Source: a virus
Length of the DNA stretch: 41,123 bases
Strand: one strand, 5' to 3'
Virus record (IMG/VR): IMGVR_UViG_3300020401_000030
Coordinates: 1 to 41,123 of that record
The translations under genes were made by a program, and so were the position numbers. The notes under the pieces were generated by a model. It did no database searches. It was not told the DNA's origin and saw only the letters and a list, made by a program, of their open reading frames with translations. Positions 1-41,123 of the stretch are shown in pieces. Each line of letters starts with the position of its first letter. Positions within the stretch are counted from its first letter, which is position 1.

Positions 1-626
1 ACAAGGCACACGAGAAACCTAACAAACCATCTCACCTACAGTATCCTGGTTTCTATCATAAGTTTCAACTTGGCACTGTACAGGATTACATATCTTACTA
101 TCAAAGAGTATGGGAACATGTAAAGCATGAGTATGCCTCTGTTGGTGACTTCAGTAATACCAATGCGATGATGAGAGAATCATATATGAGAGAGATCCGA
201 GATCAGATACTCGATGCCTTTGATCTCAAGATCACAATCATCTTCCGAGATCCCGTGCGTCGTCTGTATTCTCAGAATCATTACTATGACTTTGATAGTC
301 CTGACCCTCTCTCTTGGTATGGTAAGATATACAGGAAGTGGGCATCTGTCTTTGGTGAAGAGAGAATATGTCCGATTGTCATGGAGGAGTTCTGGGACGG
401 GCAGGTTGATTTACTTGAGGACTTCCTTGGTATCAAGATTGATACGATACATCCTAACTGCTTTGCTGGTGATTTCAAAAGACATGAGTATCTGGCAGAT
501 CAATGGATTGATGGCGACCCTAAACCACTGACACCAGAGCATTATCAGAGATTGTATAAAAATATGGAGGACGTATATAAAGACTTTGAGGATACCTTCG
601 GGTATATACCAAAGCAGTGGGGATAA
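1..626 (+). CDS. Sulfotransferase-like protein, paralogue A (5' end outside window)
   Basis: The reading frame is open from base 3, so the true start and the N-terminal nucleotide-binding loop lie upstream of the window. The visible 207 codons carry the family's later blocks: a GDFSN motif, then FRDPVRRLYS, which matches the 3'-phosphate-binding RxPxxRxxS segment of PAPS sulfotransferases, then VMEEFW, DQW and a C-terminal FGYIP..W signature shared by all eight paralogues here. By family knowledge it would transfer a sulfuryl group from PAPS to a hydroxyl or amine, acting in the host cytoplasm; the acceptor is unknown. Its stop overlaps the start of the next paralogue by 10 bases. Family membership is well supported, activity is not. 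Confidence 0.8.
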   Translation, partial: KAHEKPNKPSHLQYPGFYHKFQLGTVQDYISYYQRVWEHVKHEYASVGDFSNTNAMMRESYMREIRDQILDAFDLKITIIFRDPVRRLYSQNHYYDFDSPDPLSWYGKIYRKWASVFGEERICPIVMEEFWDGQVDLLEDFLGIKIDTIHPNCFAGDFKRHEYLADQWIDGDPKPLTPEHYQRLYKNMEDVYKDFEDTFGYIPKQWG

Positions 627-1447
627 AATTTCTATTGAACGTGGGGACACACTTCTCCGCTACGAATCCACTGTGGTTCTCACTTTGTCATGATAACAAG
701 TATGTACACACAGGTCATAAGAAGGAGACTGGGTTCTTACTATATCTACAGAACAAGGATAGAAGCAAGTGTAAACCACATCCTCCCGACAGTGCGAAGA
801 TGAGACTGATGCCATTTCTTTTCTCATATTATCCACATGACTTCTTTGAGAGTTCAGAAACGATTGACGATTATATCAGATACTATACGAATCACTGGAA
901 TCAGATTGAAGGGTATGAGTCTGTAGGTGATTTCACAAATCACTATGCAGGTCTGACACCAGAGTTTGTGGAATCGATTGCAGACAAGTTGAATGATGCC
1001 TTCGACATGAAGGTGACTATGATATTCCGTGACCCAATACGTCGTCTGTTCTCGTCTGTAGGTACAAACAAGAAATTTCAAGATGTGCTCACCACTGGTG
1101 TCAGTAATGATAAGGGTATCAAGTTTTCTCAGTATGATCGTATCTACAATACCTTTGCCCCACACTTTGACACCTATGCAATCATCATGGAGGATCTGTG
1201 GAAAGACCATAGCGGTCTCTCTCAGTTTCTAAACTATGATATCAAGACTCTACACTATAATGTCTACACACCTGATCTTGGATCTAGACACCCGAACGAA
1301 CCTCTCCACTTAGATGACCAATGGAAATCAGATAAGGAGGATATTACTCAAGAGTCGATTGATATGGGAAAGAAGAAACTAGGATATGTCTACGAGAACT
1401 TTGAGAAGACGTTTGGTTATATACCATCAGCATGGGAATACCAGTAG
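617..1447 (+). CDS. Sulfotransferase-like protein, paralogue B
   Basis: A 276-residue protein starting at a GTG inside the last codons of paralogue A. The first residues give the beta-strand and loop LLNVGTHFSATNPL, in the place of the PAPS 5'-phosphosulfate loop, but with F where sulfotransferases normally have lysine or arginine. RDPIRRLFS (about residues 138-146) matches the 3'-phosphate-binding segment, followed by IIMEDLW (about 190), DQWKSD (about 233) and FGYIPSAW at the C terminus. The full set of family blocks supports the GTG start, since no upstream extension is needed. Its last 31 bases overlap convergently with paralogue C on the other strand. Substrate unknown; loss of the basic loop residue leaves catalysis uncertain. 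Confidence 0.82.
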   Translation: MGIKFLLNVGTHFSATNPLWFSLCHDNKYVHTGHKKETGFLLYLQNKDRSKCKPHPPDSAKMRLMPFLFSYYPHDFFESSETIDDYIRYYTNHWNQIEGYESVGDFTNHYAGLTPEFVESIADKLNDAFDMKVTMIFRDPIRRLFSSVGTNKKFQDVLTTGVSNDKGIKFSQYDRIYNTFAPHFDTYAIIMEDLWKDHSGLSQFLNYDIKTLHYNVYTPDLGSRHPNEPLHLDDQWKSDKEDITQESIDMGKKKLGYVYENFEKTFGYIPSAWEYQ

Positions 1448-2361
1448 TCAGGTAGTTTACCAAAGTATTCCTTCCACTCATCATATACGAAACCAAGATA
1501 TTGTTTAGACCACTCATATAACTCTGGTGAGATATCGTCCTGTTCTGACGACCACTGATCGACCAGACCTTCTAGTTTAGGTGCCTTTGTTCCTCTCTCT
1601 GGTACAAATACATTCTCATGTATCTTAGTGATTGGATATTCTAGAAACCAACTGATGTCTTGCTCTCCACGAAAGAACTCTTCCATGACTACAGGTAATA
1701 CATTGTGTTTACCGAAGACTCTTCTGAACTTCTTGATACCATCGACATATAAAGCACCTTCATGTATCGGTTCCTCTGTCAGAAGACGTTTGTATGTTCC
1801 TATGTGGTCAAACTTCTTCTTTTTCTTTGCCCTCTTCAATATATCCTTTTCTTGCTGTGTCCACATAGAGAAGTGATGACCATACTTACCTACTCTAGAA
1901 AAGTATCGGTAGATAGGATCACGGAACTGGAATGTAACCTTGACATTGAAGTGTTTTCTCAGTTCTGTGTATACTTCGAGTAGAAACTCTTCATCTAAGT
2001 AAAAGGTGCTATTGGAGAAGTCACCTACAGCATGATATGTGCCCTTCACTCTCTCTGCTAATCTTACATAGTAGTCAACATACTTCTTGATACTGTATGG
2101 TGGTTGTAGATGTTGTCTAGTCTCATTAGGATTGATGAACTGTCGGTTGTCAACAGCATCTATCCATGGTTCACCTGGCAAACTGGTTATGTACTTGTAT
2201 CTGATGTATGATTCTCTCTTCTCATCTGACTTTGTCATCAACTTCAGATAGCAGGTCTCTTTCGAGTATCCTGTGTGTACATACTTTTGATCTTGAGCAA
2301 GCGTAAAGTAAAAAGGAGTAGTGCCACTCCAACCCGTACCTGCGTTGAAAAGAAAGTCCAC
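1417..2361 (-). CDS. Sulfotransferase-like protein, paralogue C
   Basis: A 314-residue protein with a GTG start sharing one base with the TAG stop of the upstream oxygenase-like gene, so it is probably translated by coupling as the third gene of a minus-strand operon (aldolase, oxygenase, sulfotransferase). Visible blocks are NAGTGWSGTTPF at residues 6-17 (tryptophan where the loop lysine is expected), GDFSNS near 113-118, RDPIYRYFS at 147-155, VMEEFF near 225-230, then DQWSSE and a C-terminal FGKLPDYW. A lysine-rich stretch of about eight residues near 178-183 is peculiar to this copy. The 3' end overlaps paralogue B by 31 bases in antisense. The family assignment is good; the acceptor is unknown. 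Confidence 0.82.
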   Translation of the reverse strand: MDFLFNAGTGWSGTTPFYFTLAQDQKYVHTGYSKETCYLKLMTKSDEKRESYIRYKYITSLPGEPWIDAVDNRQFINPNETRQHLQPPYSIKKYVDYYVRLAERVKGTYHAVGDFSNSTFYLDEEFLLEVYTELRKHFNVKVTFQFRDPIYRYFSRVGKYGHHFSMWTQQEKDILKRAKKKKKFDHIGTYKRLLTEEPIHEGALYVDGIKKFRRVFGKHNVLPVVMEEFFRGEQDISWFLEYPITKIHENVFVPERGTKAPKLEGLVDQWSSEQDDISPELYEWSKQYLGFVYDEWKEYFGKLPDYWYSHADGI

Positions 2362-3002
2362 TATTCTATGTCAATCTCACGTCCTGAGTAAATTCTATTT
2401 TTCAATACCAAGTCTTCTTGTACAAAAAATGAGTTTAGTGTGATTCTAGGTACATCATAAGAATTCCTGATACTATGCCATGTGATGTTTGGAAGAGAGT
2501 TGTGGAAAAATGCCTTGTTTGGTTTCCACTCTAATTCATATGTGTACTCTGAAGGGTCACTTGCTTCTTCATGGTCTCCTTTATCATTCTTACTGAGATT
2601 CTTATGTAATATCGTTCCATCACTCTTCAATGGGTCAACATACAATATGGTTGTGCTTATTCTTGCTCTATTATCACAGTGTGGAGGGTAAGTCCACTTT
2701 GAGGGTGCGATTGCCCAGTGTATTATCTTTTTCAACTTGCCTTCATATCCACGGTGAGGTAGATCATACTTATAAAACAACTCATTAGTCTCTGGTATGA
2801 TATCTTCACTCTCATAGAAACTATATTTGTTTCTGACTGCTAATTCTTTCTTCTCATAGTTTTGAGTTGTTGCACCAACCTCATAAAAATTTTTCAGATG
2901 CTTCTGACCTAATTCTCTTATTGTCTCCCATCTTTCTGGTGACAGGAAATTCTCAAAAGCATAGCACTCCCAAGGTTCTTTGATGTGAATAATGTCCATC
3001 AT
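2361..3002 (-). CDS. 2-oxoglutarate/Fe(II)-dependent oxygenase-like protein
   Basis: A 213-residue protein whose C-terminal half has the layout of the double-stranded beta-helix dioxygenases: PPHCD gives the HxD iron ligands (H108, D110), W-H176 gives the distal histidine, and R186 ten residues later fits the 2-oxoglutarate-binding arginine. Such enzymes hydroxylate small molecules, sugars or protein side chains. Many phages carry members of this superfamily; the substrate of this one cannot be read from sequence. The ATG overlaps the TGA of the aldolase gene (ATGA), and its stop overlaps the start of paralogue C, so the three minus-strand genes are almost certainly co-translated. I am fairly sure of the fold and the metal ligands, not of the reaction. 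Confidence 0.7.
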   Translation of the reverse strand: MMDIIHIKEPWECYAFENFLSPERWETIRELGQKHLKNFYEVGATTQNYEKKELAVRNKYSFYESEDIIPETNELFYKYDLPHRGYEGKLKKIIHWAIAPSKWTYPPHCDNRARISTTILYVDPLKSDGTILHKNLSKNDKGDHEEASDPSEYTYELEWKPNKAFFHNSLPNITWHSIRNSYDVPRITLNSFFVQEDLVLKNRIYSGREIDIE

Positions 3003-3787
3003 GTATTTAGAATCGTCTCTATGGTCTTTCTGGGTCTATTGATGAAGTTTACGTCACCTGAGTATACGATAAATTTATATCCCTCAGATATTCTCTGTTC
3101 ATATTCTATCTCAGGATCTGCTGATAGATGATTACCAGGTATATGATATCCTATCGGCACCCGATTTATGATACATCCTTTCTTGTATGCGTCTAATTGA
3201 ACTTGAAACTCATGAGTGGTGAAGTCACCTGCACATCCTATAGACGCTGATAGGTCATAAGGTCCTATCAAAGCAGCGTCTACGTCTTCACTTAGTATGT
3301 CATTTATATTTTCTATCGCTTCATAGTGCTCTATCATAGGAATGAGTAGAGGACTCTGACCTACACCCTCAAGATAGTCGTGAAAATGACTACCATATCC
3401 GTTTGCTCTGTTGAAACCGAGACCTCTTGACCCTGTTGGTGGGTATGCAATCGCATCTTTGATGTCTGACATCTGTTTTCCAGTCCTTACTTGTGGAACT
3501 ACGATGCCACCAGCACCTTGTTCCATTGCTTCTACCGCAAGATAGGGGTCAGGTTTAGCAATTCTCGCTAGAGGGAGCGTATTTCCAATTTCTAAAGCAC
3601 GAAATATGTTTGGTAACTGGTTTCTTGTGATATTACTGTGTTCTAAATCCACTCCCACGAACTGAAATCCGAAAGAACCCATCAATTCTGCGAGTTCTGT
3701 GCATGGTAATTGTTGCCAAGATCCAATAACTACTCCTCCACTAGATAGTTTTGCTCTTATATGGTCAATTCTGAGTTTTTTATTCAT
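2999..3787 (-). CDS. HpcH/HpaI aldolase/citrate lyase family protein
   Basis: A 262-residue protein of the class II pyruvate aldolase family (HpaI-like TIM barrel). Family marks in order: GSWQQL near the N terminus, GVDLEHS (acid and base histidine region), ARIAKPDP, GAGGIVVPQVRT, IPMIEHYEAI with the metal-binding glutamate, and ALIGPYDLSASIG with the metal-binding aspartate. Such enzymes make or cleave 4-hydroxy-2-oxo acids. I place the start at the ATG at 3787, where the normal HpaI N terminus begins; a 24-residue upstream extension would run antisense over the neighbouring SGNH gene. That ATG shares the CATG tetranucleotide with the divergent gene start at 3786. The residues needed for catalysis appear intact. 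Possible roles are making an unusual acid sugar precursor or host carbon metabolism. Confidence 0.85.
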   Translation of the reverse strand: MNKKLRIDHIRAKLSSGGVVIGSWQQLPCTELAELMGSFGFQFVGVDLEHSNITRNQLPNIFRALEIGNTLPLARIAKPDPYLAVEAMEQGAGGIVVPQVRTGKQMSDIKDAIAYPPTGSRGLGFNRANGYGSHFHDYLEGVGQSPLLIPMIEHYEAIENINDILSEDVDAALIGPYDLSASIGCAGDFTTHEFQVQLDAYKKGCIINRVPIGYHIPGNHLSADPEIEYEQRISEGYKFIVYSGDVNFINRPRKTIETILNT

Positions 3788-4367
3788 GATTTTATTCTCT
3801 GGATGTAGTATAACATATGGTGATGAGTTGGTAAACCCTGAAAAAGACAGATTTTCCAAGAATCATGTCAACATTGCACGGTGCGGACTGTCAAATGACA
3901 TGATTGTCATGAGAACTATCGAGTATATTGAGCAAAATCCCGATGTAGACTACGTTGTAACGCAATTTACAGTGCCTAGAAGGTCAACATACTACGAAAA
4001 TGAGTGGAAAAGCATAACACCATGGACAAAAAACGTGGAATCAAGTGTATATTATAAGTATTTGGACTCTCAAGAGATGAGAAATATGAATTTATGGAAG
4101 AATGTGTATATTCTAGATCAATATTTACGTGACATACCGCATTATTTCTGGAGATTGAGTGAAAGCACAGAGGATTCATCAACAAATGACAGTATTTTCA
4201 AGAAGGTGGTGCCTTGGAGTGGTATGAAAACCTTATATGACCTAATTGGCAGACCTGATACACACCCCAACCATTATGTTACAGGTCACCCTAACGAACT
4301 AGGGCATAATTTGATCTTTCAACACCTCCAAGGCGTTGTCCCAAACATATCATACCACTCATCATAG
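3786..4367 (+). CDS. SGNH-hydrolase-like protein (first of two paralogues)
   Basis: A 193-residue protein from the ATG at 3786; a longer open frame begins at 3699 but lies wholly antisense to the aldolase N terminus and lacks family features. FSGCSITYGDEL resembles SGNH block I (nucleophile serine), CGLSNDMI supplies a Gly/Asn block, and GHPNELGH near the C terminus looks like the catalytic-histidine block. The same three blocks occur in the gene at 11406. SGNH enzymes are esterases or O-acyltransferase partners acting on acyl groups of sugars and other compounds. The start is head to head with the aldolase on a shared CATG. The 3' end overlaps paralogue D by 49 bases in antisense. Function is inferred only at superfamily level. 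Confidence 0.65.
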   Translation: MILFSGCSITYGDELVNPEKDRFSKNHVNIARCGLSNDMIVMRTIEYIEQNPDVDYVVTQFTVPRRSTYYENEWKSITPWTKNVESSVYYKYLDSQEMRNMNLWKNVYILDQYLRDIPHYFWRLSESTEDSSTNDSIFKKVVPWSGMKTLYDLIGRPDTHPNHYVTGHPNELGHNLIFQHLQGVVPNISYHSS

Positions 4368-5227
4368 TATTTGGCAAGGCATCTTCGACCAAAACTCAAG
4401 TCATCATCAGTCAAATCCTCCAAATCCGACTTATACTGGTCACTAAGGTTCTCATGGTGTGGTGCTTTTGTTCCCATTTCAGGATAATAGCAGTTAGGGT
4501 ATAGGTTTTTGATGTCGAAGTGTAAAAAATTACTAAGTTTTGCTAAAGCATCGTTTTTACCACCCCATAAATCTTCGGAAACGATAGTTGTGGTACTAAA
4601 AATCGATTTATAATACTTTATCCTCTTGACAAACTCACAATTCATGCTATAATTGCCTATCGTAAGATAACTCCAGAAATAATCTCTCGATGTAGGGTAT
4701 TTTTTACGAATATTCTCGTCATATTGGTATTGTGCCGACAATTCGCTGTATAATCTGCGAACTGGATCACGAAAAATGATCAAAACCTTGATTTTGAAGT
4801 GTTTTCTGAGTTCTGGTGCTATATCTTGTAAAAATTTCTGTGGAAGCATGGCATTGCTGTTAGAAAAGTCAGCAACATAGGCATATTCGTGTTTTATTCT
4901 CTCATAATGTCTTTTGTAGTACTTGATATACGTGTCTAGCGTCGGTTTTGTAAATAATTCTTCAATCTCGTCTAAATTTTCGGTAAAAGCGTACTTATCT
5001 TTGAGATGCCACTCATTTTTGTAGTGTGGATTCTCAGATTTACCCATAATGAAGTCATACCAAGGTTTTCTCCACTTCCATGCCTCGTCACTATATACAT
5101 GATATAGTAAGTGACTCTCTTTTTGTAATCCTACATGGGCACACTTGTTAGAACGCTGTAATGTGAGGTGAAGAGGACTTGTAGCACTCCAACCAGTCCC
5201 TGCACCGATAATTAATGGAACTCTCAT
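4319..5227 (-). CDS. Sulfotransferase-like protein, paralogue D
   Basis: A 302-residue protein. I use the ATG at 5227 because the family's N-terminal strand and loop (IIGAGTGWSATSPL, residues 6-19) begin right after it; a further 37 upstream residues are antisense to paralogue E and match nothing. VADFSNSNA lies near 118-126, RDPVRRLYS at 153-161, IVSEDLWG replaces the usual VMEEFW, and DQYKSD replaces DQW. The C terminus is cut short after FGTTP compared with the other copies. The tryptophan at the usual basic loop position recurs. It is a single minus-strand gene between two plus-strand genes: it shares CATG with the start of paralogue E and overlaps the SGNH gene tail to tail by 49 bases. 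Confidence 0.8.
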   Translation of the reverse strand: MRVPLIIGAGTGWSATSPLHLTLQRSNKCAHVGLQKESHLLYHVYSDEAWKWRKPWYDFIMGKSENPHYKNEWHLKDKYAFTENLDEIEELFTKPTLDTYIKYYKRHYERIKHEYAYVADFSNSNAMLPQKFLQDIAPELRKHFKIKVLIIFRDPVRRLYSELSAQYQYDENIRKKYPTSRDYFWSYLTIGNYSMNCEFVKRIKYYKSIFSTTTIVSEDLWGGKNDALAKLSNFLHFDIKNLYPNCYYPEMGTKAPHHENLSDQYKSDLEDLTDDDLSFGRRCLAKYYDEWYDMFGTTPWRC

Positions 5228-6065
5228 GAAACCTATATTACATTTGAACGCAGGGGTGGGTTGGTCAGCGACTAAACCACTTTGCGACACACTTTCGGAC
5301 GTGAGATATGCTATTTGTCCTAATAGACAGCATACCACAGAGTGTAATGTCCTGTATTACTTATATGAGAAGCAATACAAACCTGTACATGCAAATTTTT
5401 ACTGGCATACGGTACATAAGAAGCGAGGTCTAGACTTTGTCATAAAAAATACGACTTTAGAGTGGTATATCAATTATATCAAGTCACATATCGTCGATAG
5501 TCACCTAGGAGTCAGTGATTTCTCAAATAGTAACACAGATCTACCTCCATACTTCCTAAAACAGATTGCACCAGTGCTAGAAGAAGAATTTGATGTCAGA
5601 GTGACTACAATTTGGAGACATCCCGTCAGAAGGTCGTATTCTCAGATGTCAGCATGGTATTTCAAGAAATGGAATGACAGTCACGAGAGATATCCAGATA
5701 GTATCACATATTGGAGGTCACAACTCAGTAGTCCTTCACACTTACTGCCAGATTACGTAGAAGTTTACAAGAATTGGTCATCTGCCTTCAAAAAAGTCTA
5801 TCCTGTGATTATGGAGGAGGTATGGGAAGATCCTAGAGGACTATCTGAGTTTCTAGGTGTCAAAATAGACAAAATGAGTGAAAATCTGTATTTTCCAGAA
5901 CGAGGAACAAATATGCCACATATAGAGGGTCTAGAACACCAATGGCAGAGCGATATGCAAGATTTGACGGATGATGATTTACAATACGGTAGAAATCGAC
6001 TAGAATGGGTATATAATAACTTTAAATCGGAATTTCACTACATACCTGAGTCATGGGAAAAGTAA
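5226..6065 (+). CDS. Sulfotransferase-like protein, paralogue E
   Basis: A 279-residue protein with ATG at 5226, back to back with paralogue D. The loop is LNAGVGWSATKPL (residues 7-19); SDFSNSN is near 97-103. The 3'-phosphate block reads RHPVRRSYS (131-139), with histidine in place of the aspartate seen in the other copies, while the arginine and serine that contact the phosphate remain. VIMEEVWED, HQWQSD and FHYIPESWEK complete the family pattern. Its last 13 bases are also the start of paralogue F, in a different frame. This begins a run of plus-strand genes that continues to 12053. Activity and acceptor are unknown. Confidence 0.82.
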   Translation: MKPILHLNAGVGWSATKPLCDTLSDVRYAICPNRQHTTECNVLYYLYEKQYKPVHANFYWHTVHKKRGLDFVIKNTTLEWYINYIKSHIVDSHLGVSDFSNSNTDLPPYFLKQIAPVLEEEFDVRVTTIWRHPVRRSYSQMSAWYFKKWNDSHERYPDSITYWRSQLSSPSHLLPDYVEVYKNWSSAFKKVYPVIMEEVWEDPRGLSEFLGVKIDKMSENLYFPERGTNMPHIEGLEHQWQSDMQDLTDDDLQYGRNRLEWVYNNFKSEFHYIPESWEK

Positions 6066-7051
6066 AACTACTACTAAACGTCGGAACTTGCTTTTCTGCC
6101 ACATCTCCGTTCCATTACACGGTTTCATGGGATCATAAGTGTGTTTTCAACGGACATTGCAAAGAACCTCAGTATCTTTATCATTTGATGGCAGGTACTA
6201 AGCAATTGAAGGCAGAGAAACCAGATAAGACTAGACCTAAACCTGATCAGGCAAGAAAACAGGGAAAACCAGATATATTGACACAACACTCAAAATATGT
6301 TGTAGGTAAGTGGACAAAGGAGCAAGAAGATGAGTTTTTCAGAAGTCCTATGCATATAGACAAGTATATTAGGTATTGGTTGAGACATTGGGATAATGTG
6401 AAGGATGAATTTGAATGGGTAGGTGATTTTTCCAATCAGAGTGCATTATTGTCAATTCCCTTCATGGCATCTATAAAAGATCAGTTACTTGAGCATTTTG
6501 ATGTCAAAGTGACCATGCAATTCAGAGATCCTGTAAGAAGACTGTTTTCTGTGGCAAATAAGTGTGTAAAAAATAAAGAATACAGTCAACGCAAACAATT
6601 GAAGAATAAATTCTATCCTGATCGAGTTGAGCGTAATAAACAGGTAAATGAGGCAATGACACCCATACAGGTGATGTATCAGTGGTTATCAGGTGCATTT
6701 GAACCCAATGCATACTATTCTCAGATATACAGGCGACATGCACAGATATGGGGTAAAGAAAACGTGAAAGCAATCGTTATGGAGGACTTTCACAATCCTG
6801 ATAAAGAGAAAGACCAATTAGCGATGTTATCAGACTTCTTTGACTATAAGTTCACAAGTATACATGAAAATGTGTATTATCCCGATATGGGGTCGAATCC
6901 ACCTAAGTTAGATTGGTTGAGTGACCAATACTCGTCTGATATCGTAGATATCACAGATGATCAGTATAAGAAGTGTCGTCAACTAATGAATCAGGTATAT
7001 AAAGAATTTGAAAAGACATTCGGGTATATTCCAGATGAATGGGGAAAATAA
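6053..7051 (+). CDS. Sulfotransferase-like protein, paralogue F
   Basis: At 332 residues it is one of the longest copies. It starts at the ATG at 6053, within the SWEK-stop codons of paralogue E. LLNVGTCFSATSPF (7-20) resembles the loop of paralogue B, with F at the usual lysine position. A lysine- and proline-rich insertion at about residues 57-75 looks like a flexible linker and is absent in the others. GDFSNQS (about 124-130), RDPVRRLFS (158-166), a second insertion with AMTPIQVMYQWLSGAF, IVMEDFH, DQYSSD and FGYIPDEWGK follow. B and F appear to be closest to each other by eye. Its last 17 bases overlap paralogue G. Confidence 0.82.
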   Translation: MGKVKLLLNVGTCFSATSPFHYTVSWDHKCVFNGHCKEPQYLYHLMAGTKQLKAEKPDKTRPKPDQARKQGKPDILTQHSKYVVGKWTKEQEDEFFRSPMHIDKYIRYWLRHWDNVKDEFEWVGDFSNQSALLSIPFMASIKDQLLEHFDVKVTMQFRDPVRRLFSVANKCVKNKEYSQRKQLKNKFYPDRVERNKQVNEAMTPIQVMYQWLSGAFEPNAYYSQIYRRHAQIWGKENVKAIVMEDFHNPDKEKDQLAMLSDFFDYKFTSIHENVYYPDMGSNPPKLDWLSDQYSSDIVDITDDQYKKCRQLMNQVYKEFEKTFGYIPDEWGK

Positions 7052-7934
7052 ACCACTATTACTAATCAATGCAGGTGTAGCGTGGTCTGGAACTAAACCA
7101 CTATGCAAAACACTGCAAGTATGCCAAAAGATCACACATCATGGTCTTGTTGTCGAGAATAACATATTATACTACCTTTACCTACTACAGACCGATCTAA
7201 AGCAAGCAAAACGGTATTTCAACGAAAGACACAACTATAGAGTGCGATCTGCGATTGATAGCAACTCTATACCGCTTGATTTGGAATATTTGGAAAATAT
7301 CTTCAAAAAGAAGACAACTATCCATACTTACATCAAATATCACCTTGACCTTTGGGAAAGGAACAAAAAGAAGGGATATATCGGATTATCCGACTTTTCA
7401 AACAGTAATGCCATATTACCTTCCAATTTTCTTGCATCTATCAAGACAGAGCTAGAAAAGCACTTTATTGTCAAAGTAATCATGATATTCCGTGATCCAG
7501 TGCGAAGATGGTATTCTGAAGCGTCAGTCGAGTACAAATACAATACAAGCGAACATCCTGATGAATGGAGGGGTGGAACTGCAGATGTGACGGGATATAA
7601 GGATAGTATCGAATATTGGAAGTCAAAACGCATAGATCACAATTGCGACTATCTAAAGATCTATAAAAACTATAAAAGAGTGTTTGACACGTATCCTATC
7701 GTTATGGAAGAGTTCTGGTACGATCAGAGTGGTCTCAGTGACTTTCTAGGACGTGATATCGATAAAGTCAATGCAAACGTATATTGTCCTTATATTGGCA
7801 TAAACAAAGACCATACACCTGCAGATCTACAAAAACTGTCAGATGATGACCTTATGTGGGGTATGAACAAACTTGAGAAAGTATACAAAGGATGGGAGAA
7901 AGAATTCGGATATATACCTCAATCATGGTTATAA
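7035..7934 (+). CDS. Sulfotransferase-like protein, paralogue G
   Basis: A 299-residue protein. I choose the ATG at 7035 rather than 7008 because the other copies begin 6-10 residues before the conserved strand, here LLLINAGVAWSGTKPL. LSDFSNSN sits near 118-125, RDPVRRWYS at 153-161 and IVMEEFW later. Unlike its relatives it lacks the DQW-x-SD block: the equivalent region reads directly from CPYIGINKDH to LSDDDL, so a short segment near the C terminus appears deleted. It ends FGYIPQSWL. The start overlaps the WGK-stop codons of paralogue F, the same junction form as the A/B and E/F boundaries. Confidence 0.8.
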   Translation: MNGENKPLLLINAGVAWSGTKPLCKTLQVCQKITHHGLVVENNILYYLYLLQTDLKQAKRYFNERHNYRVRSAIDSNSIPLDLEYLENIFKKKTTIHTYIKYHLDLWERNKKKGYIGLSDFSNSNAILPSNFLASIKTELEKHFIVKVIMIFRDPVRRWYSEASVEYKYNTSEHPDEWRGGTADVTGYKDSIEYWKSKRIDHNCDYLKIYKNYKRVFDTYPIVMEEFWYDQSGLSDFLGRDIDKVNANVYCPYIGINKDHTPADLQKLSDDDLMWGMNKLEKVYKGWEKEFGYIPQSWL

Positions 7935-7935
7935 T

Positions 7936-8028
7936 ATGAAAAGACTCTGGAAGTGGATAGTCGGTGAGTACAAACTTTGGAAACTCCGTCGCCAAGACCC
8001 ATACATCTATGAAGATGACGACGAGTAA
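7936..8028 (+). CDS. Tiny basic/acidic protein, 30 residues
   Basis: A short ATG frame begins one base after the stop of paralogue G. It encodes an amphipathic, tryptophan- and lysine-rich N-terminal half (MKRLWKWIVGEYKLWKL), then RRQDPYIYEDDDE with an acidic end. The sharp basic-to-acidic layout and the exact fit into the gap support a real small gene; I have the impression that similar tiny proteins with an RRxDPxIYE ending occur in marine T4-like phages, but cannot verify it. Its 3' end overlaps the start of paralogue H by about 20 bases. It has no recognised function; a surface-binding or regulatory peptide is possible. Confidence 0.5.
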   Translation: MKRLWKWIVGEYKLWKLRRQDPYIYEDDDE

Positions 8029-8998
8029 AATACCTCTTCTGGTATTTTGTGGATGGGGTCACTCTGCAACAACCCCCTTTTATTATACGGTAGCGTTAGA
8101 TAACAAGGGGTTTCATGGTGGTCATAAAAAAGAGACAGGATATCTGAACGAGCTAGAAAACTATGAGTACTTCAATATGCCAATGTGGAAGTACACATCA
8201 GATCCCTATGAGAGATTATTAGGTAAAGACGATCCTCTCACACCACCATCTCTGAATTGTCACTCACCATACACCAGACATACAGAGGAGTTCATACGAG
8301 ACTGGATTGCAGAACCACCTAGTATCCAGAAATATATCGACTACTATAAGATACACTATGAGAATATCAAAGATGATTACTATGGTGTCTCTGACTTCGC
8401 TAATGGTAACTCATGGTTGAGAGAACCTTTTCTTGAGAAGTATATTCCAATACTACAAGAACACTTTGATGTCAAGTGTATATTTGTAGCAAGAGACCCT
8501 GTGCGTAGGTCATACTCTGATTTTAGTGCGAAGTTCACATGTAATGATGTCAGTGGCGAAAGACTGAAGGAGGGGTGGTTATATCCAGACAATCCAACTG
8601 AAAGACAATATACCAGTATACATGAGATGTTCCGTGGTGAACTTCATAAGAGTTGTACAAGGTTCTATGTTGAGTTTTACCGCAAGTTCAAGAAGTATGT
8701 GCCTACGTTGCAACTTGTCATGGAAGAGTTCTGGGAACCAAGTAGATTTGAGGAGCAGACAAAGAAAGTATCAGATTTTTTAGGATTCCCTATAACAAAG
8801 ATTCACCATAATGCCTTTTGGCCAGAAGCAGCAGATAAAGCACCACAGTATGATTACCTCAAAGACCAGTGGGGGTCAGTCAGAGACCCTCTGACACCTG
8901 AGTTATATGAATATGGTAGAAATGTACTATTCCCTGTCTACAAGGCATGGAAGGACGAGTTTGGGGTCTTACCTGATACGTGGGGTGAGTTCATATGA
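8009..8998 (+). CDS. Sulfotransferase-like protein, paralogue H
   Basis: A 329-residue protein from ATG 8009 (ATG 8015 is an equally good start; a GTG at 7964 would add 15 residues that overlap the tiny ORF and look non-homologous). Its loop is the most divergent, FCGWGHSATTPFYYTV, with histidine at the lysine position. SDFANGNS replaces DFSNSN; ARDPVRRSYS (near 161-170), VMEEFWE, DQWGSV and FGVLPDTWGEFI follow. The segment HGGHKKETGYL resembles HTGHKKETGFL in paralogue B and is a second shared block across the family. It ends four bases into the next gene (ATGA overlap). Confidence 0.82.
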   Translation: MKMTTSKIPLLVFCGWGHSATTPFYYTVALDNKGFHGGHKKETGYLNELENYEYFNMPMWKYTSDPYERLLGKDDPLTPPSLNCHSPYTRHTEEFIRDWIAEPPSIQKYIDYYKIHYENIKDDYYGVSDFANGNSWLREPFLEKYIPILQEHFDVKCIFVARDPVRRSYSDFSAKFTCNDVSGERLKEGWLYPDNPTERQYTSIHEMFRGELHKSCTRFYVEFYRKFKKYVPTLQLVMEEFWEPSRFEEQTKKVSDFLGFPITKIHHNAFWPEAADKAPQYDYLKDQWGSVRDPLTPELYEYGRNVLFPVYKAWKDEFGVLPDTWGEFI

Positions 8999-10062
8999 TC
9001 AATTACTGGGCGACACCCAACATGGGTAAGATGCACATGATGCAACTCATAGAAATCAATAAGAAATCATATACAAAGAACAAGTATCCATACTATATCT
9101 ACAAACAATGGCATGACAACGATATGAGAGTTGAAAAGTCATATGTGCTAAGACATGGTCAGTCAGATATAGAGACAGCGATAAAAACTAAGACCCCATT
9201 TGGTGAAAAGGTCAAGCACAAGGGTGGTGTCTTACATGAATACTTGTGGGAGGTAGCAAAGAGCGATACTGATAGCATCAAACTACATTCTAATACCAGT
9301 GAAGTGGGTGGTGACCTGATGGAGCGTTACTTTGGTAATGTAAGAGATAGAAAACCCCCTGATGACTTGATGAAGGACAAAGACCCTGTTGAGGTGTTCT
9401 TTACGGACAAGTGGTTTACATTATTACAGGAAAAATTCCCTGTATCTCCTTCTATAAATTATCTTGGGACTTTCTTACAACCATATTTGAGGGATAATGC
9501 AAATTGTATCGTCCCTTTGGTTGAAGAATTGTGTGATGTTGATTTTATCTTTGATCCTTACATAATCATGGGCAGACAAATGTTGGGTACACCAACAAGA
9601 CTACTTACAGACTTGACTGAGCAAGAAAAGTATGTTGTAAACATATACAGGTCGAGAAAGAATGTCATACCATACAAAGAAGACTTGATTGATTGTTTTG
9701 CTAGTAAGTTGAAACGATATAGTAATAAGCATGCGTACCACAGATATAAAACCGAGGATGCCTCAGTGTTATACAATCTTGATAGAGACTTATTGTGGAT
9801 ATACCTTGACACTGTTGTGCAGCAGGTGAGAAGAATAGAGAGATACTTCAAACATAACAACATAGACGCATACTACTTCAATATGGATCGGGACAACTAT
9901 AAAGATACCTTTGGGTTTGAAAAGGATGAACTACCACGCACTCAAACTCATCCTGGCGACTACCCACAACGAGAGTTGTATGAGACAATAGCGAAAGAGT
10001 ATGTTATGATGAGAAACATGAAAGATATGAGGAGGCGAGGTAGAATATATGATAGGCTTTAG
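8995..10062 (+). CDS. Protein of unknown function, 355 residues
   Basis: I do not recognise this gene. It is a soluble-looking protein with no signal peptide or membrane segment, rich in aromatic and charged residues, with a basic C terminus (RNMKDMRRRGR). A stretch near residues 295-325 (AYYFNMDRDNYKDTFGFEKDELPR) and an early YVLRHGQSD segment are the most motif-like parts. It is coupled on both sides: its ATG overlaps the TGA of paralogue H, and its own last 14 bases overlap the carbamoyltransferase start. Its position between a sulfotransferase-like protein and a carbamoyltransferase suggests a step in the same surface-decoration pathway, for example a divergent transferase, but this is context only. 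Confidence 0.75.
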   Translation: MINYWATPNMGKMHMMQLIEINKKSYTKNKYPYYIYKQWHDNDMRVEKSYVLRHGQSDIETAIKTKTPFGEKVKHKGGVLHEYLWEVAKSDTDSIKLHSNTSEVGGDLMERYFGNVRDRKPPDDLMKDKDPVEVFFTDKWFTLLQEKFPVSPSINYLGTFLQPYLRDNANCIVPLVEELCDVDFIFDPYIIMGRQMLGTPTRLLTDLTEQEKYVVNIYRSRKNVIPYKEDLIDCFASKLKRYSNKHAYHRYKTEDASVLYNLDRDLLWIYLDTVVQQVRRIERYFKHNNIDAYYFNMDRDNYKDTFGFEKDELPRTQTHPGDYPQRELYETIAKEYVMMRNMKDMRRRGRIYDRL

Positions 10063-11425
10063 TGAAGGGTTTCATGATGCAGCAGTCGCTGTGGTCAATG
10101 ATGGTAAGATTTGTTATGCTTCACATTCAGAAAGATATTCTAAGATAAAGCATGATAAGAACCTTGATGTCACTGCTGCTGCCACTGCACGGTTATTATG
10201 TCATGACCAGAAGGTAGCATTCTACGAAAGACCATGGTTGAAAAGAACAAGGCAGTTTTTTGCAGGTCAGAAGGCATGGTATAGACACAGACACCTGACA
10301 CTCCAACCTACAGAGTATCATAGTCATCATAAGTCACACGCTGCTGCAGCGTTTCAGACATCACCTTTTGACGAAGCAGCGATAGTTGTTGTTGATAGTA
10401 TAGGAGAGTGGGATTGTACATCTATATGGACTGCTGAATATAAACAAGGTCACGCTTGCTATAAGAAGAGATGGTCGCAGTGGTATCCGCAATCTATAGG
10501 TTTGTGGTACTCAGCACTCACCAAGTGGGCAGGTTTGCGACCACTGGACGAGGAGTATATCTTTATGGGTATGGCAGCGTTTGGTAATCCCGTGCATATG
10601 AACGTAGTAGAGAAGCAGTTGCATAGGAATAATCATAAGGGAGCGAGGATAGGAGACTATGACAAGTGTGATATCGCAAAGAGTGCAGAGAGAATACTAC
10701 AACTAGAACTCAATACTATATTTGCTAGAGCAGCACAGTATAGTAAGCACATATGCTATGGAGGTGGTGTCGCACTCAACTGTGTCGTAAACACTGGACT
10801 AAGGGAAATGTATAACTTATGGATTATGCCTTGTCCTGGTGACGCAGGTGGTGCTCTGGGTGCAGCATGTCTTGCATATGGTAAGAAGGTTGCCTTCAGT
10901 CCTTACCTAGGATATAATATACAGAAGTTATGTGATCCAAGGAGAGTTGTTGATGGACTCCTCGAAAAAAGAGTCGTGGGGGTTGCAAATGGCCGTGCTG
11001 AGTTTGGTCCTCGTGCTTTGGGTAATAGAAGTTTACTGGCGGATCCAAGGAAAGCTGAAACCAAAGACCTAGTAAACGAAATAAAGAGGAGAGATAAGTT
11101 CAGACCATTTGCACCTGCAGTTCTTGAGGAACACGCTCAAGATTATTTCGATATGCCTAAACAATCAAGGTATATGTCTTACGTTTATAAATGTAAGCAG
11201 CAGAGGGCGATACCTGCCTGTATACACGTCGATGGATCTGCTAGGGTACAAACAGTACCAAAAGACTCAGAGAGTATTCTAAGACCAATACTGGAGTGCT
11301 GGTACGAACGTACTGGGTGTCCTGTATTATTGAATACATCTTTGAATATCAAAGGTAAACCTATGGTCAACACCATAGGGGATGCAATAGAATTTTCACA
11401 TAAGTATGATGTCACTGTGTTTTAG
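10049..11425 (+). CDS. Carbamoyltransferase, NodU/CmcH (TobZ) family
   Basis: A 458-residue protein with the marks of O-carbamoyltransferases: MIGFSEGFHDAAVAVV at the N terminus, the metal-binding histidine cluster YHSHHKSHA (90-98), VVDSIGEWD, GMAAFGNP, CYGGGVALN, CPGDAGGALGAA, and the C-terminal GRAEFGPRALGNRSLL segment (about 314-330) followed by LLNTSLNIKGKP. The reaction uses carbamoyl phosphate and ATP to carbamoylate a hydroxyl, often on a sugar. It is shorter than typical members (about 550-600 residues), with compact spacing in the middle, yet all main blocks remain. A strong AGGAGGCGAGG ribosome-binding stretch at 10030-10040 supports ATG 10049. Its end overlaps the second SGNH gene by 20 bases. 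Confidence 0.92.
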   Translation: MIGFSEGFHDAAVAVVNDGKICYASHSERYSKIKHDKNLDVTAAATARLLCHDQKVAFYERPWLKRTRQFFAGQKAWYRHRHLTLQPTEYHSHHKSHAAAAFQTSPFDEAAIVVVDSIGEWDCTSIWTAEYKQGHACYKKRWSQWYPQSIGLWYSALTKWAGLRPLDEEYIFMGMAAFGNPVHMNVVEKQLHRNNHKGARIGDYDKCDIAKSAERILQLELNTIFARAAQYSKHICYGGGVALNCVVNTGLREMYNLWIMPCPGDAGGALGAACLAYGKKVAFSPYLGYNIQKLCDPRRVVDGLLEKRVVGVANGRAEFGPRALGNRSLLADPRKAETKDLVNEIKRRDKFRPFAPAVLEEHAQDYFDMPKQSRYMSYVYKCKQQRAIPACIHVDGSARVQTVPKDSESILRPILECWYERTGCPVLLNTSLNIKGKPMVNTIGDAIEFSHKYDVTVF

Positions 11426-12053
11426 TGGATGTAGTATCACATGGGGTGATGAACTACAAAAGAGATTTAGCGAGAGATATAGTTCTCTTGTATCAAAACA
11501 TTATGATACCAAACACACAAACATATCAGAGTGTGGTATCAGTAATGATGCGATAGTAAGAAATACAATCAGACATCTACAAAATACCAGTTCTCCTGAC
11601 GTAGTTGTTATACAATACACAGTTCATCCTAGAATAGAGTATTTCGACAATCAACTCATACAGAAGTGGACACCACAGAGGGCAAATGATACACAGAGGA
11701 GTAGAGCATACTATTTGTCTGTCTACAATGACATCTTTGCAGCAGAGAACATGTGGAAGAATATATTCTTATTTGACTCATATTGTAAGAGTGTAGGACA
11801 GAAATATGTGTCATTGATTGCCGATCACTTTGAACGTATTATTGTAAAACCTGAAAAATTCTATAAAGGAGACATTGGATATTGGAGAAGTATGTGTAAA
11901 GACTACAAACCTGTATACATTCAAAAAGAATTACTAGGCACTGAGATAGAGCATCCAGAGAACTATGCTCAAGGTAGAAAAGGTGGGCATCCAAGTGCAC
12001 AAGGTCACATACTAATGGCAAATAAAACTATCGAGTTGATAGACGCTATATAA
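11406..12053 (+). CDS. SGNH-hydrolase-like protein (second of two paralogues)
   Basis: A 215-residue relative of the gene at 3786. Shared blocks are CFSGCSITWGDEL (block I with the nucleophile serine), ECGISNDAIVRNTIRHL, VVVIQYTVHPR, ENMWKNIFLFD and GGHPSAQGHIL (catalytic-histidine region). Start ATG 11406 or 11409; both lie inside the carbamoyltransferase C terminus. The family suggests an esterase or an acyl-handling enzyme; next to a carbamoyltransferase it may act on the same sugar or lipid. The sigma70-like -35 box of the next unit lies within its last codons. Confidence 0.7.
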   Translation: MMSLCFSGCSITWGDELQKRFSERYSSLVSKHYDTKHTNISECGISNDAIVRNTIRHLQNTSSPDVVVIQYTVHPRIEYFDNQLIQKWTPQRANDTQRSRAYYLSVYNDIFAAENMWKNIFLFDSYCKSVGQKYVSLIADHFERIIVKPEKFYKGDIGYWRSMCKDYKPVYIQKELLGTEIEHPENYAQGRKGGHPSAQGHILMANKTIELIDAI

Positions 12054-12064
12054 ACTGTTATAAT
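12036..12064 (+). promoter_or_regulatory. Sigma70-type promoter for the glycosyltransferase unit
   Basis: TTGATA at 12036-12041 and a perfect TATAAT at 12059-12064 are separated by exactly 17 bases, matching the host housekeeping promoter form. The expected start of transcription near 12070 leaves a leader of about 15 bases before the ATG at 12086. The -35 box lies inside the last codons of the SGNH gene. Confidence 0.7.
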
Positions 12065-12085
12065 GATTATGACTGAACTCTAATT

Positions 12086-12841
12086 ATGGCTAAAGGATTT
12101 AAGGTGGTATCTAAACCACCCACTGTTGAAGCAAAAGACACTTTTGATATTGAAGCAGCAAAGAAATTGATCCAAGGTAAGAGCGTTGTATTCTGCTTAC
12201 CTGGCAGAGGCGTATCATACGTCTTCCTAAAGAATTTCGTATCACTCTGTTTCGAGTTGGTACAGAACGGAGCAAATATACAGATAGCACAAGACTATAG
12301 TTCTATGGTGAACTTTGCAAGATGTAAATGTCTTGGTGCGAACGTATTACGAGGACCTGATCAATTACCTTGGGATGGCAAACTCAACTATGATTATCAA
12401 CTATGGATTGATAGTGATATCGTATTTTCTAATGAATCATTCTATCGTCTGATCGCTATGGATAAAGATATTGCAGGTGGATGGTATGCAACAGAGGATG
12501 GTAGAACTACATCATGTGCACACTGGTTAGAAGAGGATGATTTCAAAGAGAATGGTGGAGTCATGAATCATGAGATGGTTGAGGGCATTGTAAAAAGACG
12601 TAAACCATTTACTGTTGACTATTCTGGATTTGGTTGGTTACTTATCAAGAAAGGTGTGTTTGAACATAAGGAAATGAAGTATCCTTGGTTTGCTCCACAG
12701 ATGCAGGTATTTGATTCTGGTGAGGTACAAGATATGTGTGGTGAAGACGTATCATTCTGTCTTGATGCAATCAAAGCAGGTTTTGAAATATGGGTTGATC
12801 CACAGTGTAGGGTAGGTCATGAGAAAACTAGAATCATATAG
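12086..12841 (+). CDS. GT-A fold glycosyltransferase
   Basis: A 251-residue protein with features of Anp1/GT2-like transferases: CLPGRGVSYVFL near the N terminus, a DSD metal and nucleotide-sugar motif (109-111) in LWIDSDIVF, SGFGWLLIKKGVF, YPWFAP, and a GEDVSFC motif (219-225) that would carry the catalytic acid, then a histidine in VGHEKT near the end. Such enzymes move a sugar from a nucleotide donor to an acceptor in the cytoplasm. Relatives are common in T4-like cyanophages. It has its own sigma70-type promoter and is followed three bases later by a small acidic gene and a terminator, so its timing likely differs from the late structural genes next to it. Donor and acceptor are not determinable here. 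Confidence 0.85.
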   Translation: MAKGFKVVSKPPTVEAKDTFDIEAAKKLIQGKSVVFCLPGRGVSYVFLKNFVSLCFELVQNGANIQIAQDYSSMVNFARCKCLGANVLRGPDQLPWDGKLNYDYQLWIDSDIVFSNESFYRLIAMDKDIAGGWYATEDGRTTSCAHWLEEDDFKENGGVMNHEMVEGIVKRRKPFTVDYSGFGWLLIKKGVFEHKEMKYPWFAPQMQVFDSGEVQDMCGEDVSFCLDAIKAGFEIWVDPQCRVGHEKTRII

Positions 12842-12844
12842 ATA

Positions 12845-13039
12845 ATGACGATGATCAATATAACAGATATGGAACTGTATGACATATACATCAAAGGATC
12901 GTTAGAGTTCGAGTCAATCACAGAGGAAGAGATGGAGGAGAAAATACAAGAACTGGCAGAGGATTACTATAGAGAAGGGTTCCCTCACCCCGACGAAATA
13001 GAGGTTAGATACCTAGGACATGAAGACGACCCTCAGTAG
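12845..13039 (+). CDS. Small acidic protein of unknown function, 64 residues
   Basis: A short protein with a strongly acidic helix (TEEEMEEKIQELAEDYY) and the segment FPHPDEIEVRYLG. No family is recognised; similar small acidic proteins are, as I recall, common next to cyanophage structural genes. It starts three bases after the glycosyltransferase stop (ATG 12845, with an in-frame ATG at 12851 as an alternative), so the two form a two-gene transcript. Its last codons and stop form part of the terminator hairpin. Confidence 0.7.
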   Translation: MTMINITDMELYDIYIKGSLEFESITEEEMEEKIQELAEDYYREGFPHPDEIEVRYLGHEDDPQ

Positions 13040-13052
13040 AGGGTCTTTTTTT
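13028..13052 (+). terminator. Rho-independent terminator overlapping a stop codon
   Basis: A perfect 7-bp stem (GACCCTC at 13028-13034 with GAGGGTC at 13039-13045), a 4-base loop AGTA, and a run of seven T at 13046-13052. The TAG stop of the small acidic gene (13037-13039) lies in the loop and first stem base. It closes the glycosyltransferase unit just before the late structural region. Confidence 0.9.
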
Positions 13053-13056
13053 GTCT

Positions 13057-13073
13057 CTAAATAATGATAAATA
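13057..13073 (+). promoter_or_regulatory. Late-promoter-like boxes before gp25
   Basis: CTAAATA at 13057-13063 and ATAAATA at 13067-13073 resemble the T4-type late promoter (TATAAATA) read by the phage gp55-type sigma factor. The second box ends 20 bases before the gp25 start. Either or both could be used. They follow directly after the terminator, as expected for an independent late unit. Confidence 0.6.
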
Positions 13074-13093
13074 TACCCAGACTATAAAAACGA

Positions 13094-13498
13094 GTGCCAG
13101 CACAGAGGTTTTCGCAAGGATTCAAAGATATATCTTTGTCCTTCAAAAAACATCCAGTAACAAGAGACATCCTTACATTGAAAAATGAGGATGCCATCAA
13201 ACGTTCTGTGCAAAATTTAGTTCGCACTATAAGAGGTGAAGTATTCTTCAACGAACTATTAGGCACAAGAATCAGTGGATCGCTCTTTGAGTTGGCAAAT
13301 AGTGATTATATCGATCCTATGAAAACAGAGATAGAGACTGTTCTCAAAAACTTTGAACCAAGGGTAAAATTGACAGGAGTAGATTTCAAGTCTTTTCCTG
13401 ATCGTAACGCAGTTGATGTCACGATAAGATATGATCTTATTGGTCTCTCTGCCCCTTCTCAGTCTGTCAACTTCATACTAGAACCAACAAGGTTATAA
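13094..13498 (+). CDS. gp25: Baseplate wedge protein gp25
   Basis: A 134-residue protein, matching the T4 gp25 length (132). The N-terminal GFKDISLSFKKHPVTRDIL, the central NLVRTIRGEVFFNELLGTRISGSLFE and the C-terminal IRYDLIG..QSVNFILEP are the hallmarks of the GPW/gp25 family. It sits at the inner baseplate wedge and helps link the hub region to the sheath start. The GTG start at 13094 is favoured because it gives the expected N terminus just before the conserved GFKDI segment; no strong Shine-Dalgarno is visible. Its stop overlaps the gp6 ATG (TAATG). Presumed to begin a long late transcript through gp6 and beyond. Confidence 0.95.
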   Translation: MPAQRFSQGFKDISLSFKKHPVTRDILTLKNEDAIKRSVQNLVRTIRGEVFFNELLGTRISGSLFELANSDYIDPMKTEIETVLKNFEPRVKLTGVDFKSFPDRNAVDVTIRYDLIGLSAPSQSVNFILEPTRL

Positions 13499-15624
13499 TG
13501 GCACTGCAACAATTTACCAATCTAAACTTTGAGGACATCAAAACCTCAATCAAAGATTATCTAAGACAAAACTCAAACTTCAGTGATATGGATTTTGAGG
13601 GGTCAAACCTTTCTGTCATTGTAAATCTACTCGCATATAATTCATATACCACAGCATACAACACTAACGCAGTCGTAAACGAGACATTTATAGACAGTGC
13701 TACACTTAGAGAAAACGTAGTATCACTAGCAAGAAATATAGGTTATGTTCCACGCTCAAGAAGAGCAGCAAGAATGTTGGTGGATTATGAAATAGTTGGT
13801 CTTACATCTACCACAGAGACGATAAAATTTCAACCAGGTTTGATAGGTAACGGAACAGTATCAAATGTAAACTTCTTATTCTCCATACCAGAGGAAGTTA
13901 CAGGGGCAGCATTTGAAGGAACAGCAGCAGGTACATTTGAAGCGTTCCAAGGTCAGTATCTTGAATCTAGATTTGTAGTGAATGACTCTCTACCTAATCA
14001 AAGATACATTTTACCTAACAATGGTGTAGATACATCTACAATTAGAATAAATGTAAAAGAAAATAACGCAAGCACCACTAGAACAGAGTATAAGTTAGTA
14101 GATAATATTATAGGTGTTACATCTACGTCAAATATATTCCTAATACAGGAAACCACTGATGAGAAGTATGAGGTATTGTTTGGTGATGGTATATTCGGAC
14201 ACAAATTATCTAATGGTAATGTCGTTGAGATATCTTACATAAAAACTGAAGGTAAGGAAGGGAATGGTGCAGTAAGATTGACATTTGCAGGTACTATTAT
14301 AAATGAGAACCTTGCAACAGAGTCTGGTTTCACTGCAGCGTTATCACCTCAATTCCCATCATCAAATGGAGACGATATAGAGGATGTGAGAAGCGTAAGA
14401 TACTATGCCCCTAGATTATACTCCTCACAGCACAGAGCAGTCACAGCGAATGACTATGAGGCAATCGTGCCATCTGTTTATCCTAATATAGAATCTATAA
14501 GTGCATTTGGTGGTGAGGAATTGACACCACCCAAGTATGGTAGAGTTTATATCGCAGCGAAACCTAAGAACGGATCATTCCTGTCAGAGTTTACGAAGAA
14601 ACAGATACTATCATCACTCAAGAACTACTCTGTGGCAGGTATAGTGCCAGAGATCATTGATTTGAAGTTCTTATACGTAGAACTCGACACTCATGTATAC
14701 TATAATGCAAACTTTGTCGGTGACACACAAAATCTTAGAACAGATGTCATAAACGCCATGAGTGTATTTGCTAGTGGCACAGAATTGAATAAATTTGGTG
14801 GTAGATTCAAGTATAGTAAAGTCTTATCATTGATTGACAGAGTAAGTGACTCTATCACATCTAATATCACAACGATAAGGATTAGAAGAAACTTGGTGGC
14901 AGTGCTGAACGTGTTTAGTCAGTATGAGATTTGTTTTGACAACACCTTCCATAGAAATGAGTCATCTTATAATATCAAGTCTACTGGATTCAATATATCT
15001 GGTGTGTCTGGTACAGTGTACTTCTCTGATCAGCATGTATCTGGTGATACAGGTAATCTCTTCCTATTCCAACTTGACTCTGATACTAATGTCAAGATAC
15101 TGTCTACAACATTCGGATCTGTTGATTATAAGAAAGGTGAGGTCATAATTGACACAGTAAACATCACAGGTACAGTTCTATCAGATAATATTATTGAGAT
15201 ACAGGCGATACCACAGTCAAATGACGTACTAGCAAGGAAAGAATTGTATCTTCAGTTTGATGTATCTAACAGTAACTTCTTTATGAGAGAAGATCCTATA
15301 TCTACAGGTGCAAACACATCTGGTACAAGATATAACCCACAATCTAGTTACAGTAACGGTGCAAAAGTAAGAGGTGCTATCATAACAAGCACATCTAGTG
15401 CTACTACACTGGTTGGGTATGTAAATGGACAACCTTACTACGGTGCGTTCCACTCAATGCCAAATGGAGACCGCATGACAGGTGCATTCCACTCTGCATC
15501 AAGTCTTCCTATAACTAGCACTCCGACAACTGCCATAGATAGTTCATCAACAAGTGTGTCACAGACATCATCGACATCTTCTTCATCATCTTCCTCAAGC
15601 AGCAGTAGTGGATACGGATACTAA
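13498..15624 (+). CDS. gp6: Baseplate wedge protein gp6
   Basis: A 708-residue protein. The first 100 residues (FEDIKTSIKDYL, SNLSVIVNLLAYNSYTTAYNTNAVVNE, ATLRENVVSLARNIGYVPRS) are typical of gp6/J-type baseplate wedge proteins, and VEISYIKTEGKEGNGA plus the AVTANDYEAIVPSVYPNI segment match the family's middle domain. gp6 forms the inner ring of the wedge. It is a little longer than T4 gp6 (660). The extra part is at the C terminus: a doubled GAFHS motif (GAFHSMPNGDRMTGAFHS) and a serine-rich tail ending GYGY. Start and stop overlap the neighbours by one base each. Confidence 0.93.
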   Translation: MALQQFTNLNFEDIKTSIKDYLRQNSNFSDMDFEGSNLSVIVNLLAYNSYTTAYNTNAVVNETFIDSATLRENVVSLARNIGYVPRSRRAARMLVDYEIVGLTSTTETIKFQPGLIGNGTVSNVNFLFSIPEEVTGAAFEGTAAGTFEAFQGQYLESRFVVNDSLPNQRYILPNNGVDTSTIRINVKENNASTTRTEYKLVDNIIGVTSTSNIFLIQETTDEKYEVLFGDGIFGHKLSNGNVVEISYIKTEGKEGNGAVRLTFAGTIINENLATESGFTAALSPQFPSSNGDDIEDVRSVRYYAPRLYSSQHRAVTANDYEAIVPSVYPNIESISAFGGEELTPPKYGRVYIAAKPKNGSFLSEFTKKQILSSLKNYSVAGIVPEIIDLKFLYVELDTHVYYNANFVGDTQNLRTDVINAMSVFASGTELNKFGGRFKYSKVLSLIDRVSDSITSNITTIRIRRNLVAVLNVFSQYEICFDNTFHRNESSYNIKSTGFNISGVSGTVYFSDQHVSGDTGNLFLFQLDSDTNVKILSTTFGSVDYKKGEVIIDTVNITGTVLSDNIIEIQAIPQSNDVLARKELYLQFDVSNSNFFMREDPISTGANTSGTRYNPQSSYSNGAKVRGAIITSTSSATTLVGYVNGQPYYGAFHSMPNGDRMTGAFHSASSLPITSTPTTAIDSSSTSVSQTSSTSSSSSSSSSSSGYGY

Positions 15625-18600
15625 TGATACAAACATCATTGACCAAAGTCAAAATAAATGAAGTAATTGAGAGTCAAATACCAGAGGTAATTGACGAGGA
15701 GAATCCTCTTCTTGGTGATTTTCTAAAACAATATTATATCTCACAAGAAAGTCAAGGTGGTGCTATAGACATCGCTGAAAACCTTGTTGAGTACAAGAGT
15801 TTAGACTTTTTGAATACAGAAAACCTCATAGGGTTCACTTCTGTCAGTCAATACACCAGAGCGAATGATGATGTAATATATGTTGACTCTACAAAGGGAT
15901 GGCCAAGACAATTTGGTCTTTTGAAGATTGATAACGAGGTAATTACATATACAGGAATAGGATCCACATCATTTGAGGGGTGTGTCAGAGGTTTTAGTGG
16001 TATTGAGAATAATAATAGAACTAATCAACCAGAGTATCTTACATTTACCAATAGTGGTGTAGCAACACACGGTGTGGACTCTAGAGTTCACAATTTGAGT
16101 AATGTATTCTTGCAAGAGTTTATGAAGAAACTCAAAAAGCAAGTATTGTCAGGATTTGCTGAGAGAAAATTAGATGAGAAACTTGATCAATCTAATTTCA
16201 TAAGACAATCAAAGGACTTCTACAAATCTAAGGGTACAGAGGAGGCATTCAAAATATTATTTGGTGCACTGTATGGTGAGAAGGTTGAGATGATTCAACC
16301 ATCAAAATATATCATTAGTCCATCAGATGCTGAGTATAGAGTCAATGAAGTATTGATATGTGAATTGATAGATGGTAATCCACTCAATATAACTGGTGAA
16401 AGTATCATACAGAAGACCACACCACTAGAAACAAGTGGTTCTATCACAGGTGTAGAGAAAGCAGTCTTTGGTGGTAAGACATACTACAAGATTGCACTGT
16501 CAAAAGGCACTATCATAGGTAAATTCCAACAGATAGGTAAGACATTCATTACAAGATCAGCAACAACTGGATCTACCAGTATTGATGTTGATTCTACAGT
16601 AGGGTTTGGTGCTACAGGATTCATTGAGTTTGAAGATAGGAGAATATCATATCTTGGTAAGTCACTTACACAATTTACTGGTATATCAACACTTACATCT
16701 CCTTGTGGTATTGGTTCAACTGTAAGGTCTGGTCTAGTTGCGACATCATATGAGAATGGTGATCTTGGATTGCCAGTCAGATTCAATGTGCTTGGTGTTC
16801 TCAACAAATTTGTAGGGTCTGCTATCAACCAACAAGAAGAATCTGAAGTCAACATAAACCAACTAGGAAGAATAGAGAAGGATCTGAGATATAGCACATG
16901 GATATACAATACAGCATCTACCTATGCTATTGAGACATACACTCTCAAAAGCACAAACAGTTACAACTTCAAACTTGCAGCAGCAAACTTCTCTCTCTAT
17001 GTCGGTGACGAGATAGAGGTCATAGATCAAGATGATCCAGATAACAAGTTGAATGGTACTATAACTTTCGTATTCGACGAAGATCAAGATGATTCTATAT
17101 CAGTCAGTGTGCCTACACTTGATACAACAAAGAAATATAAGATAAGAAGAAAATTAAAAATACAAAAAGATAGAACAGCTGACGTACAGAACACATACAC
17201 TGATGGTAGTGCTGTTCATGTTGCGTCTAACAGTTTACCTCACTGGACAATTGATCCACAAAAGAGAATTCGCTCATTTACCAATGTCGGTGTCAATACC
17301 ACCACAGTTGAGATAAATGTTCCAGACCATGACTTCTATGATGGTGATCTTGTAGCATACTCATCTTCAGGTATAGGCACACTCACCAATTTGAATGAGG
17401 GTGAGTCTTACTATGTCAAGAGAGTTGACAGTAACACTGTCAAATTGGCATTCACAGGAGAGAACGTAAGAAGGGGACAGTTCATAACTGCGTTCATAGG
17501 TGATGATATTGGATCTCAAACATCACATACTCTTACACCTAACTCACTGTTTGGTACTGATCTAGGTGCACAAAAAATTATAAGAAAGTTTAGTGATCCT
17601 GAATTTGGTGATGTAAAAGATAAGACAGTACAGGGTGGTGTTGGACTCTTTGCTAATGGTGTAGAGGCATACTCATACAAGTCATCTGACATCGTCTATT
17701 TCGGACCTTTGGAGAGTGTAGAGGTATTGAACACTGGTTCTGGATTTGATATTGTCAATCCACCTAAGTTGACAGTGGCACAGGATGGACATGCAGGTAC
17801 AGCAGCGTCTGTGATAGCACAGGTAGAGGGTACATTAGATGAAATCCTTGTAGATACTGAGGGTTTTGACTATGAAGAGACACCAACTGTAAAAGTAATC
17901 GGTGGTAATAATACTACAGCCATAGCAAAGGCAAAGATGAAGTTTGTTCATCAAACTGTAGAATTTGACTCAACATCTACAGGTGGTGTAGTCAATACTG
18001 CTACAGATAGGTTTGTATTCTCCTCTCCACATGGATTCAAACATGGTGAGGAGATCATATATCAAACACAGGGTAGTACAGGTATAGGAATTGGTATTAC
18101 ACCTGGCGTTTTGGTAGATACAGCACCATACTTTGTTGTAAAGTTAGATGATTTCCAGATCCACATTTCTGAGTCAAGGACAAAAGCACTGGCTGGTATA
18201 GGTACAATAGACCTTACAACTAATGGTGGTGGTTTACAGAGTTTCAAGACAACAGATAGAAGACAGAAGGTTGACAAGGTTCTTGTAGAAGATGCTGGTT
18301 TGTTCAAGAATAGAGAGGTGCATACAAGCACAGGTATCAATACATTCACTGATACCATAGAGATACACTCTCATGGATTCGATAATTCAGAAGTAATCAA
18401 GTATTCATCCACTGAGTCTGCCATAGGTGGTCTTACAAATGACAATCAATACTTTGTTGATAAGATAGATGATAATAGTTTCAGACTATCTGATAGTAAA
18501 GAACTCACATCATTCATAAGATTGAATGATCAGGGTCTAGGTGAGCATATATTCCAAGATCCTCCTATAACAGTAGACATCAGTGGTAGACAGGGTATAT

Positions 18601-21600
18601 CTACTATCAATGCAACTGCTACACCTATCATCAGAGGTAATATATCTGCAGTGCATGTGAATCAGAAGGGTAGTGACTTTGGTTCAACAGTTATCAACGA
18701 TAACTTCAAACCAGTCATTGAACCTGCTGTTGGTAAGAATGCTTTCTTACAACCATTCATTGTAAATGGACGTGTTGATCAGATAATCATAAAAGATGGT
18801 GGTGAAAACTTCTTCAGTGCAGATATTGTCATCCTTGGTGATGGTGTAGGTGCAAAAGCAAAAGCGAATATCTCTAATGGTGTCATAACAAGCATCGATA
18901 TGATAACAAAAGGTGCTGGATATACTCAACAACAAACAACTGCTACAGCAAAGACACCAGGTCAAGGTGCTATCTTCTCAAGTGAGGTCAAGAAGTGGAC
19001 TATCAACCAAGTAGAGAGATATGCAAAGTTTGGTGATGTAAAAGAAGATGACGGGTTCTTAGAAACACCAAGAGATTTTGATTTAGGTAATCCATACGTA
19101 AATTACTACGTACCACGTAATCTTAGGAACTTCCTAGGTGATCTTGGACAGGATCACTCACCTATTCTAGGATGGGCGTATGATGGCAACCCAATATACG
19201 GACCTTTCGCTATTGTGGATGGTAAGAAGAAGTATCTTGAGTCAAGTTATCGTAAGTTAGCTGCTCAAAGGGTTGACGGACCTGATATAAGCATTTACCC
19301 TGCTGGTTTCTTCGTAGAGGACTTTACATATGTGGAAGGGACAGGTGATCTAGATGAGCACAATGGTAGATTTGCTCCTACACCTGAGTATCCTAATGGT
19401 GTGTATGCATACTACACAACAGTTGATGAGATAGAGGTCAACAACCCTACCAGTCCATTCAACAACTCTAGAACACCAGTTTTCCCATACATTGTTGGTG
19501 ATACATATCATTCTAAACTACAAAAATTCAACAATGCATACGAAGCTAGTCAGGATCTAGATCTTCCCTCTCTTGGTCTTGTAAGAAATACTGAACCATA
19601 CAATATTACTGAGTATGAATACGTAGCACAGGCAAATAGAAACACACTTATAAACTCTAAAATTATACAGACCAAGAGTGGTATCATAGACAGAATTGAT
19701 ATTGTAACCTCTGGTAAGGATTATAATGTCAATGATAAGTTAGTCTTTGACAACAATCTTACTGGTGGGTTTGGTGCAATCGGTAAAGTAAGTCATGTTG
19801 AAGGACCTGATATAACAAACATCACATCATCTATCACTGAAATAGAAGATATAGTTCTAGTTGCTAATGCAAGTGGTGTCACAGGTATACACACAGGACC
19901 TATCAATATTCCCGATAATTCTTTTGTCGAGATCATTGGTATATCAACAACTACTCACTCCAATCTTGCTGCACGTAATGTGCAAATCAATCTAAAGCAA
20001 GTGAGCACTGGTCTTGGTATTTCTATGGCAAGTGTCAATAACACAGGACTTACAACAAGTGTTTTGATAACTGATTGGATACCAGATGTCATAAAGGGAT
20101 ACAAATTCAAGATCAATGACACTGTGCAGATTGATGATGAGCAATTGAAGATAATAAATTTTGACGTAAAGAACAACAGGCTGGAATTACAAAGAGCACA
20201 GAATGGCACAGCAGGTGCTGCACATACATTTGGATCTACAATCACAAGATTAGAGAATGAGTTCACATATCAATTAGACAAACCAGTCAATCTAACAACT
20301 GAAGAAGACACTGCATATTACTTCAATGCAGAGAGTGTGGTGGGTACAGGTAGCACATTCGGTGTAGGAATCGGCACTACAGTATCAGTAGCTGGAAGAG
20401 GAGGTCATCAGATAGTATCATTCTTTGGTAATGATGTAAAAGATATATTCATACCAACAAGATCAATCTATATGCCACGTCACCCATTCAAAACTGGTGA
20501 CAAAGTAGAGTATAGTCCTGGTGCTGGTACGTCACTCACTTACCAGACAGATGCGATGAAGAGAGTAGCAGGTGCATTCAAGAGACCACTGCCACCTGAA
20601 GTATTTGTGCAAGTATTAGACAATAATCTGATTGGTATTGTCACCTCACAGTCTGACATAGGATCTGATACCAACAGAGTGATGTTTAGTGGTAATGTAG
20701 GTATTGGAAACACACATTTCTTGAAGACAAAGAAAGATGTAGTAAGAGGCACACTCAGAATTATCAACGTCACAGCGACCTCTAATAATCATGCATTTGA
20801 GGTAGGTGACAATCTTGATTTGACAGTTGTGTCTTCTGCCACCAGCTCTGTCAGTGCAGTATATGACTCAGGAACAAGATATGTAAGTATAGGGTCATCA
20901 ATCAACCCACCAATATCACTGATTACAGGTGACACACTTGAAATTGATACCTCAGACGAATCACTTGAGAATACTAAATTATCTTTCTTCCTTGACCCAG
21001 ATTACAGGAAACCTTTTGTAGGCACAGGTAAATCTGCTATAGAGGTAGAGAATTTTGGTATACCTGGCAATGCTGGATCTAGAACATCCATAAACTTCAC
21101 TGATCGTGTGCCAGACGTATTATACTATAAGTTCTTACCACTTCAAAATACCAAGACTATTGAAGTCAATAAAGAGATAAAAGATTACTCTAAGATATTT
21201 GTAAATTCAAGTAAGTTTACAGGTAATCATACTATTCTATCAAAAGATACTAATACATTCAGTTGGAATCTATTCACCATACCTGAAAAGGTAGGATATA
21301 CCAGTGAGTCACAACTTTCTTACATCACAAACGCATCAAACGTGAGAGGTGGTGTTGCAAGAGTATTACTACAGGGTGGTGGGTCAAGTTACAAGGATAT
21401 ACCTCAGGTATCAGTAGCATCTACCACTGGGTCATCTGCTAACCTCAAAGCATTCGGTTCTGATGTAGGTAGATTGGATGAGATACAATTAGTTGACACT
21501 GGTTATGATTATCCATCCGACCTGACACTACAACCACAAGCAGCAGTGCCACAGGTATTGTTCTTGAAAGATAACTTTGCTGTGGATAGTGTGGCAATCA

Positions 21601-23894
21601 CATCTACAGGTAGAAACTATCTTACACCTCCTGATTTTGTTGTATACAACAGTAAGACAGACACTGTAAATGAAAATGCAGAATTTGAAGCAGAAGTGAT
21701 AGGTGGATCTGTATCAAATGTCAAAGTTATATTTGCTGGTGGTAATCTCAGCTCAGGTGATGTTGAATTGTTCGCTGTCAATAATACAAACGGTGTTGGT
21801 ATTATAAGTTGTACATATTCAGAACCAAACGTCACACTTAGACTTCAAACACCTATTTCAGGATTCACCACTGCTGTTCCAATACCATTTGCAGTAGGAG
21901 ATAAGGTATTTGTAGAGAATACAGGTGTTTCGACTGGTAATGGATATAACTCAGCTGACTTTGGATACCAGTCATTCACACTTACTGGTGTAAACACTGC
22001 TTTTGGTAACGTAAACCAAGCAACACTGACCTATGAAGTTGACAGAAATCCTGGCATACATGACTTTGAGAGATATGGTGTGGTAGTCAAGGACAAGGAT
22101 CTTGCCAAATTCAAAGTGAATCTAATAGAGAGTACATTCCTAAATGGTGAACCAGTCGTGTCCTCATCAGGTCAAGAGTCAAGAGTCATAATAGGTAAGG
22201 GTAAGACAAGGAACATACTAAGAGTTGACTCGCTTGTAGGGTTCAATACTGGTGATGTTGTTACTGGTAAGTTCTCCAAAGCAGGTGGTACGATAGAATC
22301 ATCTCAAGCATATGAAGGACACTTCACTCTTGATACATCGTCCGAGAAAGCATTCGGATGGGAAAGAGACACAGGTAAACTAAATGAGTTCTATCAGAGA
22401 GTTCAAGACAATGATTACTATCAAAACTTTGCATACTCACTCAAGAGTTTTGTAGGTATAAACAGTTGGAGTGAACCAGTTGACGCTCTCGCTCACATAG
22501 CAGGTTTCAAAAAACACTCTGATCATCTTATCAACTCTGTTCCTACCACAAGTTCACAACCTGCAGGTATATCATCAGGTGCAGGTAACGTGGTGGTAAT
22601 AGATGCACAAGCATCACTTCTTGACACTCACAACTTTGACCTTGTAAGTGAGAATACTAACCTTGATGAAAATGTCAGTGATGAGGTGCAATTCCTATCT
22701 GGAAGATTCGGTGATGGACTTATATGTAAGACAAACCGTGTATTAGAACTAGACGATATCAGTCCACAGTTCTACTCAGATCCAAACCTTATCAGGTCAG
22801 TTGAACTTGATACATTTGACATGCTGACAGGAGGACCTGCAGGTGATGGTATAAGTGCTGTCAAATATTATGCTCAAGTTGTCCTTGACGTAGCATCTGG
22901 TATATCATTCAATGCTACTCAGTATTCAGAGTTTGTTGTCTTCCATGATGGATCAACAGCATACCTCAACACATATTCAGAACTATCTGATGCTGATGAC
23001 CTAGGAGAATTTACAACTGAGACAAACGGACCTCTTGCTAGTGTCCTTTACGTTCCAACTAACTCAGCATTAGAGTATGATATCACATTCCACAAAGAAA
23101 TTATCACTAATGGTATTGGAATAGCATCCACTGCTTTTGGTTTGATGGAGTACAAGGGTGTTACTAAATCTCTTGCAGTAAGCAACACACTACAAGACGT
23201 TGACGAGGTGGATGCCACCATGTACAAGTCTGGAAGTATCCTTGTATCAGCAAGAGGACCTAATGGTGAGAAAGAGATTGATGAATTCTTGTGGTTGATA
23301 GATGGATCTAATAATGTCTTGTTCACCAATACTGGTAACATGGATGCTGATACAGATATAGGTCAATTCTCTATCAACAATGTAAGTGATGTATTGAAGT
23401 TACAGCATACACCTCCTGTAGGTATGGCAGTGACAGTATCATCTCTTACAAGGGCAGTGGGTGTAGCACAAACACATGGTAATTCTGGTATTGTTGATGA
23501 GTATCACATAGGTGACACTATGTTAGATAGTTCCTTTGTACAATTACCTGCTAACGGATCTCCTAGTGAGCAAATAATTTCTCAGAAAGCATATGCAAAC
23601 TATACAACATGTAGATTCCACGTTGAAATACACAACACAACTGATGATGAGTATTCTGTATTCATAGTTGGTTCAAACTCTTATGGTGGTAATGCTACCT
23701 ACAACACATACAACAACCTATACACTGCTGATAGTGAAAAGCGTAATATGTCAAATACTAGCATACATATTACTAGCACAAATACTCAATTAAAATTCTT
23801 ACCTGTTGCTAACAAAGCGTATACGATAAGAACACATGAACTCAAGATTGATAAACCAGATTCTGTTTCAAATAACACAACCGTAACGTACTAA
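15624..23894 (+). CDS. Giant baseplate structural protein, gp7-like N-terminal part plus YHYH-type domain
   Basis: A 2756-residue protein. Around residues 190-290 the order DFYKSKGTEEAFKILFGALYGE, then a YIISPSDAEY-like strand region and KGTIIGKFQQIGK, recalls the C-terminal part of T4 gp7, which also lies between gp6 and gp8 in T4. So this is probably the gp7 counterpart, with a very long C-terminal expansion (T4 gp7 is 1032 residues). WAYDGNPIYGPF at about 1180-1192 marks a YHYH-type domain. Much of the rest is repeated beta-rich modules (HGF..GE, G.GY and E.I.YTG types). Near residue 2250 a FGWERDTGKLNEFYQR segment begins a conserved-looking region. It overlaps gp6 and the next gene by one base each. 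Virion structural role is firm; gp7 identity is inference. Confidence 0.88.
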   Translation: MIQTSLTKVKINEVIESQIPEVIDEENPLLGDFLKQYYISQESQGGAIDIAENLVEYKSLDFLNTENLIGFTSVSQYTRANDDVIYVDSTKGWPRQFGLLKIDNEVITYTGIGSTSFEGCVRGFSGIENNNRTNQPEYLTFTNSGVATHGVDSRVHNLSNVFLQEFMKKLKKQVLSGFAERKLDEKLDQSNFIRQSKDFYKSKGTEEAFKILFGALYGEKVEMIQPSKYIISPSDAEYRVNEVLICELIDGNPLNITGESIIQKTTPLETSGSITGVEKAVFGGKTYYKIALSKGTIIGKFQQIGKTFITRSATTGSTSIDVDSTVGFGATGFIEFEDRRISYLGKSLTQFTGISTLTSPCGIGSTVRSGLVATSYENGDLGLPVRFNVLGVLNKFVGSAINQQEESEVNINQLGRIEKDLRYSTWIYNTASTYAIETYTLKSTNSYNFKLAAANFSLYVGDEIEVIDQDDPDNKLNGTITFVFDEDQDDSISVSVPTLDTTKKYKIRRKLKIQKDRTADVQNTYTDGSAVHVASNSLPHWTIDPQKRIRSFTNVGVNTTTVEINVPDHDFYDGDLVAYSSSGIGTLTNLNEGESYYVKRVDSNTVKLAFTGENVRRGQFITAFIGDDIGSQTSHTLTPNSLFGTDLGAQKIIRKFSDPEFGDVKDKTVQGGVGLFANGVEAYSYKSSDIVYFGPLESVEVLNTGSGFDIVNPPKLTVAQDGHAGTAASVIAQVEGTLDEILVDTEGFDYEETPTVKVIGGNNTTAIAKAKMKFVHQTVEFDSTSTGGVVNTATDRFVFSSPHGFKHGEEIIYQTQGSTGIGIGITPGVLVDTAPYFVVKLDDFQIHISESRTKALAGIGTIDLTTNGGGLQSFKTTDRRQKVDKVLVEDAGLFKNREVHTSTGINTFTDTIEIHSHGFDNSEVIKYSSTESAIGGLTNDNQYFVDKIDDNSFRLSDSKELTSFIRLNDQGLGEHIFQDPPITVDISGRQGISTINATATPIIRGNISAVHVNQKGSDFGSTVINDNFKPVIEPAVGKNAFLQPFIVNGRVDQIIIKDGGENFFSADIVILGDGVGAKAKANISNGVITSIDMITKGAGYTQQQTTATAKTPGQGAIFSSEVKKWTINQVERYAKFGDVKEDDGFLETPRDFDLGNPYVNYYVPRNLRNFLGDLGQDHSPILGWAYDGNPIYGPFAIVDGKKKYLESSYRKLAAQRVDGPDISIYPAGFFVEDFTYVEGTGDLDEHNGRFAPTPEYPNGVYAYYTTVDEIEVNNPTSPFNNSRTPVFPYIVGDTYHSKLQKFNNAYEASQDLDLPSLGLVRNTEPYNITEYEYVAQANRNTLINSKIIQTKSGIIDRIDIVTSGKDYNVNDKLVFDNNLTGGFGAIGKVSHVEGPDITNITSSITEIEDIVLVANASGVTGIHTGPINIPDNSFVEIIGISTTTHSNLAARNVQINLKQVSTGLGISMASVNNTGLTTSVLITDWIPDVIKGYKFKINDTVQIDDEQLKIINFDVKNNRLELQRAQNGTAGAAHTFGSTITRLENEFTYQLDKPVNLTTEEDTAYYFNAESVVGTGSTFGVGIGTTVSVAGRGGHQIVSFFGNDVKDIFIPTRSIYMPRHPFKTGDKVEYSPGAGTSLTYQTDAMKRVAGAFKRPLPPEVFVQVLDNNLIGIVTSQSDIGSDTNRVMFSGNVGIGNTHFLKTKKDVVRGTLRIINVTATSNNHAFEVGDNLDLTVVSSATSSVSAVYDSGTRYVSIGSSINPPISLITGDTLEIDTSDESLENTKLSFFLDPDYRKPFVGTGKSAIEVENFGIPGNAGSRTSINFTDRVPDVLYYKFLPLQNTKTIEVNKEIKDYSKIFVNSSKFTGNHTILSKDTNTFSWNLFTIPEKVGYTSESQLSYITNASNVRGGVARVLLQGGGSSYKDIPQVSVASTTGSSANLKAFGSDVGRLDEIQLVDTGYDYPSDLTLQPQAAVPQVLFLKDNFAVDSVAITSTGRNYLTPPDFVVYNSKTDTVNENAEFEAEVIGGSVSNVKVIFAGGNLSSGDVELFAVNNTNGVGIISCTYSEPNVTLRLQTPISGFTTAVPIPFAVGDKVFVENTGVSTGNGYNSADFGYQSFTLTGVNTAFGNVNQATLTYEVDRNPGIHDFERYGVVVKDKDLAKFKVNLIESTFLNGEPVVSSSGQESRVIIGKGKTRNILRVDSLVGFNTGDVVTGKFSKAGGTIESSQAYEGHFTLDTSSEKAFGWERDTGKLNEFYQRVQDNDYYQNFAYSLKSFVGINSWSEPVDALAHIAGFKKHSDHLINSVPTTSSQPAGISSGAGNVVVIDAQASLLDTHNFDLVSENTNLDENVSDEVQFLSGRFGDGLICKTNRVLELDDISPQFYSDPNLIRSVELDTFDMLTGGPAGDGISAVKYYAQVVLDVASGISFNATQYSEFVVFHDGSTAYLNTYSELSDADDLGEFTTETNGPLASVLYVPTNSALEYDITFHKEIITNGIGIASTAFGLMEYKGVTKSLAVSNTLQDVDEVDATMYKSGSILVSARGPNGEKEIDEFLWLIDGSNNVLFTNTGNMDADTDIGQFSINNVSDVLKLQHTPPVGMAVTVSSLTRAVGVAQTHGNSGIVDEYHIGDTMLDSSFVQLPANGSPSEQIISQKAYANYTTCRFHVEIHNTTDDEYSVFIVGSNSYGGNATYNTYNNLYTADSEKRNMSNTSIHITSTNTQLKFLPVANKAYTIRTHELKIDKPDSVSNNTTVTY

Positions 23895-26800
23895 TGTTTC
23901 AATTAGCATCAATCAATAAACAATTCAATACTGCAAGTGAGAGTTTTCAGACATCATTTAGACTGACTCATAAGGGTAACCAGTTATTCTCTCATGAGTT
24001 TGATGCTGGTGCAGCATCAGATGTGTTGATTGGTAAAGATACTTTTGTTGTAAAAAATCACTTTTTCACCACTGGTGAAGAGTTGACATATGAAGCATAT
24101 GATGGCAGACCTGTAGGTATAGATCATAATAGTCCTGGCGTTGGTGCTGCAACGACACTACCATCTACTGTGTTTGTTATAAAATTAGATGAGAATAAAT
24201 TCAAACTTGCTGCCACAAGAGACTTAGCAATATCCAGTGATCCAATAGGGTTGACAACAGTTGGTGTTGGAACCACACAAAGTTTTACCACACAGAAATT
24301 AGATACCAAGTGTATTGTCACGATTGACAACGTAATACAATCACCTCTACTTCAGAATACAAACGTATCAACACCGTTGAAGAGCACAATGTTCAACCGT
24401 GAGGCACGATTTACTGATGTAAACAAATTCAAGAACTACGATCTCATAAAAATGGGCAATGAGATCATGCGTATACAGGTCATAGGTTTTGGTACTATGG
24501 CAGATAATGTGCTTGTAGATCGTGCGTGGATGGGTACACAGGAAGAAGCACACTTGGTAAATGACCCAGTCACTTTGGTAAGAGGTGATTACAATATAAG
24601 AAAAAATAAAATACACTTTGCTGACACACCCTTTGGTGGCACCAGACAGAAGATTGGAATTCAATCTAGTGCGGTGAACGTATCAGCGAGTAGATTTACA
24701 GCACTCACGGAAGTATTCAGCACTGGTACACAAATAAAACTAAGATCAAGAACACCACCTGCTCCACTTGTAGGTAACAATGATTACTTCATAATCAAGA
24801 ATGGTAATAATGACTTCTCTTTCGCAGCATCTAAACCTGATGCTTTGACAGGTGTAGGTATCACTCTGACATCTGCAGGTATCGGTACACACAATCTCCT
24901 TGTTGCTGATGTGGTGGATGGTAGTGAATTTCAGGGTAGAGCATTCATGAGATCTGACTACAGAGGTAACTTTGTGCTCGATGATATATCAGGTGGATTT
25001 ACAGGTGTAGGTAAGACATTCACTCTTACAAGTGAAGGTTCAAATATCACTGGTATCAATACTGATTTCGGTGTAATACTTATCAACAATACATTCCAAA
25101 AACCTGATATAGATTATGGATATGATGAGAATGCAGGTATCACCTCAATCACATTTACAGGTAATGACATATCTGGTCAGACAGAAACCTATAGTGCATC
25201 TGATGTTAATGCGAATAGATTACCTAGAAAAGGTATTATATCTGGTCTAGGTAATTCTCAAGGATTTGGATACCAACAATTACAAACTGGATTTGGAACT
25301 GCTGTTGTATCTGATACTGGTACAGTCAGTGTTGCTTTGGGATTCACTGGTGGTGGATATAGATCTGATGGCACACAATTCAAGATTAGAGTGATAGGTG
25401 GTGATCCTACAACTCGTGCTGCAGGTCAATTCACTGTACAAGATGGTAGGATAAAAGATGTGACAATGACATCAGCAGGTGCAGGTTATACATTCACTAA
25501 CGTGCCATTACTTGAGTTTGACTCACCATACGCTTATGATGATATAAAACTGATTAGTGGTAGCACTGGTATAGGAGCTTCAGTTACGGTCAAGGTAAGT
25601 GTGGGCGACAGTATATCAGATCCTGTCATAACAAATACAGGGTATGGTTTTACTGTTGGTGAGGTTCTTACCATAGCAGGTATACCCACAAACTTCAGTG
25701 CTGGAACTGATTTCCAACCTGCTACTTTCACTGTTACTGAAACAAGTGATGATAAGTTCTCAGGATGGGTTCTAGGAAAATTCCAAATACTTGATGACTT
25801 CTCTAATGAGTTCAATAGTAGTAAAACACAATTTACTCTGAGAGAAAATGGAGAGCCAATCAGTATAGAGAAGACTGCAGGTAGTCCTATAAGTCTTGAT
25901 GACGTGCTACTCATATTCATAAATGATGTGCTACAAAAACCAGGTAAAGCGTATCAGTTTGATGGCGGTACACAATTGAAATTTACAGAGGCACCTCCTC
26001 AAGGTGCATCACTTCAAATCTTGTTCTATAGAGGAACTGACGCTGACATAATAAATGCAGAGGCAGTAGAGTCCATACTCAAGGGTGACATTATAACAAT
26101 AGAGAGTCCGTCAAAAGACAGATCTCTTCTCAAACAAGATCCAAGGACTATCAGAGAGGTTGTATCAAGAGATACACTACAAACTACCATCTACAAAGGA
26201 CAAGGTATCACAGCATCTAAGACACCTCTTAGACCTGTGACATGGAGGAAGCAAGAAGATGACAAGTTTGTTGATGGTGTGAAAGTAAGTAAGGCAAGAG
26301 GACTATATGCTGGTAGAGTTCAACCTGCAACCAGACTTATCTCTGGTGTAAGTACAACATCTACTGTGATGTATGGACAATCAGGTATCATTGGATTTAC
26401 TAAAACTGAAGATCCTAATGTCACTGAATTTGATATAAAAATTGTAGATACAGATAAGGACAATAGTGGATTTGGTACAACCACATTCACCAATCCTTAT
26501 AGGTCTCTTGAATCTGTGACATTGGAGGGTGACCAAGGTGTCATTGTTGGTGTCGGGTCTACTGCTACTGGTTTACAGTTTGAATTTACTATACCAACTA
26601 ACTCAGTATTGAGAGATAATGCATTCGGTGGATTTACTGAGACTGGTATAGGAACAGGTGACTTCTTCCTTGTAAGTAGATCAAATATTGGAGATGGTGT
26701 TACTGCTATGTCAACCGATGGTTCAGGAACTGTTGGTGTGACTACAATTTGCGTTGATGGTGTATTCCAAGTCAGTAACATTGAGAGAGTGGGTGCAGGT

Positions 26801-27022
26801 TCAACAATCAGAGTATTCACTGAGATAGCAGCAGATCATGGAGTGAACGTGACTGGACTAAGTTCAGGTGCAGGTAACTTCTATGGTGCCTATTCATACG
26901 CCAAATTTACAACTGGAGCTGTGGGTATGGCGTTTACTGTGAATGCCATGAATGGACTTACAGGGTTATCAACTGCTCCTCAAATCCAAAGGACAGAGAA
27001 ATTGTCACTGGATTACACATAA
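23894..27022 (+). CDS. Large virion structural protein with shared beta modules
   Basis: A 1042-residue protein in the baseplate cluster between the gp7-like giant and gp8. It repeats module types found in the giant upstream: a HFFTTGEELTY...FVIKLDENKFKLA unit near residues 55-100, an EIMRIQVIGFG unit near 190, a DYFIIKNGNNDFSFAAS unit near 295, and VTMTSAGAGYTF near 525. Two sections with FINDVLQKPGKAYQFDGGTQLKF and IVTIDNVIQSPLL resemble segments seen in phage tail or fibre-base proteins. No enzyme motif is seen. Likely a peripheral baseplate or fibre-attachment protein. ATG overlaps the previous stop (TAATG); a late-type box lies across its own stop. Confidence 0.8.
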   Translation: MFQLASINKQFNTASESFQTSFRLTHKGNQLFSHEFDAGAASDVLIGKDTFVVKNHFFTTGEELTYEAYDGRPVGIDHNSPGVGAATTLPSTVFVIKLDENKFKLAATRDLAISSDPIGLTTVGVGTTQSFTTQKLDTKCIVTIDNVIQSPLLQNTNVSTPLKSTMFNREARFTDVNKFKNYDLIKMGNEIMRIQVIGFGTMADNVLVDRAWMGTQEEAHLVNDPVTLVRGDYNIRKNKIHFADTPFGGTRQKIGIQSSAVNVSASRFTALTEVFSTGTQIKLRSRTPPAPLVGNNDYFIIKNGNNDFSFAASKPDALTGVGITLTSAGIGTHNLLVADVVDGSEFQGRAFMRSDYRGNFVLDDISGGFTGVGKTFTLTSEGSNITGINTDFGVILINNTFQKPDIDYGYDENAGITSITFTGNDISGQTETYSASDVNANRLPRKGIISGLGNSQGFGYQQLQTGFGTAVVSDTGTVSVALGFTGGGYRSDGTQFKIRVIGGDPTTRAAGQFTVQDGRIKDVTMTSAGAGYTFTNVPLLEFDSPYAYDDIKLISGSTGIGASVTVKVSVGDSISDPVITNTGYGFTVGEVLTIAGIPTNFSAGTDFQPATFTVTETSDDKFSGWVLGKFQILDDFSNEFNSSKTQFTLRENGEPISIEKTAGSPISLDDVLLIFINDVLQKPGKAYQFDGGTQLKFTEAPPQGASLQILFYRGTDADIINAEAVESILKGDIITIESPSKDRSLLKQDPRTIREVVSRDTLQTTIYKGQGITASKTPLRPVTWRKQEDDKFVDGVKVSKARGLYAGRVQPATRLISGVSTTSTVMYGQSGIIGFTKTEDPNVTEFDIKIVDTDKDNSGFGTTTFTNPYRSLESVTLEGDQGVIVGVGSTATGLQFEFTIPTNSVLRDNAFGGFTETGIGTGDFFLVSRSNIGDGVTAMSTDGSGTVGVTTICVDGVFQVSNIERVGAGSTIRVFTEIAADHGVNVTGLSSGAGNFYGAYSYAKFTTGAVGMAFTVNAMNGLTGLSTAPQIQRTEKLSLDYT

Positions 27023-27025
27023 ATA
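27019..27025 (+). promoter_or_regulatory. Late-promoter-like box before gp8
   Basis: ATAAATA at 27019-27025, overlapping the stop codon of the preceding structural gene, ends 30 bases before the gp8 ATG at 27056. The only sizeable gap in this part of the cluster lies here, which fits a secondary late start. Confidence 0.6.
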
Positions 27026-27055
27026 AGAATTACGAACTAATTTAGTTTCAAAATA

Positions 27056-28594
27056 ATGCCAGCGATCATCACTGATCAGATAAGAGTATTGAATGCGACG
27101 AATTTCGTTAGCGGAATTTCGACGACTGACAACAGTTATTATGTCTTCATAGGTCTACCAAATGCTACTTCTGTAGCATCGGATTGGAACACTGCCACTC
27201 CTTCACCTATTGATAATTTTGACGAGCATGACAATGTATACGATTCTCTAATATCTGCCAAGAAAATAACCTCATCCGACGTGTTGAGAGTAATCAAAAA
27301 GATTACATGGGAAACAGGAACGATATATGAAATGTATCGTCAAGACTATAGTATTGATAAGTTGAGTCCTCAGACCAGTTCTTCGAGTTTGTACAAAGCA
27401 AACTACTATGTGATGAACTCAGACTTCAGAGTCTATGAGTGCATCTATAATGGTGCATCACCATCCAACAGTGGAGGTGGTGTTATATCTCTTGAAGAAC
27501 CTACACATACAGATTTGCAGCCGAGGTTAGAGAGTGATGGTTATGTTTGGAAGTATCTTTATACTATAAAACCAAGTGATATTATAAAATTTGACAGTGC
27601 TGAGTTTATACCAGTGCCACAAAACTGGGCAACAAATACAGCAGTTGCAGATGTAAGAAACGCTGCTGTAGATGGTAAGATAGAAACTATTGTGATTGAA
27701 GATGTCACGAATGCGACATATCAGTTCAATGGTACAAAGAACGCTGTTCCTATAAGAGGAGATGGATCTGATGGTCTGGCATCTGTCACATTCATCAACG
27801 GTAAACCCTCTGCTGTTCAGGTGACGAATGGTGGTAGTGGATATTCTTTTGGAACTCTTGATCTAGATGATGTGGTTACAGGAAGTGGTGCTTCATTCTC
27901 TGTTATCGTGCCACCACCAGGCGGTCACGGGGCAGACATATACAGAGAATTAGGTGCTAATAAAGTGCTTGTATATTCTCGTATTGAGAACAGTGATGTC
28001 ACAAACCCAGACTTTCCAACTGGTAACCAATTCGCAAGAATAGGTATTATAGAAAACCCACAGCAATTTGGTAGTACTAATTTACTTACTGCCTCATCTG
28101 CATCAGGGGTATATGGATTGAGACTAGCAGGGGCAGCAACAACCAGTATGTCAGTTGCAGTGGATGGTCAGATCACACAAACAGTAGGACTTGGATCTAC
28201 TGCTGTAGGTCAGATCATAGGATATGACCCAGTCACAAAATCATTGCAGTATTGGCAAGACAGATCCCTTGCTACTAATGACACCTCAGGTAATAAACCC
28301 ACCTTTGGTTACAAACTAAATAGATTCACTGCTAACCCTGCAAGTGGAGGCAATACTAACGTCATTGTCACTACCACAGGAGGAACAGAAACCTTGTCAA
28401 TTGACACAGGTTTTACGGGAGTTTCAACTACAGTAAACTCAAGAACATACTACTTTGGACAAACATATAACAGTGGATTGGCGAACCCAGAGATCAAAAA
28501 ATACTCTGGTAATATCATCTACGTTGACCAAAGACCTGAAGTTACTAGAGCGACAAACCAACGAGAAGATATTAAAATCATCTTAGAATTCTAA
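27056..28594 (+). CDS. gp8: Baseplate wedge protein gp8
   Basis: A 512-residue protein. The N-terminal YYVFIGLPNATSVASDWN, the central YRVYECIYNG-like segment, DGYVWKYLYTIKPSDIIKF, FIPVPQNW, and the C-terminal IIYVDQRPEVTRATNQREDIKIILEF order match T4 gp8, whose end reads MIYMENRPP...EEINILFTF. gp8 is a dimeric wedge protein linking gp7, gp10 and gp6. It is about 180 residues longer than T4 gp8 (334). The extra length includes VQVTNGGSGYSFGTLDL near 260, one of the G.GY modules also found in the neighbouring giant proteins. ATG follows a late-type box; stop is two bases from the next ATG. Confidence 0.93.
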   Translation: MPAIITDQIRVLNATNFVSGISTTDNSYYVFIGLPNATSVASDWNTATPSPIDNFDEHDNVYDSLISAKKITSSDVLRVIKKITWETGTIYEMYRQDYSIDKLSPQTSSSSLYKANYYVMNSDFRVYECIYNGASPSNSGGGVISLEEPTHTDLQPRLESDGYVWKYLYTIKPSDIIKFDSAEFIPVPQNWATNTAVADVRNAAVDGKIETIVIEDVTNATYQFNGTKNAVPIRGDGSDGLASVTFINGKPSAVQVTNGGSGYSFGTLDLDDVVTGSGASFSVIVPPPGGHGADIYRELGANKVLVYSRIENSDVTNPDFPTGNQFARIGIIENPQQFGSTNLLTASSASGVYGLRLAGAATTSMSVAVDGQITQTVGLGSTAVGQIIGYDPVTKSLQYWQDRSLATNDTSGNKPTFGYKLNRFTANPASGGNTNVIVTTTGGTETLSIDTGFTGVSTTVNSRTYYFGQTYNSGLANPEIKKYSGNIIYVDQRPEVTRATNQREDIKIILEF

Positions 28595-28596
28595 CG

Positions 28597-31500
28597 ATGC
28601 CACAGAACACCAACCTAAACGTCAGTCCATATTTTGATGATTTCGACTCATCAAAGAACTTCAATCGAGTTCTTTTCAAACCTGGCAGTCCGATACAAGC
28701 AAGAGAACTAACCACTCTACAATCTATTCTGCAAAATCAGGTAGAGAAGTTTGGTAAACACATTTTCAAAGAGGGATCTATGGTGATTCCTGGTGTGTTC
28801 AAGTATGATGCTCAGTATACCTCTATCAAAATAGAGTCTACATTTTTTGGTGTTCCTGTAGAACTCTATTATGATAAGTTGGTGGGTGTTAGTATAAAAG
28901 GAAAGACTTCAGGTATCACAGCAAAGGTAGTCAAGGTATTATCTTCTGCTAGTTCTGTCACAAATAATACTACCCTATTTGTCAAGTATGAGAAGAGTTC
29001 TGATGATTATTTGTCAGAGCAATTCTTAGATGGTGAGACACTCACTACTTTGGCAGATATAAATTATGGCGTAACAACAATATCTAATGGGTCTGACTTT
29101 GCTACTGCTATAAGTTCCAATGCCACATCCATAGGTTCTGCATTCACAATCACTAGAGGTGTATTCTTTGCCAGAGGTGCGTTTGTAGAAGTTTTACCTG
29201 AGACACTTATACTTGATCAGTACAGTAACCTACCATCATACAGAGTTGGATTCAATGTTAAAGAGGAGATTGTCACTGCTGTTGATGATAATAGTTTATA
29301 CGATAATGCTGCTGGATTCTCCAATTACACTGCTCCTGGTGCTGATAGGCTCAAGATTAGTTTATCACTTATTAAGAAAGAACTAGACGACTTCCAAGAC
29401 GAGAATTTTATTGAGTTACAGAGATTAGATACAGGTGATACAAAGAAGATAATTGAGACAACACTATATGGTGAGTTAGCAAAAGAATTTGCTAGAAGAA
29501 CATATGATGAGAGTGGTGACTACTATGTCACTAAGTTTGATTTAGAGTCGAAAGAATGTTTGAACGATAGACATAGTGTATTCGGTACATTCTTCCCAGA
29601 AAATAAAACTGATGATGGTAATGTGCCTAGCAAAGATCTATTGAATATAAGAGTAGGTCCAGGTAAAGCATACGTAAAAGGATATGAGACTAAGACTGTA
29701 GGATCAAACTATATTGACGTAGAAAAACCAAGAACAACAAGATTGGTTGAGTCTTCTGCTGTGCCATTTCAAGCAGGTAACAGACTTAGATTGAACAATG
29801 TCTTTGGATCTGCCAGAATCAACTTATCTGCTGCTACCTCAGACTTTCTTGACTTACGAAGTGCAAGACTTGGTTCTTCTAAATCAAGTGCTGCTGGTGA
29901 TTCTATTGGTAGAGCAAGAGTATATGATTACAAACTACAGAACTCAGGTTATACAGGCGACGCTAGTGTATTTGAGATATTCCTTTTTGATATACAAACA
30001 GATACTCAACTTACTATAAACCAAGCACACTCCATCTCTCTACCTGCTGTTATCGAGGGTAGGAACAGTGGTGCAAGAGGATTCTTACGTTCTGCAGTAG
30101 GCAATAGCACAACAATACAATTGAATCAGGTATCAGGTTCATTCCTATTAGACGAGCAAATACTAATCAATGGTGAACTCAATGGTAGAGTAATCACAGC
30201 GATAAGTGATTTCGATTTATCTGATGTCAAGTCAGTGAGATCTACAGCAGCAGGTAGAACATTCGCTGCCGATGTACTTCTTGAGACAAAGAAAGATCTT
30301 ACAGGTAGATCATTTAGTATCACCAGTGGTGGAGTGGTAACAAGTGGTACACCAGGTTGGGTAAGTAATTTCAAAGTTGGAGATGTAATATCCTACAAAC
30401 GTGGTGGACAGACAGACATTACATTCAACGTGGTCAGTGCAGTAAGTGCAACAAATAATAATATAACTGTTGTTGCTGCACCTAATACAGTATCAGGTGT
30501 GTGCCACAAGGCACTACCTAGTGCTACTACAACAGTAAGTGATCTGAAAATTGTAGCAGGTCAGTTGAGAAATTCTACAAGTGGTTTCTTATATTCTGAA
30601 TTAGCAAATACAAATATTGAGTCATTAGATCTTACTGATTCACTTCTTCAGATAAGGGTGGAGAATACAGGTCAAAGCACAAACGGTTCTGGTCAGTTGG
30701 ATCTACCATCATTGACTGGTACAGAATTGGTCTATGCTCCATTTGATGAGGAGAGATATACAGTTTCATATTCTGATGGGTCTGTAGAAGATCTTACATC
30801 AGATCAGGTTGTGATTACTGGTGGTGGTAAAGGTGTCACAATATCAGGTTTGACAGCGAGTCAATCTTCTGTAATTGTACATAGCACACAACAAAAATCA
30901 AAGGTAAAATCAAAACAAAAGACACTTATAAGAGAAGCGACAAAGGTAATAACAGGATCTAGTAGAACAAACTCAGGTATATCTACAGGTGTGGGTGATG
31001 GTCTTACACCAAGTGCTATTTTTGGACAGAGAGTACAGGACAGAGAGATATCTCTTGATGTCCCTGACGTAGTAAGTATAGTTGCAGTGTTTGAATCATC
31101 TGGCACAGGTGATGCAGTGATACCAAACATGACACTAGGTTCATTCAACGGACCTAATGGTAATAACACTGATGTCATAGTTGGTGAGATTGGAGTGGGT
31201 AAGAGTTCTGGTGCATCAGCACAAGTCTTATCAAGAAGTGGTACGACTAAAGTAAATGTGCTCTTCAAAAATGCATCTACATTCATAGAGAATGAAGAGG
31301 TGACATTTGAAGAGAGTGGTGTGAGAGCAATACTATCGAATGTAGAATCAGGTGATCCTAACATCAGAGGTAATTTTGTTCTTGATACAGGACAGAGAGC
31401 CGAGTATTATGATTATGGTAGAATAGTTCGTAAGCAAGGGTTCCCTGAACCTCAAGGTAGACTCACAGTCTTCTTCGATCATTATGTTATAAACTCAGAA

Positions 31501-34500
31501 GACTCTGGTGACATTCTTACAGCCAATAGTTACACGAAGAACAATTATGATAGTGTACCTGCTTTTGATAACATAAGGAACACTGATGTTATTGACCTAA
31601 GACCAAGAGTAGCCCAGTACAGTGGCACTAGATCACCATTTGAATTTGATTCAAGAGATTTTAGTGGCAGTGGTCAGTCACCTGCAGTTCTTGTGACTGA
31701 TGAGAACATAACGTTTGATTACAATCACTACCTTGGTAGGATAGATAGATTGTTCTTGAACAGAGATTCAACATTCACTATACAGCAAGGAACACCTGCT
31801 GTGAAACCTGTTGAACCTGAAGGTATATCTGAGTCATTTGAATTGGCAAAGATAACCTATAAACCATACGTTTACAATGCAAAACGTGAGGTAAAGATTG
31901 ACTTCCGTGCTAACAAACGTTACACGATGAAGCAGATAGGTGACCTTGATCAAAGAATAAGGAACATTGAAGAGGTAACAGCACTATCCCTTTTAGAAAA
32001 TAAAACTGAGAGTCTTGTTATAACTGATCCTACCACTGGTCTTGATAGGTTCAAGAATGGTTTTGTGGTTGATCCATTTAGAAACTTCCTTGTTGCTGAC
32101 AAGACAGTTCCATTCCTCAAGTATGATATAGATGAAGGAAAACTCACACCAAGAAAGCACTTTGATAGTATCGATCTCCTTATTGGCTCTGCTAGTGTTG
32201 TGGGTACTAATGGCAGCCCAGATCTTTCAGTTGACCCTAGATTCGCAACCGATTTAGGTTCTCCTAATATCAAAATGACTGGTGACATAGTCACCTTAGA
32301 TTATGAAGAGGTGCTCGATAGATCTCAACCATTTGCGACAAGAGTAGAGAATATAAACCCATACATGATGAGAAGTTGGAATGGTAATCTTGTACTAAAT
32401 CCAGAGTCTGACATCTTTACTGAAAGAGTATTTGAGGTGCAAGATGATGGTATAGGATTCTCTAATGACATCATCATAGAAGAGGAAGCAATACCAAACA
32501 TGAGAGAGCAGAACATTGCGTTCACCGCTACTCGATTGAAGCCAGGCACTAATCACTACAACTCGTTTGCTGGTGAGGATATGCTTGAGAACAATATCCG
32601 TACCATACCAAAACTACTTGAAGTTACACCTATACAGGGTGCCTTCCAAGTGGGTGAAACAGTAAGAGGTCTTGCAGTATCATCACAGAATGCAAGTCAG
32701 GGTGTAGATCTAAGATTCAGATTAGCAGCACCTAACCACAAAGACGGACCTTTCAACAATCCTACAATTACTTTCACTAATAACCCATACACAGCGAATG
32801 TAGGTTTATCATCAGCGTACTCTGAGACTACAACTGTATTGAACGTAGATATACAGTCATTGAATCAAAAGTCAGATGGTAACTTCTTTGGATTTGCTCT
32901 TGTAGGTATGAGATTAGTAGGAGAGACCAGTGGTGCAGAGGCAGAGATCAATCAAATCAGACTTATATCAGATGACTTTGGTGCACTGCTTGGATCATAC
33001 TATATCCCACCAGAAAGATTTGAGAATGGTACAAATACAGCTCTACTATCAAGTCTAAGGTCACAGGATAATTATCCTGGCTTGAACTTCTCAAGAGCTG
33101 CAGCAGACCACTTCTCTGAGGGTACTTTGATAACAAATACTACCCTTGAGAGAACAGAGCCAGCACCTCCTGTCATACCTGAACCAGTAATATTCAACAT
33201 TACTAACGTAACAAACAATATTACTAACATTCAGAATACCATTGTTCAACAAGTACAGGAAGTTGATGATGACCCTCTTGCTCAGACATTCCAAGTAGAA
33301 GAAAATCCTGGTATCTTTATGACATCAGTTGACTTCTTCTTCGCTACTAAATCTGACACCATACCACTTGATGTGAGGGTAGTGAATGTTGTCAATGGAT
33401 ATCCATCAAGAAACATTGTCAAGAATGGACAAGTAATACTGAACCCTGATCAAGTCAACGTATCATCAGATGCAACTGTACCAACTACATTCACATTCCC
33501 ATCTCCAATCTACTTACCTAGAGGAGAGTATGCTTTTGTTATAGTAACTGCAACATCTGAATACAACCAGTGGATCTGTCAAGTGGGTGAGGCTGACATA
33601 TCAACAGCTGACAACACTGAACTTGGAAAGGTTATCGTAACAAAACAACCATCACTAGGTTCTCTATTCAAGGGTCAGACTGCTGGCACATGGACTCCAT
33701 CACAGTTGGAAGACATGAAGTATACAGCAAGGAAGGCGAAGTTCACATTGAACTCAGGTACAGTAAGATTCTATAATCCTCAATTAGATACATTTGACAC
33801 TAGAAACAATCTTCCAGAAAATCCAATAGAGACATTTGCAAAACGTGTAACTGTGGGTCTTGGATCTGCCATCGGTGATGGTATCATAGACCTTGGCACA
33901 GAAATCAAACAAGATTCCAATTCGGGAGCATCAGGTATTGTGGCAGCAAAACTTGGACATCTTGGACAGACAGCCAGCACTCTCACCATCACAAATGGTG
34001 GTACAAATTATGAAGATGCAACATACCCATCAGTCGAGTTCGTAAGTCTCACAGGATCAGGATCAGGAGCCGTAGGTGTCGTGACTGTATCAAGTAATGT
34101 GGTTACAGGAGTCACAGTCATCAATGACAATACAGGAACAGGTTATAATGTGGGTGACACATTGACTGCATCTCTTGGTAACAAGGGACTAGGACAGAAT
34201 CTTCTTCTCACTGTTGGTGTAACAACTGGTGTAAACTCACTTCTTCTTACTAACAGTAAGGGAACATTCGACACCACCAATCCCATACAGTATCATGATG
34301 CTTCATTAGGTTATGGTGTAACTGTGAATAATATCATACCATCCACAGTGACAACAAACACTGATCAGTATGATGGATTACATTTCAAAGTAAGTCATCC
34401 TAACCATGGAAACTATGCTGCAAATAATACAGTCAAGATAAATGGCATCACAGGTGACACAGTTCCAACAAAAACAACTGTTGCATATGGTGTCAGTGAC

Positions 34501-35667
34501 ACCAGTGTGGTCAGCGTAGCAAGTAGTATTGGATTCAACTTCTTTGAAGGGTCACAAGTATCATCCAGCAATCCTGGTTTTGCATTACTTGGTGACGAGA
34601 TTATTCAATACACATCTGTTGGTACTAACCAGTTGAGTGGTACTATAACCAGAGGTAATGACGATACTTTTGCAAGAACCTATCCAGTGGGCACACCTGT
34701 ACAGAAGTATGAGTTGTCTGGTGTATCTCTTAGAAAGATAAACACAAATCACTCTATCATAAACGCATCAACATCCATAGACGAGAAAACAACTCTCGAC
34801 TCCTATCATGTCAAGATCACTGGATCTGCGTTGTTCACTAAGGACAAGCCAGGTGGAGGCACAAGAGGTAAAGCAAGTACAAACATAGTATTTGATACAA
34901 TCTCACCTGCCATCGCTCACAGCATACCTAAGGGAACTGTAATCAATTCAAGTATGAGAACTACATCTGCAACAAGTGTTAGTGGCGGTGAAGCGTCATT
35001 CTCAGACAAGGGTTACGATAGTATATCACTTGTAAATGAAACTAAGTTTGACACAGTTCGTATGGTTGCTTCTAAGGTAAATGAATCAGCACAGTTGTCT
35101 ACAAGACCAGGTGAGAAATCTCTTACTGTTGATTTGAACTTGAGCACTACTAATGAGGATGTATCACCTGTGATTGATGCATTCAAGAGTTCTATAAATG
35201 TCACAACTAATAGAATCAACAAACCTGTTGATAACTATGCTCTAAGCAGTAAGGCAAATCAACTTGATGATCCACATAATCAACTATATCAAACAAAAGT
35301 TATAATGTTGGAGAACCCTGCAACATCACTCAAAGTATTATTCGCTGCGTTCAGACCACCAGCTGCAGATGTCAGAGTGTTGTACAGACTATTCAGAGCA
35401 GACGCTGATTCATTAGACAAAGTGTTTGAGTTGATGCCAGGTTATGAGAACCTTGACTCATCTGGGTTTGTTATATCTGAGAAGAACAACAGTGGTAGAC
35501 CTGATAGAAACGTGGTTCCTAGTTTGGAAGATCAGTTCCTTGAGTATGAATTCACAAAGAATGGTTTACCTCCATTCACAGGATTCCAAGTCAAGGTTTG
35601 CTTCTCATCAACAAACCAAGCACAAGCACCTGAGTTACTTGACTTCCGTGCCATCGCTGTGGCATAA
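28597..35667 (+). CDS. Giant baseplate/tail structural protein, DUF4815 type (possible gp10-like role)
   Basis: A 2356-residue protein. Its N terminus (FNRVLFKPGSPIQARELTTLQ, then FGKHIFKEGSMVIPG) is the DUF4815 signature found in T4-like marine phages. Near residues 1530-1556 an NIT-rich stretch (FNITNVTNNITNIQNTIVQQ) looks like a trimeric coiled coil and precedes DDPLAQTFQVEENPGIFMTSVD and WICQVGEAD..., a region I recall as conserved in cyanophage versions. A G.GY module (about 1800-1865) and an E.I.YTS module (about 1970-2040) follow. Position after gp8 suggests a gp10-like role, joining wedge and fibres, but sequence proof is lacking. The stop shares a base with a small basic gene (TAATG). 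Confidence 0.88.
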   Translation: MPQNTNLNVSPYFDDFDSSKNFNRVLFKPGSPIQARELTTLQSILQNQVEKFGKHIFKEGSMVIPGVFKYDAQYTSIKIESTFFGVPVELYYDKLVGVSIKGKTSGITAKVVKVLSSASSVTNNTTLFVKYEKSSDDYLSEQFLDGETLTTLADINYGVTTISNGSDFATAISSNATSIGSAFTITRGVFFARGAFVEVLPETLILDQYSNLPSYRVGFNVKEEIVTAVDDNSLYDNAAGFSNYTAPGADRLKISLSLIKKELDDFQDENFIELQRLDTGDTKKIIETTLYGELAKEFARRTYDESGDYYVTKFDLESKECLNDRHSVFGTFFPENKTDDGNVPSKDLLNIRVGPGKAYVKGYETKTVGSNYIDVEKPRTTRLVESSAVPFQAGNRLRLNNVFGSARINLSAATSDFLDLRSARLGSSKSSAAGDSIGRARVYDYKLQNSGYTGDASVFEIFLFDIQTDTQLTINQAHSISLPAVIEGRNSGARGFLRSAVGNSTTIQLNQVSGSFLLDEQILINGELNGRVITAISDFDLSDVKSVRSTAAGRTFAADVLLETKKDLTGRSFSITSGGVVTSGTPGWVSNFKVGDVISYKRGGQTDITFNVVSAVSATNNNITVVAAPNTVSGVCHKALPSATTTVSDLKIVAGQLRNSTSGFLYSELANTNIESLDLTDSLLQIRVENTGQSTNGSGQLDLPSLTGTELVYAPFDEERYTVSYSDGSVEDLTSDQVVITGGGKGVTISGLTASQSSVIVHSTQQKSKVKSKQKTLIREATKVITGSSRTNSGISTGVGDGLTPSAIFGQRVQDREISLDVPDVVSIVAVFESSGTGDAVIPNMTLGSFNGPNGNNTDVIVGEIGVGKSSGASAQVLSRSGTTKVNVLFKNASTFIENEEVTFEESGVRAILSNVESGDPNIRGNFVLDTGQRAEYYDYGRIVRKQGFPEPQGRLTVFFDHYVINSEDSGDILTANSYTKNNYDSVPAFDNIRNTDVIDLRPRVAQYSGTRSPFEFDSRDFSGSGQSPAVLVTDENITFDYNHYLGRIDRLFLNRDSTFTIQQGTPAVKPVEPEGISESFELAKITYKPYVYNAKREVKIDFRANKRYTMKQIGDLDQRIRNIEEVTALSLLENKTESLVITDPTTGLDRFKNGFVVDPFRNFLVADKTVPFLKYDIDEGKLTPRKHFDSIDLLIGSASVVGTNGSPDLSVDPRFATDLGSPNIKMTGDIVTLDYEEVLDRSQPFATRVENINPYMMRSWNGNLVLNPESDIFTERVFEVQDDGIGFSNDIIIEEEAIPNMREQNIAFTATRLKPGTNHYNSFAGEDMLENNIRTIPKLLEVTPIQGAFQVGETVRGLAVSSQNASQGVDLRFRLAAPNHKDGPFNNPTITFTNNPYTANVGLSSAYSETTTVLNVDIQSLNQKSDGNFFGFALVGMRLVGETSGAEAEINQIRLISDDFGALLGSYYIPPERFENGTNTALLSSLRSQDNYPGLNFSRAAADHFSEGTLITNTTLERTEPAPPVIPEPVIFNITNVTNNITNIQNTIVQQVQEVDDDPLAQTFQVEENPGIFMTSVDFFFATKSDTIPLDVRVVNVVNGYPSRNIVKNGQVILNPDQVNVSSDATVPTTFTFPSPIYLPRGEYAFVIVTATSEYNQWICQVGEADISTADNTELGKVIVTKQPSLGSLFKGQTAGTWTPSQLEDMKYTARKAKFTLNSGTVRFYNPQLDTFDTRNNLPENPIETFAKRVTVGLGSAIGDGIIDLGTEIKQDSNSGASGIVAAKLGHLGQTASTLTITNGGTNYEDATYPSVEFVSLTGSGSGAVGVVTVSSNVVTGVTVINDNTGTGYNVGDTLTASLGNKGLGQNLLLTVGVTTGVNSLLLTNSKGTFDTTNPIQYHDASLGYGVTVNNIIPSTVTTNTDQYDGLHFKVSHPNHGNYAANNTVKINGITGDTVPTKTTVAYGVSDTSVVSVASSIGFNFFEGSQVSSSNPGFALLGDEIIQYTSVGTNQLSGTITRGNDDTFARTYPVGTPVQKYELSGVSLRKINTNHSIINASTSIDEKTTLDSYHVKITGSALFTKDKPGGGTRGKASTNIVFDTISPAIAHSIPKGTVINSSMRTTSATSVSGGEASFSDKGYDSISLVNETKFDTVRMVASKVNESAQLSTRPGEKSLTVDLNLSTTNEDVSPVIDAFKSSINVTTNRINKPVDNYALSSKANQLDDPHNQLYQTKVIMLENPATSLKVLFAAFRPPAADVRVLYRLFRADADSLDKVFELMPGYENLDSSGFVISEKNNSGRPDRNVVPSLEDQFLEYEFTKNGLPPFTGFQVKVCFSSTNQAQAPELLDFRAIAVA

Positions 35668-35810
35668 TGAAGAAGTTCCTTTCTGCATTGAAAGTTCGAC
35701 GTTGGCCAGTAGAATGGTGGGACGAAGAGGTAGAGATGAAAAGAAAGAAAGAGGAACTACGTAAAAAGAGAATAAAATCTCTGTATCCTAGCAATGGTAA
35801 AAGAACATGA
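35667..35810 (+). CDS. Small highly basic protein, 47 residues
   Basis: An ATG frame that overlaps the stop of the DUF4815 protein by one base (TAATG), the same coupling used between other structural genes here. The product is MKKFLSALKVRRWPVEWWDEE followed by a lysine- and arginine-rich helix (MKRKKEELRKKRIKSLY). It has no known fold; the layout resembles small helical capsid or tail accessory proteins. Its stop overlaps the next start (ATGA), which supports it being translated. Confidence 0.6.
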   Translation: MKKFLSALKVRRWPVEWWDEEVEMKRKKEELRKKRIKSLYPSNGKRT

Positions 35811-35947
35811 TCAACGCATGGTCACTAGCAGCAGAAGTATTGGAGGGCACACTTGATGAGACATACCCCATCAAAAAAAATCCCAGTAGAGAATCATCCG
35901 TCACTGATGAGGGATGCAAAGACGACAGCGATAGTGAACACGGATAG
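35807..35947 (+). pseudogene. N-terminal part of a split small gene (46-codon frame)
   Basis: This frame starts with an ATGA overlap and reads MINAWSLAAEVLEGTLDETYPIKK, then changes into an unconvincing serine- and acid-rich tail before a TAG at 35945. At 35873-35880 there is a run of eight A. Removing one A would join its first 24 residues to the frame that ends at 36068, giving one 86-residue protein. So this is probably the front of the same gene, broken by a real or artefactual one-base difference, or read by frameshifting. It could also be a genuine separate ORF. Confidence 0.5.
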
Positions 35948-36068
35948 TGCAGCGTACGAACGCTACATGAATGATAAGAAGGCACGTCTGTCACAAAAGA
36001 ATGAGATAGACAGATTGAAGGAAGAGATTGAGATGTTGAAACAACTAATTACTAAACAGAATAAATAA
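35853..36068 (+). CDS. Small coiled-coil protein, probably virion associated
   Basis: The conserved-looking part is IPVENHPSLMRDAKTTAIVNTDSAAYERYM, followed by a charged coiled coil (KNEIDRLKEEIEMLKQLI) and the end TKQNK. A short protein of the form 'V.NHPSL.RD..T.AI.NTD...Y..Y' plus a coiled coil is, as I recall, widespread in T4-like marine phages beside structural genes. As an independent ORF it would begin at TTG 35853 or ATG 35856, whose first nine residues (MRHTPSKK) look unnatural. The better start is likely ATG 35807 in the other frame, across the A8 run. Its stop lies in an ATAAATA box before the next gene. Confidence 0.7.
   Translation: MMRHTPSKKIPVENHPSLMRDAKTTAIVNTDSAAYERYMNDKKARLSQKNEIDRLKEEIEMLKQLITKQNK
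36061..36067 (+). promoter_or_regulatory. Possible late-promoter box, very close to a start
   Basis: ATAAATA at 36061-36067 overlaps the stop of the coiled-coil gene and ends only five bases before the ATG at 36073. A start of transcription there would give an almost leaderless message, so this match may be a chance product of AATAAATAA at the stop codon. Confidence 0.3.
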
Positions 36069-36072
36069 TACC

Positions 36073-36414
36073 ATGGCAGTTCCATCAGTCAATATTCAAA
36101 TAGAACAAGGGGCAACCTTCTCTTCAACATTCGATGTGAAGAAGCAAGATAACTCCCCGTTGAATCTCAACGGATTCAGTTTTAGTGCGAAGATGAGAAA
36201 ACATGCCACAGCAGCAGGTTCAATAGGATTTGCTGTGACGTATGGATCTACACCTGCTGACGGTCAGGTGACTTTATCCATGACACCTGCACAAACTGGT
36301 ATCATAACCTCAGGTAGATACGAGTATGATGTGCTGATCACTAATAACTTTTCTGGTGCAAAAACAAAGATTTTCACTGGGCAAGTAATGGTAAACCCTA
36401 CATCGGCATTATGA
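36073..36414 (+). CDS. Small virion structural protein, Ig/BppU-like beta fold
   Basis: A 113-residue all-beta-looking protein. VNIQIEQGATFSSTFDVKKQDNSPLNLNGFSFSAKMRK, then GQVTLSMTPAQTGIITSGRYEYDVLI and a final KTKIFTGQVMVNP, is the pattern of the N-terminal domain of phage baseplate upper proteins and of many small structural proteins placed before tail fibres (alternating strands, 'qG.tf...f...d..g.p.dLtG'). Likely role: adaptor between baseplate or virion and the fibre encoded just downstream. It is separated from the next ATG by one base. Confidence 0.7.
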   Translation: MAVPSVNIQIEQGATFSSTFDVKKQDNSPLNLNGFSFSAKMRKHATAAGSIGFAVTYGSTPADGQVTLSMTPAQTGIITSGRYEYDVLITNNFSGAKTKIFTGQVMVNPTSAL

Positions 36415-36415
36415 T

Positions 36416-36835
36416 ATGTCTAACATCAGACTTAGTTCATCACATGCTGACGATGATATAGGGGCACAACCATCAGTTAGATTTTCTAGAGACAAAGAAG
36501 TATTTGACATTGAACGAGATGATGAATTCTTTATTGTATCTCTAGGTGAACAGAGAACTGTATTCACTGCTGGAGAAGAAGAAGTGGCAAATCTAAGAGA
36601 CATCTCAGATATTAATTCAACCGCTATAAGTGCAGGGATAGGCACAAGCTTTATCCTTACCTATGATGCTGTCGAAGATAATTTCAAATTTGTTTCCCCA
36701 GATGCTATTGTAGACTCTGCTGTAGGTAACATTTCAGGACCTGCTGGATTCAGTGATACCGTTATAAACAACCTTGTCGATAAACTTGACGTAGAACTAG
36801 ATGATAAGATTGATCTCGACGCTGGAACTTGGTAA
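36416..36835 (+). CDS. Small virion protein of unknown function, probably fibre associated
   Basis: A 139-residue acidic protein. Visible parts are IGAQPSVRFSRDKEVFDIERDDEFFIVSLGEQRTVF, a short GTSFILTYDAVEDNFKFVSPD strand pair, and a C-terminal VINNLVDKLDVELDDKIDLDAGTW, reminiscent of the short repeat units near the ends of fibre subunits. I do not recognise a family. Its place between an Ig-like adaptor and the repeat-rich fibre suggests a fibre connector. A late box overlaps the AT-rich end of its 3' flank. Confidence 0.6.
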   Translation: MSNIRLSSSHADDDIGAQPSVRFSRDKEVFDIERDDEFFIVSLGEQRTVFTAGEEEVANLRDISDINSTAISAGIGTSFILTYDAVEDNFKFVSPDAIVDSAVGNISGPAGFSDTVINNLVDKLDVELDDKIDLDAGTW

Positions 36836-36839
36836 TTTA

Positions 36840-36846
36840 ATAAATA
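36840..36846 (+). promoter_or_regulatory. Late-promoter-like box before the tail fibre gene
   Basis: ATAAATA at 36840-36846 (in the context TTTAATAAATATAAAG) lies in the short gap and ends 24 bases before the fibre ATG at 36871. A purine-rich GACAGGAAAA follows as a likely ribosome-binding region. Spacing matches the boxes before gp25, gp8 and the di-iron gene. Confidence 0.65.
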
Positions 36847-36870
36847 TAAAGACAGGAAAAACAATCAAAA

Positions 36871-38475
36871 ATGGCTGCTCCAGTATTACAGTTTAAGAGA
36901 GGTAACCTTGCGAGTTTGCCAGGTTTACAAGCAGGTGAACCAGGTTTCACCGTTGATAAGAATGATCTATATGTTGGTATAGACTCTACAACAACTAACA
37001 ACCAATTTATAGGATCAGCAAGATTCTGGGAAAAGGGAGATGCCACTAATGCCTCAGGTGTAAAATTAGTAGAGGCACAGAACAACGGTGCAAGTGCTAT
37101 CACTATCAAGGCACCTGCTTCATTGTCAGACAACCAAGTCTACGTGATGCCAGCAGCAGCAGTCAATAATGGATTCTTGAAATGTAATTCGTCAGGAGAA
37201 CTTTCATTTGATACTGCACCCCAAAACTCTGGTGCAGTTAGTGATATTGCAGTAACAGATGAATCTGCTGATACTACATGCTTCCCAATGTTTGCCACCC
37301 AAGCAACAGGTGACATTCAACCTAAGACTGGAACAAACCTTACATTCAATGCATCATCAGGAGAACTGACAGCGTCATCATTCTCAGGTAACCTCACAGG
37401 TGCTGTCACTGGTAACGTCTCTGGTTCATCAGGATCATGTACAGGTAATGCAGCAACTGCTACAGCACTAGCGAACGCAAGGACAATAGGTGGTGTATCA
37501 TTTGATGGTACAGCAAATATCAACTTGCCAGGTGTCAATGCTTCAGGTAACCAAGATACTTCAGGTAACGCAGCAACAGCAACAGCATTAGAAACAGCAA
37601 GAAATATAGGTGGTGTATCATTCGATGGTACAGCAAACATCAACCTACCAGGTGTAAACACTGCAGGTTCTCAAGATACAACAGGTAATGCAGACACTGC
37701 TACATTAGCAGCAACTTCTACTATCACTGCAAACAATACTACGAACGAAACTGTGTTCCCAGTATTTGTAGATGGTGCTACTGGTGCACAAGGTCTAGAA
37801 TCAGATACAGGACTCACATATAATCCAAGCACAGGTGCTCTATCATCAACAAGTTTTGTTGGTGCTCTTACAGGTGCTGTTACAGGTAACGTCTCAGGAA
37901 ACGTGACTGGTAACGTAACTGGTAACCAGTCAGGTGGTACAGTTTCTGCTACATCAGCAGCAGTAGCCGACCTTACATCTGGAAGAGTAGTTCTTGCAGG
38001 TTCATCTGGTGAACTAGAAGATAGTGGTAACCTTACCTTTGACGGATCTACATTGACAGTCACAGGTGCTGCAAGTGTAACTACCAACTTGACTATTGGT
38101 GGTAACTTGACAGTAAATGGTACTACCACTCAGGTCAATACAACAAACACAACTATTGAAGACGTTCTTCTTGAACTACAAGTTGTTGACGGTGGTGCAC
38201 TCAGCAGTGACACAGACAAAGACGTTGGTCTTGTATTGAACTACTACAGTGGTTCTGCAAAGAAAGCAGCGATATATTGGGATGACTCAGCAGGTAGAAT
38301 AGCACTAGGTGCAGAAGTATCTGAGTCAGCAGGGGTATTGACAGCAAGTGCATACTCAGGACTAGAGATTGGATCTCTATTTGTGAATGACTGTGCAGGT
38401 CAAACTCAAGTTATATCTTGTTCTGGTACAACAAGGTCATTAGAAAACATAACCATAGACGGTGGCTCGTTCTAG
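36871..38475 (+). CDS. Tail fibre-like protein with GN-rich repeats
   Basis: A 534-residue protein. The N terminus (LQFKRGNLASLPGLQAGEPGFTVDKNDLYVGIDS) is the common 'KRG...LP.L..GE.gf..d...LyVG' attachment segment of cyanophage fibres. The middle carries NAATATAL..AR.IGGVSFDGTANINLPGVN repeats and GAVTGNVSGNVTGN runs, typical of long trimeric fibres; a TIGGNLTVNGTTTQVNT segment and VDGGALSSDTDKDVGL follow. The C terminus (INDGGSF-type, ENITIDGGSF) is short, with no obvious peptidase or intramolecular chaperone. It probably forms a host-recognition or structural fibre. It has its own late box, and is followed by a small coiled-coil gene that may assist it. Confidence 0.85.
   Translation: MAAPVLQFKRGNLASLPGLQAGEPGFTVDKNDLYVGIDSTTTNNQFIGSARFWEKGDATNASGVKLVEAQNNGASAITIKAPASLSDNQVYVMPAAAVNNGFLKCNSSGELSFDTAPQNSGAVSDIAVTDESADTTCFPMFATQATGDIQPKTGTNLTFNASSGELTASSFSGNLTGAVTGNVSGSSGSCTGNAATATALANARTIGGVSFDGTANINLPGVNASGNQDTSGNAATATALETARNIGGVSFDGTANINLPGVNTAGSQDTTGNADTATLAATSTITANNTTNETVFPVFVDGATGAQGLESDTGLTYNPSTGALSSTSFVGALTGAVTGNVSGNVTGNVTGNQSGGTVSATSAAVADLTSGRVVLAGSSGELEDSGNLTFDGSTLTVTGAASVTTNLTIGGNLTVNGTTTQVNTTNTTIEDVLLELQVVDGGALSSDTDKDVGLVLNYYSGSAKKAAIYWDDSAGRIALGAEVSESAGVLTASAYSGLEIGSLFVNDCAGQTQVISCSGTTRSLENITIDGGSF
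37441..37680 (+). repeat. Two tandem 120-bp (40-residue) fibre repeats
   Basis: Copy one is 37441-37560 and copy two 37561-37680. Both encode GNAATATAL followed by an AR.IGGVSFDGTANINLPGV segment. Most differences are silent third-position changes, for example tttgat/ttcgat and aatatc/aacatc, so the protein repeat is under selection rather than freshly copied. A partial third unit begins at 37681. Confidence 0.85.
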
Positions 38476-38506
38476 CATATATAAATCAGTTATATAATCT
38501 TTCATC

Positions 38507-38701
38507 ATGAATGAAGAAGTAAACGCAGTTCTTCAGGTATATCAAAACAGAATCAACACTCTGACTGCTCAGAACATTGCTTTTGAGGCAAAGATCTTGA
38601 CTCTACAAAAACAGGTTCAGTCTTATCAAGAGAAGATAGGTGTCACAGGACCTGTGCCAGAGGCAGTTGACGGTGGAGAACTTGAAGAAAAAACTGAGTG
38701 A
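38507..38701 (+). CDS. Small coiled-coil protein, 64 residues
   Basis: NEEVNAVLQVYQNRINTLTAQNIAFEAKILTLQKQVQSY forms an uninterrupted heptad-like helix; the end is acidic (GGELEEKTE). Short coiled-coil proteins of this kind often follow fibre genes in T4-like cyanophages and may act as fibre chaperones or connectors; that role is inferred. The 31-base gap before it contains TATAAATC-like and TATAAT-like sequence (38481-38498) but no clear promoter. Its 3' end is also coding for the next gene in another frame. Confidence 0.65.
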   Translation: MNEEVNAVLQVYQNRINTLTAQNIAFEAKILTLQKQVQSYQEKIGVTGPVPEAVDGGELEEKTE

Positions 38702-39200
38702 GTATTTTAGTGGGATCTGGCAAGACCAAAATTTTGAATGCCTTCAGTATTCTGGCTATCAGTTGGTCGATTATGTCAATGATCAGACACCTTCCAGTGT
38801 CATAGACATAGGGTGTGGATACAACAGGTTCAAGGGTAAAATAAAAAATCTAATCGGTATCGATCCATACAACGATGCTGCAGATATCAAGGTGTCACTA
38901 GAGGACTACAAAGGTCCTACATCTGAGATTGCACTTTGTCTGGGATCTATAAACTTTGGTGACGAAGAAACTATAGATCACCAGATTGATGTGCTGCACA
39001 GACTTTGGAGGAAAGAAGCAATCTTCAGAGTCAATCCTGGCATACCGCATGACTGGTCAGACACTGACATCACTTGGTTTCCATGGACAGAAAAAAAGAT
39101 AAATAATATTGCATCACGTTTTAATTACACTATCAAGTGTCTTGAAACTGAGCAAGTGAAACAAGGTCACAAACGACTTTTCTTCATATATACTAAATAA
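38673..39200 (+). CDS. Class I SAM-dependent methyltransferase-like protein
   Basis: A protein of about 175 residues with SSVIDIGCGYNRFKGKI, which matches methyltransferase motif I (VxDxGCGxxxxKG), and IGIDPYNDAADI as motif II, then IALCLGSINFGDEETI near the place of motif IV. The start is uncertain. The frame is open from a GTG at 38640, but GTG 38673 (reading VENLKKKLSEYF) has an AGAGG stretch upstream and avoids most of the overlap with the coiled-coil gene; the family region begins soon after. The core is small and lacks an obvious target-recognition domain, so a small-molecule or protein substrate is more likely than DNA. It ends in a late-promoter-like box. Confidence 0.7.
   Translation: MENLKKKLSEYFSGIWQDQNFECLQYSGYQLVDYVNDQTPSSVIDIGCGYNRFKGKIKNLIGIDPYNDAADIKVSLEDYKGPTSEIALCLGSINFGDEETIDHQIDVLHRLWRKEAIFRVNPGIPHDWSDTDITWFPWTEKKINNIASRFNYTIKCLETEQVKQGHKRLFFIYTK
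39193..39199 (+). promoter_or_regulatory. Late-promoter-like box before the di-iron gene
   Basis: CTAAATA at 39193-39199 overlaps the stop of the methyltransferase-like gene and ends 23 bases before the ATG at 39223. It has the same form as the first box before gp25 and the same distance from the start codon as the fibre box. Confidence 0.6.
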
Positions 39201-39222
39201 CACTGTAGATAGGTAATTACAA

Positions 39223-39897
39223 ATGCTTTCTGGAACAGATTTCGTCAAGAAGATCAAGGAAGGAAACAAAGAATTGTTTGAAGCATCACGCTCAAACGTT
39301 CGTCGTTTCTTTGCATCGAAACCATCTGATGAGTATCTTGTCGAGCACTTCCGTGGACGTATGGTCAACGAAGCTCAGAACATGTACGCAATCGCTGGTC
39401 AAGTTGCATCCGCAGATCCTTCTACTGACGTAAAAGACTTAGAACTACTAAGCCGTCAAGCTATGGACGAAGCAAAGCACTTCCGTATGGTAAAGGAAGT
39501 AATCGAGCACATCACTGGTGAAGAACTAGATGTTGCTGCTGCATTTGCTGAAGAGGCAGAAAAACCTCAGGCAAAAGGTGCATCACTTCTTGAGAAGTAT
39601 GAAGCATCAGAAGATGAAGCTGCACTTGCTGCATACCAATTGGTAGCAGAAGGAAGAGCAGAAGCAGTATGGAACGAAATGGCAGACTGTGTAGAAGATA
39701 GATTTATCTCCTCACGTTATGCAACTATTGCTAAAGATGAAGGATTCCACTCAAACTTAGGTGGACGTACACTCTCCAAAATTGTTGAGGGTAAAGAAGA
39801 TCTTCAAGCACATGTACTTGGACTTGTAGAGAAAATGAGAGCAGATCTCCTAGAGATCAGCAACAAGAACACTGCTACTCCTCTAGCCGTTGTTTAA
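39223..39897 (+). CDS. Ferritin-like di-iron carboxylate protein
   Basis: A 224-residue, all-helical-looking protein. A four-helix di-iron pattern is visible: E50 (VNEAQ), E83xxH86 (DEAKH), a glutamate at 143 or 147 (AEGRAEAVW) and E173xxH176 (DEGFH). Two ExxH motifs placed about 90 residues apart fit the ferritin-like oxygenase and oxidase superfamily (MiaE/PaaA/aldehyde-deformylating type). It would bind two iron ions and activate oxygen or store iron; the substrate is unknown. Codon use is smoother and less AT-rich than nearby genes (many GCA/GAA/AAG/CTT with C-ending codons), which may mean high expression. It has its own late box and overlaps the opposing gene by 23 bases. Confidence 0.75.
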   Translation: MLSGTDFVKKIKEGNKELFEASRSNVRRFFASKPSDEYLVEHFRGRMVNEAQNMYAIAGQVASADPSTDVKDLELLSRQAMDEAKHFRMVKEVIEHITGEELDVAAAFAEEAEKPQAKGASLLEKYEASEDEAALAAYQLVAEGRAEAVWNEMADCVEDRFISSRYATIAKDEGFHSNLGGRTLSKIVEGKEDLQAHVLGLVEKMRADLLEISNKNTATPLAVV

Positions 39898-40498
39898 AGG
39901 TCTTACGACCCTTACGGATCTCATCGTCTAACCAATGCTTCTTGCAGGGAAAGACATACTTATGGTTGGCATCGACGCTTATAAAGTTGTCGATGCCTTC
40001 TTTTATGACTGGAAATTCTAGCATACGACCAAGGTACTCAACATACTTTTCTTTGTATAGAAAGAATGCTTCGTGATCTATGAAGTGTACTGCCATATCT
40101 TTATAGTATTCTAGTGCAGTGTCCATGGTGCACTCACCACCCACTCTTACTTGCTGTAGTTCGTTTATATTTCTGTCTCTAACAATAACTGCAATGATAG
40201 GTTGTACACCTAGCGATATCGCTTTCTGTGCAACCTCTTTTATTTTTGGTACTTGTCTGACACCATCATAGAAGAAAGGCACACTGACATTAGCACAGAA
40301 GAAATCACCCTCAGGAAATTCTAGTTCTTCTGGATGTACCCAGTATCTTGCAAATGGTTCTTCATCACTAGGAACCCAATACTTATCATGTAGACTCTCC
40401 CACCCAACCACGTTGGGGTGTAGAGATAGTATTCTGGCGAACAGGTGATTCCCAGATCCCTGAGGTCCTGTCACAATCAGTAGTTTTTTCATTGGCAT
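39875..40498 (-). CDS. P-loop sulfotransferase-like protein (207 residues)
   Basis: The N terminus KLLIVTGPQGSGNHLFARIL is a strand and loop as in sulfotransferase-type P-loop proteins, with glycine where the catalytic lysine would be. VIVRDRNINELQQVR is a plausible 3'-phosphate block (RDxxxxxxxQ) though without the usual serine. The second half (YKEKYVEYLGRMLEFPVIKEGIDNFISVDANHKYV) resembles the truncated gene at 40642, so they are paralogues. It is not clearly of the same subfamily as the eight genes at 1-9 kb. Start is ATG 40498 (or 40492). It converges on the di-iron gene with a 23-base overlap. Acceptor unknown. Confidence 0.65.
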   Translation of the reverse strand: MPMKKLLIVTGPQGSGNHLFARILSLHPNVVGWESLHDKYWVPSDEEPFARYWVHPEELEFPEGDFFCANVSVPFFYDGVRQVPKIKEVAQKAISLGVQPIIAVIVRDRNINELQQVRVGGECTMDTALEYYKDMAVHFIDHEAFFLYKEKYVEYLGRMLEFPVIKEGIDNFISVDANHKYVFPCKKHWLDDEIRKGRKTFKQRLEE

Positions 40499-40679
40499 TC
40501 CAGTGGCGGATTACTCCGCTAATAATAAAGCAATTAGTAATGAGGTAGGTAAAAAATATAACAGACCGTACCACAAGTACGTGATTGTCATATTCTTTTG
40601 TTCTGTCGTCTGAGAATGATCCGAGTGCATATTTCCAAATCCTAGCAGCATTTCCCATTCGATCCTTCATCGTAGGCAT
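40386..40679 (-). CDS. Small membrane protein, 97 residues, overlapping both neighbours
   Basis: The first 60 residues look real: MPTMKDRMGNAARIWKYALGSFSDDRTKEYDNHVL, then a hydrophobic segment (VVRSVIFFTYLITNCFIISGVI) fit for one membrane span, then RHWN. I have the impression that proteins with this form, ending near RHWN, occur in many myocyanophages. Here the frame continues another 35 unlikely-looking residues to a stop at 40386, so its last 113 bases also code, in another frame, for the P-loop gene. The first 38 bases overlap the upstream gene. Function unknown; position between two transferases suggests no specific role. Confidence 0.6.
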   Translation of the reverse strand: MPTMKDRMGNAARIWKYALGSFSDDRTKEYDNHVLVVRSVIFFTYLITNCFIISGVIRHWNANEKTTDCDRTSGIWESPVRQNTISTPQRGWVGEST

Positions 40680-41123
40680 GATCCGTCTCTTTTGTTATTG
40701 GTTTTCGATACTCTGGATTGTTTGGATTCCATGGAAAGGGAACTCCAGTCTTATTACCATCGTCAAGAGGATTCTCTTTGACATATCCGATATACTTTGC
40801 ATTCGCATCTTGTTCTAGTATTTCATTTACTCTATCATCGTACCATGCTATTGGTATACCTATGTCTAATGACTTCAAATATTCTGATTTATACAAATAT
40901 AACAATTCGTAACTAAGGAATTGTGGATTTTTGAATTTAGGTAATTGATCTAGGAAGTGTCTTGTGGTGGATTCTTCTCGTATTCTAGTTTGTTGATTAT
41001 GGAGTATGTTCTGATCCCTACCTATGACTATGACTCTGGTATCAATACCCAAGTCCTGTGCATTGGAGCAAAACTGCTCGACGTTTGGACACCATTTCGT
41101 CCCTTTACTTTGTATGCCAAGTG
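40642..41123 (-). CDS. P-loop/sulfotransferase-like protein, 5' end outside window
   Basis: The frame is open up to the window edge, so the N terminus is missing; a TTG at 41052 is not its true start. The visible 160 residues contain VIVIGRDQNILHNQQTR, matching VIVRDRNINELQQVR of the gene at 40498, then LSYELLYLYKSEYLKSLDIGIPI and ILEQDANAKYI, matching the Y-K-x-x-Y and VDANHKYV segments of the same gene. So the two are paralogues separated by a small membrane gene. The end (PWNPNNPEYRKPITKETD) is extra. Function is inferred at P-loop transferase level only. Confidence 0.65.
   Translation of the reverse strand, partial: LGIQSKGTKWCPNVEQFCSNAQDLGIDTRVIVIGRDQNILHNQQTRIREESTTRHFLDQLPKFKNPQFLSYELLYLYKSEYLKSLDIGIPIAWYDDRVNEILEQDANAKYIGYVKENPLDDGNKTGVPFPWNPNNPEYRKPITKETDHAYDEGSNGKCC

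Follow-up and report, generated by a model that had tools for sequence, protein, structure and literature searches.

Why a virus should keep a row of mutually different sulfotransferase-like genes is the question raised by the stretch of DNA analysed here in full (41,123 nucleotides; virus record IMGVR_UViG_3300020401_000030), which is referred to below as the window. The original prediction placed eight such paralogues at 1-8998, and eight homologous open reading frames (ORFs) do lie at 3-8998, the first cut at the window start. Nine or more copies exist in all: contig L085, from the same phage, overlaps the window at 99.94% identity across 16.9 kb and reaches 2405 bases upstream of it; it completes copy A (L085 2195-3028, plus strand) and adds a ninth copy (L085 3-716, minus strand), which is cut by the end of the contig. 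Full-length copies are 276-332 aa long, and within the window only copies C and D lie on the minus strand. The dense packing first described holds in that eight copies occupy 3-8998, but the array is interrupted by three other genes within 2361-4367. The start codons of D and E overlap within CATG at 5225-5228, and a scan for late-promoter motifs gave few sites near the copies. The copies and their neighbours are listed below.

3-626, plus strand: copy A, sulfotransferase-like, 5' end cut by the window (BLASTP to other copies E≤4e-25)
617-1447, plus strand: copy B, 276 aa, sulfotransferase-like (AlphaFold model; orthologue 72% in L010)
1417-2361, minus strand: copy C, 314 aa, sulfotransferase-like (nearest relative 52% in L075; dN/dS 0.15)
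2361-3002, minus strand: small enzyme, 2OG-Fe(II)-oxygenase-like by eye (HxD...H; homologues in other arrays: L013, L018, L044, L016, L021, L020, L035)
2999-3787, minus strand: HpcH/HpaI-type aldolase, 2-keto-3-deoxy-sugar aldolase superfamily (Pfam PF03328 E 2.5e-15)
3759-4367, plus strand: SGNH/GDSL-like protein (GCSITYGDEL; motif and similarity to 11406-12053; no Pfam match)
4319-5227, minus strand: copy D, 302 aa, sulfotransferase-like (orthologue 93% in L044; dN/dS 0.09)
5226-6065, plus strand: copy E, 279 aa, sulfotransferase-like (orthologues 77-79% in L015, L014, L044; dN/dS 0.11-0.20)
6053-7051, plus strand: copy F, 332 aa, sulfotransferase-like (orthologues 66-68% in L020, L016, L021; dN/dS 0.19-0.21)
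7035-7934, plus strand: copy G, 299 aa, sulfotransferase-like, DQWxSD block lost (AlphaFold model, PDB fold matches)
8009-8998, plus strand: copy H, 329 aa, sulfotransferase-like (orthologue 94% in L074; dN/dS 0.055)
8995-10062, plus strand: 355-aa protein, no family match, often adjoining the array (many arrays have a homologue there, 58-71% identical)
10049-11425, plus strand: NodU/NolO-type carbamoyltransferase (Pfam Carbam_trans_C 8.5e-56, _N 2.3e-32; phrog_1601)
11406-12053, plus strand: SGNH/GDSL-like protein (GCSITWGDEL; Lipase_GDSL_2 E 0.074, under cut-off; in most arrays, often several copies)
12086-12841, plus strand: glycosyltransferase-like protein, fixed right border of the island (phrog_1574 2.6e-115; phrog_34859 glycosyltransferase 1e-5)
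13094-13498, plus strand: gp25-type baseplate wedge protein (phrog_261 baseplate wedge 4.4e-45)
13498-15624, plus strand: gp6-type baseplate wedge protein (phrog_219 2.7e-182)

The array, of at least nine intact and mutually different copies, stands beside the tail-baseplate genes of an uncultured marine virus of T4-like cyanophage type. That the DNA is of phage origin, as proposed at the outset, is shown by gp25, gp6 and further baseplate genes, all nearest to cyanophage genes; gp6 is closest to that of the single virus particle AG-345-D19 (63%), followed by those of Synechococcus and Prochlorococcus T4-like phages (45-52%). A 122-kb contig bearing the family carries psbA/psbD, at 86.6% to Prochlorococcus phage P-HM2. 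The position is fixed, since all 54 loci showing gp25 have the array directly upstream of the glycosyltransferase-like gene and gp25/gp6, with the nearest copy 2.5-8 kb from gp25. The glycosyltransferase-like gene is present in 54/54 of these loci and the NodU-like carbamoyltransferase in 52/54. This is the same place as the gp46-gp25 interval, which is among the known hot spots of T4-like cyanophages and has variable genes upstream of gp25 (PMC3037559). At this place P-SSM2, S-8S55 and S-SCSM2R carry small ORFs and 2OG-Fe(II) oxygenases, and none of the three has a sulfotransferase array annotated there.

For most of the neighbouring genes, the function given comes from a weak match or from inspection by eye. 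No sequence match in Pfam, PHROGs or PDB was convincing for the product of 2361-3002, and the NCBIfam matches of 2999-3787 (HpaI, GarL, 2-keto-3-deoxy-L-rhamnonate aldolase) all fall under the equivalog cut-off. Elsewhere, AG-345-D19 has one copy next to a KdsB-like CMP-KDO synthetase gene and one downstream of the tail-fibre gene, contig G024 has a second pair of copies directly after tail-fibre and methyltransferase-like genes, and a phosphomannomutase-like gene is present at a third site.

The copies are clearly homologous, with BLASTP matches for all pairs among the nine at E 3e-12 to 5e-60 (27-40% identity) and seventeen invariant columns common to the eight in the window. The claim that every copy carries the same motif blocks stands as far as consensus blocks exist, but there are exceptions: RDPxRRxxS reads RDPIYRYFS in C and RHPVRRSYS in E, MEEFW reads SEDLW in D and MEDFH in F, and FGYIP..W is exact in A, B, F and G only. 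The loss of DQWxSD in G was confirmed. Among 185 family members, the Arg of RDP is kept in 97%, the Pro in 99%, the second Arg in 100% and the Ser in 95%, and the Glu of MEE/MED in 100%. The 3'-phosphate-binding Arg...Ser block (RxPxxRxxS) is represented by RDPxRRxxS, and it aligns to the bacterial sulfotransferase 3RNL and to heparan sulfate 3-O-sulfotransferase (3-OST).

Structural models indicate that the copies share a P-loop-like sulfotransferase fold. AlphaFold models were made for B (pLDDT 77, pTM 0.81) and G (pLDDT 88.9, pTM 0.88), and both gave this fold; the original prediction had named a different fold as evidence against it, and none was seen. The best PDB fold match of B is 3RNL (E 1.8e-6), and all its matches at E≤1e-3 are sulfotransferases (3RNL, NDST1, 3-OST-1 with heptasaccharide, CurM and, at rank 5, TPST2). 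For G, 18/18 matches at the same threshold are tyrosylprotein or heparan sulfate 3-O sulfotransferases (TPST1/2, 3-OST-3). A 52-member profile matched 3RNL at E 4.3e-8 and heparan sulfate 3-OST-5 at E 1.2e-3, spanning the RDPxRRxxS block. The proposed profile search against Sulfotransfer families, on the other hand, failed to place any copy above the Pfam cut-off: copy H reached Sulfotransfer_1 at E 0.087 (12.6 against 22 bits, below the curated cut-off), 1/52 members matched Sulfotransfer_3 (E 0.0045), and no member fell confidently into a Pfam or PHROGs sulfotransferase family. By hhalign, NodH, a known glycan sulfotransferase, gave no match (probability 0.3%). A further P-loop gene in the window (40498-39875) was ruled out as a family member (hhalign probability 0.5%).

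The putative active site departs from the canonical one. In the B and G models, the 5'-phosphosulfate (PSB) loop joins strand 1 to helix 1. At the loop position before S/T-G-T, with residue correspondence set by motif and secondary structure rather than superposition, Lys or Arg, usual in known sulfotransferases, occurs in 0/182 members and Trp, Phe, His or Tyr stands there instead. Because the basic residue is absent, even catalytic activity cannot be assumed. A K-E pair, its Glu 24 residues past the loop, is kept in 139/185 members; the spacing of this Glu resembles that of the Glu of NDST/3-OST, and the pair could supply charge and base.

The copies are old duplicates under purifying selection, as first suggested. 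They belong to a large, apparently phage-only family of 225 ORFs; in its tree the nine copies occupy separate branches among relatives from other phages, and dN/dS is 0.05-0.25 in all pairs tested, covering all eight window copies. Six of the eight (B, D, E, F, G, H) have close, intact orthologues (66-94% identity), the D group being the most widespread (20 loci), whereas C and A have more distant relatives only, at about 52% and 43%; decay of most copies, which an absence of orthologues was to reveal, was not seen. Broken copies occur in a few relatives (one in-frame stop each in G023, G007 and G039; short internal ORFs in L048 and L035), and 9/11 short family ORFs are merely cut by contig ends. 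Gene content turns over between close relatives, such that L013 and L018, with gp6 93.5% identical, share 4/9 groups. The array had no DNA-level match in phage records and tblastn to plasmids gave no family match. A genome collection was scanned for cellular homologues with two alignments and stringent patterns; the first found none and the second one MAG contig among the matches listed, which was rejected as a cellular origin of the family given that it looks like phage DNA. Marine viral contigs commonly carry members of this family, although it escapes both Pfam and PHROGs.

Differences among the copies are concentrated in two length-variable segments, with 7-9% identity between groups and 54-61% within a group, figures that count gap columns and are lowered by length differences; the PAPS-side core has about 41% and 78-79%, respectively. 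These segments are taken as the putative acceptor side, and the pattern is consistent with different acceptors or positions per copy. A code of surface sulfation, with which the original prediction compared the set, would be a conjecture beyond this pattern. The reading we favour, and to which we give an even chance, is that the hot spot houses an island of PAPS-dependent sulfotransferases whose acceptors differ, probably being positions on a glycan of the virion tail or host surface. Each protein would take sulfate from host PAPS and put it on its own acceptor hydroxyl, the copies keeping the PAPS side and differing in the two segments. The host is the proposed source because no APS kinase gene (PF01583) was found in 43 family-bearing viral records, mostly fragments, so synthesis of PAPS by the phage itself is not supported. 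The likeliest acceptor class would be a carbohydrate on the tail and fibre of the virion or on the surface of the infected cell. It would be built or changed by products of the neighbouring genes, namely the SGNH-like, glycosyltransferase-like, 2-keto-3-deoxy-sugar aldolase-like and carbamoyltransferase enzymes and, in a relative, a KdsB-like one. Since the set varies from phage to phage, close relatives would be decorated differently.

The fold neighbours span sugar and protein-tyrosine sulfotransferases, so that on the models either acceptor class may apply. TPST-like copies could instead sulfate tyrosines (or Ser/Thr) of phage baseplate or fibre proteins, one site per copy, and so tune adsorption. 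Human TPST1 and TPST2 are the best PDB fold matches of G, TPST2 ranks fifth for B, the array abuts gp25/gp6 and the extra copies in G024 and AG-345-D19 adjoin the tail-fibre region. However, heparan sulfate sulfotransferases match about equally by E-value and with higher TM-scores, and the neighbours are sugar-type enzymes; we know of no established tyrosine sulfation in phage virions, and this reading is considered unlikely. The aromatic loop residue raises the further suggestion of PAP-like nucleotide binding, transfer of another group or a non-catalytic module (e.g., an anti-defence nucleotide binder), in keeping with the missing Lys/Arg and the want of a confident Pfam or PHROGs sulfotransferase match. 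This appears doubtful, as nearly all members keep the 3'-phosphate block characteristic of PAPS binding and every one keeps the Glu of MEE/MED, the K-E pair could compensate, and the convincing fold and profile matches are all sulfotransferases.

The hot spot upstream of gp25 might also simply gather redundant duplicates, as the known variability of the gp46-gp25 interval (PMC3037559), the fast turnover of gene content and the few broken copies would allow; low dN/dS for all eight copies, deep separate branches instead of recent copies, and short ORFs mostly explained by contig ends largely refute such neutral accumulation, which is improbable. Carbamoyl-, glycosyl- and sulfotransferases might also modify phage nucleobases against restriction. 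Phage DNA modification pathways recruit unusual transferases, but the window, itself a fragment, holds no hydroxymethyl-pyrimidine or deazaguanine pathway gene, and the place beside tail genes does not suggest DNA as the target, leaving this highly improbable.

Known systems resemble the favoured glycan-sulfating island in part. The enzyme 3RNL, from Alicyclobacillus acidocaldarius, is the best sequence-profile match and the best fold match of B, and shares the RNPV/RDPV...S and EE blocks, but is only 13% identical over the fold, and we know of no 3RNL-type sulfotransferase in arrays. Heparan sulfate 3-O-/N-sulfotransferases (3-OST-1/3/5, NDST1) share the fold and the 3'-phosphate block, and their paralogues divide the positions of one glycan among themselves, the arrangement suggested for the phage copies; unlike these, they are animal Golgi enzymes with Lys in the PSB loop. 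TPST1/2 have Arg there, and their matches to G have TM-scores of only 0.35-0.45. In rhizobia, NodH and NodU pair a sulfotransferase with a NodU-like carbamoyltransferase in decorating one glycan, as the phage island may, although there is one NodH rather than an array and no profile match.

A more far-reaching version, which we hold to be rather unlikely, is combinatorial sulfation in lytic phages, in which an exchangeable array of as many as nine or more enzymes with non-canonical active sites would each place sulfate at its own position on one glycan of the virion tail or the infected cell. Adsorption or superinfection specificity would then be varied by gene exchange at one locus and not by fibre mutation. 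Single sulfotransferases are already annotated in phages; the literature searched held no report of a sulfotransferase array in phages, nor of phage sulfation of virion or host surface. Should the copies prove active, an aromatic residue in place of a basic one in the phosphosulfate loop would represent new enzymology, and the array would equip phages with varied chemistry of a sulfated coat or receptor and offer cyanophages a route to specificity change.

Eight homologous open reading frames occupy window positions 3-8998, with copies A, B, E, F, G and H on the plus strand and C and D on the minus strand. An overlapping IMG/VR contig (L085; 99.94% identity across 16,898 bases) adds 2405 bases of phage at the left, which complete copy A and contain a ninth copy, truncated where L085 ends. 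Among these nine, every copy resembles every other by BLASTP (E 3e-12 to 5e-60, 27-40% identity), a likeness beyond chance. The original prediction of eight paralogues packed in 9 kb is thus confirmed for the reading frames themselves, but the real array exceeds what the window shows, with at least nine copies, and is interrupted by three genes of other kinds between C and D. Copies D and E are divergent, and both start codons lie within the shared bases CATG (window 5225-5228). The same arrangement occurs in three other loci bearing the family (L017 5038, L027 5285 and L029 745), and the gap of such pairs is 10 bases in L012, L014, L015, L016, L021 and L067. Sharing CATG leaves neither gene upstream non-coding room, so that each gene's ribosome binding site, and its promoter if there is one, must sit within the coding sequence of its partner.

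The copies are a divergent sulfotransferase-like family, so far found only in phage. None attains the Pfam cut-off or is recognised with confidence by PHROGs. A 52-member profile matched, across the RDPxRRxxS block, both a solved bacterial sulfotransferase (3RNL, E 4.3e-8) and, at E 1.2e-3, heparan sulfate 3-O-sulfotransferase 5. AlphaFold produced good models of copy B (pTM 0.81) and copy G, which has lost the DQWxSD motif (pTM 0.88), and the other copies were assigned by sequence similarity to these two. At E<=1e-3, both models matched only sulfotransferases in the PDB, as the original prediction of fold had anticipated: 3RNL, NDST1, 3-OST-1, CurM and TPST2 for B, and TPST1/2 and 3-OST-3 for G. 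The TM-scores, at 0.35-0.61, were moderate, in keeping with the remoteness of the family. Furthermore, the top viral fold matches, from marine phages and giant viruses, are also annotated as sulfotransferases.

Across 185 members, the RDPxRRxxS block is conserved (Arg of RDP 97%, second Arg 100%, Ser 95%), as is Glu in MEE/MED (100%). In sulfotransferases, the 3'-phosphate of the sulfate donor PAPS is bound by the block's first Arg and its Ser. Strand 1 and helix 1 are joined by a loop of the form G-x-G-W-S-A-T-T/S-P, whereas that of known sulfotransferases reads x-x-x-K/R-S/T-G-T-T. At the position of the usual Lys/Arg, none of 182 members is basic, and Trp, Phe, His or Tyr is found instead; because of this difference, the family is not assigned here to a Pfam sulfotransferase family. 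A Lys-Glu pair 24 residues past the loop is kept in 139/185 members. By its spacing, the Glu is likely the catalytic base, and the Lys may take the place of the one missing from the loop. The family nonetheless probably works like a sulfotransferase.

Searching 50,697 phage records with copies E and F (tblastn) gave matches only in the fragments of Marine virus AG-345-D19; its plate came from an extracellular sort gate (PMC6122165), so the source was probably a single virus particle. Among the matches listed, the sole 'cellular' one (L092, PAQA01000006.1) is a contig of a Rhodospirillaceae MAG that carries several carbamoyltransferase genes and one ThyX-like gene, and is apparently phage DNA binned with a bacterium.

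An IMG/VR scan with the family alignment recovered 76 loci, which contain 225 ORFs of the family, 185 of them distinct. The nine copies are separated from one another in a tree of 130 representatives, and the nearest relatives of each come from other phages; the sole clade shared by window copies is one of four rows containing C and the ninth copy. Best relatives are 94% (H), 93% (D), 80% (G), 79% (E), 72% (B), 68% (F), 52% (C) and 43% (A) identical. Nei-Gojobori dN/dS over fourteen pairs was 0.05-0.25, values that are rough for C, A and B, where synonymous change is near saturation. The view of the copies as old duplicates under selection is borne out: the duplications predate the divergence of these phages, and the copies have been kept.

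Arrays of amplified family members lie at a hot spot near the tail genes. All 54 loci with both a copy and the baseplate gene gp25 carry the same glycosyltransferase-like gene and 52/54 a NodU-like carbamoyltransferase, with the nearest copy 2.5-8 kb from gp25; as loci were collected via the sulfotransferase gene, these counts speak to the location of the array and not to the number of phages without it. The right border is conserved in order (carbamoyltransferase, SGNH-like, glycosyltransferase-like, gp25, gp6, gp7) and the left part is shuffled between loci. Gene sets differ even where gp6 is near-identical: L013 and L018 (gp6 93.5%) have 4/9 groups in common, as do the window and L021 (gp6 89.5%), counts lowered by the incompleteness of some contigs. 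Sullivan et al. (2010; PMC3037559) name the gp46-gp25 stretch among the hot spots where cyanophages vary. In P-SSM2, S-8S55 and S-SCSM2R, this stretch contains 2OG-Fe(II) oxygenases and small ORFs; thus, the array fills a known hot spot with new content.

Several neighbours are related to sugars or the tail. The window array adjoins a 2-keto-3-deoxy-sugar-type aldolase, SGNH-like proteins, the carbamoyltransferase and the glycosyltransferase-like protein. Of the copies in AG-345-D19, one is next to a gene for a KdsB-like CMP-KDO synthetase and another is found downstream of the tail-fibre gene, and contig G024 has a third site with SGNH-like genes and a phosphomannomutase-like gene. Such a neighbourhood suggests that the acceptor is a carbohydrate near the tail or cell surface; a protein tyrosine would also be compatible with the fold neighbours of B and G. 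Further features of the window are as follows.

Window 3759-4367: SGNH/GDSL-like protein (GCSxTxG motif)
Window 11406-12053: SGNH/GDSL-like protein (GCSxTxG motif); family also in L019, L021, L037, L065 and L098
Window 39875-40498, minus strand: protein past the tail-fibre gene, 63-79% to G024
Window 40642-41121, minus strand: adjacent protein, 63-79% to G024

Also expanded in the same islands, as a second family, are the SGNH/GDSL-like proteins, with up to eight per locus; Pfam barely detects them and PHROGs does not. The two minus-strand proteins look kinase- or sulfotransferase-like, their G024 homologues having a P-loop-like start (GPQGSGNH); that at 39875-40498 does not match the array family by hhalign. 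In L097 (part of G024), a second pair of family copies (6880-8735) follows fibre and methyltransferase-like genes, inserted exactly between ORFs homologous to window 38640-39200 and 39223-39897, a junction without copies in the window; this site next to the tail fibre is a second hot spot. In AG-345-D19, two more tandem ORFs (L090 8541-10099; AIPGSGWSK and LGIPGSGWAK) lie between tail fibre and family copy. Their loop is similar to that of the array family and they have no Pfam match; they are possibly another sulfotransferase-like family.

The host is probably a cyanobacterium, since a related contig carries psbA and psbD genes that share 86.6% identity with their counterparts in Prochlorococcus phage P-HM2. 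Such a host would make PAPS in assimilating sulfate, and no APS kinase was found in 43 viral records, so PAPS would be supplied by the host. The proteins open directly with the first strand and should act in the cytoplasm, as no signal peptide is visible by eye. Identity between groups is about 41% on the PAPS side and 7-9% in two segments of the putative acceptor side, compared with 54-61% within groups for these segments, as expected if each group has and keeps its own acceptor. A set of such enzymes would yield a set of sulfated positions, which might act as a code on some surface; the proposed mechanism as a whole is plausible.

Follow-up and report, generated by a model that had tools for sequence, protein, structure and literature searches.

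Two divergent gene pairs of a marine phage each begin on a single shared CATG, whose palindrome supplies an ATG start codon on either strand. Both lie within 1.5 kb of each other in the window, by which we mean the whole stretch of viral DNA analysed here (41,123 nucleotides). The arrangement had been proposed in a first-pass annotation, and direct reading of the sequence bears it out: the genes of each pair overlap by 2 nt at their 5′ ends. The same kind of junction recurs in related loci with different gene partners, and one of the two junctions is conserved across all the relatives that carry the gene pair. The explanation that we favor, and regard as reasonably probable, is an extreme and recurrent packing of gene cassettes, with expression achieved by read-through transcription and by translation initiation that would not depend on a Shine–Dalgarno (SD) sequence.

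The genes and their start codons

The first junction occupies positions 3785–3788, within a TCATGA at 3784–3789, and starts a gene of the HpcH/HpaI aldolase family on the minus strand (2999–3787, 262 aa; Pfam PF03328, E 2.5e-15) and a gene on the plus strand (3786–4367, 193 aa) that we take to be SGNH-hydrolase-like. This last name was assigned from the GCS, GxSN and HPxxxGH motifs visible in its alignment; the gene has no Pfam match and no meaningful PDB match. The second junction, at 5225–5228 within a TCATGA at 5224–5229, starts two paralogues of a sulfotransferase-like (SULT) family that share an HMM: D on the minus strand (4319–5227, 302 aa) and E on the plus strand (5226–6065, 279 aa). 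Matches of this family to Pfam Sulfotransfer_1 are weak and confined to 6 of 15 members (best E 0.0019), and the fold of D is nearest, in a Foldseek comparison, to heparan sulfate 3-O-sulfotransferase, again weakly (best E 5.7e-3, TM 0.45–0.51). Between the two junctions, the SGNH-like gene and D converge and overlap by 49 nt (4319–4367).

From its T4-type baseplate genes, the window is assigned to a T4-like, cyanophage-related marine myovirus; its gp6-like baseplate product is 63% identical to that of Marine virus AG-345-D19 and about 49–52% identical to those of Synechococcus phages. The first 12 kb form an accessory cluster of at least seven SULT paralogues, two SGNH-like genes, the aldolase and others. 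The SULT array itself, with at least seven paralogues, extends over positions 1–9000 and occupies both strands. From position 3 to 12053, 12 of 13 gene junctions overlap, and the remaining one is a gap of 29 nt; only two junctions in the cluster are divergent, and both are CATG. The other type of SGNH gene (MMSLCFSGCS; 11406–12053) stands in tandem with a 17-nt overlap, which is also the commonest tandem overlap in the locus set described below (47 of 155 tandem junctions). A near-identical twin contig (99.93% over 16,062 nt) carries both CATG junctions. A DNA search with the 12 kb found no cultured-phage relative, and the search for cultured-phage relatives of the genes turned up only the distant single-cell record Marine virus AG-345-D19, with none for the aldolase. 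A bacterial origin of the D family was considered and rejected, as a scan of genome contigs returned no relative. A second scan with an aldolase alignment recovered the four loci of the first.

The four starts are backed as well as sequence allows. A later start in either pair, which the first-pass annotation had named as the observation to look for against start sharing, is contradicted by the homology-fixed starts of all four genes. From residues 2–11 onward, the aldolase profile aligns with the N-terminal ends of HpcH/HpaI aldolases of known structure, at nearly equal chain positions. The SGNH start cannot shift downstream because the conserved GCS motif is already at residues 6–8, and the starts of D and E are the N-termini common to paralogues in other contexts, tandem and divergent alike. 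Longer reading frames from rarer start codons exist in the window for the aldolase (TTG 3859), the SGNH gene (GTG 3699) and D (GTG 5338). The extensions of the aldolase and SGNH genes are not available in the related locus L003, where the SGNH frame is open for only 21 nt upstream, without a start codon, and the aldolase frame has no upstream start codon either. Comparison with L003 also indicates purifying selection (dN/dS 0.060/0.261 for SGNH and 0.032/0.395 for D).

Recurrence and age of the junctions

We surveyed 132 loci (1.27 Mb, overlapping loci included), with starts fixed by HMMs for the SULT, SGNH and aldolase families; the loci were fetched because they hold these three families, and the rates are not transferable to phages at large. 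Genes were kept when their HMM match began by position 12 and a start lay within 15 residues; in the SGNH start tally, an ATG was missing upstream of the motif in 8 of 79 rows. Rows with identical flanks were skipped or merged before counting; together with the merging of duplicates, among them the twin contig and copies in reverse orientation, this reduced 59 divergent rows to 33 distinct pairs. Thirteen of these are CATG, six have a gap of 10 nt, one a gap of 2 nt, and the rest gaps of 26–166 nt. A 14th CATG pair (L008/L015) was left uncounted since the start of the partner gene is not fixed by an HMM. By gene type, 7 of 17 pairings are CATG, or 5 of 15 when the aldolase/SGNH types are merged, and at least five separate gene pairings have arrived at a CATG junction.

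Counts made without any assumption about starts agree. The window holds 126 CATG, fewer than the 176 that its trinucleotides predict. Reading frames of 100 codons or more run in both directions from just two of the 126, exactly the two junctions; CAT-N(0–60)-ATG sites opening at least 100 codons both ways are absent from the window. Neither kind of double opener arose in two Markov simulations that covered the full 1.27 Mb. With at least 150 codons required on both strands, the set holds 17 CATG sites versus 6 for the next spacing; three of the 17 (L017 5741, L018 3593, L019 5673) lie within a SULT gene past its start and are probably spurious. Two more CATG sites, at L125 9467 and L127 12232, pass a threshold of 100 codons on each strand but not one of 150. 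Divergent pairs also recur at a second distance, CAT-N10-ATG, whose spacer is rich in AT (for example AGATAAATTT); they join D to two different SULT families in L008, L009, L014, L017, L018 and L019.

The first-pass annotation had called for comparison of the same junctions in related phages. The aldolase/SGNH pair retains its CATG in 7/7 distinct junctions (window, L003, L004, L005, L014, L017 and L021, with the twin uncounted), a conservation that spans 61–66% aldolase identity as well as wider kin and takes in two aldolase subtypes. No such pairing with SGNH is seen for the aldolases of L018, L019, L023 and L109 (the L078 contig); tandem SGNH genes may begin with GTG (L018, L019). For D and E, the CATG junction is confined to the window and its twin, and other junctions of D with its partners differ. 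Both pairs are divergent (5′-5′) gene overlaps in that their 5′ ends overlap, and for the first, retention in relatives speaks against an annotation error. Judged by these distributions, the two junctions are unequal in age, the first old and the second young.

The D start, taken more widely, lies on a CATG with three partner families, in three separate branches of the D tree: the E-type SULT of the window, another SULT (L084, L111) and the second SGNH type (L003, L004). Pairs homologous to CATG ones occur with gaps of 2 nt (L005) or 31 nt (L010). L003 also has a D of 93% identity that is arranged in tandem through an ATGA. An SGNH/SULT pair in L121 is also joined on CATG.

In three loci that have lost the aldolase, the CATG site is reused or left as a remnant. 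In L008/L015, the aldolase-like start MNKFA (first five codons) leads in frame into an unrelated gene, the fusion in L015 lying at about 3677–4387. Near 5988 in L009, a gene of this kind (MFTYWGG...) begins at a distance of 36 nt, and what remains at the CATG is a dead MNK-stop. Together these loci suggest an apparent capture of the start by a new gene.

Translation and transcription from shared starts

The first-pass annotation saw no room for a leader between the genes and placed the ribosome-binding site of each inside the opposite coding sequence. The leader does lie there; the binding site presupposes an SD sequence, and SD-like words are no commoner at these starts than at random ATGs. 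They are missing from 49% of 141 SULT, 57% of 141 SGNH and 64% of 11 aldolase starts, the corresponding figures being 57% for 20,352 ATG trinucleotides and 35% for 238 called genes with good scores. The three families therefore seem independent of SD sequences, which would remove the main obstacle to start sharing. At the first junction, the SGNH gene has no SD-like word in relatives and, in the window, nothing beyond a distant GAG. Weak SD-like words do precede D and E (AGGT, GGA), as antisense of the partner's proline codons. An SD sequence in the opposite gene was rejected as a general rule: usable spacing is found only in D/E, L084 and L111, where the words are antisense of conserved proline codons, and not at the first junction. 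Predicted folding around CATG starts is weaker than at other starts (mean −3.1, n=32, versus −4.8 kcal/mol, n=194, uncorrected for kinship among the sequences).

The promoters were likewise expected inside the opposite genes. For both pairs, the best promoter-like sites in a motif search lie 410–613 nt upstream of the starts and none at the start itself, where transcription of a leaderless mRNA would begin. A bidirectional promoter at the junction was rejected, there being no room for it and the best candidates lying hundreds of nucleotides away. The expectation would hold for E, which has a strong candidate inside D, but not for the aldolase, whose candidate is on the far side of SGNH, at the 3′ end of D; at about 560–570 nt, neither is close to the start that it would serve. 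Within SGNH, some 20 nt ahead of the aldolase start, there is also a 9/12 promoter-like site, which was not adopted, since by eye it decays in relatives. The motif search gave no good promoter candidate for SGNH or D.

The candidate for E is a TTGACA-N16-TATAAT with TGC before the −10 element (4626–4653, plus strand), antisense inside D and 572 nt before E. It is the best promoter-like site of 1–13 kb, and we treat it as a likely promoter. Among 20 D genes, the site scores 12/12 in 10 and 11/12 in one and is absent from nine, which include the CATG-paired D of L084, L111, L003 (7683–8561) and L004. It overlies a conserved peptide (NYSMNCEFVKR in the window) that fixes much of the sequence, and the protein sequence of D accounts for part of its conservation. 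Also against a promoter, synonymous shuffles yielded a 12/12 site somewhere antisense in 2.4–5.5% of trials per gene, and codon conservation at the site (0.886 versus a gene mean of 0.719) is high without being the top window of the gene. In its favor, GTC is used in just one of four conserved valine columns and a conserved AGC in just one of 13 serine columns, both of them within the hexamers, and synonymous changes in the region fall mostly in the spacer.

The candidate for the aldolase is a TTGCCA-N17-TATGAT with TG (4349–4377, minus strand), 561 nt before the start. It is weak (10/12 in the window), and its sequence is coding in frame, so that it is inseparable from protein constraint. Its distance is exactly 561 nt in 5/7 genomes and 573 and 690 nt in the others.

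Consensus sigma70 promoters number 55 in the 1.27 Mb, duplicate loci included, versus a simulated mean of 2.7. One further site in the window, TTGATA-N17-TATAAT with TG (12036–12064, plus strand, 11/12), stands directly before the gene at 12086. The motif NATAAATA, which we presume to be of the T4 late-promoter type, is absent from both strands of 1–13 kb. It occurs at 13066, 27018, 36060, 36839 and 39098, all on the plus strand and all before or among later genes. The 1–13 kb cluster, devoid of this motif, may be expressed early.

Origin and significance of start sharing

In the explanation that we favor, the genes of the accessory cluster would have been put together almost ORF to ORF, with divergent pairs probably joined on a shared AT. 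CATG would then be the limit of head-to-head packing, in which CAT and ATG share AT, no start is lost and no dual coding arises. Such junctions would have formed repeatedly with different partners, the aldolase/SGNH one then persisting. Transcripts would probably come from sigma70-type promoters several hundred nucleotides away inside neighboring genes and read through the junction, and ribosomes would initiate on an AUG whose surroundings are rich in AU, weakly structured and poor in SD motifs, a context usable on both strands. The junctions may have been kept because neither a promoter nor an SD sequence was needed at them. Whether CATG sharing goes further and forms a general, selected building rule, by which start-to-stop cassettes join on AT and capture initiation sites while their promoters are kept antisense in neighboring genes, is an idea that we hold tentatively.

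A deletion ratchet acting alone, by which short intergenic spacers lose one base after another and come to rest at CATG, is unlikely. CATG is indeed a hard limit for such a process, the 2-nt gap of L005 stands beside the CATG of L003 and L004 in homologous pairs, and the start-agnostic count holds a few sites at spacings of 0, 1, 2 and 7. Among the 33 anchored pairs, however, a small sample, gaps of 0, 1 and 3–9 nt are absent, and direct joining on AT fits this distribution better. We also find it rather doubtful that start sharing was selected for regulation, with two mRNAs of complementary 5′ regions blocking each other or triggering each other's cleavage in a head-to-head, excludon-like switch. 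The CATG geometry, the overlapping transcripts that the candidate promoters would yield and the retention of the first junction in all seven cases would suit such a switch, but the partners vary (the aldolase, the YWGG gene, several SULTs), homologous pairs have the gaps seen in L005 and L010, and packing accounts for the data with nothing demanding a regulatory role. Chance, disfavored already in the first-pass annotation, combined with misassigned starts is very improbable: a C before any ATG automatically creates an ATG on the opposite strand, but C precedes only 34/205 other (non-divergent) anchored ATG starts, simulated sequence has no such site, and the starts of the 13/33 pairs are fixed by homology and the junctions recur in relatives.

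Packing on CATG is best read as the divergent counterpart of the ATGA overlap between codirectional genes, itself abundant in the set (36/155 tandem junctions at −4). Both are minimal tetramers whose start-codon bases serve two genes at once. ATGA joins a stop and a start on the same strand and can couple translation on one mRNA, whereas CATG joins two starts on opposite strands and offers no ribosome coupling. In the text of a study of 58 prokaryotes, divergent overlaps are strongly under-represented (331/14,958), and ATGA and the convergent tetramers are explained, with CATG itself occurring nowhere in that text (PMC2174442). By our arithmetic on its Tables 2 and 3, about 57 divergent overlaps fall below 5 nt, with essentially every one of them in the CATG phase; the arrangement therefore appears to exist in bacteria but to be rare. 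These short overlaps belong to the same class as the junctions described here, the difference being that CATG is the modal divergent class in our loci. Noncontiguous operons and excludons (PMC7154746) have opposite-strand genes in each other's transcripts, which is the outcome that we propose for read-through, though in our case the promoters are candidates only. A named description of CATG start sharing was not found in the open-access papers searched.

Prodigal disallows overlap of the 5′ ends of opposite-strand genes (PMC2848648), so that one gene of every CATG pair would be truncated or lost in its annotation. CATG junctions are probably undercounted in phage databases. The junctions described here provide a clear and recurrent natural case of the divergent counterpart of ATGA, and if the candidate promoter in D is active, it would offer a case, open to testing, of promoter conservation inside the coding sequence of an opposite-strand gene.

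Follow-up and report, generated by a model that had tools for sequence, protein, structure and literature searches.

Gp7 is described, in a passage of PMC3037559, as very divergent, and "gp7" in the A-1(L) tail denotes, according to a passage of PMC10966104, a neck hexamer, a protein other than the cyanophage wedge gp7. The closest described relatives of the locus analysed here are the giant gp7 proteins of the Kyanoviridae (PHROG family 2885, 4179 positions); in S-SM2 and other cyanophages gp7 is a single protein of about 4,100 aa (about 4,150 aa in S-SM2), and one gene, gp7, occupies the stretch in S-SM2, SynMITS9220M01, P-SSM2, P-TIM68, S-CAM9 and Bellamy. Shorter gp7 forms occur in HTVC008M (1016 aa) and Mendera (503 aa), and the neighbouring protein gp8 has a solved counterpart in T4 (PDB 1n7z, PF09215). 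The modules mapped below were not found in the titles and abstracts on cyanophage gp7 structure, VrlC, DUF4815, 9euf, endosialidase barrels and FCCH-like phage domains.

The DNA examined (the window) is the whole of virus record IMGVR_UViG_3300020401_000030, 41,123 bases in length. Its genes run gp25-gp6-gp7-gp8-DUF4815 protein, which is the order of T4-like cyanophages, and the window represents part of the genome of a marine, T4-like phage of Kyanoviridae type; the baseplate wedge roles of its proteins are putative, having been assigned through homology to T4. The proteins themselves are ordinary members of known cyanophage families, and the new information is a map of repeated modules with fixed slots (Table 1). 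We consider it quite probable that a giant gp7 of this kind arose by accretion of four old module families onto an ancestral wedge protein, the modules serving as structural bricks that were fixed in place before the sampled phages split.

A giant gp7 in two reading frames

The two large ORFs of 2756 and 1042 aa both match PHROG 2885, one at its start and the other near its end; they are collinear with this one long family and align to the single gp7 of S-SM2 and other cyanophages, with which the window shares both gene order and module order. The window version differs from the S-SM2 type in being divided by TAATG, in carrying one additional type 1 copy and in lacking the type 2 pair that follows the second copy of the fourth type. 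Instead of a single uninterrupted ORF, the window has a split at 23894 where the stop of the first part overlaps the start of the second (window 23885-23900), which suggests that the two halves are translationally coupled. The TAATG split recurs in most related contigs, with a gap of 5-21 bases in some instead, and gp7 of S-SSM7 (locus L007, 3562-22656) is likewise in two pieces, of 3007 and 3001 aa, which flank a 340-aa gene. Because these relatives are also split, an uninterrupted ORF is not a strict requirement of the giant gp7 family. An earlier note on this DNA had counted four adjacent structural genes; four ORFs are present, but they represent three ancestral genes, two of the ORFs being gp7 halves. 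A split point that shifts among relatives was also considered, but the shift proved to be an artefact of loci that had been cut 10 kb upstream of gp8, and the idea was dropped.

Gp8 matches PF09215 above its cut-off of 25 bits and phrog_438 over the full length of the profile, and it is located after gp25-gp6-gp7, as expected by position of a T4-like gp8.

Other features of the locus lie outside the modules. The C-terminal tail of gp6 (15540-15621) is serine/threonine-rich and of low complexity, and falls outside the part matching its family. Between module groups of gp7, within the 2756-aa ORF, lies a YHYH domain (residues 1175-1268, window 19146-19427), which matches PF14240 at E 9e-22 and 78 bits. 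For the DUF4815 protein (28597-35667) there is a relative of known structure, 9euf (ORF65, 1152 aa; E 1e-32); it might supply a model for residues 1558-1725 of the DUF4815 protein.

Table 1. Genes and module copies of the window. Slot numbers are positions mapped on S-SM2 gp7.
Feature	Position	Strand	Remarks
gp25	13094-13498	+	upstream of gp6
gp6	13498-15624	+	between gp25 and 2756-aa ORF
gp7 N-terminal part, 2756 aa	15624..23894	+	phrog_2885 positions 5-1783; aligns with S-SM2 gp7
gp7 C-terminal part, 1042 aa	23894..27022	+	phrog_2885 positions 3540-3893; collinear with S-SM2 gp7
gp8, putative baseplate wedge, 512 aa	27056..28594	+	phrog_438 E 6.5e-148; PF09215 45 bits
DUF4815 / VrlC-like structural protein, 2356 aa	28597..35667	+	PF16075 E 1.3e-53; phrog_358
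Type 1, gp7 slot 632	17289..17459	+	iE 1.9e-20; P 98.7
Type 1, gp7 slot 869	17988..18182	+	iE 1.5e-23; P 98.8
Type 1, gp7 slot 975	18333..18503	+	iE 8.2e-20; P 99.2
Type 1, gp7 slot 1726	20442..20651	+	iE 3.5e-20; P 98.0
Type 1, gp7 slot 3047	24020..24223	+	iE 5.2e-21; P 98.8
Type 1, extra in window's clade, slot 3232	24674..24835	+	iE 1.1e-16; P 95.2; absent from seven named phages
Type 2 pair, gp7 slots 758 and 801	17688..17954	+	iE 1.6e-10 and 2.3e-12
Type 2 pair, gp7 slots 1126 and 1165	18756..18992	+	iE 1.0e-8 and 3.2e-11
Type 2, weak, gp7 slot 1461	19677..19781	+	iE 8.7e-3; P 95.2
Type 2, gp7 slot 2124	21342..21452	+	iE 6.2e-8; matches type 2 stretch of short gp7 forms
Type 2, gp7 slot 3540	25430..25585	+	iE 1.3e-19
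Type 2 pair of gp8	27674..27922	+	degenerate unit and canonical unit 27788-27922 (iE 4.4e-13); alignment with other gp8
Type 2 stretch, DUF4815 protein, boundaries approximate	33997..34236	+	P 93.2-93.9; matches gp8 at 1.1e-6
Type 3, gp7 slot 113	15876..16025	+	iE 1.5e-14; P 99.2
Type 3, diverged, boundaries approximate	16524..16703	+	P 94.6; missed by single-sequence HMM search
Type 3, gp7 slot 1609	20097..20243	+	iE 4.5e-21
Type 3, gp7 slot 3175	24407..24571	+	iE 5.4e-25
Type 3, DUF4815 protein	34510..34701	+	iE 6.4e-19
Fourth type, first copy, slot 3303	24977..25144	+	iE 3.3e-24
Fourth type, second copy, slot 3672	25790..25972	+	iE 1.4e-25

Module copies are homologous within each type

The earlier note had reported, from short motifs, three types of recurring beta module common to the four ORFs. 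Profile HMMs (649, of 50 columns each) were built, each only from orthologues of one stretch and without use of those motifs, and were run against the window proteins and against reversed and locally shuffled versions of the same composition. Off-position matches numbered 41 at E<=1e-5 and 74 at 1e-4, whereas the control sets gave 0 and 0.1 matches per set, respectively; they fell mainly on the stretches already named, and on one further family. Residues 901-950 of the 2756-aa ORF matched residues 553-602 of the same protein at 4e-13, gp8 residues 231-280 matched residues 512-539 of the 1042-aa ORF at 3e-8, and residues 1981-2030 of the 2356-aa ORF matched residues 98-124 of the 2756-aa ORF at 2e-8. 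Recurring modules common to gp7, gp8 and the 2356-aa ORF are borne out by such matches.

Iterated family HMMs recovered type 1 (at 17289, 17988, 18333, 20442, 24020 and 24674), type 2 (at 17688, 17823, 18756, 18864, 19677, the last weak, 21342, 25430 and 27788) and type 3 (at 15876, 20097, 24407 and 34510), and gave no matches to reversed proteins. When profile-profile tiles were compared with module alignments from which the window sequences had been removed, all 18 positions listed in the earlier note were recovered at about 94-99% probability (16555 at 94.6%, 33985 at best 93.9%), and none of 1,292 reversed comparisons exceeded 20%. Since most of these alignments hold orthologues of the same position, support across positions comes from the off-position HMM matches; positions 16555 and 33985 are independent in the tile comparison, because their orthologues are absent from the alignments. 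Self-comparison of the proteins by profile methods, a check that had been proposed at the outset, thus yielded homologous copies within each type with clean controls. Judged from their sequence, the units are probably beta-rich modules.

Convergence of glycine/threonine-rich beta proteins on similar short motifs would account for motifs that are, as here, short and glycine-rich; yet controls of equal composition, both reversed and locally shuffled, produced no comparable matches, and copies of types 1 and 3 align across about 50-65 residues. We regard a compositional origin of the likeness as highly improbable.

Profile comparison of types 1, 2 and 3 with one another detected no relation, and their treatment as variants of one domain was rejected (probability <1%). 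A fourth module type, with residues like INxxxQxPGxxYxF, was found in two copies (24977 and 25790), both in the 1042-aa ORF. Type 3 consists of two subfamilies bridged by the copy in the DUF4815 protein: the N-terminal gp7 slot has no direct match to slot 1609 or to gp15, and the DUF4815-protein copy links them. The sharing among all four ORFs held for type 2, which occurs in both gp7 ORFs, gp8 and the DUF4815 protein, but not for type 1, confined to the two gp7 ORFs, or for type 3, found in these two and the DUF4815 protein. The 2756-aa ORF carries four type 1, at least six type 2 and three type 3 copies. Slot 1885 has no clear type 1 copy in the window, where a degenerate HAFEVGD stretch lies near 20790.

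Modules are held in fixed slots

The window was compared with seven named Kyanoviridae (S-SM2, SynMITS9220M01, P-SSM2, P-TIM68, S-CAM9, S-SSM7 and Bellamy) and with about 60 related contigs. All seven phages keep the module order, and nearly every copy lies in the same place there and in the contigs. Across the eight phages, type 1 occupies slots 632, 869, 975, 1726, 1885 and 3047 nearly everywhere, type 3 slots 113, 1609 and 3175, and the fourth type slots 3303 and 3672. The order of types 1, 3 and 4 hardly varies among the contigs, and differences in type 2 count are near the detection limit. Three related loci (L029, L052 and L056) have about 180-190 extra residues near residue 535 of the 1042-aa ORF orthologue, adjoining a type 2 unit.

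After removal of two near relatives, the nearest copy in another phage came from the same slot for 27 of 33 type 1, 52 of 61 type 2, 22 of 23 type 3 and 10 of 10 fourth-type copies, against permuted means of 5.1, 8.2, 5.4 and 5.2, respectively; the permuted maximum for the fourth type was also 10, so its count is weak taken alone. In maximum-likelihood trees, type 1 took 6 changes for seven slots and type 3 took 4 for five groups, both the minimum possible, with low support for many inner branches (the sequences are short). The type 3 tree placed the DUF4815-protein copy with gp7 slot 113 and the gp15 copies with slots 1609 and 3175. Relative to the window, mean identity was 0.70 in modules and 0.70 elsewhere for the 2756-aa ORF, and 0.65 and 0.64, respectively, for the 1042-aa ORF.

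These results bear on the proposal, made in the earlier note, that recombination moves modules between neighbouring genes and thereby remodels the baseplate surface rapidly. Adjacent genes do carry the same module types, an extra type 1 copy at 24674 marks the window's clade, and the best matches of a few type 2 copies are reciprocal between gp14 and gp7 slot 3897 across phages, the sole hint of exchange, in a slot region absent from the window. Against movement in any recent sense stand the fixed slots in all relatives, the same-slot nearest copies, the minimal slot changes in the trees and the want of long DNA repeats in the window, where direct repeats reach at most 32 nt; rapid remodelling finds no support in module sequences that are no more variable than their surroundings or in slots that are fixed across the Kyanoviridae. 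On the time scale sampled the proposal is largely refuted, and we give it little credence. Because the slots are fixed, the copies cluster by slot and module divergence is not raised, the spread of the modules is placed by these comparisons before the divergence of the sampled phages. The relations between genes are old as well.

A type 2 pair is the rule in gp8

T4 gp8 and the gp8 of the window have in common a conserved core around GYVWKYLY and a C-terminal motif, but T4 gp8 lacks the type 2 pair that the window protein holds between the two conserved halves. In the gp8 alignment the type 2 stretch follows the GYxWKYLY core and precedes the conserved segment that comes next; it is also present in phages of Pelagibacter (HTVC008M), Pseudoalteromonas (XG4), Rhizobium (RHph_I1_9), Sinorhizobium (phiM7) and Stenotrophomonas (Mendera) and in the cyanophages P-HM2 and S-RIM2, but not in T4. 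Among the sequences aligned the pair is therefore the rule, and T4 is without it. The earlier note was right that T4 gp8 lacks type 2; the single copy it assigned to the window gp8 is really a pair, one unit degenerate and one canonical. Since only the type 2 stretch aligns between gp7 and gp8, their similarity reflects a common module and not whole-gene paralogy, and whole-gene duplication was rejected as the source of type 2 in the two proteins.

Short gp7 forms and the probable growth of the giant protein

Gp7 of HTVC008M aligns with residues 10-290, 1902-2001 and 2249-2300 of the 2756-aa ORF, the second of these, a type 2 stretch, being matched by HTVC008M residues 488-583. By this alignment the core parts of the giant gp7 are separated by about 1,600 residues that are missing from the HTVC008M protein; core segments and type 2 units of the HTVC008M and Mendera proteins align with the window gp7. 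HTVC008M, Mendera and XG4 have short gp7-like proteins that carry type 2 units, and none of these proteins holds types 1, 3 or the fourth at a convincing score; within the comparison set, these three types were convincingly found only in cyanophage proteins. Type 2 looks the oldest of the four families, since various relatives with non-cyanobacterial hosts already have it in their gp8 and short gp7.

On the simplest reading, the ancestral wedge protein would have had several hundred residues, with type 2 already lodged between two parts of its core. About 1,600 residues would then have been inserted and the C-terminus extended, the 1042-aa ORF forming part of the extension, as small and probably beta-rich modules of the four families accumulated. 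The direction could be the reverse, the short gp7 forms being reduced by loss and not ancestral.

Modules beyond gp7 and possible glycan binding

Modules also occur outside the four ORFs. The neck protein gp14 holds three to seven type 2 units in each of the six phages where it was identified, the neck protein gp15 a type 3 copy in three phages, and type 1 or the fourth type occurs in a few tail-fibre or other structural proteins, such as type 1 in the P-HM2 tail fibre; tail-fibre and head-closure families are among the PHROGs matches of the modules. Because neck and tail proteins carry them too, the module pool reaches beyond four neighbours. Type 2 has no convincing match to Pfam or NCBIfam profiles and none below E 0.05 to solved structures (PDB). 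We raise tentatively, and with rather more doubt than conviction, a broader reading in which type 2, as a virion repeat of wide occurrence that has yet to be described, would serve gp7, gp8, the DUF4815 protein and gp14 of one particle alike as a connecting brick. It would thereby link the architecture of baseplate and neck in T4-like phages of sea and soil, and genes would on rare occasions, long ago, have passed copies to one another, for example gp14 and the C-terminal end of gp7.

Type 1 shows a weak profile likeness, including a motif like HGFxxGDxVxY, to the endosialidase beta-barrel (PF12195, PDB 4hiz; E 0.006 to an endosialidase) and to E1_FCCH (PF16190; E 0.002-0.004 for E1_FCCH / End_beta_barrel), but the scores fall below the Pfam gathering cut-offs (17.6 bits against 29.5 and 17.5 against 35), and the proteins are otherwise unrelated. 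The fourth type gives weak profile matches to a capsule depolymerase and to CBM_X2. For type 3, motif matches recur weakly along the minor tail protein of PDB 8vjh (whole-chain E 8e-7), but no single stretch is significant alone (best 0.058). Type 1 or the fourth type could bind glycans.

Were adsorption to the host their main task, the modules would be small barrels at the surface of gp7 that bind cell-surface glycans, with many copies providing avidity. The weak matches of type 1 to the endosialidase barrel and of the fourth type to capsule depolymerase and CBM_X2 point in this direction, as do the type 1 copies of the P-HM2 tail fibre; but these matches do not reach curated cut-offs, module sequences do not change faster than those around them, as host-binding sites often do, and neck proteins, which are far from the host surface, contain types 2 and 3 too. 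Adsorption as the chief role is therefore unlikely. In our preferred account, accretion of structural bricks, the modules would broaden the wedge and provide contacts between proteins, both in the outer baseplate and, through gp14 and gp15, in the neck; type 1 may add glycan contacts.

Implications

Similarity in type 2 alone, such as that among gp7, gp8 and gp14 in PHROGs, is not to be equated with homology of whole proteins. In size, cyanophage gp7 exceeds its T4 counterpart several-fold, a difference for which the annotations that we met give no reason; the module map supplies one, and names segments worth solving. In place of a rapidly shuffling surface, it presents what would be a conserved scaffold: a wedge protein of old origin to which a few repeated families were added, and in which they have been held in place.
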